Positions 1 through 64,000 of a DNA stretch of 64,000 nucleotides are shown in pieces. The translations under genes and the position numbers were made by a program. How positions within the stretch are numbered: position 1 is the stretch's first letter; each line of letters starts with the position of its first letter. Below the pieces are notes generated by a model. The model worked only from the letters and a program-made list of their open reading frames with translations. It made no database searches and had not been told where the DNA came from. Origin of the DNA: Tribonema minus (lineage: Eukaryota; Sar; Xanthophyceae; Tribonematales; Tribonemataceae); the NCBI GenBank assembly GCA_017506865.1, contig JAFCMP010000002.1, forward strand, positions 682,001 to 746,000. Direction: 5' to 3'.

Positions 1-300
1 GAAGCGTCCTTCAGACCATGTTGAGCACTGAGTCGGCACCGAGGCACACGCGCTGCCAAATTTGCCGCTTCAGGTGCAGTCAGGAGTAGGAGTCCATGGA
101 CAATACGGAGCACTGAAGCCGGCCTTTGGTGAGGGCGTGGGTACTGGGCCCTCATGCCAATGCTGAGCACTGATGCCAAATGCGCCGCTCGAGGTACAAT
201 CAGGCCCTGTGAACAGCCAGTGGTAGTGCCAGGGGTATGCATGTATGTGTCGTGAATGCCTACATATGCCGTGCTTGCGCGTTGGGTACAGCTGCGAATA
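1..300. repeat. Tandem pair of about 130 bp at the left edge
   Basis: Two related blocks follow each other: each runs from a GAGCACTGA motif through GCCAAAT-TGCCGCT to a GGTRCARTCAGG motif, near 29-90 and 160-205. By analogy with the rest of the window they are probably decayed copies of an exon edge of the gene that enters from the left, but the parent exon is not visible here. No coding region could be supported in these 300 bases. Confidence 0.4.
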
Positions 301-538
301 AGCGGTTGTGGCTATGAGCCTGTGGCAGTGCTCACGCGCCACGGCGTGTCATCGCAGTGCCGCCACAACGCACACGAGTCACTGCAAAGAGTGCACGCCT
401 ATGCTTCAGTGCGCGCACGCACGCGCAGCGGTACCTGCATGCTGTCTCAACTGGCGGTACACGCATGCACACAGGGTACGTATGCACTTGAGAATAACCG
501 ATACCTATATACATACCTACGCCTTCGCGTCAACGCAG

Positions 539-3500
539 GTGAAAGAGCGCGTGGAGGGATTCACCGACAGGCTCATGGTGCGCACCATCGCACGCGGCGG
601 CATGAAGGCAAGTGCACATCAATAGCGGTTCCCGTACTTCAACGTCTCGTTGAATCAGGTACATCTTCACTAGAGCTCTAGCTTCAACACCTCAAGCTAC
701 AACATCTTGATGCTTCAACTCTTCTGTCAAGGTACGTCAAACACTCTGGTCTTGCAAAGTTCTGACAGTTACGAAAACCTTGTGGTTCTGTGTTCTCAGC
801 TTCATTGCCGTGGAAGCTGCTTTTCAAACCTTTGATACTGTACCTTAGACTTTGACATGCAAGCTCTGCCATGCATGCCTTGTGCAGTTTATGCCCATAC
901 CTTGCTCATGTATATGTATACAATATGCCCAGCGCCTGTCTGGGCACAACAGCTTGGAATTAGGCTCAGGACATAGCTATATGCTTGAGGAATACATCCC
1001 AAGGATGCGCATGTACATATCCGATACCCACCTCTTGCTCATGTAGAGCACCTACCGTCTGTCCGGCGACAACAGGATGGGAGCAATGCATTGTGCAGGC
1101 CATACAAACCTCTCCCCCCACCCGTTGCTTATCACATGTGTCTCAACACCACACAATGGCAGCGTCTTAGTGTTAGGGTTAGCTGCTTGGGCTCGACCTC
1201 CATTTCCTATACCTACCCTTTGCTCATACCTGCCCCACGCTGATGTAGTGACAGCACGAGAGCATCATCAGCCTCTTGGTGTTGCTGTACATACCCCTTG
1301 TAACCAACGTCCCTCCCGTGCCTTTGTATAACTTTAAGTAGCACCCACCACCTGTCTGCCACCAACAGAACGGAAGCATTTCTCTTGTACTTCATGTACT
1401 TTGAAAATTAAACTTCGAAGTAACATAACACCCCAGCAACCGCACCCGGCAATCATAGGACGGGAGTATTAAGCCGCCCAGGCCCGATCTCACTCTTGGA
1501 TTGACCTCACTCTCGGGCCCGATGATCGTACTTTTAGATTAACATGACACCCATTTATTAACAGGATGGAAGTATTACGCTGCCTGGGCCGGAACTTATC
1601 TTGTATAGTATATACATATATTATAGTATAACATGACACTTGTTGCCTGTTTAACATGAACAGGATGGGAGCATTACATTGCCCGGGCCTGATCTTCGGA
1701 AAGGACAGCGCCTCCAGTTCTTCATCAGGGACGGTCCGGCAGCGGCCGCTGACTTGGACTCGACTCTGGCCGCATACAAAGTGAGTCACTCTTTCAACAT
1801 GACTGCGCAGAGAACCGGCTAGGGTTTCAAGCTTGAGTACAAGAAGGTTTACGGTTTTCGCACCTTAGAATCAGAGCTGACTGTTGCCCGCGTGGAGAAC
1901 GGTGACCCTAACCCTTGAAGACTAGTAGGTTTACGGTTGTCAAAAAATTTCAAGCAAAGTTGATTGTGCCAGGGCAGGTGACCCAAAGTTATGGCGAGTG
2001 CGGAAGTAGGGTTGGGGTCATGTTGCAGCTTACGTTTGTGAGAATAGAGTGATTGCGCAAACCAATTTCGGTTCAAGATTCGGCTCAGAGTTTTTGCCCG
2101 AAGGCTCTGGCTCAAAAAGCTCTTGCGCTCGCGCGTATGTTGTTTTCGTTTGTAAAATTTGGGCGCTGGGTTGCTCGCATTCAACATATAGATAAGGCGT
2201 GTGGATGATGACAGTCGCTACTGCTCTCACACATTTTCATACCGTCGCCTACTCATTGCATGCATCAGATGTGTACGTCTGGTGTTTCGTTGATTCCGCA
2301 AGGCAGAAACAAGCTGAGACCGAAGACGTCGCGCCGCAGGGACTACACGCAGAACTCGTGCGCAGCACAGAACGCGCAAGCACCGCGCGGTTCTCTTCAA
2401 CAGTTGACATAATGCAAGCTATAGCTAGATCCTCTACATGTAAGCAACAGCCTCGCGTCGACGACGACGGCCGCCGCGGCACATTTGTTACTTGAATTTT
2501 GAGCCGTGATCAGAACGACGCGGTCCCTGCAGCAGAAAAGCGCAGTGCTGGCTGGCTAGCCAGATAGCATGAATGCTGCATCGGCCTTCCCTGCGATAGC
2601 ACGTAAGCATGTCGCACGGCAGATGCGGCTGGTGCACCCAAGCCACGCCTGCTCGCCAAAATTGCCCTCCGCTCCACCACAGGAAGGCATAGACAATGCA
2701 CCGCAAGGGCTCAAATGCATAATACACATCAGCTACAACGCGCGTCGTACACCAGAGCCGTCAGTACAGTCATATTTGCCCAAACAGTATTGCAGCGCGC
2801 CTTGCCTTGGGCCGAAAGTGTTTTCGTCCGAGAATCGCAAATCCAGCGCTTTCGCCCGAAACTTCACGGCAAAAAATGGCCGGACGCTTCGCTCGGCCGA
2901 AAACGTTGAGCAAAAAGTGCTCTGCGCAATCACTCTAATTGAGAATGACCTAGTTGCTGGCAAACAGAGGCTTCCACCTTGTAGGCCACCCATTTGTGGG
3001 AGGAGTCGAGGTGCTTTGCAGGCCTGGCGTTCCAGTATGTGCAATGTTTCTGTGGCAAAGGGTGAAGCGCTGCGTGACTTCACTGGCAACAACTTGTCTC
3101 GGTGCAACAGCCAAATGGTGTGCATGCCTTGACCGCATGTGCTGCCCATCTGCAATCAGCAAAATGCGTCAAGCACCTGTTTCCTGCCATGATCATGAGA
3201 AATGACTATGACCGCTCTATGTGTTCACGACGCTGCCATGCATGACGTCACGTCGGTGCATATGCCAAATGGGCAACACACATCGAGCAACCGTTCATGA
3301 TTGACATCAATCAATCATTCATGATTGGAAGGCTTTCCAGCAGCCGATCATGATCTGTCAATTTCTACGAGGGTTTGATAAACTCAAACTGCCCCTGCAC
3401 ATAGCCGATCACATGTGCCTCCCATCCATTTCTCACTCACCTACTCACTCACTGACTCGTTCACTCACTCACTCAACAGTGGCCCTCCTCCCCTTCTCTC

Positions 3501-5964
3501 ATTCACTCACTCACCTACTCACTCACTCACTAACTCAACAGCGCCTGGAGCTCGAAGCCAGCCTGAGAGTGTCGCTGGAGGCAGAAACCGCGAGTGGCAG
3601 CGATCAACAACCGTCGAGCACTGCTGATGACGCATCAGCGCCCCAGGTGCCTGCGCCTGCCAGGTTCCAGGCCACGGGTGTGCTCATGTACCCCTGCTTT
3701 GACAGGTGAGGAAATGTTTTTGAATAGTGGCATTGGTGCTGTTGGCGTGCAGAGCGCTTGCCGCGACACTGGGCGAGAGCGCCATTTGACAGAATGTGCA
3801 GTGCGATTACACGTCAGCTTATGTACCCCTGCTTTGACGGGTGAGGAAGTGACGCTAATGAGCTTGAAGTGTCTGAATTTGCCTTTGTGAGGTGCCAAGT
3901 TGCAGACAGCGGTACGGACTAAGTTAGGTACAGCCTTTGCGTAGGGTTAGGGTTGAGCATGTATGCTTTGACAGTAATAAAGTGGCTTTGAAAAGTGGCA
4001 TTTCTGATGTTGGAGCGCAGTGCTCTTGCTGCGATGCAGGGCGAAAGCGCCATGTGACAGAACGTACAGTGATTACATGTTCACGTATCTGTGACAGGTG
4101 AGGAAGTGGCGCTCTTGAACTTGATAAGTCTGAATGTGCTTGCATGACGCGAGGATGCACCACGTTGCGGACAGCGATACAGGCTAGGTGAGGTATATAA
4201 AGCATTTACTTAGGGTTAGGGCTAGGGTAAGTTTCATGTTCAGATTTTTTTTTTCATAGCGTGAGCTGGTGCACGTGACGATACCGCCTATTGCACGTGC
4301 GGCGCGGCATCCCTAACCCTGACCCTAACCCTCACTCTAACCCATAGCGAAGGCCGCCACACTCTGGACGATTACACGTCTGCGCATGTGCTAGAGACAT
4401 TGCAATCCGCTTGCAGATACTGACAGTGCGAACCGCATGCAACGCAGGCTGTCAATGTGATTGACTTGGCTCAACATGATTACGGCTAGGGCAAAAAGTT
4501 ACGTTGCGGTAAGGCGCTCGGTCTTAGGGTACATTCACAGAGAATTAGGGTTAGGTTGCACGCTTTGAGCATTTGAAGTCTGTATCTCCACCGTCCCCAA
4601 ACTGCATGATCTGCAAATTTTCTCTCACTTCAACCGTGTTCAACTATGTTGACAAACAACTTTACTCGTGACTTGACTCATGACTTGCGCTTTGCTGCCA
4701 CTCTAACTCATTCACAGGGGGCACGCCCTGTACCGTGAGAAGGGCTACGAGAGCGCGCGCCTAGCAGGCGCCGTTCCGCGGCCCACCGGCGGTTTCTTCT
4801 GCAACGGGGTGAGAGTTGAAGTTGCCGTACTGATGCTGATGTACTCTAGTGATGCCACGCGCTTTTCTGTTCAAGCTCATCTTGATCTCTACGGCAGCGG
4901 CGGTTCTGTTGCACAGAGTCGCGGCCCACCGGCGGTTTCTTCTGCAGTGAGGTGAAGTTGTTTTACTTGATGTTGCTGTACGCAAGTCACTTGCCACGCG
5001 CTTTGCTGTCTAAGCTCACCTTGACTTATACGGCAGCGGCAGTTCTGGCGCACAAAACCGCTCCCACCGGCGGTTTCTTCTGTGACGTGGTGATACTTCA
5101 AGAGTATGTACTCCAGTGACATGCCATGTGCTTTGTGGTGGAAGCTGAGGCTGATGTATTCGGCAGCAGCAGTCGTGAGGTGCCGCAGCCCACTTGCAGT
5201 TTCTTCTGCGATGCGGTGAGAATTGAAGTTGAGTACCTGAGCGACATACCGGCGCTATGTGCTTTACACCCATCTCGATGCCCATAAAGCGCCCAGTGGT
5301 AACGCTCTGCTTCGGGGGTTGTGTAACCTCAACTCCCACCCTAAGCTACCATTTACTTCACCTCTCTCTCGGACTTTTCCTTGTGGTGAAAGCGTGCAAA
5401 TGAGTGGACCTCTGGGCTGGGCATAGGGACGTTCCCCGTTGGATCCAGCATGTTGCGCTTTGGACTCAATGCAAACTCCATGTAACCCCGGTACCCATTC
5501 AAGCCTAACGTATCATCGTGGACTTGTACTCATAAAGGCCCCAAGGGAGGTGAGGTCCTGTTCATTCCTGGTGTGTTCTCTTATGCTGCGGCGTGGTCTG
5601 CACTGCGCCCGGTACTTCCCTTGTCTTGATCAGTGGACCAGTTAGGTTTTGCTGCTGCTATGCATAGGTTATAGGACCTCTGTGCCTGGGAGCTGTGATG
5701 TTTTCCTTTGGACCCAGCACATCGCGTTCTTGGCTCAGTGCAAACTTCACGTATAATATGCACCATATATATCTAGAAGTATAGATTATGACTAGTGAAC
5801 TGACTCTCTCCCGCTGCTTTGCGCAGGTTATTGGACCTCTGTGCCCGGGAGCGGTGACGTCCCTCTTCGGCTCCAGCACAGGGTTTGTTGTCTTCAGTCC
5901 AAAGACGGCGCGGCCGTTTAGCCCTGTTGAGCTTGCAGCGGCGGAGGAGGGGGACGCCGATGAG
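539..5964 (+). CDS. FIST C-terminal domain protein (3' part, five exons)
   Basis: Exons are 539-607, 1664-1780, 3542-3705, 4718-4808 and 5827-5964, and phases agree at every join. The joined product contains DRLMVRTIARGGMKDGSI, then RKGQRLQFFIRD, LMYPCFDRGHALYREKGYES and TGGFFCNGVIGPL. These match, in order, the FIST_C signature (R-N-I, GQ-x-x-QFHLRD, S-C-x-x-RG, GFFCNGEIGP). FIST domains are proposed small-ligand sensory modules found in bacterial signalling proteins and in eukaryotic F-box proteins. The FIST_N part and the start codon lie left of the window or were not found. The first intron uses a GC donor (AAG|GCAAGT at 608). In the last motif the usual E of GEIGP is V. The 3' end is uncertain: 6190-6240 is a possible last exon. 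Exons 1664, 3542, 4718 and 5827 all have decayed edge copies in the flanking introns. The family call is from motif recognition only. Confidence 0.72.
1071..1605 (+). repeat. Decayed 5'-edge copies of the FIST exon at 1664
   Basis: The true exon begins CAG|GATGGGAGCATTACATTGCC. Related blocks occur at about 1071-1100, 1366-1385, 1450-1490 and 1561-1600, each with an AACAG- or ATAGG-type acceptor followed by GGGAG-ATT and often GCC-GG-CC. They have point changes and no downstream donor, so they look like non-functional tandem copies upstream of the real acceptor. Confidence 0.6.
2045..2937. mobile_element. 893-bp element with perfect 15-bp terminal inverted repeats
   Basis: The left end reads TAGAGTGATTGCGCA (2045-2059) and the right end is its exact reverse complement (2923-2937). 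Subterminal sequences on both sides also share TTTTGCCCGAA and related words in inverted orientation. If the ends are extended by a few A/T bases, the trinucleotide GAG flanks both sides as a possible target duplication. No transposase was recognised; open frames inside (for example 2569-3132 on +) have no familiar motif. It is most simply a non-autonomous DNA transposon in the FIST intron between 1781 and 3541. Confidence 0.55.
3420..3541 (+). repeat. CACT microsatellite acting as polypyrimidine tract, duplicated
   Basis: Runs of CTCACTCA occur twice, each ending in TCAACAG (about 3474-3480 and 3535-3541). The second is the acceptor of the FIST exon at 3542. The first is followed by TGGCCCTCCTCCCC and is not coding. 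The tract supplies the pyrimidine-rich region for splicing and was itself duplicated with its AG. Confidence 0.6.
3825..4110 (+). repeat. 3'-edge copies of the FIST exon 3542-3705
   Basis: The exon end TGTACCCCTGCTTTGACAG|GTGAGG recurs at about 3823-3848 almost unchanged and, more decayed, at about 4087-4106. Flanking intron sequence is copied too (GGCATT near 3730 and 3998, the CGCCA-GTGACAGAA-GT-CAGTG block near 3781 and 4049), giving a unit of about 120-260 bp. Confidence 0.55.
4900..5215 (+). repeat. Three 3'-edge copies of the FIST exon 4718-4808
   Basis: The exon end CCCACCGGCGGTTTCTTCTG plus donor recurs at about 4924-4960, 5054-5090 and 5189-5220, with increasing decay. Each is followed by GTGA and a shared downstream block ending in GCCACGCGCTTT or GCCATGTGCTTT. 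Spacing is about 130 bp. Only the first occurrence (4780-4808) continues in frame from the acceptor at 4717. Confidence 0.65.
5410..5735 (+). repeat. 5'-edge copies of the FIST exon 5827
   Basis: Blocks near 5660-5725 and, weakly, 5415-5450 resemble the start of the exon (GTTATTGGACCTCTGTGCCC through GGCTCCAGCACA). The copy at 5666 keeps AGGTTATAGGACCTCTGTGC and GACCCAGCACA but contains frame-breaking changes. The acceptor at 5826 is the last one in the series and the only one leading into an open exon with a donor. Confidence 0.55.
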
Positions 5965-6189
5965 GTATGCATGTATACCTTTGTCACCTACACACACCAT
6001 AGGTACTTCGAAGTATTGCTGTATACTTTTTGTCACACATACAGTAGGCCTTTGCCGGTCATGTATGCTTGTAGGCGAGGGATCCCGGAGAGGGCCCAGC
6101 GTCCGCTGGAACCGTGGTCCCAAGCCTCATAGATCGTGGCGCGCGAGTATTTACGTAGTAGTGAAATTGATTTTTTTTTTTAGTTGCAG

Positions 6190-6240
6190 GGGGGTCCGAT
6201 TTTCGGGCCATCGGCCATCGGGTCGATGGTGTGTCTGTGA
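6190..6240 (+). CDS. Possible terminal exon of the FIST gene
   Basis: A run of T followed by TAGTTGCAG gives a strong acceptor at 6189. Read in the phase left by the exon ending at 5964, 16 codons follow and end at TGA (6238-6240). This would close the FIST protein with a short GGPIFGPSAIG-type tail. An alternative acceptor at 6307 opens another frame. No family alignment supports either choice. Confidence 0.3.
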   Translation, partial: GGPIFGPSAIGSMVCL

Positions 6241-6307
6241 AGCCTTCAACTTGCGAAATGCTGATCGCTCAGAAAAGTAAGCACTTAGTTGCTGCACAAG
6301 GCACTTC

Positions 6308-6390
6308 AGGCGGCGCCGGTGGTTGGAGCCGCACCGCTGCTGCCGTCGCCGACTGCCCCTACCGTACCACCGTCTTCCCATGTGAAGGCT
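6308..6390 (+). other. Possible small exon, Pro/Ala-rich
   Basis: CACTTCAG precedes an open segment rich in Ala, Pro and Val (AAPVVGAAPLLPSPTAPT), followed by a GGTGAGAA donor near 6391. It could be an alternative FIST tail exon or part of a transit peptide of the following gene. Its phase does not join directly to the exon at 7053, so it is left unassigned. Confidence 0.2.
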
Positions 6391-6603
6391 GGTGAGAACG
6401 AAGCCTCAATCAGTTTGATGGGGTCTGACACGCTCAGTGGCGTGTCACTTGAAGTAGGCTGCCGTGCAGGTAGCGCAGTAGTATAGTAAGAACAGCCTTT
6501 CGCACTCACAACGTCGCCTGTTCAAATCCGATGATGTTGATGGTGGTTTTGTTTTTGCGAGCGATCCCCGGGGGGAGAGTGGTTTGCAAGTACATAAATT
6601 ACC

Positions 6604-6606
<3 letters not shown>

Positions 6607-6640
<34 letters not shown>
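6607..6640 (+). repeat. 34-nt poly-C homopolymer
   Basis: An uninterrupted run of 34 C lies in the stretch between the FIST-type gene and the first supported exon of the IGPS-like gene. Shorter C runs occur as polypyrimidine tracts elsewhere (48999-49014, 50692-50707, 60537-60555). Run length may be affected by sequencing. Confidence 0.9.
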
Positions 6641-6641
<1 letters not shown>

Positions 6642-6869
6642 CACTCGATGGCGCATCCTACTAAATCAAACTCCAGTGTGGAGTTGTATGCACATACCGC
6701 TTTGAGCGCAGCTTCTCTTTGGACTGACAATAATTGACATAAACATGAACGCAACTGCAAAGATATGTCATGGGCAACATTTATTTTGTAGACTCTGTTA
6801 CAATGCTCATGTAGAAGTATGCATAATGATACACTACATTTACCAGCATTAATGTGCTTCGGCGATGCG

Positions 6870-6935
6870 CGTGCTGCCCGTTCTCACGTCAGGAAGAGCT
6901 ACACACGGTCAGCAACGCCGACGACGCCTTCACCA
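6870..6935 (+). repeat. 5'-edge copy of the IGPS-like exon 7053
   Basis: CCGTTCTCACGTCAGGAAGAGC and the following GACACGGTCAGC-ACGCCGACGACGCCTTC block at 7040-7092 is duplicated at 6877-6932 with a few changes. The upstream copy ends in a TATATATATG run instead of continuing into the exon, so it is a truncated decoy copy. The rest of 6641-7052 shows nothing else recognisable. Confidence 0.65.
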
Positions 6936-7052
6936 TATATATATGTTACACCTGCTCATGTATGCACAACGAATTACTTGAAGTAGGCATTTACCGGTAT
7001 ATTATATATTAATTTGCTATGGCGATGCGTGCGCTGTCCGTTCTCACGTCAG

Positions 7053-10000
7053 GAAGAGCTAGACACGGTCAGCGACGCCGACGACGCCTTCTCCGTCGAG
7101 CGCCGTGACATTGGCAGCGGCAGGGCGGTTACATCTGGCCCGGTGCAGTACAGTGTCGCAGAGAACCGCTCGCGCCCCCGCAGCACCCTCGAGGCAATGG
7201 TGTGGGCGAAGGAAACGGAGGTCGACAGGGCTCGTGACCGGTGGCCGATTGGCCCGCTTATGAGCAGGTGAGCACTTGCTGAGCGCTGCTGATGTCAGGG
7301 CTTGCTTTTAGTAGGGTTGAGCTAGGTGATATCCGTGTGCATCCTGGAGGCAAGTATGGGTCAAGGAAACGGAGGTTGACAGGCCTCGCGACCGCTGGCC
7401 CATAAGTCCTCTTATGAGCAGATGAGCAGGGTGCTGAGCGTTGCTGCTGTGGGTTACATTCTATGGATGAATAAAAGTACGGTTTCGCACTGCCGCTTTT
7501 GGGTTTTGGATCAAGTAGGATTTGGGGTTGAAACGGAGGCTGACAGGGCTCGCGACCGTTGGCCCATTGGTCCTCTTGTGAGCAGGTGAGCAGTTGCTAA
7601 GCGGTGCAGATTAAGCAGGATGGTCGCCTACAACCGCCCCCCTGCGAACGCCGTGCGCGACTTCCGAGGCGCTCTCGCAAACACGCATGTGTCTTCAGAT
7701 AAGGCATAATCGCCAGTGCTCATCATAACCTTAACCATCCTCTAAACCCTTGTTCTTGCCGCAGGATGGCCGCCTACAACCGCGTCCCTACGAACGCCGT
7801 GCTCTCGCTAGCGCGCCCACATGCGCATCTTCATAAAAGGCCTAATCGTCAGTGTTCATTCTACCCCCTGCTCATTCCACCCCCAACCAAAACCCTCACT
7901 GGTGCAGGATGGCTGCCTACAACAGCGTCCCGGCGAACGCCGTGCGCGACCTCCGCAGCGCTCTCGCAAACACGCATGTATCTTCAGATAAGGCGTAACT
8001 GTCAGTGCTCAGCCTCACCCCAAGCATCTCGGAATGCGATACGCAACCCTGCTGGGGCTAGCATGAAATGCCTCTAGATGTTCCCTGAATACCTCCAGAT
8101 CCTCAACGCTCATCATGAACCTATCCGTCCGCAATCCTCATTGCCACAGGATGGCCGCCTACAACCGCGTCCCTGCGAACGCAGTGCGCGACCTCCGCAG
8201 CGCTCTCGCCACCGCATCCCCCGACGCGCCCCCCTTCCCCCTCGTCGCCGAAGTCAAGTGCCGCTCCCCGGGGGGACTCGAGATCCGCGCGGGCGGCTAC
8301 ACCGCAGCAGCGCTCGCACAGGATGCTGAGCGTGGTGGTGCTGCCGCCGTTGCGGTGCAGACGGACTCGGTGTTTTTCGGCGGCGCTGCGGAAGATTTGG
8401 CTGCAGTAAAGGCCGCCGTTGGCGTGCCCGTGCTGTGGATGGACCTGGTCGTCTACGTCTACCAGGTATGTGTGTATGTGAAGTGGTGTTATTAGGGGGC
8501 TTCTGACGGATTGTGTGAGTCAGTGTAGGGTTGCGCTGGATTGCGGGCGCAGAGATCGCTGCGTGCGCTTCCGAGCTTGCTTTGGGTATGCAATTAACCC
8601 CGTGTGTGCAGATCGTCGTGTGGGATTTGAAATGCTTCAACGTATACTTGAAGCACTCTGGGGTGTAGGAGTGGCAGTGTCTGCCAGGCACATTGCACAA
8701 CCCTGAGGTTTGCCCGAACCATGACCCTGACCGTAATCAACTCAGTTGCACAGGCCGTCAGCCTGACCCACCTCTCTAAGTTGCTCGGAGTATGCAATTG
8801 CCTAACATGAGGAAGTTGCAACCGTGCAGCGCTAATGTATGCTGGATGCAGCAGTACGGCACTGAGGCCGGGCTCTCTCTTGCACCTGTCATCGGCTGAA
8901 ACAGTGAAGGCGGCAGTGCGCATAGAGAGAACCGACATGAGCATCGTTGAGCATCGTTGCTGTGGTGCTGCCGACCGCATCAAGTACTATTCGTCGCCCG
9001 CTCCCTGAGCTGCCGTCGACTCTTTGGGTAGCAGCACACCGGCCAGCAACGTGTAGCCCACCCGAGGCGCGCAGCAGTGCCGCCAGTGGCTGAGCACTGT
9101 GGCTCGCAGCAAATGCCCCCTCTGCAGCAGGTGGTCCCCCCTAGTCTGATGCCGCAGCGATGCGGCGTCTGCCTTGAATGGCGCGACGCATAGGGGGGTC
9201 CTCGTTTACGCGGAGGCAGATTGATAACCTCTGATTGAGGCGTACTACGGTGGTCCTGCGCGAGCGTCAGTGCTCAAGTGCCTTGCCCGCAACAACGCTC
9301 ATCACATTCCTGGCTCTAATTTACTTCAGCTTAGGGTTAGGGTTAGGGTTAGTGTTAGTTGGGGTTTGAACACTTCGCCGTTCTGCAGCAAGCGTGTCTT
9401 GCGGGGCGATCATCCCTCGAGTATATTTAACACAGAGGCGACAGAGTCAGATGACGACTCTTGCAACGAGGCTTGCCGCACCCCTGCTGCTCTGTAATTA
9501 TGAAGTTCGCCAAATGATGTCTGGCAGACCAGTGCTGGTGCCTTCAAGCTCGCTGCCACAGTATGTCCTTGCGCAACATGTGAAGTGTTATTATTGCTAT
9601 CCGCTACAGCTGTACCAGGCACAACTCAGGTCTCAGAAGCCTCTCAGCACGTGTCTGCCGCAGTAACCAGCCTCGTTGGTCCAGGCAGGGACAGGATGGA
9701 TGGCCAGTACTGACTACCGCAGCGTGCATCAAGCGGCCACAAGCCTGATATAAATTGCAAAGTACGGATTTCGATGCTGCCACCACATATCAGCGCTCAG
9801 CATTTGTTGTGTCGATGGCCGCTGCTGCAGCTGCTGCACTAGGCGCAGCTGAGCAAGGCTGCTGACACCTTACAGCTCGCTGCCACAATGTGTCAGTGCT
9901 CACTGCTTACTATTATGTGTCAATGCTCGCTGCTGCAGCTGTACCAAGCACGGCTGGATGGCGCTGATGCCCCAGCTGAGCAATGTATGTAGCTCGCTGC

Positions 10001-13000
10001 CATGACAGTGCTCAGGGCTAATTAATACAGTGTTGATGCTTGCTGCTGCAGCTGTACCAAGCACGGCTGGACGGAGCTGATGCCGTAAGGCTCGTGGCAG
10101 CGGCGCTACCGACGGCGGATCTCTCGCTGTTCCACAAAGTGGCCACCAAGATTGGGATGCAGGTATGGGGGAAAGGAGGACAAACTAACGCTTTTTTTTT
10201 GCTCGGTGTTTCAGAAAGTGGCCACCAAGATTGGGATGCAGGCCGACTATGGGGGAAAAGCAGGAAAAACTATTGGAAATTGCTAGAGTTAGCAGAGGTC
10301 GTGACTTGCGTCCATTTGCTTGCGCCAGCTGATTGTTGTGCTCGTGGCGCAGTAGCAGTAGGTGTTTGTGATGGCCTTCAAAACGAAAATTATCATAAGT
10401 CGATGGAGACTGCAGGAGACCAAAAGGGTCCTTCTAAGGACCTCTTGCTGCGTGCATCGGGTAGGGGTAGGTAAGGTATAGGGAGCGGCTGCTCGCGCCG
10501 CGGTAGGCGCGGTGACTGGCGGCGCTGGCACTGCAGGAGTTCAGCAGCGCCTGCCAAGCATGAACTGTTAGTACCACGTGTCATGGTGTTACAAAGGGGC
10601 AGGATGAGGGCTAGGTTGGGACCACTGAGCTTGCTAGGGTAGTAATAGGGTTGCAGGGGTACAATGGGTAAGGCTGGGTAAGTGTTGGGGGTCAGGTCAG
10701 GTCATCAGGGTTAGGATTAGCATGAGGGTTAGGCTTAGTACAATGTGTTGCTGGCAAAGGGAGCAGGCAAGTGGCGATCGCCGCCATTGCCAGAAGACGC
10801 TCGATTCTGGAACTCCCGCTGGCCCAAGACGCAGGGAACGGTGGCTGTCCCTCGTGCCGTTGAGCGCTGCTGTGCTGCGCGCTCGACCGCGCCGGTGATG
10901 CGGCTGCGCAGGCTGTTGTAACGGTTAGACTAGCTCACAACAGCACCTGCTAGCTGTGACTCTCCCTCATGCCATCCTGCTGCACATTAAACCGCGCCGT
11001 TCCGCAAGTCTGCTGTAACGGTCATGCCAGCCCAGAGAAGCACCTGCTGTGACCCTCCTTCTCGTCATGTTCTTGCACCAAAAATGGTGCCGGTGCCGCA
11101 GGTCATTGCTATAATGACCTTGGGCAAGCACCTGCTTGTGACCTGGTGACTCTTCCCCATGCCATAGTTCTTGACGTACTGTATTGCACGCCAAATCGCG
11201 CTGGTGCCGCAGGCTGTCGTAACGGCTATCCTGCCTCACAGAAGCACCTGCTGTGACTGTCCCTGATACCATGATGTTGCACATTAGAACCGCGCTGTGC
11301 CGCGAGGCTGCTGTAACGGTGCTAGCCCAGAGAAGCGCCTGCTGTGACTCTCCCTGGTGCCAGTTGTTGCACATGAAATCGTGCCGGTGCTGCAGGCGGT
11401 TGTAACTGTGAGCTCGGAGAAGCACCTCATGTGGCTCTCCCACATGCCATCTTATCGCACTTGAAATCACGCCCGTGTTGCAAGCAGTTGCATATCAGCT
11501 CGGACAAGCACCTGCTGTGGCTCTCCTCCATGCGACGTTGTTGCACGTGAAATCGTGCCGGTGCCGCAGGCTGGTATAACAGTCACACCAACTCTGCCAA
11601 TCACCTGCTGCGACTCTCCTTGATGCCATCTTGATTCACGTCGCATCGCACCGGTGCCGCAGGCAGTTGTAACGGTTAGCTCGGAAAAGCACCTGCTGGC
11701 AGCGCTTGCCATAGACGGTGTGCGGCTTGTGTCCATCACGCAGAGGGACCTCGCGACGTGGGAGCTCGACCCAGAGCGCGCAGCGCGGCTGCTGGGCAGC
11801 GATCAGGTATGAAAACCCCAACTTCAACTTTTAAGTACATCAAGTTTTCCGTTTCAGGTTCAGTCGTCGCGCCAAAAACGACGGCTGGCATGCCGACTTC
11901 AACTTCAAGTGTCATGCTACTGCTTGAGGTTTGTTTGTGCATTGCGCGTACTGGCATGTGGGAGTCACACATGCAGCGCGCTGCACGGCCGCTGGGCAGC
12001 GAACAGGTGCGTCACCTTCAACTTCAATTTCAAGCGTGTCATGTTCAAGCGCACAATCACCTCAGGTTTGTTGCTCATTGCGTGTGTTGGCGTGCGCAAG
12101 CCAGACACGCAGTGTGCTGCGCGGCTGCTGGACAGCGATCAGGTGCGCAGATCTCAACTTCAGCTTTGAGTGCATCAGTAGTTTCAAGTTCAGTCATTGA
12201 GCCAAACACGACGGCTCGCATGCAGACTTCAACTTCAAGTGCCCTTCTGCTGCTTGAGGTTTGTTGTGCATTGCGCGTACTGGCGTGTAAGTCAGACGCC
12301 CTGTGCATACTTCAACTTCATCTTGACGTGCGTAAAAGTTCACCAGGGCTGAAGCTGAACCAGGGAGCTACATGCCGTGGTACGATCCCTCAGCAGCGCG
12401 TTTGCAGTCTTGAAGTACTGCTGACGCGCTGCGAGGCAGTTTTCATACCGTCAATTCTTTGAGTAGCAGGCACACCCACACGCAAGCACGTCTAGCTAGT
12501 GCATGCAGCGCGCAGCAGTATCGCCAGTGGTGCGCAGCACGCCCCCTCTGCAGCAGGTGGTCCCCCTAGTCTGGTGCCGCAGCGATGCGGCGTCTGCCTT
12601 GAATGGCGCGGCACATAGGGGGGTCCTCGTTTACGCGGAGGCAGATTGATAACCTCTGATTGAGGCGTACTACGGTGGTCCTGCGCGAGCGTCAGCGCTC
12701 AAGTGCCTTGCCCGCAACAACGCTCATCACATCCTGTGGTTTTTGTTTCAACGTCCAAATGTCAAACCAATCATATCCTTGTCGGCACATTTTGCATCCC
12801 TCAAGTATTATTACCAAAGGTGACCCTGAGTGAACTGTATACGTTGCACATGCAATGGCAACTCCTACAACAAGGCTAGCCACGCGCCTGCTGCTCTCTA
12901 GTCATGAAGGTCGCCAAATGACGTCTGTTCATTCACGACTGCCCTTGAGTATTGTTCCTCGCTTCAAGAGGCTAAACTTGACCCTGCTTGACTGCCGAAG

Positions 13001-13517
13001 CCATCGAACCGTAGCCCTAAACTTAGGACTATCAACGCATGGCCTTGGCTGCGTCGCCCCCCTCCTTAGGTTTAGGGTCACCCTAACCCTAGCCCTAAGC
13101 ACTTTCGCGCCATTACTGCGCTCATTCGTTAACTCCACATCTTGTCACATCGCACCACTCTGCAACCATTACGGCGGCAGGTGAAGGCGGCGCTGGCCAA
13201 GGCGGGCCCGGACCTCGTGCTCATGGTCGAAGGCGGCGTCGACAGCAGAACCCTGAGCAATTTTTCTACAGCACTGCGCTCATCGCTAACTCCACATCTT
13301 GTCACATGACATCACTCTGCAACCGTTATGGCGGCAGGTGAAGGAGGCGTTAGCCAAGGCGGGCCCGGACCTCGTGCTCATGGTGGAAGGCGGCGTCGAC
13401 AGCAGCGCTCAGGTCCAGGAGCTGCGCGCGCTGGGCGTCAAGGCAGTGCTTGTAGGCGAGGCGCTGCTGAAACAAACCGACGTCGCCGCTGCCGTTGCCA
13501 AGATTGCTGGCGCGTAA
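7053..13517 (+). CDS. Indole-3-glycerol-phosphate synthase-like protein with altered active site
   Basis: Exons are 7053-7267, 8150-8465, 10052-10162, 11663-11806 and 13338-13517 (stop TAA), all phase-consistent, giving about 321 residues plus an unlocated N-terminus, probably a transit peptide. IGPS landmarks appear in order: LEAMVWAKETEVDRARDRWP, LVAEVKCRSPGG, GGAAAVAVQTDSVFFGG, VPVLWMDLVV, LYQARLDGADAVRLVAAAL, IDGVRLVSITQRDL, LMVEGGV and GVKAVLVGEALLKQ. The true enzyme closes the indole ring in tryptophan synthesis. Here the first E-x-K and the following S are kept, but the lysine of LRKDF is M, the glutamate of VEVH is T, the asparagine of INNRDL is T, and the serine of AESG is G. The fold is probably intact while normal catalysis looks unlikely. 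The first exon and ATG remain uncertain: an upstream in-frame coding exon was not identified. Confidence 0.8.
7350..7590 (+). repeat. Two 3'-edge copies of the IGPS-like exon 7053-7267
   Basis: The exon end (AAGGAAACGGAGGTCGACAG through CTTATGAGCAG|GTGAGC) recurs at about 7367-7428 and 7528-7590. Both keep the GAGCAG-TGAGCA junction, though the first has GAGCAGATGAGC and has lost the GT. Each copy is followed by a GCTGAGCG- or GCTAAGCG-type block also present after the true exon. Confidence 0.7.
7615..7990 (+). repeat. Three 5'-edge copies of the IGPS-like exon 8150
   Basis: The exon start CAG|GATGGCCGCCTACAACC recurs at 7617, 7763 and 7906, about 145 bp apart, before the real acceptor at 8149. 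Each copy carries 40-70 nt of exon and then diverges into ACACGCAT-TCTTCA-ATAA-GC, a shared intron-like block. The copies have no donor and contain changes such as AACCGCCCCCC and AACAGCG. Confidence 0.75.
9050..9312. mobile_element. Dispersed repeat, copy 1 (intron of IGPS-like gene)
   Basis: The segment from GCAGCAGTGCCGCCAGTGG to CAACGCTCATCACAT is repeated, nearly unchanged over its central 180 bp, at 12505-12735 in another intron of the same gene. Weaker similarity extends left to about 8960 and right to about 9530 (GAGGCTTGCC-C-CCTGCTGCTCT, CGCCAAATGA-GTCTG). It contains two short possible hairpins (CCTC-loop-GAGG). No coding frame is recognised. A SINE-like or other non-autonomous element is likely. 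Confidence 0.5.
9331..9352 (+). repeat. Interstitial telomere-type tract (TTAGGG)
   Basis: Three perfect TTAGGG units plus part of a fourth lie inside an intron of the IGPS-like gene, next to the dispersed repeat. They are one of many such tracts in the window's introns. Confidence 0.9.
9600..10051 (+). repeat. 5'-edge copies of the IGPS-like exon 10052
   Basis: CTGCAGCTGTACCAAGCACGGCTGGA at the true acceptor (10046-10071) is copied at about 9931-9958 with GATGGCGCTGATGCCCC following, and more weakly at 9604-9626 (CTACAGCTGTACCAGGCACA). Shared upstream words (TCAGTGCTC-CTGCTGCAG, GCTCGCTGCCA) show that intron sequence was copied too. The exon's 3' edge has one copy at 10212-10244. Confidence 0.65.
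10895..11662 (+). repeat. Array of eight decayed 5'-edge copies of IGPS-like exon 11663
   Basis: Units of about 90-105 bp start with a GTGCCGCAGGC-type acceptor, then TTGTAACGGT, a GCTC-G-GAAGCACCTGCTG block and TGTGACTCTCCCT-ATGCCAT. Copies begin near 10907, 10999, 11095, 11202, 11300, 11388, 11476 and 11564. The ninth (acceptor 11661-11662) continues into the real exon, which reads AVVTVSSEKHLLAALAIDGV. In the copies the sequence after GCACCTGCTG is unrelated to exon, so each carries about 40 nt of exon plus intron. Confidence 0.8.
11830..12340 (+). repeat. 3'-edge copies of the IGPS-like exon 11663-11806
   Basis: CAGCGCGGCTGCTGGGCAGCGATCAG|GT at the true donor is copied at about 11971-12007 (CGCTGGGCAGCGAACAGGTGCG) and 12112-12145 (GGCTGCTGGACAGCGATCAG). 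Each is followed by ACTTCAACTTCA-type sequence, AAACACGACGGCT and CTGCTTGAGGTTTGTT. Downstream, 12345-13181 carries the second dispersed repeat, a telomere-type junction and no coding signal. Confidence 0.7.
12505..12735. mobile_element. Dispersed repeat, copy 2 (intron of IGPS-like gene)
   Basis: Second copy of the element at 9050-9312, near-identical from CTGCAGCAGGTGGTCC through GCCCGCAACAACGCTCATCA. Further partial similarity continues to about 12935 (AACAAGGCTAGCCACGCGCC, CGCCAAATGACGTCTG). Both copies are in the same orientation, in the second and fourth of the introns between supported exons. Confidence 0.5.
13066..13102. repeat. Inverted telomere-type junction
   Basis: TTTAGGGTCACCCTAACCCTAGCCC places TTAGGG-type and CCCTAA-type tracts head to head with two bases between. 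It lies in the last intron of the IGPS-like gene. Confidence 0.75.
13182..13255 (+). repeat. 5'-edge copy of the last IGPS-like exon
   Basis: GCGGCAG|GTGAAGGCGGCGCTGG through GGCGGCGTCGACAGCAG duplicates the start of exon 13338 for about 70 nt with few changes, then runs into intron-like AACCCTGAGCAATTTTTCT. The upstream CTCCACATCTTGTCACAT-CA-CACTCTGCAACC-TTA block is also duplicated. The copy encodes KAALAKAGPDLVLMVEGGVD but has no donor, so it is probably skipped. Confidence 0.75.
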
Positions 13518-13844
13518 ATTCGCGCGCTCGGTTGCATGGCGCTGGAAATGTATTCTGCTAGGGGAGGGGGGAGGCCGAGGCGCTGATACTGTGGTTTCCT
13601 GATGTTGAAGTTGAAGGTCACCACGTCGGTCTGAGACACGTGCAGGTGCAGCCGCCGCGCGCGCAATGACTGGCCAGGCGTAATGTTCTTGACCGTCGCG
13701 GCTGTGCCAGTGCGCAAGGCAGCAGGCAGGCCTCGCTGCATGCATTGGAGGCACCGCAATTGCGAATTCGAGCACAGCAACTGTGTGGGCACAGACTCTC
13801 TGCGCGCCGCATGTGCCGTATCCAGCATCAACCAAAACACATCA

Positions 13845-14672
13845 TCAAATCGCAGGCTGCGCAAATGATAAAACTTTTGATCTGTTAATACCATACATAT
13901 TATGCATTTGCCCCTGCTGCTGCCCTGTCTGGAGGCCTGCACATTGCGGGTACAGTACTGCATGCGCTGAGCCATGCTGCGAACGCTTGCCACTGGCAGG
14001 AAGATGTGCATACGTTTGCACTATGTAGGCCTGAGTCAGTGGCAAACTGGCGCAACAAAACCGCGGCCTTGGCGTGAAACTCTGGCTTTGTGGCACCGAT
14101 ATAGTCAGGTAATTTGTTGATTGGCAACATGGATTGCGATGAGTGTTCAGGACGTGGTAGGTCAGAACAGGGGGTAATCCGCTCTGCCGTGTCGGTGCAC
14201 GTTCTTGGCCCCTTTGGCCATTGCTGCTGATGCAGGAACTGCCATTGCTCGGTGGTAGCCTGCATATGCGCCTGTGCTGCACACCACTTTCAGTTTTATG
14301 AAAGTGCCGCTGCGCAGGCATTGCTGCTCTTGCTGCCGCCACCGCTGAGCTACGCCTGTCGCTCACATGTAGACGGCCTGCGGCTTGAGTGCACACAAGA
14401 ACGCAGCGCAGCAGTTGTTGCTGCCGCCACCACTGTTGCTGGTCTGGCACAGCATTGGCCTGGCACGACGTTTTTTGCGCACGGCTACGCTTTGCCGCAT
14501 TGTGCAGCAATGCACGACCTCGTGCATGTACATGCTGGAAGCTAGTGCAGCTTACAGCACCAAAACGGGAGGCACAACAGCGGCAGCTTTGTAGCTGGAA
14601 AGAGATGTCGCTGCCCGCCAACATCACCTCCCCGCCACGGCTGATCTGCTCCTCGTGTTGCACAGCCGACAT
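13845..14672 (-). CDS. Weak minus-strand open frame, cysteine-rich, unrecognised
   Basis: A 275-codon frame is open on the minus strand, overlapped by other long minus frames (13409-14011, 13900-14265, 14624-14884). The region is moderately GC-rich, so this clustering is more than expected by chance. The predicted product has a CRCC cysteine cluster and many Gln but no motif I recognise. Splice sites could not be placed. It may be a decayed transposon gene or a real convergent gene. The + strand of 13518-14980 shows no exon that could be supported. Confidence 0.22.
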   Translation of the reverse strand: MSAVQHEEQISRGGEVMLAGSDISFQLQSCRCCASRFGAVSCTSFQHVHARGRALLHNAAKRSRAQKTSCQANAVPDQQQWWRQQQLLRCVLVCTQAAGRLHVSDRRSSAVAAARAAMPAQRHFHKTESGVQHRRICRLPPSNGSSCISSNGQRGQERAPTRQSGLPPVLTYHVLNTHRNPCCQSTNYLTISVPQSQSFTPRPRFCCASLPLTQAYIVQTYAHLPASGKRSQHGSAHAVLYPQCAGLQTGQQQGQMHNMYGINRSKVLSFAQPAI

Positions 14673-14979
14673 CGCATGGGGCGGGCAGCGCAGCAGTCAT
14701 CACCGCTGCAGCTGCTTCTTTGTGCTGGCGTGGCCCTGTCCTCCTCTGAGCACTGCCCCCGCTTCATTGTACTGCTCGGTCGCTGCCGAGGCGCAGAATT
14801 GCTGCCATCACCACTGCCACCATTTGACTCCTTGCGCGCTGAGCACGGCATCGCTGCTACGCACGCTATTGCCATCCGTACCACATTGCTCAGCTGCCTC
14901 TGGGCGTTGAGACACCACCGCCATGTCCGCCGCCGCTGCTGCCACCACTGCCCTGGTCCTGATATATGAAATGCACTTC

Positions 14980-16800
14980 ATATATGAATACCGCTGGGTG
15001 GTGAACGGAGAGCGTGTCTGCTACGTTGCATGCGCCTCTTTGTTGTGATACCATACACAGTTGCAGGCCGTGTTGATCACGTACGTTGCAAGCCACCTCG
15101 GCCGCGGCAATCAAACCCTCAATCAGTTAGTGACGTCTCGCTAGCTGGTGCTGCGTAGTAGCGTCATACTGGTACTGCGACAGCTGGAGAGATGGTGCGA
15201 AATACGCGGGTTCACAAAAGAAATCTGTCAGCCGGCGCGTTCGGATCGGTCCCCGAGTCCAGCAGAGGCCGCGTGTTTGACTCAGGCGAGAATAAATCAC
15301 GGGTTCCGCCAAGCTCGAACCGTGCAACGTCCTCAAGGCTTATTCTTCACTCAACTGAGGCACCAAGGCGGACACGAGGACTGCCGTCAAGGTCTTCTGC
15401 CTGACCTCCTCGCGACTGCCATGGCCATAAAAAAGAAACTGAAGTCTTGATGAAGTTGCCCGCGTTCATGAGGCGACTTCGTGGAAGGGGTCAGCGATCA
15501 TCGACGGCTGCCGTCCCAGCTCCTGGTGAGCCTTATGCGTAGTTGTTCCAAGGATAAACTCATCTTTAGCCTGTGCAACAAACAACTTGGTCTCGGATGT
15601 GCGTGCACCAGAAAAGCCCGGCCGTGCTCTGTGCCTTTGCTTATCAGTTGAACGCCGCGTAGCTGACGTTAGACGCCTGCACTCACCAGCTGCCGTACAA
15701 TGCTGCTCATACGATGTCAGTCAGTGTTGCAGCCACAATTCGAGAACGAACTAAACCTAATTTCACTTCCGATGCATTGTGCAGCCTGAGGGTATACTGT
15801 GGACACATGATAAGTTTGAGACACTGACCGAGCTTGAGACATTGACCACTGTGTTTAATGCACTTCAATACGCTGCGCACGGGGCCCAAGCCCTTACAGC
15901 TACTGCCAACAATAAGGGACCAAGTGCTTCACTCAAATTGGTGGTGTTCGGTGCTCTTACTTGGAGGAGCAAGCAATTCGGTTGCGGCTTTTTGAATGCT
16001 TCTGTGTGTGTTGTGGTTTGCCATGCGCACTGCATTATTAGTATTTGTGGGTTGTGGTCTGCTGCGCACACCGCATTTGCGGGGGGCCGGGAAAGCCATA
16101 TTTGAACCAATGTCGGGCCTGCAGATCACAATGTGCTTCAATTAATTTTCGCTTGAGGGGCGGAAAACCCTGCATCACGCAGAGTATGTGCAGATAGACA
16201 CCATACCGGTAGCAAACGGCGCCCAGCGCACACAGGGTGTGCCTGAGCGCATCCCATTTCTACCCAATTACAGCTACCCCTACCCCAACTGCTATTACAA
16301 TGGACCTGTTGATAGTAAGAAACTATTCTGTGCTCAGCCTGGTCCGTCCTGATCAGAAGAACCAGCAGAACATCCGAAATGGCCCAGTATCGTACATGTG
16401 TTCATGCATGGCATGGCGTTAGGAACAAACGGCACACAATTTCAACGTGTACTACATCCGAATGGCTGCTCTGAGCGGCATGGCCAACACACATGTGAAG
16501 CGCATGATTGAAAAACGGTCGTCGTCGGGGTTTTATTACTGTTGTCCATCTCACTTTGAGTATTGCAACTCAATATGTGTTTCTGCAACACCATTTGTCT
16601 GATGTAGAAGTCAGCCTCAGAAGAAGATTAGTCGCCAGTAAGTCTCAAGACAGTTGTACCTGCTACTGCATGCATATGATGTTAGAATTGAACCTTTGTG
16701 AAATAGAACCAAAAATTTGCTCATCCTGCGTGTGTTGTGATTTTGCATCCATGCTGCGGTTACTAAGTGGCGCACACGTCTATACTTTGAAGTACATGAA
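14980..16800. other. Intergenic stretch without recognised features
   Basis: No coding exon, RNA gene or strong repeat could be supported. The short open frames here (for example 15148-15450 and 15779-16105 on +) lack recognisable motifs. Confidence 0.5.
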
Positions 16801-16833
16801 TTTCTGTTTTTCGGCGCGCTCAGCGACCTGACA

Positions 16834-18481
16834 ATGTCCCTCTGCTCCCTGAACACCTTCGCAGGAATCTTAGACAAATACGTGGTCGTGTGGACAGCAG
16901 TCAACGAGGCGTACATTGCGCCAGTCGATGCTGGCGACCGGGTGGGGGCTGCCATGTCCAAAGCACTCCACTTCGGGAATTGCGGCATGGCAGAGACAGC
17001 CAAGGTGACCATCGGCGACACAGTGCTGGAACCCAGCGATGACGCGCAGCTAAACTCACAACTGGGGGATCGCCGTGTCGACATCATGTTGAAGGGTTCT
17101 ATAGCAGCGGAGCCCCGAGGCAACGAGTGCGTTGACGCGCTCTTCAGCTTTACTGCACGACGCGAGCTCTCAAAGCTTAGGGACGGTATACTGCTGCATT
17201 TTGCGCTCAGAGCTCAGGATGTGCCAGAGGAGAGGTCCGAGTCGGGGGCCGCAGTCAAGCACTACTCGCAACTGGCATCCGTAGCCGATCTTCTGCCTCG
17301 GGGCACCATCAGTGCAGAGCCGTTTTATGAGACCGTGCAGCAGCTTGTCCACGAGCACAATGGCTACCTCATGAGTGAGAAGCAGCTACGCGACGACGTG
17401 CAGATGGCGCATGAGCGCCTGCTCCCCTATTTGCGTGTTGCAGAGCAGGAGGACAACAGGCTTGCCACGTGGGTCATCCGCAACATTGAAGTATTTCTGC
17501 CAACAAGTTCAAGTTGAGATATTGGACGGGTGCGCTATCCACAACCTCAACGCGTTTCTGCCATCAAGTTCAAGTTGAGGTATTGGATGGGTGCGTCCCG
17601 CGCAGGTGCAGACGACGCGCATGCATTCATCAGCAGCAGCGACAGCGGATATGCGGCCTCAGCAGTATACGAGGGACGTGTATGATGTAAGTATGTATGA
17701 GCTGCGCCACACGCCACATGTAGACAGCTCACTTGCAATGCGCAACATGCAATGGCAATGATATGCAGTTCACTCACAGGCACCACGTGTAGAATTGCCC
17801 CAGAGACTGTTCTGTCGTCCCCTTCGGTTTTGTACTGTCGGTCTGCCTGATGTGACAACTTGCGGCAAGGTCAATGAGAACTTTGTGTCGGACATTGATG
17901 AGACAAGTCCCTTGGCCCCTCATGTACAGAGACCAGCTACGTGTAGATTTTTTTCCACCCTATCGGCCGTGCTCTGCAGGAGCAACCTGCTGCGCATAGT
18001 GTGTGGACAAGAGTATTTTTGAAACATTTGATTTCATTATGTGTGTGCCCGGAAGGCAAGTTCATTCGCCTCTTGAGTTTAGTTGCCAACTTGACATTTG
18101 TGAGACGTTGGTAGGGACGAGTTGGTGAAGATGCAATCATCCACCGGCACCACTGCAGAATCTGGTGCAGGTGATCTACAACTTTCAAAAGTGCCTTGAA
18201 CTGCGCCTTCCCGTATGATTTGCTTCTAGTACCTTGAGATGGGGTTTACGACCTGCATTAGCGTTTACAGTCAAATGTTGCACATGTTAGCAACCAGAGT
18301 GACATGTTGCTGCATGTGTGCATGTGTGGTTCTTGTGTGCATGTGTGTGTTTTGAGCTTCGCAGGGAAGTCTACAGCATGAAGCAGACCGTATGGCCTGT
18401 GCCAACGGCTTGAACCAGCATAAACCTACAGCGCAAGAGACTGTGGAACATATCATCTGCACATTGTTTTGGACAACTCAG
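16834..18481 (+). CDS. Unrecognised protein, three-exon model
   Basis: An ATG at 16834 opens a 228-codon frame with biased, protein-like composition (AMSKALHFGNCGMAETAKVT, RVAEQEDNRLATWVIRNIE). A GTATTT donor at 17491 is supported by a decayed 3'-edge copy at about 17541-17585 (TTTCTGCCATCAAGTTCAAG), as seen at genuine exons elsewhere. In-phase continuations are 17606-17686 (acceptor CGCAG, donor GTAAGT) and 18365-18481 (acceptor TTCGCAG), adding RMACANGLNQHKPTAQETVE. An alternative reading treats CTTCGCAG at 16857-16864 as an acceptor. No family was recognised. The retrotransposon array starts 350 bp downstream, so the 3' end may have been disrupted. Confidence 0.42.
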
Positions 18482-18831
18482 GTGGCGACACACGGGCGAC
18501 CGCCGGCTGGGAATCATGGCAGGAGGCACATGTACATCATGGCGTTGGTTGCGGCAGTCGAATTGGCGACTTGACAGATGCAGTCCATGCAGTCCAGGTC
18601 GAAGCGGCGACTTGATAGATGCAGTGCAAGATGCAGTCCCCCGGGACCGAGTGAAGATCTGGCGTTGCACCAGTGGGGGGTCGCGCGGCGGCCACATTTT
18701 GCACAATCTGGACGGCATTGGGCTCGTCATTGATGACATTAGGTGTGAAGTTTGATGATGTGCTGCATAGTCAGGCGCGCCATCCCCTTGCTACAGGCGC
18801 CGCCGCCGCAATTGTCAACTTCAGAACTTCC

Positions 18832-19195
18832 TCAGCCTTTGACCACTTCGGCGCTATGTCACGCGACACCCAAGCGCTACTACACGCACTCGCCGAGCAG
18901 AGCTCGCAGGGCAGCTACAATCTCGCGCAGCGCGTTGCCTTCTGGCGCCGCCGCACCTCCCTCGCGCTACAGCGCGCGCTCACACGTGTCGTGATCGACA
19001 ACTGGAACGCAGTCATTGCCCTGATGGTGGCGACGTCAGCGCTTACCGCCGCATCGCACTGTTGCACGTGCCGCGGCCCCCGCCGGCCAGCGCCGAACCG
19101 CCGGCCCCTCCATGTAGATGTAGTCATTGCAAGCCCGATTTATTCGTGTGCTCAGCCCATGCGGTCCAGACATAATGCACAACTTCAAACTTGGC
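18832..19195 (+). mobile_element. Non-LTR retrotransposon, fragment A (3' end only)
   Basis: Starts within the C-terminal tail of the element's ORF (FGAMSRDTQALLHALAEQSS, WRRRTSLALQRALTR) and runs through the stop region and 3' UTR to ACTTCAAAC. Compared with fragments B and C it carries indels near 19020-19030 that break the frame. Upstream sequence is unrelated, ending in ACTTCAGAACTTC. Confidence 0.8.
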
Positions 19196-20167
19196 GCCTC
19201 TAAGGGGGCCATGGGTTTCTTGGCGCAACTGCCGAGCACTGACCCAGCGGAGACCACGTCGCCGCCAGAATTCCGCGAGACGCTGCGGCGCCACCTGGGC
19301 GTGGAACGCCCCGCCTCCGCTGCGGCGCGGTGCCCCAAGTGCCATAAACCAGTGGACTCAGGTGCCCACCTGCGCCGCTGCACACAAGGGCTTAACGTCA
19401 CGCGACACAACTTGCTCGCAGACGCGCTCTTTCAGCTGCTCAAGCAGGTGGCGCACCTCCGCGGTCTCGACCGGGACACCCTTGCCCCCTTCCGCCGCTT
19501 CGCGGCGCGCCACGGGTTCAACAAGTTCATGGACATCGTCTTCGGCAGCAACCAGATCTGCCTTCCAGTCCCTAAAGTGCAGCCGAGCGCCGACGCGGTA
19601 GCGGCAGGCCGGTGCACTAAAGTGCGCGGCGGCTTTGAAGTAGCTTGTTGCATAGACGTCACCACACGTGACAGCTCATGTCCCTCCGGCCTCCGTCAGG
19701 CTCACGGGGCGCGCGCGATGTGCAGCGCGTGCTTGAATCGGCTTCGCAGGAAAAGATAGACACATACGTAGTCTCAGGGGCCCTGGACCCCACTACACAC
19801 ACCCTATTTTCCGCAGCCTTTGACCACTTCGGCGCTATGTCACGCGACACCCAAGCGCTGCTACACGCACTCGCCGAGCAGAGCTCGCAGGGCAGCTACA
19901 ATCTCGCGCAGCGCGTTGCCTTCTGGCGCCGCCGCACCTCCCTCGCGCTACAGCGCGCGCTCACACGCGTCGTGATCGACAACTGGAACGCAGTCATTGC
20001 CCCTGATGGCGACGTCAGCGCTTACCGCCGCATCGCACTGTTGCAAGTGCCGCGGCCCTCGCCGGCCAGCGCCGAACCGCCGGCCACTCCGTAGATTTAG
20101 TTATTGCCCGATTTATCGTGCGCTCAACCCATGCGGTCCAGGACATAATTATACAACTTCAAACCTC
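19193..20167 (+). mobile_element. Non-LTR retrotransposon, fragment B (5'-truncated)
   Basis: Begins at GGCGCCTCTAAGGGGGCC, the same internal point as 21711 in fragment C, immediately after the 3' end of fragment A. It encodes a CPKCHKPVDSGAHLRRC zinc-knuckle-like motif, then FEVACCIDVT, which resembles the core of the restriction-like endonuclease domain found downstream of RT in some LINEs, and the same tail as A. One base is missing near 19704 relative to C, shifting the frame. The fragment ends in the shared 3' UTR (GTCCAGGACATAAT-ATACAACTTCAAAC). Confidence 0.82.
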
Positions 20168-22680
20168 ATGGCGCAGCTCACGCATGAGTGCGGCGGTGTG
20201 CTCCTTGCCATTGACGGCAGCAACGCCTTCAACGCGCTGTCGCGCTCGGCAGTCCTCACCGCGGTGGCCGAGCATCTGCCTGGCCTGTACGGCTACGTCG
20301 AGCACATCTACGGCCCCGGCCGGGCCCCTTGGCTACAATTTGGCCTAGATGGGCACGCCGACGCTGCCATCATCCTCTCCCAACAGGGCGTGCAGCAGGG
20401 CGACCCATTGGGGCCGCTGCTGTTCGCGCTGGCACTGCGCGGCACCATGGTGGCTGCCCGCGCCAAGTTCCCGCAACTGGCGCTTCCGGGCTACCTCGAT
20501 GACCTCACCATCATGACGCCCAGCTGTGACGCGCCGGTGCTCGGCCACGTTGGCCGCGCGTTCTGCTTCATACAACAGGCGCTGAGCGAGCTCAACATTC
20601 AGGTCAACGTCACGAAATGCGCGGCGCTGGTGCCGGCCTCAGGCGGCGCCCGCGAGCGCGCCGCCGCCGTCTTTGCCGCCGCCAATGTCCCCGTACCAGT
20701 ATGTGACGACGGCATCACGCTGATGGGGGTGCCGGTCGGCACCGAGGGCTTCGTGCGCGCGCAAGTGGCGGCGACCCTTCGTGCCCCCGGCACCGACCGC
20801 CTGGTTGCGGAGCTTGTGCAGATGGAGGATGTGCAGGCTGCCTTCTTCATTCTGCGTCTTGCCGTCCCCGCCCGCGCAGGGCATGTCTCGCGCAATACAG
20901 CGCCATCCCTCACGCACGAGGAGCTACGGCGCTTCGACGCCATCACGCTAGCGGCCGTGGCCGCGCTGGCGCAGGAGCCATCGGCGGGTCTTACGCCGCC
21001 GGCCCACCAGGGCGCGCCGGCGGCGGGTGACGATTGCCGCGGCCCGCCGGCGGTTTCGGCGGCGGCGGCGCCGCCCTCTCTGTGGGCGGCGGCAGTGGCA
21101 TGGGTACGCGGCGCCGACTGGGGTGGCGAGGCCCCAGTGACGCTACCAGCACATCAGCAGGTACGCGTGCATCTGCGGCTGGGGAGTGGTGGCTTTGGCG
21201 TGCTGGGCGCGGCGCCCCGTGCATGTGCCGCATTTGCTGCACGTTCCCTCGAGTGCATGGGGCCGGCACTGGCGGCATATCCAGTCGCGGCACGCAGCCG
21301 CGTCCTAGAGCATGCCCGCTATGGCTTCACCTTCACCCAGATAGCTACCTGCCTGCAGCAGCTGCGCAGCGGCAGCGATGAGGCTGCAGCGGCCCTCGCA
21401 CTGCTCCTGCCCACGGTCTGGTACCAGGACTGGCGCCAGGACGACGGCGCATGGCGGGCGCTGCGCGATCTGCTGCAACGGGCAGGCGGAGCTGCGGGGC
21501 CAGGCATGCGGACTCGCGCCGGCGCGCGCCGCGCTGCTGCGCCAGCGGTGGCGCGCGAGCCACGCTCTGCCCAGGCCCCGCCGGCCGCCGTGCTGCCGCG
21601 GCGTCAAGCGGCGCTATCACGGGTGCTAGACGCAGCGCTCGCCGCCACGCAGCTGCGTCGGCTTGAAGCAGCAAATGCGTTGGAAGCAGTCGCGGCGTGG
21701 CGCAGCGGCGCCTCTAAGGGGGCCATGGGTTTCTTGGCGCAATTGCCGAGCACTGACCCAGCGGAGACCATGTCCCCGCCGGAATTCCGCGAGACGCTGC
21801 GCCACCTGGGCGTGGAGCGCCCCGCCCCCGCTGCGGCGCGGTGCCCCAAGTGCCATAGACCAGTGGACTCGGGTGCCACCTGCGCCGCTGCACACAAGGG
21901 CTCAACGTCACGCGACACAACTTGCTCGCAGACGCGCTCTTTCAGCTGCTCAAGCAGGTGGCCCACCTCCGCGGTCTCGACCGGGACACCCTTGCCCCCT
22001 TCCGTCGCTACGCGGCGCGCCACGGGTTCAACAAGTTCATGGACATCGTCTTTGGCAGCAACCAGGTCTGCCTTCCAGTCCCTAAAGTGCAGCCGAGCGC
22101 CGACGCGGTAGCAGCAGGCCGGTGCACTAAACTGCGCGGCGGCTTTGAAGTAGCTTGTTGCATAGACGTCACCATACGTGACAGCTCATGCCCCTCCCGC
22201 CTCCGTCAGGCTCAGGGGGGCGCGCGCGATGTGCAGCGCGTGCTTGAATCGGCTTCGCAGGAAAAGATAGACACATACGTAGTCTCAGGGGCCCTGGACC
22301 CCACTACACACACCCTATTTTCCGCAGCCTTTGACCACTTCGGCGCTATGTCACGCGACACTCAAGCGCTGCTACACGCACTCGCCGAGCAGAGCTCGCA
22401 GGGCAGCTACAATCTCGCGCAGCGCGTTGCCTTCTGGCGCCGCCGCACCTCCCTCGCGCTACAGCGCGCGCTCACACGTGTCGTGATCGACAACTGGAAC
22501 GCAGTCATTGCCCCTGATGGCGACGTCAGCGCTTACCGCCGCATCGCACTGTTGCAAGTGCCGCGGCCCTCGCCGGCCAGCGCCGAACCGCCGGCCCCTC
22601 CGTAGACTCAGTTATTGCAAGCCCGATTTATCGTGCGCGCAGCCCATGCGGTCCAGGACATAATATACAACTTCAAACCT
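20168..22680 (+). mobile_element. Non-LTR retrotransposon, fragment C (RT domain to 3' end)
   Basis: This is the longest copy, truncated just before the catalytic part of the reverse transcriptase. RT motifs are clear: LLAIDGSNAFNALSR (motif A), GVQQGDPLGPLLFAL (motif B) and YLDDLTI (motif C; YLDD instead of the common YADD). Then come a connection region, the CPKCHRPVDSG zinc-knuckle-like motif, CCIDVT and the WRRRTSLALQRALTR tail, with a stop near 22605. A one-base loss near 21880 relative to B breaks the frame inside the knuckle. No upstream endonuclease or ORF1 is present, so the copy is dead on arrival. Confidence 0.88.
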
Positions 22681-22930
22681 CGCAATTTTGTAACTGCCAT
22701 GCGTTTTACCTCGTTTGGTTTGAACACCCAATGGCAATTAGCGTTTGAGGTATAGTTGGCTGCTATTACAGGGCAGAGTCACGTCGGACGGTGTGTAACA
22801 GGGGGGCTGAACGGAGGACCGCTGCAGAAAGCACGATCTGCACTGAGAGAACACCTGGCCTTATTGGCGTTAGAGAGGGCAGCGCGGAGACGCAGGTCGC
22901 ATGGGTGTTCCCACCGTCGCTGCTGCCACC
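22681..22930. other. Upstream region of the 21-exon gene
   Basis: Sequence between the retrotransposon 3' end and the start codon at 22931. It should hold the promoter and 5' UTR. No TATA box or other defined element was recognised. The start codon has a perfect GCCACCATG context. Confidence 0.4.
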
Positions 22931-25900
22931 ATGTCGGCGACGGAAAAGGGCAAGAAGAAAGTGGTGAGTGCTACACCCTTCAAGAGTATTTGTACTGCAA
23001 CTAGAGGGCTGCGCGACACCGCAGCCTGCAATTTCAAGTTTGCTCTTCGGTGTGATCGCAGAACGTAGCAGACAACTGCTGCGGTGCAACAGCCAGGCCA
23101 GATGATTTTCGTCTCTCTGCGGGTGATATGCTTGTACCAGATATCGCACTGCTGCCGGACTTGTTTGACTCTGGCTACTTTATATACTTGACTTGCCTTC
23201 CCAACGCCAAGAGGGAGTCGTTAGTGACTGGCAGGTGCACTGTAAATATCACAGTTGTATTTGTACACACAGCTGCAAATGTGCATGTCGTTTAGTTTGC
23301 TAGTAGCGGACTCTAGGCTGTGGTACTTTGAGTCAAAGTTCACCTGTTCTCTCATGAGCAGTATTTTTGAGTCAAAGTCCACCATTCCTCTCATGAGGGC
23401 AGCGCTTGTAGCGTCACTTGCCTTTTAGAAGTATATACTTTTGAAGTATCCATTTGCATACAATGCTCGATCGCTGCGCAACAGAAAATTTGTCACATGC
23501 TCAAGCTTTGCACTTGCCCTTCCAAAGCCTGCATGTACACCTGTGAGTGTACCAGAACTGTGAGGGCTGGGTTTAGATTTAGGGGTAGGGATCAAGCCGA
23601 ATGTTGTGTGGCAACTGGCTGCCTGGTTGCTGAATCTCCACAGCACACTGTGCACGAGTGTTCACGTGTGCGCTGCAGTGTAAAAGTATACTCTGTAATG
23701 TACACGTGTACGCCACATGACACACGCAGCGCGCAACACCACACTGCGCGCTGCGCATAATGACAACCCTAACCCATCGTATCGTGGCCCCTACACTCAA
23801 GCCTGCAAAAGCACGAACGCCGTGTGCAAGAACGCATTGCTTGCTGCGCACTGACACTTACCAAGTCAATCAACGTACGCCGCGTGTGACCACATCGCTT
23901 GCCGAAGCTGGCACGCGCAGGTGCCTTAACCCTAACCCTAACCCATCACGGCCCCTACGATTAGATAAAAGCCTGCAAAGCACAAATGCCGCGTGCAACA
24001 ACACATCGCTTGCGCCTGCACGTGCGCGCGCAGGTGCCGGGCATAATGTCAGAGCCGGAGACTGAGTCGGAGGGAGAGCCAGACTCGGAGGATGAGTCCC
24101 AGGGCTCCGAAGGCGATGCCGAGGACACGGGATTGACGGAGAATCAGAACCGCCTTCTGTACATGATATCGTTGTACACGCGCCGGTCGGATACGAAGAT
24201 GGAGACGGAGTCGTGGCTGCGCAAGGTATGTATGTTACAGTAGGTTTGTACAAGCATGTCATATACTTCATGTACTTGAAGTATACAGAGAATCGGAACC
24301 GCATCGTGTACATGATACATCCAAACACGCGGCGGTCCGACACGAAAATGGAGACGGCGTCATGGCTGCGTAAGGTACGTATGTAGAAGTCATTTTGTAC
24401 TTCATGTACTTGAAGTTTAGAAGACTGCATGTACATGACATCTCTGCACACGTGCTGGTCGGACACAAAGCTGACGGGGTCTTAGGATGAATTTGGGAGG
24501 TCCGATTGCGCGCTGACACTTCAAGGCTACGTCAGGTCTAGGGTTAGATATCAAAGCGCTAGGGCTAGGGTTAGACGTGAATGCTGAGTGGGTACAGACC
24601 ATAGATTTTGACCAGGGACGTGTTCACCAACCCCCGCTGACATGATATGGAGTGAATGGCTACGCAAGGTGCTGCACCGGCGACGGCGATTGTCATGAGG
24701 CACCGTTAAGCGCTGACGCATGAATCCTCAGATAGAGTTGAGGCTAGGGGCAGAGTCAGCAAATTGATAGTCGGCTATAGACCACCAGACATGGCAACAT
24801 CTTGCTCCTCGCTACTGCAGATAGGGTGGAGGCTAGGGGTAGAGTCAACAGACGCTAGTCGGCTATAGACCACCAGACATGGCATCATCTTGCTCCTCGC
24901 TACTGCTACTGATGGCAGTGAATGTTGCGAACGACTTGAAGCTGGCCCAAGGCCCCACCCTAATCCTTGCCCTAGCCTTGACCTTGGTCAAAGCTGGGCA
25001 CGACCTGAAGCTGATCGCACCGGAAACCATGCAAAAAGTGAGTGTAGAATCTCATTTGCAGCGCATGGAGGTGCTGTGCTACCGGATACTTCGGCACACA
25101 ATGAGATTGCAGACAGCAACAACTGCAGTCTAAGTGAGTGCAAGTGCGCCCTCTGTGTCTCCGCGCGCTGCCGGCGCTGGTGGCGCTGCTGTATGAGGGC
25201 ATCGTGGTGAATGCCTTCACCTTTTCTGACTATGCGCCACTATGCCTTTGCCACCATGCGGTTACAGGCTGCAGCAAATGCTACGCGTGTAACCGCAAGT
25301 ACGCCCTCTGCGTTCCCTCTTGCAGCCGGCGCTGGTGGTGCTGCTGTACGAAGGCATCGTGGCGAACGTCTTGAACTTTTCCAATGCGCCACCAAGTAAT
25401 TATGTGCCGCTGTGCAGTCGCTACGCGTGTAACCGCGAGTATGCTCTCTCTTGCAGCCGGCGCTGGTGGTGCTGCTGTACGAAGGCATCATGGCGAACGT
25501 CTTGAACTATTCGTACTATGCACCACTTATTCTCTGCCCCTGTGCAAGTACAGTGCTGCAACGGTCGCAGAATGCTACACATGTGACCGCAAATGCGCCC
25601 GTTGTGTCATTGCGCGCAGCCAGCGCTGGTGGTGCTGCTGTACGAAGGCATCGTGGCGAACGTCCTGGACTTTGACTATGCGCCGCAGAGCGAGCTCATT
25701 GAGAACCGGCGCGTGTGGATGAACGTCAGCCAGGAGGGCAAGAGCGACGTGGAGTTCCTGCGCGAGGAGGAGCTGGTCAACGGTGAGTTGAAGTCGGAGA
25801 TTGAAGTAGACTTGAAGTTGTCAATGTCAAATTTGACTACGCGCAGATCATGTAAGGAGCAGGGATGAATTAAGGTGCCTAAGCCAGGAAGGCAAGAGCG

Positions 25901-28900
25901 ACGTCGAGTTCCTGCGAGAGGAGAGCTGGTCAACGGTGGGTGGAACTTGAAACTTGAAGGTTTACAATGTCGCGCCGCAGAGTAATGCATTGAGAAACAG
26001 GATGACCATGAGCCAGGAGGGGAGGAGCAACGCGGGGTGCCTGTGCGAGGTGGAGCTGGTCAACGGTGAGTTGAAGTCGGAGATTGAAGTTGACTTGAAG
26101 TTCATTATCAGGGGACGTGAAAGCCAGACATGCTTCAGCGGAGAGTTGAAGTTTGAGGCCTGGAGTTGATCATCAGAGTTCAGAGCCTCCAGGGAGTGCT
26201 CCGCGAATGAGGAGCAAGGTCACTTGAAGTTTGGTGCAATAGCGGTGAGTTGGAGGTTGAGGCACAACACTGATACCGGTATGTTCTCAGCTCTTTGGTG
26301 CCAGCGCACGAGAGGTTCTGGGGCTTCTGCAGCGAAACAGCTGGTTCAAGAAACGCCACCTCTTGCACCAAACCAGCACCCCCTGGTACAACGTCTGACC
26401 ATTGCTTCTTCTGACGTATGTATGCATGTTGCCGCCGTGGCAGTGCTGCAGCTACAAGCCCATAGCATTTATGTATTCTGAAATGTGCTTACTAGTACAA
26501 CCTCTGACCATGGAGGAGGACGCAGGGGAGCATCCCGAGATGCCATTTGGCGGCGGCGGCGTTTGAGTGGTTGTTGTTGAGACACTTTCAGAAGTCACAC
26601 GACATGTAGATTCCGCACAGCAGCATCAAGTTCGACCATCATCTGGGCTCTTGCGCGCCCTGAGCGAGAACTAATAAAAAGTACACCATCTGACCATGGC
26701 GTCTTCTGACGTATGCATGCATGTCGCTGCAAGATCAGCAGCCGCAGCTACAGGCCCGCAACATCAACAACCTGCGACAGTTGTATCAGGACAATTCTGA
26801 CGAGTGCTTCTTCTGTCGTATGAAGTATGCCGTTGTGACAGAGCAGCGCATCAGCAGCTTCGAACCCACAATGTTCGCATCATTCATATGTGCTTGTTAG
26901 CACAACCTCTGACCATTGCTTATTCTGATGTACGTATGCACATTGCTGTGACAGGGCTGCACGTGAGCAGCCGCAGCTACAAGCCCATAACGTGCTACCA
27001 AGTCAGCGCCAAAGGCAAGGAGCTGGTCAAGCGCATCGGCAGGAAGGAGAAGGTACGAGTAAGGCTTGTGTAATTTCAACTGAAAGATATTCTGCTCGCT
27101 GAAATGGCCATCTTCTGCGGTTTCGATGTGTCGTGCCTTGAAATAAATTCTGGATGTTGTTGCATGTGGGCTTGCTGTGCGGTCGGGCCGGCGATAACGG
27201 CAGTCTAGATATTCTTAGCAAGTGTGGTTGCTTCCATCAGATTGAGTAGCAGGGGCCCCTCTCAGTACCTGTGTTGTGGCAACACACCTCCTGCATCATG
27301 AGAGCCTTTACAACCATGTATGCATCCTCAAATGTTGGCAGTCTTGCCAGTGTCAGCGTATGCTCATCCATCCATCACTATGCTTCCTTGTGCAGTAGAT
27401 GCGTCGCCATAGATTGTCGCTTAGTAGCATTACGATTAGGGTTTTGCCAAGCGATCTGATTTGCAGTAGCACGCAGGAGTGGTGCTTTGAAGTACACATG
27501 TCCCACCGCTCAGCAAGCACGCAGTGGCAGCGGCAGACTCGAGGGCACCCTGAGCATCATCAGCATCATGTTGGGTTAGGATTAGGGTTAAGGTGGGGGT
27601 TAGGGTTAGCCGTCCCATGCATGGCGGCGTGAGCGCATGCTCCATCGTTTGAGCAACACTTCAGTGTGTGAGTGATGTATACCCCTGTGTGAACATGGAC
27701 AGAGATGACACGCGCTGACTATTGGTGCTGGCTCTTCAGGAGGCTGTACACGATTTTTTGCGCACATGTCTACATCTACACCTGGAACATATACTTTGCG
27801 ATACGTCCACAACATTTTGTAGATGAACAATTGCGATGTGCGTGGTCGTGATGGCTCTGCAGGAGGCTGGACACGAGCTTGTATTTAAAAAAGTATCTCT
27901 ATGCATACTTCGGCTTGAACATGAACTTGAGCATGAACAGAGATGACACGCGTGCACGACTGATGATGGCTGTGCAGGAGGCTGTACACGAATTTGTCAT
28001 GCTGTATGCGTTTGGCTCATCGCTAGAAGTAGCCAGGGCGCACGCTGTAGGATCTTATACATAAGACACCATACTTGTACAGTATGGGAAGGGAACGCAT
28101 GCTTTAATCAGGCATGGTAGCAAGTGCGCCTCATTGCTGTTGTGCTGATTGTGACAAACATGCGTCATCGTGCTGGCTGTGCAGGAGGCGGTACACGAAT
28201 TTGTGTACGCACGCGGCACGCGTGAGCTGCTGCACGTCCGGTGGGACGGCAACGAGTACTGGCTAGAGAGCGCCAGCGGCTACCGACGAAAGTCCAGCAT
28301 CACAGGTAACCTAACCTCAGGTTTGACACTAACTCTGGACGTGACACTAAGTGGCTGTTGATGCTCATCCGTGAATCTATTTTGCCCCCGCTATGGTGAT
28401 AAAAGTCCAGCATCACAGGTAACCCCAATCCTAACCCCTACCTGAACCCTCAACCTAACCTAATTCTAGCTACTGTTGCCGGCGTCTGCCATGTATGTGT
28501 GCATCTCCTGCCATCATGCCTCTGTGAGCAGGATGTAACGGCTTGATACGTTTTGGCTGGGTCATGGTGTGTCTCAGGCACAACTTCAGCGGACGCTGAG
28601 TGCCCCACGGTGAACCCTAACCCTAGGGTTAGGGTTAACCCTAAGCGCTTCCGCACTTATTTGCTGCTCTCCGCACTGATTCTTCGTGTCTGACATGCAT
28701 CAGAGCTACCGTAATTTTGATGCGTTGGCATCAGAGCTACAGCAAGGCCAGAATCCGGGCTAGGATGAGGCTGGGGTTAAATCCGTGGCCGCAACCGATA
28801 GACGCTCAACCGGGGTGTGCATGCATGTAGACAGGGAATATCATACAGGACTGTATTTTCCAGTGCATGTACAAGTATATATGCTTCGGTCCAAGCTTGT

Positions 28901-31900
28901 TTACCACACGAAGCAGCTCACTTCTTGGCGGAAGTTATAGTTCGCATATGCGCGAAGCCAGATCTAGTGAGGGCACTTTGTCAAGGCGCAGCTCGCTTGC
29001 TGCTGCAACCCTCACCCCTAATCCTAACCTTACCTTAAACCTAACCCTAACCCTATTCCTAGCCTGAGCATGCAAGGGCACGAGCCTTCACTTGCAGCAG
29101 CGGGCAGACCCATGTGCAGTTCAGCAGCAACAGATGTGCTGAGGCAGCTGCATGGTATGTATGTACTGCATGTGTGTCAGTTGAAGTCGCGCTGGTCACG
29201 TGGCCGTTAGGGTTAGGGTTAGGCTCAGGGTCGGGACTGCGATCCATTACCAAAACAGCGTTGCTGTCACCAGGACCTGTGCAACGCTCAGCAGCATAGC
29301 ACATAACGTCACTGGTGAATGCTCCTCTCCATACAAACCATACGTAGAGACACCAAAGGTATTGAACATGTGCAGCGTCCACTAGGGCTAGGGTCTGGCT
29401 TGCTCAAGCATTTCAGGCTCGCCTCACGAACCTGGTGATGTGTGCTCACTGCCAAACACTCCTCCATACAGACCGCATGCAGAAACGGAGGACGTATTTC
29501 ATGTGTCCAGCGCGTACGCAAACTAGGGCTACGCTTGAAAGCCTCTCACCTTATGGTCAGGGTCCAGGCTAGGGCTAGAGTAAGACTTGCTCCAGCAACT
29601 CAGGATCACTTCAAGAACCCGGTGCAGTGGGCTGATCACCAAACGTTCCCATTCATATGCACCTGCAGAAACGGAGGACGTATCCTATGTTTCCAGCGCG
29701 TACGTGCCGCAGTGTCTGCGCTATGGGGGGCGTCCGACGCTGTCCAATGCGCACCGCGCGCACGAGAGCGGCGTTAACACCGACAACATACGGGATGAGC
29801 TAGATGAGGTGAGCATAGTATGGTACTTTCGTTGGGGGGTCACAGTTTGGGGCGTTGTGCTAATTTTTGCATATACAATGATTGTGCAAGTAGCTGTCCA
29901 CCGCGCGCATGAGAGCGGCGTTAATACGGACAACATACGGGATGAACTGGATGAGGTGAGTGTAGTGGAATTCCTAACCCTAAGCTTAGGTTTGAGGGGT
30001 AGCCCTGGTGCATTTACTTGCAAGCAGGTGCTTCAGTGTCAATATGAATGTGTAGTTGAAGCACTAATGCTTTACCGCTGCATGATAGAGATGAGCGTAT
30101 AGCTGTGCAACGCGCATCGTGCGCACGAGAGCGGCGTCGCGCCGACAACGTACCAGACGAGCTAGGTGAGGTGAGCACAGTATGGTACTTTCACTGGGGG
30201 TCACAGTTTGGGGGGTTGCGCCAGTATTTGCGCATGAAATGATTGCGCAATTAGCTGTCCACTGCGCACAGCGCGCACGAGAGGCACGGCGTAGGGTTAG
30301 GGTAAGTCACCGACAACATCCAGGATGAGCTAGACGTGCGGGTTGAAGTCAGGGTGACAGTTAGGGTTTCAGGTTTCAGCCTCGTTTTACATGCAGATGG
30401 CACGGAGACTACTAGCAGTGGCGACCGTCAGGTCATGTGTTGCAACAAGTTGAAGTATCTGGCCTTGGCTGTTGCCCTAACTAGACACACCTGTACTGAT
30501 ACAAATAAGATTAGGTTAGGGTTAGGGGTAGGGCTACGGTTAGGGTTAGGGATAGGGTTAGGTCTGGGGTTGAGGTTCGGGTTAGGGTTGTCCACAGCGC
30601 ATCAATGTCAACGACTTGCCTGTGTAACATGCTACTGTGGTTCGCGGGGAGTTGCCATTACGATGACATCTGGCTCTGTGCGCACTGCCGTGCGGCAAAG
30701 ATGCTTGAGCCCCTGTTGCACGCTACTGCAACATGGTTTTCTGGACGCCACGTGGTGTGTGTGGTCGACTGATGCTGAATGGCCATCAAAACTGCATGAT
30801 GAGCCACTGGAATGCACAACAATGCATTGCCATTGTCACGCCTGGTGGCTTTCAAAAGTTCAAGCACGTCACCACCGTTGCGTAAGCATGCCAGGCAGTC
30901 TACTTTGAGTGCCCGCCCCAAACTTGTTTACATCCTGGTTTTTCTGACAGAACCGCTTGACGTGTGTGTGCTGACTCCGAAAGCCGTTGCTGAGCGCTGC
31001 TTGCAGGTGATAACGCTCAACTCGGTGTCCATCATCGTGGCGGAGTACATACCCTTTGGCGCCAACCAGATTGTGCAGCTCAACAACAGCGTCGGCTCAA
31101 CTGAGCGCTGCCAGGGCGGCTTCATCTCACCCGCTATTGGTGAGTACATACATTCATTAATTTCTAATCAAAAGTTACACCAGTTATGAACCTGTAGGTG
31201 AATTCAAGATTGTGCAGCTCAACAACAGCGTTGGCTCAACGGAGCGCTGCCAAGGCGGGTTCATCTCACCTGCTATTGATAAGCGCATACATTGATTTGA
31301 CAAAATTACACCAAAAATGAAACTATAGGTAAATCCTGATATTGTGAAGTTGAACAACAGCGTCGGCTCAACGGAGCGCTGCCAGGGGGGCTTCATCTCA
31401 CCGGCCATTGGTGAGTGCATTCATTCATTCATATTTGGGATACACATACACGCATACGTTCATTCATGTTTTAGGTATAGGTTCATCAGGTATGAATTCA
31501 TAGGTGAACTTCAATATTGTACAACAGGGTTGGCTCAGCGGAGTGCTGCCAACGCGGCTTCATCTCACCAGCTACTGGTAAGCACATGCATTTGTGGATT
31601 TGATGACATTATAGGTGAATTTCAACATTGTGCAGCTCAACAACAGCGCAGCTCAACGGAGCGCTGCCAGGGGGGCTTCATCTCGCCCGCGTTTGATGAT
31701 ATTCATTTATATCAAAGAGTAAACAATGATGAAACTGTAAAAGGAGAGCTGTACACTTGAACACCCGCAACATCGACATCGACGTGATTACTTGGTCTTG
31801 TTCATCTGCCTGCACCGCGACAATTCTGTTAATCCGTTGTGCTGCCGCAGACGATGACTCCACGGGCACCGGGCTCGAAATGAACCCCGAGCTCACCAGC

Positions 31901-34900
31901 GTCGACATCTTGGACTACACTCTCACCAACCACATCAACTTCGAGGCCGAGATCAACTTTGCGGTTGACAGCGGCATCGTTCAGGTACAGCTGCCCTCAA
32001 AGCATGGTGCGACACGTGCGCAGAGCGGAGGCCTGTGTCGGCCTAGACTGATGATAAGTCAACCTGAAAGTTGGAGTAGCAAGCTTCAACCTACAAGTTG
32101 AAGTTGCAGGCTTGGCAGCGCCCTGTTGTTCAGGTACAGACAAGGTCAAGATCAGCTTTGCGATTGATGGCGGCATCGTTCAGGTGCGGTTGTGTGCAGT
32201 CGGTGCTGCCACACGCATGTGCAGCAGAGGCCGAGTTACTACGGTCACCAATCACATCAACTTTGAGGCCGAGATCAATTTCGCGGTTGACCGCGGCATC
32301 GTTCAGGTACAGGGAAAATGTGCACACAAGCTCAGAAGCTCAATGGGAGCATAACTGTTGTATACGATGTGGTACTCGATAGCTTGAGGGTTTCCGCCCT
32401 CCAAGCTGAAGCAACAAGGTACAGCTGCGCACACTTGGTGCTGCCACACGTATATGCAGCAGAGGGCTTGTTTCAGTGAGGGATGTCAACATCAAAGTTG
32501 AAGTTGCAAGGTTGACAGCGGCATCGTGCAGGTACAGCTACCCGCCAAGTACGGTGCGACACGTGCGCGGAGCGGAGGCCTCTATCTACATAGACTAATG
32601 GAATACAAGTCAACGTTGCAGTTGAAGTTACAAGCTTCAAAACGACAAAGTTGAAGTAACAAGCTGGTCAGCGTTATTGTTCAGCTGCGGCTGCGCGCAG
32701 TTGGTGATGCCGCACGCATACGCAGCAGAAGCCTTGTTTAACCTCAAAGTTGAAGTCATCAGGTTGACAGCGGCATGTGTGTTTAGTACAGCTGCCCTGG
32801 TCATGTTGTGCTGCACAGGCGCACTACAGGGGGGGTGCTGACCCTTGTCGATTGTTTCAAACTCAAAGTTGAAGTTACAAGCTTGACAGCGCTGCAGTTG
32901 TTCAGGGTCAACTGCGCTCAGTGGCTGTGTCACACGAGCTGCCATGCGGTGTGCTGTGAACGCCACGAAACGCTGTCACAACAACCCTGCCCGACGCTCG
33001 CGGTCATGAACTTCAAGGGCTGCATCGATGCTACTTGAGGTTTCCGCACCAAGCACAGACACCACTGGCACTGCTGTGGGCAGTACACAGTATAGCTGCA
33101 CCTGCTGGACAAATTCGCTACGCTCATGGCTGTTTGTGCAATGAGCTCATGTCCCCCTTTGATGACGAGTCTGCAGTTGACACACCGATGCCGCTGACTG
33201 TCTGCTGCTCACTGCCTGCCCTCTGCGTAGGTGGAGACGTTCGGGGTCAGCCTCAATGCTGAGGGCACGTGCTTCTATGGGATGCAGGTGAGAGAGATTC
33301 ATTTCTCCCATTTCTCCTGACCTCTGTGACGCTTATGCGGCTGAGGTTAAGGGCTGTCAATGAACAGCAGATACTATCCACTGCAATCATGTTCAACCTG
33401 CAATAATTACACTTTTTCGATATCCACAGGTGGAAGCAGTGATGGATTGCATCAAGGACAATATCTCTCTGGACCACCTGGCGCGTCTGCTGGTGCATGT
33501 ATGTATAGTACCTGTGCATACATACCCCCCTACAGCAGCAAGTACACCTGTCTTTCCTACATGCTGTCAAATATTGTGCAACAACTCACAAGTAACATTT
33601 CGTGGAATGGTACTTCACGTACAATTTGATCCTCTTGATGACATATATACTCTCTTCGACGTGATGATACATGCAGGTGGAAGCCGTGATGGATCGCATC
33701 AAGGACAACATCTCGCTGGACCATCTCGCGCGTCTGTTGGTGGACGTTCAGCAGGACTCATCCTCCATCGTCGACTCTATCATCTCGCAGCACCAGCGCG
33801 AGCTGCTGAACCTCATGTTCTTGGGGGACGCTCCCAACAGAAACAAGGTAGGTATAGGTGTACGTGTACATCAGAACTCGTCATTTATTCTCGACTCCAT
33901 CGTCTCGCTGCGCCAGCGTGAACTTCTCGACCTCATGTTCTTGGGTGACGCTTCCAACAGAACCAAAGGTAGGTATAGGTAATACACCAAGAGTGAATGT
34001 GTGAACTGCACTGCCGTGGTAATATTTATGCACAACGGTCAGGTCAATCTAATTGAAGTTGCGAGCTGAGCGTTGTAGCGACAACGTTTGTGCTTATCGC
34101 TCATGTCCACCTGACGATCGCCAAAGATTCAGGCGCACCTCAAATTAGAAGTTGAGACGTCAGGTGTCACGGCGCCATCATTTACAGACGTGTGCGTGTT
34201 GATGTTTGCGCAGCTGCTTCTCGCACACCGCATCAGAATTGAAGTTCTTGACTGACAATGCTTGTGCGCATCGCTCAGGTCAACCTGATGCTCACCAAAG
34301 ATTTTGGCGCACCGCATATCTGAAGTTGATAATTCCAGACGCATGCGTGTTGACATTTGTGCATCTGCTTTTCACACACCGCATCAAAGTTGCAGTTTGC
34401 AACCGAGCTTTGCTGTGATGCTTGTGTGACATCGCTCAGGTCAATCTGATCATCGCCATCGAGATCACTCCGCACCTCACCGCCGAGGAGTACATGGACA
34501 AGGGGGAGTACGAGAATGAACTCAAACAGGTATGTACACTGAGGGTGCACTGAGGGTATACTGAGGGTAAACTGCAATGACTGCTGTGTTTGTTGGACTC
34601 CACGTTTATGTGGGCTTCTCGCACCTGATGTTTGTGGCATCTTGGAGCAACTTTTAACTCCTGCAGAAGGCAATGGATGCCACGGTGCTTTGTGCGTCGT
34701 CGTATGGCATCAGAAGTGATTGTCAATGGGCATTGAGCCACTTTCACGTTTTTACACAACGCGTATATGTTCTGGTAGCAAGCTGGACACATACCATCAG
34801 GGCCTTCTTGTACCCAACGCAAGGATTGATGAACTGTTCTCTGCGTGGTGTGATCAGAACAGCTGTTGGGCTGGTTCATGAGCAGGGCCTCTCACTGAGC

Positions 34901-37900
34901 ACATGGTCAACCAGAAATGCACAGCCAGCTAACTTCACTGCGTTACTGACCAACAAAGCATCACATTGGCGCTGAGTGAAGTGTGCAGGTGGCTCCAGGC
35001 ATGACGCATGTTGCGGTCACATTTTACTTGAAAGCGTTTGGGCATCCTGTTGTGCGCCATTTCTTGCAGTCCCTGCCAGCAGTACTCACTAACTGAGTAC
35101 TGAAAGTCGGCGTGCCTCATTGTTGTGTGTCACCTCTCCCTGATCCACAAAGTGAACTTCTATTGAATGCCCTCGTGATACAAGGTTTCGCCACATGGAA
35201 CACGCTCGCGTGCCGTCTGTGTAACGCCAGGGTATTGGCGATACAAAGGCAGCTCCGAGCACGACACCCTTGTGTTCAACAGTTGCCGGCCCCTTGCCAG
35301 CTATAATTGCAAGTACATCAACACTTCTCGCTTACCACATTCATTTGCCGTCTGTGCTGCGCCAGGGTATTGGCGATACAAAGGCGGCCTACGACATCTC
35401 CGAGCACGACACCCTTGTGTTCAATATAAACCGCCCCCTCGCCGTAACCCACTATAAGTGCAAGTACCTCAATACTCCCTTACTGAATGCATTTGTGTGC
35501 TGTCTGTGCAACACCAGGTCATTGACGATACGAAGGCCGCCTACGACATCTCCAAGCACAACACCCTCGTCTTCAGCCGTACTGCCTCACTTTCAAGTAT
35601 GAAGCTGTTCAAGTCCCGCATTGTGATATGTCGCCCTTCACTGATCTGCCACGTGAATCTGCTCGTGCGCCATCTGTGCAACACCAGGTCATTGGCGACA
35701 CAAAGGCCGCTTATGACATCTTCGAGCACAACACCCTTGTGCCCAACATTTACTCGCTGTATACCAGCTGTAAGTGCAAGTACCTCACTACTTATCACTG
35801 AACGCCGTATTCGTGTGCTCTCTGTGCAACACCAGGTCATTGGCGATACGAAGGCCGCATATGACATCTCGGAGCACGATACACTCGTCTTTGGAGGCCA
35901 CGGCTTGCTAGTAGCGGGACCGAACTCGCGTCACCACGAGCCCCTCCTGTGCGCATACCTCCAGTTCATCACCATCGACATCTTCCTGCAGAATTACTTC
36001 TCACGGCTGTGGATCCTGACCGATGACATGAAGGTAATTGCGTTGCGCTACGCCGATTCGTCATTGGCTGCAGTACGGTACTTCAACATGTGACTCTCCA
36101 GTACTGCGCCACCACGAGCCCCTCCTATGCGCATACCTGCAGTTCATCACCATCGACATCTTCTTGCAGAATTACTCCTCATGGCTGTGGATACTGACCG
36201 ACGACATGCAGATACTGCGCCGCGCTACGATAATCAATTAAGTTCTTGGCTGTAGTATTATGCTTCAACATGTGACTCTCCAGCACTCGCGCCACCACGA
36301 GCCCCTCCTGTGCGCGTATCTCCAGTTCATCACCATCGACATCTTCCCGCAGAACTACTTATCACGGCTGTGGATCCTGACCGACGACATGAAGGTACTG
36401 TGCGGTGCTATGCTGCTGAAATTTCAACGATATAATATTGACTCTTCAACTGGTGACTCTCCAGTACCCGAGGCGGTCCTAAAGTATCATCACACATGAG
36501 CTCGTTCTGCTAGCTGATTTGAAGCTCGTTGTGTCATTGTCAACTTTGAAACTCCCAAATCACGTACGCAATCAACATGTGAATACCTACTCCTGCCCGA
36601 AACCCTGGATTGCATACAATAATGCCGATTTCAACAGTGTACAATTACCCTCGTCTGCTCAACTGATTGTAACTCTCAATGTTTATTCTCCCAGGTCACG
36701 TATGACATCATTGTCAACAGCGACTCCGACCCGACCAGCCTGGACCGCATTCGCTACCGAATATGCGCGCTGTCCAACGACATCATCCTCATGGAGGAGA
36801 TTCTGGTGAGTCTGTACTTTTATTATATTCCACTTGTGGCTGTGGAAATGCCATGTTGTAGGTGTGTCGCCTTGTTCTCACTCTTGGATGTAGCATGCAA
36901 AGCTTGCACGCCACACCCCGCCCCCCACATCACCCCCAACAAAGCACCCGCAAGCGACTGTCCCCCACATACTAGCAGGGATACCAAACAAAGCTACAAG
37001 ACTCTCCCCCCACAGACAGACCCGTCTTAGGGCCACCCAGCTCCACGCAGACTCCATCTCAAAGTTTTCATGCAGGCCAAGGTCACCATAATGGGCCCTG
37101 AACTGGAGATTGTGGCTATCTACGTGAACCCCGATATCATAAAGATAAGCAGAGGGAGTCACTGGGCGCCAGGCGCTGACGCTAGAAAGAAAGGCTATAT
37201 AACTAAGCAAAGCATCGCCTCCTTGATGAGCGGGACGGTGGTTCACCGGGCCTCCCATATCACCCCCAACAAAGCATCCGCAAGCGACTGTCCCCCACAC
37301 ACTAGCAGGGATACCAAACAAAGCTGCAAGACTCTCCCCCCACAGACAGACCCTTCTAAGGGCCACCCAGCTCCACGCAGACTCCATCTCAAAGTTTTCA
37401 TGCAGGCCAAGGTCACCATGATGGGCCCTGAACTGGAGATTGTGGCTATCTACGTGAACCCCGATATCATAGAGATAAGCAGAGGGAGTCACTGGGCGCC
37501 AGGCGCTGACGCTAGAGAGAAAGGCTATATAACTAAGTAAAGCATCGCCTCCTTGATGAGCGAGGTCACGGCTCACCGCAGGCTGCAAGCCTGACAAGAT
37601 ATTGCCATTTACCGCTGCGAGTAACTTGTGGTTGGTGCCGTGGCGTGCAGCCGACTCCGCTTGCTCTCCAAGCACGCCAAGCCGCTCCCTGTCCCTCCTC
37701 CGCACGCCAGCCAGGGCTTCCGAGACACCACCACACGTTTGAAGTTCTCTCGAAGGGGCTACGCACGCTGGCATCACCTGGGGGCCGCTGGTGCTAGCTC
37801 CTGCAAGCCCTGCAGCCCAGCCCACCCACCAAACCAGCCGCATTCGCTGCCACGCCTTTCGGCGTTAACGAGCTTGGGACGCTGTACTACAACTTGAAGT

Positions 37901-40900
37901 AGTACCAATCTGCAGATAGCTTTGTGGGTGTTTGTGTATGCTTGGGATATCCCAGTGGGGAAAGCATGCACAAGCTTAAAAGGATCGTACGTGTCGTATA
38001 TGATGTGGTGTGGAACAGGGATCTGCTCCTCAAACGGAAGTACATCAAAGAATGGAAGCACTCAACATGCTGCTTATTACTTCAACTTGAAGTAGTGCTC
38101 ATGTGCTTGGTAAGCAGGTCCTTGAGGCGTGCGGCCATGCTGCTTATGCTACAGCAGACTGCACAATGCAGTTGCCACTAAAGACGCGTGCCACACTGAA
38201 GCGGCCATCGTGCACTCACATGCTGCGCTCAGTGGAGGCGCTGCGGACATCTTGACGACTGGAGCGACATGACACTTGGTTGTATGGCCATCTGCGCGCC
38301 AGTGAACTTTAAGCGTGCGCGTATTTTATGAGATCCCCAGTGCTGCCGGGGGCCTGGTGAAACTGGGAGTAGTCTTATGCAGATTACGGCCAAGCCTTGA
38401 GGTAGTATGCTCACAGACCCCACAGTTCAGTTCAGAACATGCGTGCAATGCATGCTGAGCCGTGTGCGTTGTCTCTCAAAGCGTGTATGTACTTCAAAGT
38501 ATGTTTGAACCCGTTGCGCCTCCGCCATGTCCCAGCCCTAGCCCTAACCCGAACAGGGTGCTGAAGGCAGCAGCGCAGGGCGCACAGAGCGCCACCTGTC
38601 ACTGTCAGTTATCATGGGCTGAATGTCTCACCAACAGGTTGGGATTCGTTTCATGCTGCTCGCTGCCACAGGGATATGTGCTGGAGGCGCTGGACGTGAT
38701 TGAAGTGCCGCCAGAACCGCCGGAGCAGGTGAGCGCTGCTGCCTGTACCGTCATGTGCCTAATCAGGCCGACCGCACCGACATTTGAAGCGTTCCGGGCA
38801 GCGATCCTGCGGGTGTGCTTGTGGCAGTAGCAGACTCATGACTCACGACTCATTACATCCCTGTTGCTGCCCTGGAAGTACGCCTCTGTGATTCATGCAA
38901 AAGACCTTGGTAAGGAGACTTTGGTGCAAAAAAACATCCAGTCCAAAAAGCGCTGCTCGTTGTACACAGACGCATTCAGTGCAAGCCGACGGCCCAGAAG
39001 CCGCTGCACCTTTGATGAACGTGGCTGTACGTATCCGTGTACTCGAGAAATGGTTGTGTATACAAGTATACAATTTGGTGCAGAACTTCTGCTCCTCAAG
39101 CGCAACTTACCAAAGTACAGTGTGCTGCACTGCAGGCAGGCCTGGAGATCAGCTACGTCCAGGGCCTGATGCACTCGTGGGCTTGTGCTGTGTGCCATCC
39201 TCACTCCTCTCTCCTGCAGCTGCAAGCGCGCCTCTCACTGGGTGTTTCAGCGTACTCATGGCCCTGAACTCGTTATTGTCCTCACCTCTGCACTGTACAC
39301 AGGCGGGCCGGTCGCTGTACGAACGCCTCGACATCACCCAGGGCCCTACTTGCTGACGCAAACCGTGTGTACTTCTGCGAATTTCTATGGTGTACTGTCC
39401 TGGCCTCTGTACTGTACACAGGCGGGCCGGTCGCTGTACGAGCGGCTGGAGATCAGCGGCATGCGCTCGCAGCTGCTGCGGCGCTCCGCGGATCTCAAGA
39501 ATAACAACTTTTGCCCCTCAGACGCAACTCAATGAAATACTGTGTACTGTATTACGCGCCGCAGGCGGGCCGGTCGCTGTACGAGCGCCTGGAGATCAGC
39601 GGCACGCGCTCGCAGCTGCTGCGGCGCTCCACGGACCTCAAGAAGAATGATTTTTGCCCCTCAAACGCAACTCAATGAAGTGCTGCGTACTGTACTGCGC
39701 ACTGCAGGCGGGACGCTCGCTGTACGAGCGGCTGGAGATCAGCGGCATGCGCTCGCAGCTGCTGCGGCGCTCCGCGGATCTTAAGAAGAACATCGGCGGC
39801 GCGCAGAAGTATCTGGACGTGCTGCGCGAGATGAGCGCTGTGGTCAGCGAGAATAAACTCTTCCGCCTCAACGAGAGCCTCGAGCTCAACACCAAGCGCC
39901 TGTGCCAGCTGAACGAGAGCAACCAGAAAAGCGCGAAAGCACTGCAGGTGAGGAATAAAACGCATTTACGAAGCCAAAATTGATATTTAATTTGAGGTCG
40001 GCGGAGTTAAAGTAGGCATGTAAGATGAGCCTCAAAGAGAGCTTCGAGCTCAACGCCAAGCGCCTGTGCTAGCCGAATGATAGCAACCAGACAGCGCAAG
40101 AGCACTGCAGGCGAGAGAACGCAACCCTTCAACTCGAAGCTGAAGCTGATACAGTGGAATTAAGAACCACGTAGCCCGAAGGCGGGGGTAGGCGTACGGA
40201 GTGGCCACTGGTGTGAAGTGGCGATGACTTCAAGTTGAACATCAAGTAGTGAGCAGCGCAGCGCGCATCCGCCTTGCCGACGCTCGCCGTTGCTTCTTCG
40301 GGTTAGCGTAACTATCATCAGGCTGTAGGGAGCTTTTTGACAGTGTAGGTCTGTTCTGAAGCAGCGCATAACGCCATCTGCTCACCGAGTACACATTGCT
40401 TTGTCTGCGTGTTCTGCTGCTGTGCGCGGTGCTGCAGAAAATTCTGTACATTTGGCCGGGCTTGCTCTGTAGAGTTCCATACTTCGAAGTACTTCGAAGT
40501 ATACTTCTATATTGTTAAATACCCAGAGTGAAGCCCATGATTGTCTACTTGCCAAGTAACGGTGTAACATGGACGGGTTCTGTTGTTGTTTGCGCTGCTG
40601 CAGATAATCCTGTACGTTCTGGCGGGCTCGCTCTCATTCGACATACTGGACAGGATCACCGGGGATTGGACTGTTACAAATACGACGTGGCTCAAGTGAG
40701 TGCAAAAAAGTTGCAAGTTCCCTCGAGGCTAGGGTTGGGGTCAGGGTAAACACTCAGTTTCATGCGCAGTTTTCTCGCTTTTTTTGCGCTTCACTGCACA
40801 AAATATCATTAGCTAGTGATCAAACATACATGCGATATGGGGGGTTGGACAGTTACAAACACGACGTCTCAAGTGAGGGCCTCGGCCTGTGTTGTATGTT

Positions 40901-43900
40901 TTGAATTCTCACTGCCTCTGCACTTCACAGCAGCACTTTGGAGTATATTCTACCAAACCCTAACCCTAACCCTGCCGCCACAGTGGACAGACTACTGTCG
41001 TCTCAGCACGCTCTCAATCCAGCGTTCTAGTATTGGTCGCAGAGAGCCTGGTAAATTGATGCACAATGCAATTTCAACACTTGCATAAAGCTAAACAGCA
41101 TTGTAAGATTGCTTGGTGCCACCAGTTGTCGTGCCCTGCTGCATAGTAGCTGTGACAGGAGTCTTCACAATTCATGTACATCTACTTTGAAGTACTTTGC
41201 AGTAACTAGTTGCGGCGGCCCATGCAATCGTGTACACTTCTCAATTGCTGAGTGTGTGTGCCATCGCCCTCCTAGTGTCAAATCACACGTGATAGTGCTC
41301 TTCCATTGCTTCTTTGTTCCCTCTCCTGAGGCATATTCATGTACACGTTCGTTCTCAACCCCAATCCTGCCCCTCACTCCCCTCCCCGTCTTCATTTTGC
41401 CCTGCCTGGTGTCGATGCACACCATAGACTACTCCTGCCACTACCCACTGCGGGTTGCCTTCAGCACCAGATTGACGAACGCCTCATACTGCGCCATGAC
41501 CCTAACCCTGTACCTACCCCTGCACCAACCTCTAATTATAATCCTAACCCTTTGCCTTCGGATGCCTTCTGCCTCGATGCTCTCTTCTTCCACAGCGGTT
41601 TCATGAACGCCTTCATACTGAACTCGCCGGGGCTGTGGTTCTTTGTGTCCATGTTTGTGTGGGGGGGCGTCGCGTTCTTGCTGTGGCGGCTGTTCCACTG
41701 GGGGTACCACAACGAGCAGGGGCTGACGACCGTCAGAACAAGGTTTCACCGAAAGGTAGGTAGCGCACAAGCTACCCCCTACACATGAACCTTGTCTCCT
41801 AAACCTAGTCAAATTACTAACACACAGCGAGCAGGGGCTGACGGCTGTCAGAACGCGGTTCCACGGAAAGGTAGGTAGAGTGCTGCTGCACGTGTACCTA
41901 CCCCTTACCCTTATTTAAATATCTTAGCACGCAATGAGCAGGGGCTGGCGACTGTTAGACGGCGGATCCACAGAAAGGTAGGTAGAGCACTGCTGTGCAC
42001 AAGCCTATCCCCTAAACGAAACCTAGTCGTCTAAACCTAGTCATATTCTTAACACACAATGAGCAGGGGCTGACAACCGCCAGACCGTGGTTCCACAGAA
42101 AGGTAGGTGGAGCACTGCTGTGCACACGCTTACCCCTTGCCCTGACCCTAATAAATTTCCCTTGCCCCAACCACAATTATTTTTTTTAGCCTGCAATGAG
42201 CAGGGGCCGACCACCGTCAGAACGCGTTTCCACAGACAGGCAAGCAAAGTGTTGCTGTACGCAGGCCTAGCCCTTGCCTGATCCTCATTCTTTTCTTAGC
42301 CCTGAACAGGGGCCGATGACCGTCACAATGCAGTCAACAGCAGCTGAAGCGGTGCGGACCAGGGGACGCTTCTGCATTGTGCCATGCAGCCGAACCAAGT
42401 TAAACCGCTTTTGTGTTTGTGAACAGAGGTCGTCAGAACACAGTCTGCTCAGAAGGCAGGCGGAGTGCGGCTACACAACAGGACCGCCTTGAAAACTGTG
42501 TCTTGTCTGAGGAGGAAGCTTTCAGAGTGCGGTTTGATCAAGCATCGGTAGAGCGCTGCCTACTCCTAATCATGTTCTTAACCTGCAATGCATCGGGGGC
42601 TGGCGAGCGTCAGAGCGCAGTTCAAACAGTAGCTGAAGCGGTGCGGCATAGGGTTAGGTTAACCCTAGCCCTAGCCCTAGCCCTAACCCTAACCCTGCGT
42701 AAAGAGCACGCTTCTGCAGCCCCTAGATTGGCAGCGCCGTGCAGCCAAACACCTGGAACCGTTTCTGTGTTTGTAAGGAATTGATGGTCAGAATAAGTCC
42801 ACTTTGAGATCTTGTTCTTATTTGCGGGGAGAAGGCTCTTCAGAGTGCGGCTTAACCAACTGTTGTGGAAAAGGATAGAAGGCAGTGCCTGCCTTGCAGC
42901 AGGACAGTCATTGGAACTCGTGATTGCTTGGCAACATCAGACTGTGGTTCACAGAGATGTGGATGAAGCACTGCTGCGAAGAGCGCTGCCACGGGTTCAA
43001 TCTGGCACCGCCTTGCGGCAGAACGCCTTGCCCCACACAGCCACACGAATGTAATCACGGCTGTACCAGAGTACGAATGCACTAGCTTTTTGGTGCCAAA
43101 CCTGCCTCCTTGTGCAATAGTCCTCGGATGAACTTCAAGTTTTTGTTTGATGAACTTCATGCAGTCATGGCACTTCATCCCCCTGCCTGCGCTCGCTGAC
43201 CTTCTGATGCTGTTCATCTCACACACACAGGTGTTCCTTGACCGGTTAACGGAATGGCTGGGGTCCAAGATCATCAGCTACGAGGAACGGAACTATGACC
43301 TCACGTAAGTTACACCTGGCACTAGACTCACCGGTCACTGTAAGATCATCATGTTTTAGCTGTGCATGTGCCTGCAGGCTTTTCACGTGCGTGCGCCTGC
43401 AGTGACGTCCTTTGCCGGCTCTAGTACTATGTCGTCGTGTGTCGTTACTACTTTCGCAGCAGTCGTGGCAGTGCAATAGCTGCAACAACCGGCCTCGATC
43501 GCACTTCAACTTCTAGCTTCAATGTCGTTGTGTGTCGTTACTGTCACGGCATGGTTGCGTGCTCCTGGCAGAACCTATGTCGTCTAGCCGACCATGTCGC
43601 GACATGCCTGTCAAAGTTGATGTCGTCTAGACGACATATGTCGCTTGCCACTGCTGAAACCCCTGTCGTCTGGATGACCATGTCACGACATACCCTCAAT
43701 GGATCATGTCGTCTAGACGACTATGTCGCGACATGATGTCGTCTAAGGTGTGCACACTTATTTGTACACCAACGCAACAACCGCCGCTGTCGCGCGCGAC
43801 CTCTATCATTCACACTTTATTGTAAACCACCTCCACAACCGTCGCCCTGTTGCGTGCAACTGCAGCAATGATCTGGTGCGTATAACGTTCCCAGCCATGG

Positions 43901-45573
43901 CCTCTATCATTCACACTTTTTTGTACATCAACTCCATAACCGCGTCGATCATTCACACTTACTTGTGAGTACATCAAGTCAGCGCTCGCCGCCTGTTGCC
44001 ATCACGCACGTAACTGCAGCAACGATCTGGTGCGGATAACGTTTGAAGAGCGCGACAAGCGGGACTGGGGGGGCTACAAGCCGCGCCTCGTGGTGGAGTT
44101 TGACGAGCGTACCAGCTACCTGCTCACCATGGACATTGTGTACAATCGGCGCCTGGCCAATCGCAACATGGCCTTCAACCACAGGTGCGCGCTGAACGTC
44201 ACCCACCCTTGCCTAGAGCCCTTATTGATGCCTATCGCTCATCCCTACTTGAATTATGGCCCCAAAGCCCAATATGCGCCCTAAATCCTGATTCTGGCTG
44301 TTGTGAGCGCCGTTCACTCCTCAAGCCAACCGCAACATGGCCTTCTTCAACACAGGTGCGCGCTGACCCTGACTCTAGCCTTAGTCCTTGTCAACGCCTA
44401 TTGCTCATCCTCACGTACCAGCTACCTGCTCACCATCGGACATTGTGTACAATCGGCGCCTGGCCGATCGCAACATGGCCTTCAACCACAGGTGCGCACT
44501 GGCCCTAGCCTGAAGAGATGTTCAATGCCTGTCGCTCATCTCTAATTCAATTATGGCCCTAAAACCCAACATGTTGTGAGCGCTGTTCACTCTTTGAGCC
44601 AACCGCAACATGGCCTTCAACCACAGGTGCGCACTGACCCTAGCCTAATGCCCTACTGAATGCCTATCGCTACTCAGTTCAATATGGCCCCACAGAATTC
44701 CAACGATGTCAACCCAAATCCTGAGCCTGACTGTTGTGAGCACCGTTAAGTGTACAAGCCAACTGCAACATGGCCTTCAGCCACAGGTGTACCACGTAAC
44801 TCTGGTTTAAAGGCCCACCCCTCACCTTACCTGAACTCGAGTACGAATCCCAGACCCTAGACTGGTCCAACGCTAACCTAGGCTGGTCCAACGCTAACCG
44901 TTTTACTTTTTATTTACTGCTGTACATCTATTTGGCCCTTGTCTTTGCCTCCACGAGCCGTCCACCCTCTCATTTGGCTTGGCGCGCTGAGCACTGCTGC
45001 GGTTGACAAGCTACACACATGCGTGCAACGACTGTAATGCAAGACAGAACAGAGTGCGCCGCCCGCTGTGTCAGCTTGTCTTTGCAGGTTTGCCGAAATG
45101 CGTTTTTCAAATTGTGCCCGTCAAGCATGCGCTAGCAGAGCAGCAGATGCTGTGAGCACTGCTGCAACTCAGGCCTCCCCCCCCTCTTGTCATGCGCAGG
45201 GAACTGCGCGAAAATGTCTTCTTTTTTGCAGGTTTGCCGAAATGCGGTTTCCAAATTGTGCTTCTCAAGCATGCGCTGGTACTTACACCAGCGATGCTGT
45301 GAGCACTGCTGCAACTCACCCCCCCCACCCCCCCCCTGACACACATACAGGGAACTGCGCGAAAAGGTCGTCTCCGAGCTTGACCAGGCGCAAGTATGGG
45401 ACTCCATTGGCGAGGATCACTCCAATCAAGATCTGGCGGCAGACAAGCGCGCCGCCATCGAAGCGCGCCTGGAGCTAGAGGAGAGGGCAGCGGCGACGGC
45501 GGCGACGGCAGGGGGTGGTGGTGGCAGGCCTGCAAGTGCGACCGGTGCTATTGGCAATGGCACATTGAAATGA
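22931..45573 (+). CDS. Large two-membrane-segment protein of about 900 residues, family unrecognised
   Basis: The model has 21 exons: 22931-22963, 24034-24225, about 24994-25037, 25620-25782, 26955-27052, 28185-28305, 29669-29808, 31007-31139, 31851-31984, 33231-33287, 33677-33847, 34440-34529, 35836-36033, 36695-36805, 38672-38728, 39708-39947, 40604-40695, 41596-41755, 43231-43304, 44020-44184 and 45351-45573. Every join is phase-consistent except into exon 3, whose acceptor is unresolved. The N-terminus is acidic (SEPETESEGEPDSEDESQGS). The middle is well ordered (VRWDGNEYWLESASGYRR, IIVAEYIPFGANQIVQLNNS, VSLNAEGTCFYGM, FGGHGLLVAGPNSRHHEPLL). A helical, coiled-coil-like stretch follows (exon 16), then membrane segments IILYVLAGSLSFDIL and LWFFVSMFVWGGVAFLLWRL, and a charged C-terminal domain with a Gly/Ala-rich tail. 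The predicted protein is membrane-anchored near its C-terminus. I recognise no named family and infer no function. Confidence 0.8.
23800..24033 (+). repeat. 5'-edge copies of exon 24034 with telomere-type tracts
   Basis: The acceptor region (CACATCGCTTGCGCCTGCACG through GCGCAG|GTGCC) is copied around 23888-23925 (CACATCGCTTGCCGAAGCTGG, CGCGCAGGTGCC) and more weakly at 23835-23860. CCCTAACCC tracts lie at 23764-23776 and 23927-23945. Together they form a tandem unit of about 115 bp. Confidence 0.55.
24285..24680 (+). repeat. 3'-edge copies of exon 24034-24225
   Basis: The second half of the exon (GAGAATCAGAACCGC through TGGCTGCGCAAG|GTATGT) recurs at 24286-24380 with a good GTACGT donor, at 24420-24482 without a donor, and in traces at 24640-24670. 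Copies alternate with ACTTCATGTACTTGAAGT-type palindromes. The 24286 copy encodes NRIVYMIHPNTRRSDTKMET but lacks an AG acceptor in phase. Confidence 0.65.
25165..25619 (+). repeat. Three 5'-edge copies of exon 25620
   Basis: The exon start CCAGCGCTGGTGGTGCTGCTGTACG is copied at 25171, 25326 and 25457, with spacings of 155, 131 and 163 bp to the real exon. Each copy keeps a TGCAG- or GCGCTG-type acceptor region, about 60-70 nt of exon (LVVLLYEGIVANVL-like) and a shared TATGCGCC-CT-TG tail. The copy at 25171 has the acceptor AG changed to TG. Confidence 0.75.
25865..26075 (+). repeat. 3'-edge copies of exon 25620-25782
   Basis: Exon end sequence (AGCCAGGAGGGCAAGAGCGACG through GAGCTGGTCAACG|GTGAGT) recurs at 25880-25940 and 26009-26070. 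The last copy preserves CAACGGTGAGTTGAAGTCGG exactly, including about 20 nt of intron. Frame-altering changes occur in both copies. Confidence 0.65.
26390..26950 (+). repeat. 5'-edge copies of exon 26955
   Basis: The block TGACCATTGCTT-TTCTGACGTATG-ATGCA followed by CAGCTACAAGCCCATA is present near 26397-26470, 26690-26760 and, as the true copy, 26911-26990. A further partial block begins near 26493. The unit is about 220-290 bp. Confidence 0.55.
27735..28000 (+). repeat. Three 5'-edge copies of exon 28185
   Basis: GTGCAGGAGGCGGTACACGAATTTGTG at the true exon is preceded by copies at 27737-27757, 27858-27878 and 27974-28002, each with a CAGGAGGCTG-ACACGA core. Spacing is about 118 bp, then 210 bp to the true exon. 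One 3'-edge copy lies at about 28400-28425 (AAAGTCCAGCATCACAGGTAAC). Confidence 0.7.
28613..28644. repeat. Back-to-back telomere-type junction
   Basis: CCCTAACCC switches to TAGGGTTAGGG and then back to TTAACCCTAA within 32 bases, giving a compact palindrome of CCCTAA and TTAGGG units inside the intron after exon 28185-28305. Confidence 0.85.
29465..29525 (+). repeat. 5'-edge copy of exon 29669
   Basis: TGCAGAAACGGAGGACGTATTTC through GTCCAGCGCGTACG duplicates the start of the exon (TGCAGAAACGGAGGACGTATCC). The surrounding AAACACTCC-TTCATA-type intron words are shared with 29640-29670. Confidence 0.7.
29890..30335 (+). repeat. Three 3'-edge copies of exon 29669-29808
   Basis: CGCGCGCACGAGAGCGGCGTTAACAC through GAGCTAGATGAG|GTGAGC recurs at 29901-29954 (donor intact), 30118-30172 (a deletion, donor intact) and 30264-30335 (heavily altered). 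The intron block TATGGTACTTTC-TTGGGGG-TCACAGTTTGGGG follows both the true exon and the 30118 copy. Confidence 0.7.
30511..30590 (+). repeat. Long degenerate TTAGGG tract
   Basis: About 80 nt composed of TTAGGG, GTAGGG, CTACGG and similar hexamers, all in the same orientation, inside the intron between 29808 and 31007. Confidence 0.9.
31190..31700 (+). repeat. Four 3'-edge copies of exon 31007-31139
   Basis: ATTGTGCAGCTCAACAACAGCGT through GGCTTCATCTCACC recurs at about 31208-31280, 31340-31411, 31515-31577 and 31626-31692. Copies 1 and 4 have lost the GTGAGT donor; copy 2 keeps ATTG|GTGAGT. All are interspersed with CATTCATT-type intron words, giving a unit of about 110-180 bp. Confidence 0.8.
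32100..32900 (+). repeat. 3'-edge copies of exon 31851-31984
   Basis: The exon end (AACCACATCAACTTCGAGGC through GACAGCGGCATCGTTCAG|GTACAG) recurs clearly at 32137-32183 and 32250-32312 and as shorter remnants near 32508-32535, 32675-32700 and 32765-32790. Between them are AAGTTGAAGTTRCAAGCTT blocks and CAGTTGGTGCTGCCACACG blocks. The copy at 32250 has an intact donor. Confidence 0.7.
33425..33505 (+). repeat. 5'-edge copy of exon 33677
   Basis: CAG|GTGGAAGCAGTGATGGATTG through GCGCGTCTGCTGGTG copies about 70 nt of the exon start, then diverges into ATGTATGTATAGT. A 3'-edge copy lies at 33870-33966 with acceptor-like CATCAG and a GTAGGT donor; one extra A near 33963 changes its phase. Confidence 0.75.
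34035..34320 (+). repeat. 5'-edge copies of exon 34440
   Basis: The acceptor region CATCGCTCAG|GTCAATCTGATCATC is copied near 34036, 34098-34140 and 34266-34316 (GCTCAGGTCAACCTGATGCTC). Shared words include GCGCACC, AGACG-GTGCGTGTTGA and GCATCTGCTT. No donor follows. Confidence 0.6.
35225..35760 (+). repeat. Four 5'-edge copies of exon 35836
   Basis: GTCATTGGCGATACGAAGGCCGC through GAGCACGA-ACCCTTGT recurs at about 35231-35275, 35366-35425, 35517-35575 and 35688-35745, then the true exon at 35836. Each is preceded by a TGTGCAACACCAG- or CGCCAG-type acceptor and followed by a GTAAGTGCAAGTACCTC-type intron block. The last three copies keep reading frames for about 20 codons but have no donor. 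Confidence 0.8.
36284..36394 (+). other. Complete in-frame duplicate cassette of exon 13 (gene at 22931)
   Basis: This downstream copy of the 3' half of exon 35836-36033 has an acceptor (CTCTCCAG), 37 codons in phase 0 (RHHEPLLCAYLQFITIDIF) and a GTACTG donor. It could be spliced in without shifting the frame. A sibling copy at 36107-36212 has lost one base and its donor. Compared with the true exon it has L-to-P and F-to-L changes, so it is either a weakly used alternative exon or an early pseudo-copy. Confidence 0.65.
36878..37843 (-). CDS. 321-codon minus-strand open frame over a 330-bp direct repeat
   Basis: The minus strand is open from an ATG at 37841-37843 to 36878, covering two 330-bp repeats (110 codons each), so the product would contain two near-identical 110-residue units (LHENFEMESAWSWVALRRVC). 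The plus strand of the repeats is also open (37070-37540). No known domain was recognised. It sits within the intron between exons ending at 36805 and starting at 38672. It may be a transposon-derived satellite rather than a gene. Confidence 0.3.
   Translation of the reverse strand: MRLVWWVGWAAGLAGASTSGPQVMPACVAPSRELQTCGGVSEALAGVRRRDRERLGVLGEQAESAARHGTNHKLLAAVNGNILSGLQPAVSRDLAHQGGDALLSYIAFLSSVSAWRPVTPSAYLYDIGVHVDSHNLQFRAHHGDLGLHENFEMESAWSWVALRRVCLWGESLAALFGIPASVWGTVACGCFVGGDMGGPVNHRPAHQGGDALLSYIAFLSSVSAWRPVTPSAYLYDIGVHVDSHNLQFRAHYGDLGLHENFEMESAWSWVALRRVCLWGESLVALFGIPASMWGTVACGCFVGGDVGGGVWRASFACYIQE
36927..37586. repeat. Two direct repeats of 330 bp
   Basis: Unit 1 starts near 36927 and unit 2 near 37257 (ATCACCCCCAACAAAGCA). 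The units differ at only a few positions. The period is divisible by three, which keeps frames open on both strands. Unlike the rest of the introns here, the units show no relation to adjacent exons. Confidence 0.85.
39130..39660 (+). repeat. Four 5'-edge copies of exon 39708
   Basis: CAGGCGGGCCGGTCGCTGTACGA through CTGGAGATCAGCGGCATGCG recurs near 39137 (short, degenerate), 39300-39340, 39419-39508 and 39563-39650, then the true exon. The 39419 and 39563 copies keep about 85 nt of exon up to CTCAAGAA. All have acceptor AG but no donor. A 3'-edge copy follows at 40025-40110. Confidence 0.8.
40481..40510. repeat. ACTTCGAAGT palindrome doublet
   Basis: Two adjacent ACTTCGAAGT palindromes followed by ATACTTCTAT lie in the intron before exon 40604. 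Related ACTTGAAGT, ACTTCAAGT and ACTTCATGTACTTGAAGT words recur in most introns of the window (for example 24261-24286, 59032-59057). Confidence 0.8.
41820..42330 (+). repeat. Five 3'-edge copies of exon 41596-41755
   Basis: GAGCAGGGGCTGACGACCGTCAGAAC through CACCGAAAG|GTAGGT recurs at about 41827-41876, 41935-41983, 42058-42107, 42195-42245 and, as a remnant, 42304-42330. The first three keep an AAAG|GTAGGT donor. All are followed by GTG-TGCTGTGCAC and CCTACCCCTTACCCT-type text, giving a unit of about 110-140 bp. Confidence 0.8.
42649..42696. repeat. Inverted telomere-type junction with CCCTAG variants
   Basis: AGGGTTAGG meets TTAACCCTAGCCC and continues as CCCTAG and then CCCTAA repeats, so opposite-strand telomere-type tracts abut. 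This resembles a head-to-head telomere junction in miniature. Confidence 0.85.
43577..43746. repeat. Palindromic satellite with GTCGTCTAGACGAC and TGTCGCGACA
   Basis: The 14-bp perfect palindrome GTCGTCTAGACGAC occurs at 43622-43635 and 43708-43721, with variants near 43579 and 43667. The 10-bp palindrome TGTCGCGACA occurs at 43724-43733 and about 43594-43603, with the variant TGTCACGACA near 43680. The two alternate in units of about 40-45 bp. Simpler relatives (ATGTCGTCGTGTGTCG) occur near 43429 and 43521. Confidence 0.8.
44320..44790 (+). repeat. 3'-edge copies of exon 44020-44184
   Basis: The exon end CGCAACATGGCCTTCAACCACAG|GTGCGC recurs at 44332-44360, 44410-44495 (long copy with one extra base), 44604-44632 and 44766-44791. 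All keep CACAGGTG. Shared following text is CTGACCCTAGCCTTA-TGCC-TCGCTCAT. Confidence 0.75.
45155..45235 (+). repeat. 5'-edge copy of the last exon (45351)
   Basis: GTGAGCACTGCTGCAACTCA followed by a C-rich tract and GCAGGGAACTGCGCGAAAA is present at 45154-45212 and again at 45299-45367, where it leads into the true exon. A neighbouring block (GCAGGTTTGCCGAAATGCG) is duplicated at 45087 and 45231. Confidence 0.7.
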
Positions 45574-47754
45574 GGGGGGGGGGTGCAGTATTTACGCGTC
45601 AGCGCTCGGCGCGCAAGCGCGGGGGCTGCGAGAGTAATGTACTCAATTGTTGATTTCGGTGGCAGTGGTGGTATTTGCTGCTGTTGTTTTTGTGGTGGTG
45701 ATGCGCGCATCCGCTGTGGCACAATGGCGAGGCAGCCCCTTGCCTGCTCCTGATGGGCCGTGCATGAGGGCATCGTAACTGTGCGCGCCAGGGATGCATG
45801 CTTTAAAGCGAGGATTTGACGTGCATCAGCGCTGAGCACACAAAAAGCAAATGTCCTGCGTGTCGTGGCGCGCAATTTGAGTGGGCTTAAGCAAGCAGCC
45901 GTTGAAGCAGAATGACACACGTTTCGCATCGATAGACCCTGTTGTGCAAGTCAATTACAATGGGTGTAATGTGGTGCAGAGCCAGCCAAGCTCTGGCCAT
46001 CAGGGCTACTGTACAGGTGCTGGGTGCACCTCTTTGGTGCAGGCTCATTCCTGCAGAGAGGTCTGTCTTGTGCCCCTCTCTTAGTTAGGGTGAGGGAGAT
46101 CTTAAAGGATCCCACAAAACTGCAACCGCGGTGACGCCCCTCCATTTGAAGTTTCGTCCGAGATCGTGGAGTGCCCGTGGAGTGACCTCTGCCTCGGAAC
46201 TGGGTGAATGGCGAGCTTATTTGGCCTTGGCACTGGCGCTACACTGACGCAGAATGTGGAGGCATATTGTGATCCTGCCGGATCCGAGGACTCCCACCGC
46301 ACAGGCGAGCATGTTCACCTTGATTCGCAGTAGCCTCTGTTTTGTTCAGCTGGGTGCGTGCGGCGCTCAGACATGCACATTACTCTGACGCTACCAAGCA
46401 ATGCCGTTTGTCGCATTAACCATGGCGCAAGTAACCTGGATCTGATCCGAAGTACTGCTTTTGTTGGCTAAGCGGTACTGCTGTGTAAGCATCAGCATCA
46501 GCAGATTTCATCATGTGTTCACAAGCATACACAGGGACTGCAGTGGCAGGACCATGTGAAGAATCATGGTACCAGCTGTGCTGCTGTCATCACATTTGAT
46601 CACTTGGAAAAGTGGCAGCAGCTGTGGACTGCTGCAGAGAGCAGCCCTACTCGCTCTCCACCATTGAAAGCAGCTGCTGTGTGTTACTTCACGTCCAGTC
46701 CAATCCGCACAGCAGCGCAATGCGCAACGACCCGAGGTAGTGCACCTCGTCCCTGCATAATTCATGCAGTCGTACTCGATGACGCTCTGGTTTTTGCCTG
46801 AAAGCCCCCCCAGAACTTGTTCAAGGTATGTATGTATCTACTGGACACAATGCACAAGGGCTAACGTGGCCTTGAGACTTTCAGGCCGCAGTGGCGCAGA
46901 TGGACGCATGCGGCTCTGCATACATATCTTGATATGCCATCTAGTGGACACAATGCGAGCATGGCCTTGAGACTTCCAGACATCACTGGCGTAGGTGGAC
47001 GCATGCGGCTCTGCATACATGCATGCATATCACACCTGATCACCGATGCTACAGAAAGTCCGTCTGCTTCAAGGCACTTGAAGCGCACGCATGGGTTTGA
47101 GCGGGGATTCTGGTCAATTCCCGGAGGACTCTGGGGGCAGTTCAATATGCGTGCAGTCCACACTTGACACCCACATCTCTGATGCATGTCACGAGTGCAT
47201 GAATATCTGATGCTACAGGCTACTACAGAGTGCACGTGAAATAAATGGTTTTGTTCGGGGGGGTCAGGTCTGCTCCTGGTTGACTGCAGGGGCTAGGGGT
47301 CATGTCTTTGGTCTGAAGAGTAGTGAACTTGCGCACGCATCCAAAAGAGGTCACTCACGCCATGACCGGCATTGAAGCTGAAAAAACTTGCAAAGCAGAT
47401 AAACCCACGGCCCATGAACCACTATCACGAGACTCAATAAATCGTCATGCAGGTGCCAGCTCATGGATGAAACGCTGTTTTCCCCCGCAAACTGGCGTTT
47501 GCGTTTGAATCGCGCCACAGCACCCAATATCTTTGCATCGGCGTTCTGCAGAGACCATGCGGCATGTGTGAATTCATGTGTACGTGAAACATGAATTGAC
47601 GACTACTTTGTATTTCGCACACTGAGCGCGTGACCTCCTCATTGCTGCAGCGCCCCGCTATCTGTCGTGCACGACGATGCATGCTGAGCGCTGCTTGCCC
47701 CCCTCCCCTTTATCCCTCTTACTTCAACTTCAACATCTTACTTCTTCTCTTCAG
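45574..47754. other. Region between the 21-exon gene and the first supported MMS19 exon
   Basis: It should hold the 3' UTR of the upstream gene and the promoter plus first exon(s) of MMS19, but no start codon could be supported. A tandem pair of about 110 bp is present at 46847-46935 and 46946-47035 (GGACACAATGC, GGCCTTGAGACTT-CAG, GGTGGACGCATGCGGCTCTG). Nothing else was recognised. Confidence 0.5.
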
Positions 47755-50700
47755 CGCTCAACGGCGTGGTGCTGGCGCTGCACAGGGGCGGCCCGGGGGC
47801 ATTTGAGGGGCTATTGCGCTCCGTCTTGGGCCCCTACATTACCAATCCTGATGCAAAGGTACACGTCCCTACATCACCAATCCTGACGCTAAAGTGGTTG
47901 GATAGAACCTAGCATGCATACTCTACTGACTGTTTTGATGCCGATCCACCATCTGCAGATGGCCATGCGCTTTTTCAAAAGTTTTTTGCGCACGGGGCGA
48001 ACCTTTTTAAATAACAAGTACAGGCAAGAAGCGCATGTTCCTACACCACCAATCTCGACGCAAAGGTGCGTGTCTTCAGGGCCCCCTCCCTCTGAGCTGC
48101 ACAGCATTGATGGGTGGATCTGCACTCGGTGTCTTTGCTGGGTTGTGAAGGTGTGGTCGTTGGTGCTTGAAGGGCACATTCTGCGCGGTCTGCAACTCTG
48201 AAAACGCTGTGGCTCTGTGTTCTGGGTAGGTATACATTGAGTATGTATCGCTGTGCGCAGGGCGGCCCGACTCTCAAGCGCCCGGCACTCGTGGACAGAG
48301 CAGCACCTGGCTTTCTTGTTAAAGTGCAAGTGCGTAGGATACTTGCACCCGGCAGTTCTATATTGCGTGACTCAGGCATGTCGCCGCATGAGGTCACGCA
48401 TGCGAGATGCACTTTTGCACGCGTGCGCGGTACTGTGACTCACCCTAACCCTGCCTGACTCGCCCGGCCCGCCCCTCTTGCTGACGCCCACGCAGCAGCG
48501 CTCACACACGCAGCACGGCTCCGCACTGAGCACTGCTGGCACGGCCCGCTGCGCCTGCCGTGCGTAGCTCCGTGCCACGCACCGACCGCTCGTGCACTGG
48601 ACATACACGCAGCCATCTCGCAGCAGCGGCAGCATTGAGGGCTCCCGCATGTGCACTCATGCATTCCCCCATACCCCCCTCACGCTCGCGAGTCAGGTGT
48701 GCGCGCGCGACGCATGCACATGCACATACCTAACATCGCACGTATCCTGCGCCAGGTGCGCATGCACTTGTACAATACCTAGTTTTTCTACCAAAAACCC
48801 TCCGCTTCTACCCCTCCCCCCCCCCGGTGTGCCACGCGCATGCACTGATACATACCCCCTTCTCCACAAAACCAGGTGCGCATGCGCGGCGCACTGCTGT
48901 GCGCGGAGCTGCTGACGCGCATGCGCGGATGCACACCCTGTTTGCGCCTGCACGGACACATACCCCGCATGCGCATGCACTCATACATACCATACCCCCC
49001 CCCCCCCCCCCAGGTGCGCAAGCGCTTCGCGCTGCTGTGCGCTGAGCTGCTGACGCGCCTCCCGTCGCATGCACGGATACACACCCCGTATGCGCATGCA
49101 CGGATACATGCCCCGTATGCGCATGCACTGATACATATCCCCCCCCCCCCACACACGCACACATGCAGGTGCGCGAGCGCGACACAGGTATATACATACA
49201 TAGCCTGTATGCATCCTGCTCCAGGTGCGCATGCACTCATGCAATACCTAGTTGTACCTACCTAAAAAAAAAAACCTATCCCCCCCTGCCACGCGCTACA
49301 TACATACCCACCCCCCCGCCACAGGTGCGCGAGCGCGGCGCGCTGCTGTGCGCGGAGCTCCTGACGCGCCTCCCCGCGCTGCCGCTGCCGCCGCCGTCCG
49401 TCGCGCACCTGTGCGCGTTCTTCGCGGCGCGCCTCACGGACTACCCCTCGGTGACGCCGGCGCTGCGCGCGCTTCAAGCGCTGGTGACGCACCACTTGAA
49501 GTTGGAGGGGGAGGGAGGAGGGGGGTGGCAGGGGGACATGGCGGCGGCGGCGGCGCGCGCGGTGCTCAGCGAGCTGCCGCTGCACCAGGCGCCGCAGTCG
49601 ATGCGCGCGGCGGCGCTGCGGGTACGTGTTCAAGTAGAAATAGGTCTAGGGTTGAGGGCGCTGCGGGTATGCGTTTAAGTAGGGTTTAGGGTTCAGGGGC
49701 GCTCTGGGTATGTGTGTAAGTAGGGTTAGGGTTAGGGTTCAGGGGTTCGAGGTACATGTGTAAGTAAAATTAGGGCTAGGGTTGAGGGGAGTTCGGTTAG
49801 GGTTGAGGGGCGCTGCGGGTACGTGTGTAAGTGGAGTTGGGGCTAGAATTGACGGGGCATGACTCATGAGTCACCAGTGCTATTGGGTGCTGATGCTCCT
49901 GTTCGTAATGTAGCAGCTGCTCATAGGTGTCCTGAGTGATGTGCCAGTCAGATCAGAGTCCGCGCATAAGTAGGATTAGGGCTAGGGTTTACGGTGCAAC
50001 TTGCCATCAAACATCGCTCTTCTTGGGGCTGAAAGAAGCCTTGAGGATGTGAGTCATCACTGAGGGTTTGGGATAGGGTCAGAGCTAGGGTTAGGGGTAG
50101 GAACAACATTCCCCACGCATCTAGAAGAACTGGCATCTGTACCACTGAGTCCGATGCTAAGAGTGGTCACCAATGGCGCAACCATTGCGCGCTGGTTTAC
50201 CCACTGATGTAACTGCCCACGTTATTCATAGCCGCACTTACAGTACTGCCATTATCGAGCCATCTGCTCGAAGCAGTACCTGATCAGGAAGGTCATTGTC
50301 GATATTGATGATATGCACCGAGATCCATAATGACAATTACCTTATGTAGCCATTTCAATGTTCCGGTTCTGCTCTGGTCATCATCGCTGTTGGAGGGCCC
50401 GCTTCTTGAAGTAGTACTTGAAGTACTGCAATATTCATCATTTTGAATGATATCGATGAGTTTGACATTGAGAGTGCCTGTGCGCCTGGGTCAGGTTGGG
50501 GTCAAGGTTAGGGTTAGGGTTAGGGTCAGGGTTAGGTCAGATTAGGGTTAGGATTGGGGGTAGGGGCACAGAGAGTGTTTGATCAACTCATTGCGCTACT
50601 GGAGGAGCCGGCTTTTCGAAGTAAGCTGGAAGTACTGCCACGTTCATTGCCAATGTCAACACGATGTTGATGTGACGATTGCCTGTGTCCCCCCCCCCCC

Positions 50701-53700
50701 CCCCCCCGCTCTGCCCATGTTGCCATAGTGCTGCTGAAGAGCACGAAAGCGCGGCCTCTGGAAGTACACCTTGCAGTATCACAAAGTTACTGGGAGTACT
50801 GGCGTGGTCATCACTTTTGAGGTTCAATGAGGTCGGGTCGGCTTCTTGCGTAGGACATGAAGTAGTCATCACCAACACTGAGGTTGATTTAGATTGAAAT
50901 ACTTCCAAATAACTGACTTCAAACTCTGTCTGTACCCCCGTTTCCCCTCTGCACCGTCTGCTCAGGTCATTATAGCACTACTGGAGGAACCGGCGGCCCA
51001 TACAGGCTTAATAGCCATGGGCAGCGACCTAGTGGATCTGTTCTCTAGCGCTGTGGCAGGGGAGAAGGACCCCAGGTGTCTGCTGGCAGTGCTCAGAGCT
51101 ACGGCGCTCATAGAGGTGAGGGAGAGCACTTCAAGTATGGTGTTTCTACGTCATACCAATGATCAAAAAGTGCTGCAAGGCCTAGGGTTGCAAAAAAGCG
51201 TATTTGAAGTTTATTTCGGAGTTCAAGTGCCCCTTTTGTGGCAGACTGTATGCTCGGAATTGAGCAGACTCACCGCATGCCCCACAAATACGCCCCTCAC
51301 ACAGCACAATATCATGTTGAAGTTTGCTCACGACGTATTCCTGGTTGCCAAATACGCCCCAAATACGCCGTATTTGTGTGGCCAAATACGTTTTTTTGCA
51401 ACCCTGCAGCAAAGCTCATAGCGATGAATTAGAGTACTTTGAGCGGTATTTCAAGTGTTTCGCTGCCCGTGCCTGCTGGCAGTGCTCAGAGCTACGGCGC
51501 TCATCGAGGTGAGTCAGAGAACTTCAACTATGGTGCTTCGGCGTCGTCTAATGTGTATGAACGCCTGAATGAGATGCCATACAATTGTCAGTGGGTTGGC
51601 ACGTATTCAACAGTGCTCAGCGTCTCATCCAGGTTGCCCAAGTTCATAGTGGCGCACTGCAGTGGCGTCCGATGACTAGTGGAAAGCAGAAGGCTACAGT
51701 CGGTCTCGTCACATCGCAGCCTCTGCGGCACCGCTTCTACCGTGTTGGCACAGGCTGGTTGCTGCTTCGATGGTGGCGAGCTGTGACCATACAAATGAGA
51801 GCAGTGAGGAGCGACAGCGCTCACATGAGTGCGTGACAAACACTGTAATGCCAGTGGGCTCCACGTCATTCAATGTTAGGGTCAGGGTCAGGGTTAGGGT
51901 CAAAGCTGCCGCTGGAAATGCCTTCTATGGCACCTTACACCAATGCCCTTGTTACGTGCCTCGAAGTATGAACATTCGGTATCAACAGCAGCGCTGAGCC
52001 ACACGCCTGCCGCATCTCACCCAACTCATGCAGGCGTTGCTGCCGCCTGAGACGGCGTCGTCGCACCTAACCCCAACCCTAACCCCTATGCCCCACCTCA
52101 AATTAGGGTATAAGATGTACAATCAGCGCTCAACCATGCCGCTGCCGCCTGCATTGGTGGCGTCGCACCTGACCCTAACCCTAACCCCAATCCCAATGCC
52201 CACCTTAGGATTACGCAACGCCCACCTTGCCCACGTTAGGTTAGGGTTAGACTGCAATTTAGGGTAGACATGCAATCAGCGCTCGACCATGCCATGCTGC
52301 ACCCCGCCCTTACCACAGACAGTGCTGCCGCCGCAGATGTGTGACGTCGGCCCTTGTCTTAGTGCCCAGCTCATTTTTTCAAGAAGCAGCAATCAGCCAT
52401 GCCATGCAATTTACCTCCTTTTGTGTAGTCGTCACTGCTGCTGAAGACTGTGGCATGCATTAAACTGTTGACTAGAGTCTCTGCATGCACGCAGCGGTTA
52501 TCCATGTTATGCTGCAACTTGATAGTCGTATACTTGTTGTTATCATGCGCCGCAGGCAGTGCTGCCCCCGGAGATGGTGGCGTCGGAGTCCGTATCGCGC
52601 ACGCTGTTCGACACTGTGGCGGTGTACTTTCCCATCACCTTCACGCCGCCCAAGAACAATCCGCACGGCATCACCACTGAGGTGAGCTCTTCTGATACAC
52701 TGAAGCGCGGGAGTGGCACAACAACTGATGGTAGACATCGAAGCGCGCGTGTGTTGCATACACGTCAACTGTGATGATGCTGTGAAATTACTTTTGCGTG
52801 CTGTAAAAGCATGTGTATACAGATCACCTTCACGCCGCCGATGAACAATCCGCACGGCATCACCACTGAGGTGAGTTGTCGTTTTTCAAAATCCTCTGAA
52901 GCATAAATACCGCACACTTCGAAGTATCAGTTGTGCTGTTACTGCAAAACATCTTTGCGTGCCATCCATTATTTTTGTTTGCTGCGCCAGCATCTTCACA
53001 TCGTGCCTAAAACATTGAAAAACTACTATGGCAGTGCTCAGCGCCATGCATCGCCCCGTCAACAAACACAGCAGCATCAGACAGCGTTGAATCACTGGGC
53101 AGCAAACAAGGCGCGTGGCACTGCTGCTCGGGAGAGCATGTTGAAGACCGTACTTCAAGTGTCTGGCCACGCACGCTGCGCGCGCACTGTCGTCGCTGCT
53201 GTGCGCCCGAGAGCACGCCTGCAATGAAACAACACTGCACCACTTTTTGAATACTTCGAAGTAGATTCACTATTGTTTTTGTGTGCGCAACCAGGCCTCC
53301 GCATTCGTGCGGAGCGTTAATGGGCGCGTCAACATCGCTCAGGCGATCCCGCCAGAGTTAGAGTTAGGGTCAGGATTAGGGTTAGGGGTGGGATTTGGCT
53401 TGAGGTTAGGGTTAGGGTTAGGGTGAGCCGCCAACCGCCCTGCTCTCCTGGCCCAGTCTCTCGTCCAGCCCCAACCCTAAGCCTTACCCTTACCCTGTAC
53501 CTCAACTCAATACATTGTAGGGCTAGGGTAAGGGTAAGGGGTTCAGGGTCACTTCATGTCATGCGCTGCAATGCCCTCACAAGTCACACCCCGTCGCTCG
53601 CCGCCGCAGCAACGTTCACTGCCCTCAATACACACAGTTTCGGGCGCAGCTCATTCTCTGCCCACACAAATTGAAGTACGTTACATCAAGCGCTTTGCTG

Positions 53701-56700
53701 AGACGCTGAACCACGATTCTCGCCCTCGCAGCAATTAAAGGCGGCGCTGCAGAGCGCCATGCGCGGTCACTCGGGTCCCCACTTCATGCCGCTGCTGCTG
53801 GGCAAGCTCGCGCGTACCAACAGCATACATACACAACCCAGTGTCTGACAAAATACCTACATGCCCTGTACCGGATGCCCGCCACTCACAACGCATACTG
53901 CCCTCAAGAAAACGCAGTCTCGCGCACTGCTTCCGCTCTGCAAGCTAAAGCGAAGCGTACCATCCACATATTCCAGTAATTGGAAGCGCTTACTTCAAGC
54001 TGTTTACTGAGACGCCGAACCCCAATTCCCGCCCCTGCAGCAATTGAAGGCAGCGCTGCAGAGCGCCATGTGCGGTCAGCCCGAACTCGTGCCCTGCACC
54101 AATCAACACTATTACACCTTCACAATGTACCTGCACACCCCTCTGATCTGATCTTTGCTGTGCTGAACACCAGACTCAAGCATACTACCGCCCTATACTC
54201 ACAGTACTTCTCTGCACGCAATGCCCTGAGAAGCCTCACCCCGTTTCTCGCTCTTACAGCAATTGAAGGCGGCGCCGTAGAGGGCTATGTGCGGTCACCC
54301 GGGCTTGTCCCTCACTTCCCCGCCGCATGTTCAACATTAAAGTCAATCGTGGTATTTTGGCGGCTTTACTGAGAACCGCTTTCTCAATGTCACGCCAACC
54401 CCGATTCTCGCCCCTACAGCAATCAAAGGCGGCGCTGCAGAGCGCCATGTGAGGTCACCCTGGGCTCGTCCCCTGCACTACTCACTATCAACAAACCTTC
54501 GCAATGTACCATGCACATCCCTCTGACCTGACCTTTGCTGTGCTGATCACCAGGCTCAAGCGTACCATGGCCCTGGTTGTTGAGACATGCCTCCAAGTAC
54601 CGCACTGCACGCAATGTCCTGAGAAGCCGCCCGTTTCTCGCCCTTACAGCAATTAAAGGCGGCGCTGCAGAGCGCCATGTGCGGTCACCCCGGGCTCGCC
54701 CCCCCCCCCTTACTTCATGCCGTGTACCCCGCCGCATGTTCAACACTGAAGTTGATCATGATGCTTTGGGGGGCGTTACACTGACCCACATTATCAATTT
54801 CACACCAACCTCATCTCTCGCAGCAATTGAAGGCGGCGCTGCAGAGCGCCATGTGCGGTCACCCCGGACTCGTCCCTCACTTCAAGCCGTACCACCCACG
54901 TGATTGACTTCATCACCGCTGGTGTTGTGGCTACAGTCCGCACAACTGCCCGCTGCTGTCGTGTGTGTTCGACATTTAAGTTTAATATGATACGCTGGGG
55001 TCATGACATTGGCCCGCGTTCTCAGTGTCCCACCAACCCCGCTTCTCGTCGTTACAGCAATTAAAGGCGGCGCTGCAGAGCGCCATGTGCGGTCACCCCG
55101 GGCTTGTCCCTCACTTCATGCCGCTTCTGCTGGACAAGCTCAGCTCAAGCGCGCGGACCAACAAAGAGGCGTCTATGGAGGCCATTGCGGGAGCAGTGGA
55201 CGCTTTGGGCGTGCCCCCGCTGGCAGTGCACCTGCGGTTACTTTCGGAGGTGCGACATACATGATGCTACACCGGTAGCACTTTGAGTGCCGAGTAAACA
55301 TGTGCTTTATTCTGTACTTGTGAGAGCTTGGATGAAGCGCGCAGACCAACAAGGAGGCGGCCATGGAGGCCATCGCTGGGGCAATAGATGCCTTGGGCGT
55401 GCCCCCGCTGGCAGTTCACCTGCGGTTACTTTCGGAGGTGCGACATACATGATGCTACACCGGTAGCACTTTGAGTGCCGAGTAAACATATGCTTCTGTA
55501 CTTGTGAGAGCTTGGATGAAGCGCGCAGACCAACAAGGAGGCGGCCATGGAGGCCATCGCTGGGGCAATAGATGCCTTGGGCGTGCGCCCGCTGGCAGTT
55601 CACCTGCGGTTACTTTCGGAGGTGCGACATACATGATGCCACACCAGTGGCACCATGAGTGCTGAGTATAAATGTACTTTATTCTGTGCTTGTAAGAGCT
55701 TGGATCAAGCACGCGGACCAACAAGGAGGCGGCCATGGACGCTATTGGGGGGGCAGTAGATGCCCTGGGTTTACCGCCGCTGGCGGGTCACCTTCGGTGA
55801 CGTTCAGAGGTGCGACGCGACCTGTTATCCTATACGTGATGCTACTATCACATCGCACCAGTAGCACTATGAGTTTTATACTACTTCAACTTGATTGTAC
55901 TGTAAGCGCATGGCTCTGGAGCACGGACCAGCTTAGGGTTAATGCTAGGGTAATAAGGCGCAAGTACACACGTACGGGACACCACAAGCTTACTTGCAGA
56001 AGTGCTACACTCTTAAATAAGCTCAGCCTCCCAAGCGCAAGAGAACATGGCCACTGCGGGGGCAATAGAGGCCCTTCGGGATATCTGCGCTCACATTCTT
56101 CAGGTGCGCCGCCACCTGACTGTTTGAAGTACTTTACAGTAGCAGCATACTTCCTGAAGTACATGTTGAAGTAAGTGTCAGTAAGTGTACTCTCAGTACT
56201 GTTGTGCTTGTCAGGAAAGTTGGGAATCATTGACTGCAGAGAGATGACGAGTATGCAGTGAAAAACCTGCTCACGGGGGCCGCGCTAGACCTGACCCTAA
56301 CCCTAACCCTAAACCCATGCTCCATGCCCTGGGTTCGAGTAGTGTCCTGCAGTCTGCATGCATGCTCCTTGATCGGTTACAATACTGCATGACGCAACCG
56401 CAGAGCACAGCTGTTATACACCACCCTCGAAAAACCCAGGCAAGCACAAAATGACTGATCATCATCGAAGTACAAGCCTACATTGGGGTCCGCACGAAGC
56501 TTCATTTACTTTAAGTATTCAGATTTGCTATGGCACCGACCGACGCGTGTGCAACTGCTGCTCGCGACCGCAGGCCCTGCAGGAGGAGGTCGTGCTGAGC
56601 GCTGACACAGAAGCCGCAGACAAGGCGCTGCTGTGCATCGGCAGGGTGGCTTGCGCTGTGGCCAGGCAAGTGTTGAGCCTAACCTTACCTTTTTACCTTT

Positions 56701-59700
56701 CTACTTTGGGGGGTCACATAAGGGTTCGTTGCTTTATGGCAACAGAGGCCGCAGACAAGGCGCTGCTGTGCATCAGCAGGCTGGCTTGCGCTGTGGCTAG
56801 GCAAGTGCTCACATAGGGGTAACAAGAAGGATTTGATGTTTCACTGGCAGTCGCCAGGCAAGTGTGGATCCTAACCTTACTTTGGGGTCACAACAAGGGT
56901 TTGAGGGGTTATCGGCAGTGGTCAGGCAAGTGTAAACAAGGCGCTGCTGTGCATTGGCAGGGTGGCACCGGCAGTGGCCAGGCAAGTGCTGAGCCTAACC
57001 CTACAGGTCACATTGATAATTAGGGTTGGGTTATAGGTTTGGGGTGAGGCTGGATCTTACCGTCACTCCACGGTTCGGGCCAAGGTTTGATGCTATTTCC
57101 AGGGTGGCGCGCGCAGTGGCCAGGCAAGTGCTGCGCCTAACGTTAGGGGTCATGATCAAGGTTTAATGAAATCCATACTTTGAAGTGTTTAGGCGCTGCT
57201 GTGCATCGGCAGGGTGGCTTGCGCAGTGGCCAGGCAAGTGCCGAGCCCAACGTGAGGGGTCGCAATCAAGTTTTATGAATTTTTATAATAGATTTAGGGT
57301 TGTTGGGGTATGAATTTTGAGTGAGGGGCTGGATTTGAATGCGAATTCAGAGTTCGGGCTACATAGGGTGTAGTACTACTAATTCAGGGTGGCATTGGCA
57401 GGGTAACATCAACAATGGCCAGGCACGTGCTGAGCCTGGCTTCAAGGGTTACATCAGGGTTGAATGAATTTCATGATCAAGGTTAGGTCATAGGTCTCGG
57501 GTCAGGGTTGGAGTTTGATGCTGATCCACGTTTGGGGCGAGGGTGTAATGCCAATCCGGAGTCGGGCTAGTGTTGATGCACCACTAGATATTGCCACCAT
57601 TCCAAGTGCCACAGCAAGCACCATCATCAAGAACCTGACTGTCTGCGTTGTTGAATGTTCTGCGTGATTCGAGCTGACCCTAACCATACACTCTCAACGA
57701 TGCACGCTGAGCTATGCCCATTTTTGCTTCAACTGGGGCTCAGCCAAGTGCTAGTGCAGCAAGGTCGATGCCGACGCCGCTGCGGCTGAAGCTCTATATA
57801 AGTAGTAGGCACTGCGCACAAGGCTGCAACGCGGACACGCAGCACAGTCAGGAAAGCGGCTTGCGCTGATCGCACCGCCGCGCGCGATGCCGAAGACTAG
57901 GTGAAATTTGAGCATGTTACTTCCGCAAACTTCAACGCGCTGCCAGCCCTCGTGATGAGTTTGCGACCGAGGCTGCCAGCGAGTGTCTCCCGCTCGCCTC
58001 GCCCATCGTCACGACGGCGGCTACTCGCTCTTGCAGTCGTGGGTTCAGCGGAAACCCTAAGCCGAGGCGGGTGCAGCGCGGCAGCAGGACGCCCGCCGCT
58101 GCCCTAACCCTAACCCTAACCCTAATCGAACACAGTCGCTGGCTGCCGTCACGTGCGCCGACCTTGCGCTCGAGGCAAATACGGCAGTTTCATCTGCCTC
58201 GCTCGGAGGCGAGCGCGTGCGTGCAACTGCTGCCGGCGGCCGCGTTCAATGTACATAAGGGCGGCAGCGCGCCCCCTGCTGCGCTGTACCCGCCTCGCTT
58301 TTGGATTGCCGCTGCATCCAAGACTGTGAGACTCAGCACTGCGCTGGCGAATGGCGCGGGGGGGGTGAGGGGGAGTCACTCGATGGCAGCCTCGGCCGCG
58401 GACTCATTACGAGGGCTGGCGGATGCGTTGAATCTGAAGTTATGTGCAGCAAAACTTCAACTTACACCCTGTCCTCAGCATCGCGGTTGACGGTGCGATC
58501 AGCACGAAGTGCTTCTTTGGCTGTTTTACGCAGCCCGCGTTTCAGCCCTGCAAGCAGTGCGTACTACATAGTCTACTCTCTCTCTATATAAGGGCTGGCG
58601 GTCGTTTTAAGGTTCGCGAAGGCAAGGCGTTGAAACCCCACGCTGTCCTGAGCAGCGCGCTCGGCAGTGCTCGGCAGTGCGGTTCCTTATTATTTCGCCA
58701 ATAACATGACTGGTTTTTGTGGATACATACATCTAGCCATCCCTTGTCACCTGGAGCTCTACGATCTTTTGATTCGTTTTCATTTATCACAGCCATGCGA
58801 CTGCCGTCGGCTGCGGCGGCGCTGATGACCCCGACTGGCACATTGAAACTTGTATTGAGGACTCTTTAGAGGTACTAAATTCGTGTTTCGCTGATAGCAT
58901 CTCTGCATTGTGGCCTTGTGTGTCACAGGCATGCGACTGCTGCTGGTCGCGCCGGTGCGGATGACCCTGACTGGCAGGCCTTTGGCGGCCAGCTGCTGGC
59001 GGGCTGCGCCAAGGATGCAGGTATGTATGTGTATACTTCAAGTATGTACTTCAAGTAAGTAATGGAAGAGCGCGTCCCAGCAGTGCGCTAAGGTGCAGAG
59101 AGCAGGCATGTGATTATGCATATTTGAAGCACGTCGCAGCTCTGTGCCAGATCTGTGTAATGTATGATGAGCACGGGTGAGCCATGAGAACAACAGCTGA
59201 AGCTGAAGTTTGAACTCAACTCCTAGTGAAGGTTGGCATTGAAGTTTGAAATATCTCAGGGCGATGTTGGGACAGGTCACTGCAGTAACCTAACGCTGAG
59301 ACCACTGAAACCACTGTGAGAAAGTAAGGGCAGCGATTGGCCCGCATGGGACACAGGAGTGTACTGCGGAACCTGCAATCGAACCTTTCACACACTTGGC
59401 AGCACAGCTCTGTGCAGTTGTGGTGGTGGTAAAGTGCAAGCGCTCGGCCTTGAAAGGCCCAAGCACTGTATAGAAAGCTGCCTTATTTTTGAAAGAAAGC
59501 CATCGAAGGGATACTCTGCTGTAGTGCTTCTGTACTGCTTGTAAACATTCACGCAGTTCGGAGTGTAATGAAGCGTACCGCTACTGTACTGCTTCTGTAC
59601 TGCAGGCGTCGGCGCCGACACCATGCTAGGGCGCGCACAGGCCCGCGTGCTCGCGACAGTCGCCGCCTCCAGCGCACTCGGCCACAGCGAAGCCCTGCGC

Positions 59701-62700
59701 CAGGCCCTGCCGTCACTGCTCACCGCCGCGGCAGCAGCAGCAGCAGCAGCAGCGCAGCCGCCGCCGCCGCCGGTGCTGCCCGCTAGCGCAGCGGCGGCGG
59801 CGGCAGCAGCGGCGGATGCGAGCCCAGCGTCACCACTGCCGCCGCCGCCACTAGCGGCAGAAACAGCGGCGGCGGCACCAGCAGAGACGGTGGCGGCAGC
59901 GGCAGCAGCGGAGGCGCCGGGCGGCGCAGCGGCGGCGGCGGCGGCAGCGGAGGCGGCGGAGGCAGCACTGGAAGCGGTGCGCCTGCTGGTGGAGGCAGCG
60001 GATCCGAAGGCGGATGCTCAGCAGACGCTGGCGCCGTACGCTGAGCAGGTGCGTGGCAAGGGTTATGATTAGGGTTAGCACTAGGGATGAAGGTGTAGAT
60101 CACACAGGCGAATGCATGCACCCACACAGTGTCAGGTTGATCGCTCAGGGTTAGGTTTAGGGGAGGGTCAGGGGTAGGGTTAGGGTCAGGGTTGGGATGA
60201 AGGCAGGTTGAGCGCTGCAAGCGACGTGCATGCTGCGCAGGCGCTGCTGCTGCGCGGCTCAGCGACAAGCGTTCATAATGACTCAATGTTCACGATGAGT
60301 CACACCGCTCAATTACCTGAAGCTTGAGTCAAGCGATGTGACCTGAAGTCAGCTGCGGAACGGTGAAATCTGCTGTCGTCATTGCTGAAGAACTTCAACT
60401 TGAAGTTAAAGCAGCTCTGTGCATGCATTTCAGCCATCATGTGACAGCATGAGCTCCAAGTCCAACGCCTCGTGCCATCACCAGCGCAACTTCAACTCTG
60501 AGCACCGCGTGCACCCGCCTTTCCCCCCCTTCCCCTCCCCCCCGCCCCCCCCCCCTGCAGTTATACGACACCTTCACACGCGCCATCAGTGCTCAACAGC
60601 ACAACCAGCCACCAGCCAGCGAAACCGCAGCGTGCACCGCTCTCGGAGGCCTCGCCGCACTGCTATCACGGCCGGCGACCCCCATTCTATCGCCCTCCGC
60701 GATCGACGCGGCTGTGCAACTGCTGAGCACTGTGCTAATGGGGGCCCTTTTAGGGGATCAGACGGGGCCAGAGGGGGACCCCCTTGATGCCGGGCTGCGG
60801 GCGCGCGCCGCGTTGGATGGGCTGAAGCGCATCGGCGCGCACGGCAGCGCTTTGGCGGAAGTTGTGCAGCGGGTGAATTGAACTTGAAGTTTGAGAGGTC
60901 CCGCCCGCCCGTCTGTGCAGTGTTGTGCTTCAAGTTGTTGCGTTTCTACGTGTTTCAGAGGTGTGGAAGCCAGAAACTAGGATGTCTTAGGGTGCTGTGC
61001 TTGGTGTTTTTGTGCCGCGCTGGATGGTCGGAAGCGCTTCGGCGCGCATGGCAGCGCTCTGGCGCGGAAGTTGTGCAGCGGGTGAGCGTCCTACTTGAAG
61101 CTCAAAAATTCGCCCAAGTCCCACTTCCTGTGTAGTGCTGCGGCAACTCTTCGAGATTGTCATTCTGCCCTAGCCTATGGCAGTTTGCTTTGCTGGGTGT
61201 CCTGCTCTGATAACGAACACCCAACTGCTTCCTTCTTGCTCAAGTTGCCCGCTACCTGTGCAAGTGAGCCACTGAAGGCTCTGATCGCCGCCGTTGGCGG
61301 GATTACGTTGCAGTCGGTTTTGTGCCCTAACCCTAATCCTAACCCCTAAACCCTAACCATAACCCTAACCCGCGCACTTAGGCGCCGCATGGCATAACCC
61401 TAACCCTATTACCCTAATCCTAACAGTAACCCAGCGCACGAAGTGTAGTTTGTTCAACGCCTGCGACATGTGCCTAGAGGACAGTCAAGGTTAGGGCCAC
61501 TTAGGGCAACAATTAGAATTAGGGCTAGGGTATGGGTTACTGTTAGGGTTAGGGTTAGTATGCATGCCCACGTAGCCGTGTCAACATGCCAGCCTTCACA
61601 GGGTCTCACTGTCCACATCCCCCCCTTTGCCACAGCGCCTTCGGACTGCACTTGCAGCAACGGGGCAAGAACAAAGCACGTCTCTTTCGAATTGCAGTGC
61701 TTTACAGTGTGTCGCTCCCCTCCACTCCTACACTTGACCTAACCCCCCCCCTTTGCCACAGCGCCTTCCGAACTGCACTTGCAGCAACGGGGCAAGAACA
61801 AAGCACGTCTCTTTCGAATTGCAGTGCTTTACAGTGTGTCGCTCCCCTCCACTCCTGCTCTTGACCTAACCCTAACCCTTACCCTTACACCCGCATGCAT
61901 TGTCGCAGGTGACGGTGGCGGCACTCGGCGATAGCATCAGAGACGGCGCAAGCGATGCGATGAGCGCTGCTGCAGCCGCCATGCCGCGCCTGCTGCAAGC
62001 GGCAAAGGAGCTCTGCACGCGCGTCCCGGCGCTGCTGCCGCCCACGCTGCAGCTCCTGCACGCGTCGCTGCTGCAGCGGCGCGCCGCCGCCGCCGCTGCC
62101 GCCGCCGCTGTTGCTGCAGCTGGCAGCGACGGCAGCGGCGGCGGCGACGGCAGCGCGCCTTGCGATGTGCAATTGATCAGTGGTGCCGCTGCGGATAGCA
62201 TTCTCGGCGCTTTTGCTGACCTGCTTGCTGCCGCGGCAAAGCTGCCCACTGATGCCATCACCGCCGGCTGCGGCGGCGGCGGCGGCGGCGGCGGTGACGC
62301 TGCAGCCATTCTGCAGCAATTCGCAGACGGCGCGTCGCTGCCGCCGCTGCTGCGCGCCGCCGCCGCCGCTGCTGCCGCTGATGACACCAGCGTGAGCGCC
62401 GCCGTCGCCGCTGCCGTGGCGCGCATCACGCGCACGTGGGCACGCTATCTGCCTGCTGACCGCAGCTGCGCGCTTCTTGAGGCAATTGTTAGCGCATTTG
62501 TCCGCGGAGAGCTGCCGCCGCCGCTGCTGCCGGCGCTGGCGGCAGCGCTGGAGGCGGCGCCGCCAGATGCGCCAGCGCTCAGCGCGCCGCTGCTGCTGCA
62601 GGAGGCTCTGCCGTTGATGCTCTCGACTGCAGCTGGCAGCGGCAGCAGCAGCGGCGGCGGCGCCGAGGCTGGACGCAGCGCCGCTGCTGCCGCTGCTGCC

Positions 62701-63240
62701 GCCGCCGCTGCTGCTGCTGCTGCTGCTCAGTGCGTGTGCGCCGTGGTGAACAAGGCTCCAGACGGCGACGCTTTCGATGGCGCCGTTGACGCGTGCCTCG
62801 CCGCAGCGGCGCGGAGCACAACAATGAGTGGCAGCAGCGACAGCAGCAGCGGCGGCGGCGGCAGCAGCGGCATCATACTCGTGGCGCTGGTGCGCGCTGT
62901 CGCCATGCGCGGCGGCGCCGCTGCGCAGCGGCGCCGCGGCAGCGCGCTCGCTGCGCTGCGCGCAGCGATCTGCGGCAGCAGCGGCGGCAGCGGCAGCGGC
63001 GAGCTTGAAGCCATGAACATCAGCAATGGCGAAGGCAGCGGCAGTGGCAGCGCAGCGGCGGCAATGGCCGCGGCGGCGGCCGTGGCGGCGCTCATGGCGG
63101 ACGCTGATCCCGATGCGCGTCTGCGCGCCGCGCCGGTGTGGCGGCAGCGCCTGTTTGCAGAGCTGTTCCCGGGGCTGGCGGCGGGGGCGCCGGCGCGCGC
63201 GCCGCTGCTCGCCGCGCTGCACCTGGTAGGCAGCGCTCCG
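47755..63240 (+). CDS. MMS19: MMS19 homologue, cytosolic iron-sulfur assembly and DNA-repair HEAT-repeat protein
   Basis: Exons are 47755-47858, 49325-49621, 50966-51115, 52556-52681, 55058-55249, 56574-56665, 58929-59020, 59606-60048, 60561-60872 and 61909-63240, all phase-consistent, about 1046 residues. MMS19 delivers iron-sulfur clusters to nuclear proteins such as XPD and DNA polymerases. Landmarks: LGPYITNPDAKVRERGALLC, FFAARLTDYPSVTPALRALQ, GSDLVDLFSSAVAGEKDPR and the strongest one, VAVYFPITFTPPKNNPHGIT, then GLVPHFMPLLLDKLSSSART and, near the end, a C-terminal domain match (VALVRAVAMRGG, MADADPDARLRAAPVWRQRL). The exon at 56574 has a GC donor (GCCAG|GCAAGT). The last two large exons contain polyalanine and Gly/Ser inserts absent from the usual family. 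The first exon is missing; the gene probably continues past 63240. Confidence 0.88.
47862..48070 (+). repeat. 3'-edge copies of MMS19 exon 47755-47858
   Basis: CCCCTACATTACCAATCCTGATGCAAAG|GT recurs at 47866-47896 (ACTAAAG variants, donor lost) and 48031-48068 (CCAATCTCGACGCAAAGGTG). Between them is unrelated intron text. Confidence 0.65.
48690..49190 (+). repeat. Five 5'-edge copies of MMS19 exon 49325 with C-tracts and GCATGC repeats
   Basis: CAGGTGCGCGAGCGCGGCGCGCTGCT at the true exon is copied near 48696, 48755, 48876-48925, 49014-49065 and 49167-49185. Copies at 48876 and 49014 keep GCTGTGCGC-GAGCTGCTGACGCGC. Between copies are ATGCGCATGCAC-GATACATA units and poly-C tracts (16 C at 48999-49014) that serve as polypyrimidine tracts. 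Alternating purine-pyrimidine sequence is dense here. Confidence 0.8.
49640..49850 (+). repeat. 3'-edge copies of MMS19 exon 49325-49621 fused to TTAGGG units
   Basis: GGCGCTGCGG|GTACGTGT-TAAGTAG-TTAGGGTT-AGGG recurs about four times (49622, 49664, 49704, 49813), so exon end, donor and telomere-type hexamers form one repeating unit of about 40-50 bp. The remaining intron to 50965 holds more TTAGGG tracts (50500-50560) and 5'-edge copies of the next exon (about 50588-50640). Confidence 0.75.
51184..51405. mobile_element. 222-bp inverted-repeat element (MITE-like)
   Basis: The left end AGGGTTGCAAAAAAGCGTATT matches the right end's reverse complement AGGGTTGCAAAAAAACGTATT with one mismatch over about 23 bp. 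The interior repeats AAATACGCC in both orientations. No open frame is notable. Target duplications are not obvious. It lies in the MMS19 intron 51116-52555, between the true donor and a 3'-edge copy at 51468-51513. Confidence 0.65.
52028..52345 (+). repeat. 5'-edge copies of MMS19 exon 52556
   Basis: CAGGCAGTGCTGCCCCCGGAGATGGTGGCGTCG is echoed at 52030-52066 (GCGTTGCTGCCGCCTGAGACGGCGTCGTCGCACC), 52136-52172 and 52318-52346, alternating with CCCTAACCC tracts and AATCAGCGCTC-ACCATGCC. A 3'-edge copy of the same exon lies at 52822-52871 with a GTGAGT donor. Confidence 0.7.
53352..53426 (+). repeat. TTAGGG-type tract in MMS19 intron
   Basis: Two clusters of TTAGGG and variants (GTTAGGGTCAGG, TTAGGGTTAGGGTTAGGG) separated by about 30 bases, followed after 53470 by CCCTAAGCCTTACCC in the opposite orientation. 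Confidence 0.85.
53732..54900 (+). repeat. Six 5'-edge copies of MMS19 exon 55058
   Basis: CAATTAAAGGCGGCGCTGCAGAGCGCC starts at 53732, 54041, 54260, 54420, 54650 and 54824 before the true exon at 55058. Each copy has an acceptor (CTTACAG, CTACAG or GCAG), 50-90 nt of exon, then ACTTCA-GCC-type divergence. Units are about 160-310 bp. Several copies keep HPGLVPHF-like frames, but none has a donor. Confidence 0.85.
55345..55437 (+). other. Complete in-frame duplicate cassette of MMS19 exon 55058
   Basis: Acceptor GCGCGCAG, 31 codons in phase 0 (TNKEAAMEAIAGAIDALG to HLRLLSE) and donor GTGCGA. It duplicates the second half of the true exon with conservative changes (V to I). If spliced in, it would repeat a HEAT-like helix pair without shifting the frame. 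Confidence 0.7.
55529..55621 (+). other. Second in-frame duplicate cassette of MMS19 exon 55058
   Basis: Nearly identical to 55345-55437, including about 85 bp of flanking intron (CATACATGATGCTACACCGG), with the same acceptor and donor and one P-to-R change. The following copy (about 55709-55810) has lost the acceptor AG and contains an early stop. Confidence 0.7.
56735..57435 (+). repeat. 3'-edge copies of the MMS19 exon with a GC donor
   Basis: The exon end GCGCTGCTGTGCATCGGCAGG through GTGGCCAG|GCAAGTG recurs near 56741-56808, 56848-56862, 56914-56932, 56936-56990, 57103-57131, 57190-57240 and 57391-57430. All but one keep the rare GC donor (AGGCAAGTG); the last has AGGCACGTG. Units include CCTAAC-TTA-GGGTCA blocks. 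Confidence 0.8.
57785..58620 (+). other. TATA-like boxes and GC-rich block inside an MMS19 intron
   Basis: CTCTATATAAGTAG (57792-57805) lies about 90 bp upstream of an ATG near 57886 with a GC-rich context, and CTCTATATAAGG occurs again near 58581. The GC-rich stretch 58100-58440 is open in one + frame. It could be a nested gene or a promoter, or chance. No product was recognised. Confidence 0.2.
58102..58125 (-). repeat. CCCTAA tract
   Basis: Four CCCTAA units in the MMS19 intron before exon 58929. The 5' edge of that exon is itself copied upstream at about 58790-58840 (CACAGCCATGCGACTGCCG, ACCCCGACTGGCA). Confidence 0.9.
60090..60560 (+). other. MMS19 intron with TTAGGG tract and poly-C acceptor tract
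   Basis: TTAGGG-type repeats at 60147-60200 and a C-rich run (60522-60556, broken by T and G) directly before the TGCAG acceptor of exon 60561. No coding signal was found between these. Confidence 0.7.
61325..61559. repeat. Large inverted pair of telomere-type tracts
   Basis: CCCTAA-type repeats at 61325-61371 and 61394-61432 face TTAGGG-type repeats at 61486-61559, separated by about 55 bp, so the RNA could fold into a long imperfect hairpin. The intron also has a tandem pair of 134 bp at about 61615-61750 and 61748-61883 (CCCCCCTTTGCCACAGCGCC). Confidence 0.8.
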
Positions 63241-64000
63241 GTGAGTTGAGCGCTGATGTAGTTGAGGAGTGATGCTATGTATGACGTTGCAGTGAGTGAA
63301 GGCAGCGAGTGAAGCCGCCTGAGTGGTAAGCTCCATGTGGACAAGTGTATTGGGGTTTGGGCGCATGAAGTTTTGGGTGCGTCTGCGTAGGCGCCGATGG
63401 TGCGGGCTTGAAGTTTGGGTTAGGGTTAGGCTTAGGCTTACGGTTAGGTGTAAGTCTAACCCGGAGATCTCACAGCGAGCTCGAGGTGGCTGATGACGTG
63501 GCTGATGACAGTCTTCTGCTGTCGCTCGCACAACACGCTTCTGATGCGTGAATTTCAAATGGACGAAACACCCACTGGTCACATGTTATATGTCATACAC
63601 ACGTTAATGGGCGCCGTACACGGCATGTTGTTTTTTGGTATGCGAGCGCGCGGACACGGCGTGCGCGTGCGCGCTGCGCAGGTCTCGCAGCGGCTCAAGA
63701 TAGCCGATGACAGTCTTCTGCTCTCCCTCGTGCAAGACACTTCCAGGCATGAAACATCCACAAGCGTACATATATCACCCTAACCCTAACCCTAACCCTA
63801 ACCCTAACCCTAAGCAACCGGCACATCGCATACATTTGAATCACATGCTAATGGCTGCCATTCGCTTGAATCGCACGCTAGTGGCTGCCATTCGTTTGAA
63901 TCACACGCTGATGGCTGCCATCCGTGGCATATTTGTTTTTCTGGCGTGATGCAGGCGGCAGTGGTGTGTGAATACGCCGATGCCGCGTGCGTATGCGCGC
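63241..64000 (+). other. Right edge: MMS19 intron with candidate last exons
   Basis: A GTGAGT donor at 63241 ends the long exon. An acceptor at 63680 (GCTGCGCAG) opens a frame with ADDSLLLSLVQ, and an edge copy of it lies upstream at 63475-63540 (GATGACAGTCTTCTGCTGTC). A perfect CCCTAA run occupies 63777-63815, and a triplicated TGAATC-CACGCT-ATGGCTGCCAT unit lies at 63828-63922. The next real exon may start near 63954 (GATGCAG). Confidence 0.4.

What the first reader, a model, noticed from the sequence alone, without database searches (positions are those of the whole stretch)
539..63240. Exon-edge amplification: nearly every exon has one edge tandemly copied into the adjacent intron
In all three well-supported genes, the splice site plus about 20-90 nt of exon and some intron is repeated 1-8 times next to the true exon. 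Clear cases: exons 1664, 4718, 5827, 7053, 8150, 10052, 11663, 13338, 24034, 25620, 28185, 29669, 31007, 31851, 33677, 35836, 39708, 41596, 44020, 49325, 55058 and 56574. Copies decay with distance. I know of no established mechanism that does this at every exon of unrelated genes. It is different from introners, which are near-identical mobile introns.
Basis: seen in the sequence. Interest (0 to 1): 0.92.

Follow-up and report, generated by a model that had tools for sequence, protein, structure and literature searches.

The report
Introns built from exon-edge copies
In parts of the genome of a yellow-green alga, introns are filled with short tandem copies of the neighbouring exon's edge and its splice site, as if the introns grew outward from the exons; this shows an unusual and so far unexplained way in which introns can lengthen.

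Summary
Confirmed, with one limit. The window is from Tribonema minus (Xanthophyceae); three genes splice into clean frames. Of 72 exon edges tested, 46 have 1-8 copies in the adjacent intron, 106 in all. The exon's 5' edge is copied only upstream (19 of 39; 0 of 39 downstream), its 3' edge only downstream (23 of 39; 0 of 39 upstream), never inverted. Of 82 matches of spliced coding sequence to the gene's own introns, none lies beyond the neighbouring intron or crosses an exon-exon junction. Copies recur about every 150 bp and weaken with distance; repeat clusters, nearly all edge-linked, span 43% of intron bases. Copies change at all codon positions, the exon only at third positions: non-coding snapshots of a conserved master. 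Uniform tandem duplication plus selection does not reproduce the edge bias; a 10- to 40-fold bias does. It is regional: 12 of 12 ten-kb stretches around the window are dense, but only 3 of 20 stretches on other contigs, 13 of 20 being nearly free. I favour repeated junction-spanning duplication in break-prone domains; why exon edges are targeted remains open.

The parts
539..13517 (+). Gene 1, FIST domain + indole-3-glycerol-phosphate synthase; exons 539-607 (GC donor), 1664-1780, 3542-3705, 4718-4808, 5827-5964, 7053-7267, 8150-8465, 10052-10162, 11663-11806, 13338-13517
   Evidence: spliced frame open; T. minus protein P0001; Pfam IGPS. Exon 1 end 607 from the sequence and the predictor; my scripts used 609
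24046..45572 (+). Gene 2, conserved stramenopile protein, 19 exons (24046-24225 ... 44020-44184, 45351-45572)
   Evidence: equals T. minus P0067 except a 15-nt stretch 45232-45246 that I wrongly took for an exon at first
47755..63240 (+). Gene 3, MMS19, 10 exons seen (47755-47858 ... 61909-63240); its two ends were not found
   Evidence: open frame; Pfam MMS19_N and a sub-threshold MMS19_C; Ectocarpus orthologue 42% (no T. minus protein in that list)
1565..1604 (+). acceptor-edge copy of exon 1664 (a second one near 1076)
3682..4221 (+). donor-edge array of exon ending 3705
4773..5231 (+). donor-edge array of exon ending 4808 (3 copies, period ~140)
5654..5880 (+). acceptor-edge copy of exon 5827
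6848..7094 (+). acceptor-edge copy of exon 7053
7183..7611 (+). donor-edge array of exon ending 7267
7615..8209 (+). acceptor-edge array of exon 8150 (3 copies)
9874..10084 (+). acceptor-edge copy of exon 10052 (a weaker one near 9610)
10123..10272 (+). donor-edge copy of exon ending 10162
10899..11700 (+). acceptor-edge array of exon 11663 (8 copies)
11775..12288 (+). donor-edge array of exon ending 11806; the stretch 12101-12142 is annotated as coding in the public model
13093..13405 (+). acceptor-edge copy of exon 13338; the copy at 13181 is annotated as coding in the public model
24136..24400 (+). donor-edge copy of exon ending 24225
25140..25684 (+). acceptor-edge array of exon 25620
25717..26102 (+). 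donor-edge array of exon ending 25782
26386..26986 (+). acceptor-edge array of exon 26955
27690..28204 (+). acceptor-edge array of exon 28185
28289..28424 (+). donor-edge copy of exon ending 28305
29373..29704 (+). acceptor-edge copy of exon 29669
29739..30334 (+). donor-edge array of exon ending 29808
31068..31710 (+). donor-edge array of exon ending 31139 (4 copies)
31923..32936 (+). donor-edge array of exon ending 31984 (5 copies)
33427..33742 (+). acceptor-edge copy of exon 33677
33746..33980 (+). donor-edge copy of exon ending 33847
34080..34458 (+). acceptor-edge array of exon 34440
35204..35891 (+). acceptor-edge array of exon 35836 (4 copies)
35924..36470 (+). donor-edge array of exon ending 36033
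39274..39792 (+). acceptor-edge array of exon 39708
39865..40115 (+). donor-edge copy of exon ending 39947
40438..40468 (+). acceptor-edge copy of exon 40604
40840..40873 (+). donor-edge copy of exon ending 40695
41708..42288 (+). donor-edge array of exon ending 41755 (4 copies)
43800..44043 (+). acceptor-edge copy of exon 44020
44108..44789 (+). donor-edge array of exon ending 44184 (4 copies)
45081..45373 (+). duplicated unit holding the head of exon 45351
47867..48066 (+). donor-edge copies of exon ending 47858 (weak)
48652..49374 (+). acceptor-edge array of exon 49325
49621..49846 (+). donor-edge array of exon ending 49621
50587..50612 (+). acceptor-edge copy of exon 50966 (weak)
51076..51545 (+). 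donor-edge copy of exon ending 51115
52034..52350 (+). acceptor-edge copies of exon 52556
52634..52875 (+). donor-edge copy of exon ending 52681
53681..55141 (+). acceptor-edge array of exon 55058 (6 copies)
55147..55816 (+). donor-edge array of exon ending 55249 (3 copies, period 188)
56607..57437 (+). donor-edge array of exon ending 56665 (6 copies; all six keep its GC donor)
58787..58976 (+). acceptor-edge copy of exon 58929
60807..61085 (+). donor-edge copy of exon ending 60872
24729..24906 (+). exception: tandem duplication wholly inside an intron
36914..37562 (+). exception: 330-bp tandem duplication wholly inside an intron, 96% identical
43572..43735 (+). exception: short repeats inside an intron
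61619..61880 (+). exception: 126-bp tandem duplication inside an intron, 95% identical

Best explanation
The arrays are the product of repeated local tandem duplications of about nucleosome length (median spacing 152 bp) that straddle one exon-intron junction. Each event copies up to about 120 nt of exon, the splice site and some intron; the true exon stays outermost and intact, so the event is tolerated, and the copy becomes intron. The exon acts as a lasting master and spawns further copies at different times, pushing older ones inward, so introns lengthen from their ends. The copies are not coding. The events favour exon edges roughly 10- to 40-fold beyond what selection alone gives, and occur in certain genomic domains. 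I infer that these domains suffer frequent breaks near exons, repaired with duplication (for example fill-in of staggered nicks either side of a positioned nucleosome) and with telomere-repeat insertion. SHOWN: anatomy, direction, spacing, decay without codon bias, master-exon polarity, regional limitation, correlation with TTAGGG. INFERRED: break repair as the source, nucleosome length as the cause of the period, and the cause of the exon targeting.
For: Direction, window: acceptor-edge probe upstream 19 of 39, downstream 0 of 39; donor-edge probe downstream 23 of 39, upstream 0 of 39; mid-exon probe 3 of 25 downstream and 0 of 25 upstream; reverse complement 0 in every class. Spliced coding sequence against the same gene's introns: 82 matches, 48 in the own downstream and 34 in the own upstream intron, 0 in its other introns, 0 inverted, 0 crossing an exon-exon junction by more than 6 nt on both sides; exon coverage falls from 0.67 and 0.60 at the edge to 0 beyond 120 nt, so the source is unspliced DNA or pre-mRNA. 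Spacing of 103 neighbours: median 152, quartiles 125.5-185. Codon positions 1/2/3: the exon differs from all its copies at 0 of 300, 0 of 299 and 20 of 299 sites; a single copy differs at 46, 42 and 59. Repeat clusters (spans with spacers, four interior clusters included) cover 18522 of 42699 intron bases. Introns of 1000-1400 bp outside the window have edge copies in 10 of 13, those of 200-400 bp in 1 of 15 (ab initio exons). 12 of 12 ten-kb stretches of the C2 domain are dense. Array density against TTAGGG density over 25 regions: rho 0.60, P 0.0016. Telomere-repeat insertion marks break repair in mammals, in one figure with flanking duplication at a staggered break (PMC7215372, passages).
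Against: The TTAGGG correlation may only reflect how much intron a stretch holds, since both traces sit in introns; four of the 25 regions were chaperonin genes that I chose. Within the window the TTAGGG words avoid the arrays (1.35 per kb in array bases, 3.35 in other intron bases). Spacers are more eroded than this neutral picture predicts: 44 of 103 exon-copy pairs have a recognisable spacer, against 0.57-0.64 in an edge-only neutral simulation. Exon third positions differ from copies at 0.186 and positions 1-2 at 0.059, a ratio of about 3.2 against about 1.7 in that simulation. No nucleosome, break or RNA data were available, and breakpoints were not resolved. Intron-interior duplications exist (4 of 46 clusters).
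Confidence: 0.45

Rival explanations
1. Ordinary tandem duplications fall anywhere; those inside exons are purged, those across a junction or inside an intron are tolerated, and junction ones merely stay recognisable longer because one member is a conserved exon.
For: Explains one-sided truncated copies, absence of whole-exon copies and decay without codon bias.
Against: Forward simulations of this, scored with nearly the same repeat detection, give 20 of 72, 24 of 98, 57 of 193 and 118 of 284 clusters touching an edge against 39 of 46 observed; an edge bias of 10, 20 or 40 is needed to reach 0.77, 0.80 or 0.86-0.89. 49 of 134 genic repeat pairs lie wholly in introns, so copies without a conserved partner are visible. 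The simulation is crude (fixed exon length, one lineage, assumed indel and deletion rates).
Confidence: 0.1
2. The copies are kept because they work: clustered decoy splice sites that recruit the splicing machinery to the true edge, or alternative exons.
For: 46 of 50 acceptor copies keep AG; 39 of 53 donor copies keep GT and all 6 copies of the GC donor keep GC; the public model of gene 1 includes two copies as coding; exon parts of copies are better kept than spacers.
Against: Loss of splice-site bases (2-8% per base) is not lower than change at codon positions 1-2 of the copies (5-7%). Copy changes show little codon bias (46, 42, 59); 16 of 17 indels within 45 nt of the edge break the frame. 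The relatives' proteins read (P0002, P0003, P0068, P0069) lack the extra peptides. Many genes do without.
Confidence: 0.13
3. Copies are inserted from RNA or cDNA (reverse-transcribed pre-mRNA fragments) rather than duplicated in DNA.
For: Strict sense orientation and exon anchoring; 59 of 103 exon-copy pairs share no recognisable spacer.
Against: No copy crosses an exon-exon junction (0 of 82), so mature mRNA is unlikely; 30 of 45 arrays hold at least one pair with homologous spacers, as head-to-tail DNA duplication predicts.
Confidence: 0.07
4. Exon and copies exchange sequence by gene conversion: duplication starts the array, conversion from the exon refreshes the exon part of the copies, and harmless changes flow back into the exon.
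For: Would explain why exon parts look younger than spacers and could explain the excess of synonymous change in the exon.
Against: Does not by itself explain why interior arrays are rare; no conversion tract was demonstrated; spacer loss may come from insertions and indels.
Confidence: 0.15
5. Artefact of assembling diverged alleles or haplotypes.
For: None beyond the repeat structure itself.
Against: Copies hold only one edge of an exon, on the intron side, at several different ages and in order; allele collapse would place whole exons with both flanks. Reads were not available to test it directly.
Confidence: 0.02

Closest known systems
[quoted passage not shown] ATP2A1, fission yeast and potato RdRp cases, as described in PMC4974935, passages read)
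   Same: Local head-to-tail duplication; the potato case duplicates an intron-exon structure with its splice signals, like the acceptor-side arrays here.
   Different: There a new intron arises, once per case. Here the exon-intron structure stays as it is, copies become intron, and it recurs at most edges of several genes, on both sides of exons.
Introners (PMC9860276, passages read)
   Same: Mass production of intron sequence.
   Different: Introners are families of similar introns at many loci; here copies are local, private to each edge and contain exon sequence; 0 of 82 lie in another intron of the same gene (other genes not searched).
Interstitial telomeric sequences from break repair (PMC7215372, passages; PMC2246262, search listing only)
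   Same: TTAGGG words are enriched in the introns (106 hexamers, 2.48 per kb, about 0.48 expected) and in array-rich stretches.
   Different: A companion trace; it does not copy exon edges.
Tandem exon duplication (recalled, no call)
   Same: Tandem copies of exon sequence within a gene.
   Different: That class duplicates whole exons with both splice sites; here one edge only.

Membership tests
Tandem duplication (as a mutation class) | Head-to-tail, same orientation, local | tested here: met
   0 reverse-complement hits in all probe classes in the window; 82 of 82 matches in sense and in adjacent introns
Tandem duplication (as a mutation class) | Whole unit including spacer is duplicated | tested here: inconclusive
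   30 of 45 arrays have at least one homologous spacer pair; 89 of 227 pairs in all
[quoted passage not shown]
   Spliced proteins match relatives without added peptide, so no sign of a new boundary; intron positions in relatives were not available
Introners | Similar introns at many unrelated loci | tested here: inconclusive
   Copies stay in the adjacent intron, 0 of 82 elsewhere in the gene; other genes and the genome were not searched
Introners | Target-site duplications or terminal inverted repeats | not tested
   No element ends to test
Alternative (cassette) exons | Coding constraint and frame kept | tested here: not met
   One-copy differences 46/42/59 over codon positions; 16 of 17 indels not a multiple of 3 within 45 nt
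Alternative (cassette) exons | Use in transcripts | not testable with these tools
   No RNA-seq held

The most novel reading that the evidence does not exclude
A mutational process that recognises exons, through chromatin, transcription or splicing, repeatedly duplicates nucleosome-sized segments across their edges in particular genomic domains, and is a main source of intron DNA there: introns grow from their ends, and each intron holds a dated series of fossil copies of its exon edge.
Probability: 0.4. Interest if true: 0.92.

Novelty: new variant of a known kind. Interest (0 to 1): 0.8.

Why it matters
How introns lengthen is usually put down to transposons and random insertion (recalled). 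Here, in some domains, repeat clusters that are nearly all tied to exon edges span about 43% of intron bases, with strict direction. That gives a testable source of intron growth, a record of past synonymous changes of each exon, a reason for wrong gene models in this alga (two copies are annotated as coding in gene 1), and a natural experiment on how splicing ignores many close copies of its own signals. If the 10- to 40-fold bias to exon edges is confirmed by strain comparison, a DNA mutation process can in effect see exon boundaries.

Tried and rejected
Coding constraint on copies: pairwise counts at first looked like protein constraint (synonymous 148, non-synonymous 72 within 30 nt); splitting differences by who changed showed the bias to be mainly the exon's own. 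Splice-site constraint: splice-site bases are lost at about the rate of codon positions 1-2. mRNA/cDNA origin: no junction-crossing copies. Uniform neutral duplication: not reproduced by simulation. One search read only 2 of 22 loci and was redone. (extent of identity) is unreliable for copies nearer than 150 bp, where the windows overlapped and gave false 100% identity; not used for numbers. One search compared only the nearest copy's spacer; superseded. A 15-nt exon (45232-45246) that I assumed was dropped after P0067; it shortened the intron searched before exon 45351. Exon 1 of gene 1 was taken to 609 instead of 607; no copy was found there. Profile-level look for copies: by eye, overlapping matches at C51, C135 and C5 among about ten chaperonin loci, none clear for HSP70 (one overlap at C190, both matches with a stop inside) or dynein; this look sees only well-kept copies. 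PF00133 did not complete. Papers: searches listed no report of this pattern; the T. minus genome paper was not among the 20 of 39 papers listed. Change on checking: confidence in the best explanation was lowered from 0.5 to 0.45 because the TTAGGG correlation may reflect intron content and includes loci I chose.
Full report
WHAT THE WINDOW IS. The window is contig C2, bases 682001-746000, of a 158-Mb assembly in 554 contigs. Gene 1 (539-13517) splices to a FIST + indole-3-glycerol-phosphate synthase protein matching Tribonema minus JKP88DRAFT_347307 (92% over 99%), whose contig length, 1,623,428, equals that of C2. Gene 2 (24046-45572) matches T. minus JKP88DRAFT_269267 at 99% over 100% and brown-algal proteins at about 75%, so its boundaries are secure. 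Gene 3 (47755-63240) is MMS19 (Pfam; Ectocarpus orthologue 42%; no T. minus protein was listed there, so its exons rest on the open frame and homology). All three spliced frames are open.

ANATOMY. The exon's 5' edge is copied only upstream (19 of 39; 0 of 39 downstream) and its 3' edge only downstream (23 of 39; 0 of 39 upstream); mid-exon probes hit 3 of 25 downstream and 0 of 25 upstream; no reverse-complement probe hits in the window. Own side against wrong side, 42 of 78 against 0 of 78, Fisher P 2e-16 (edges are not fully independent). Spliced coding sequence against the genes' own introns gives 82 matches: 48 in the downstream and 34 in the upstream neighbour intron, none in another intron of the gene, none inverted, none crossing an exon-exon junction by more than 6 nt on both sides. 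The share of exon bases with a copy falls from 0.67 (donor side) and 0.60 (acceptor side) at the edge to zero beyond 120 nt. Spacing between neighbours is 152 bp at the median (quartiles 125.5-185, n = 103). Edges carry 0 (26), 1 (19), 2 (11), 3 (8), 4 (4), 5 (1), 6 (2) or 8 (1) copies. Similarity falls with distance (mean rank correlation -0.50, 14 of 16 arrays negative). Repeat clusters, counted as spans with their spacers and including four interior ones, hold 18522 of 42699 intron bases. In 30 of 45 arrays at least one pair also shares the intron spacer; over all pairs 89 of 227 do.

WHAT THE COPIES ARE. Copies are not maintained as protein. In arrays with at least two copies, the exon alone differs (all copies agree with each other) at 0 of 300, 0 of 299 and 20 of 299 sites of codon positions 1, 2, 3, while a single copy differs at 46, 42 and 59. 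The exon has changed only at third positions; the copies change at all positions. Sites where several but not all copies differ number 8, 0 and 22, as expected if copies were taken from the exon at different times. Splice-site bases in copies (2-8% changed per base) are no better kept than codon positions 1-2 (5-7% changed), and 16 of 17 indels break the frame. So the copies look like dated, untranslated snapshots of a conserved master.

WHY EDGES. A purely selective account (duplications everywhere, exonic ones purged) was simulated, with substitutions, indels, length-balancing deletions and nearly the same repeat detection: 20 of 72, 24 of 98, 57 of 193 and 118 of 284 clusters touch an edge (0.24-0.42) against 39 of 46 (0.85) observed. 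A bias of edge over interior duplication of 5, 10, 20 and 40 gives 0.57, 0.77, 0.80 and 0.86-0.89. The simulation is crude, so the factor is an order of magnitude. It leaves a real preference to be explained.

HOW GENERAL. Outside the window I used a small exon finder trained on the three genes (leave-one-gene-out: 26 of 33 internal exons exact). In 60 kb next to the window, own-side hits are 26 of 54 against 2 of 54 on the wrong side; in 20 stretches at preset positions on 20 other contigs, 20 of 173 against 4 of 173, with 2 of 346 reversed-probe hits. In these 20 stretches 28 of 45 clusters touch a predicted exon edge, null 17.4 +/- 3.0, maximum 28 in 500. Density is strongly regional: 12 of 12 ten-kb stretches around the window are dense (5-9 clusters each), while of the 20 stretches on other contigs 3 are dense, 4 intermediate and 13 nearly free (at most 2 clusters). 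Some free stretches may simply hold few introns (one has no predicted exon). Among chaperonin genes found by Pfam, two that I picked because their profile matches overlapped were dense (own side 11 of 16 edges, wrong side 0 of 16), and two that I then took from those whose matches did not overlap had 2 of 26 own-side edges; neither pair is a random sample. A stretch with tubulin-ligase and DnaJ exons and eight short introns has none (0 of 16). Longer introns carry more: outside the window 1 of 15 introns of 200-400 bp, 10 of 13 of 1000-1400 bp, rank correlation 0.40.

MECHANISM. Best supported is repeated junction-spanning tandem duplication with the exon as master. That this happens in break-prone domains rests on the TTAGGG words: 106 in introns (2.48 per kb, about 0.48 expected), 1 in exons, and their density follows array density over 25 regions (rho 0.60, P 0.0016; the C2 domain counted once, four regions chosen by me). 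Telomeric repeats inserted at breaks, in one figure with flanking duplication at a staggered break, are described in mammals (PMC7215372, passages). Nucleosome length is suggested by the spacing only. Against: intron content alone could produce the correlation; inside introns the TTAGGG words avoid the arrays (1.35 against 3.35 per kb); and two numbers depart from a neutral edge-only simulation: exon third positions are more diverged (0.186 observed; 0.108-0.138 simulated) and spacers more eroded (44 of 103 recognisable; 0.57-0.64 simulated). Gene conversion between exon and copies, or frequent insertion in spacers, could account for these; neither was shown.

COMPARISON WITH THE KNOWN. It works like tandem genomic duplication, and a junction-spanning case is published (potato RdRp, PMC4974935, passages). 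I saw no sign of intron gain, since no peptide is added, though intron positions in relatives could not be checked; and it does not look like an introner family. My ten literature searches listed no report of systematic exon-edge arrays; the library lacks most subscription papers.

Noticed in passing
12101-12142 and 13181-13237: The public protein model of gene 1 (P0001) contains two peptides that come from intronic edge copies, and lacks VRTIARGGMK (about 578-607), which a relative (P0002) supports.
   Followed up: partly
introns of all three genes: TTAGGG/CCCTAA words are about five times more frequent in introns than expected (106 hexamers) and nearly absent from exons; genome-wide there are 7062 overlapping matches to four repeats, telomere ends included.
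   Followed up: partly
18828-22681: Retroelement remains with a reverse transcriptase domain and near-identical displaced blocks, 93-96%.
   Followed up: no
36914-37562: 330-bp tandem duplication, 96% identical, inside an intron and not linked to an exon edge; the reverse strand is open over 328 codons there.
   Followed up: no
16741-17517: Open frame of 258 codons without a Pfam match; a 61-bp tandem duplication lies at its end (17476-17595).
   Followed up: no
23765-24013: A direct repeat ends next to a plausible acceptor (24034) upstream of the start codon of gene 2, so the 5' untranslated exon may show the same pattern.
   Followed up: no
607 and 56665: GC-AG introns; the GC donor at 56665 is also carried by all six of its copies.
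   Followed up: partly
G000 C51, C135 against C235, C279 (L029-L032): Chaperonin genes of one family are either full of edge arrays or nearly free of them, which points to the locus rather than the gene type; the four were not chosen at random.
   Followed up: partly
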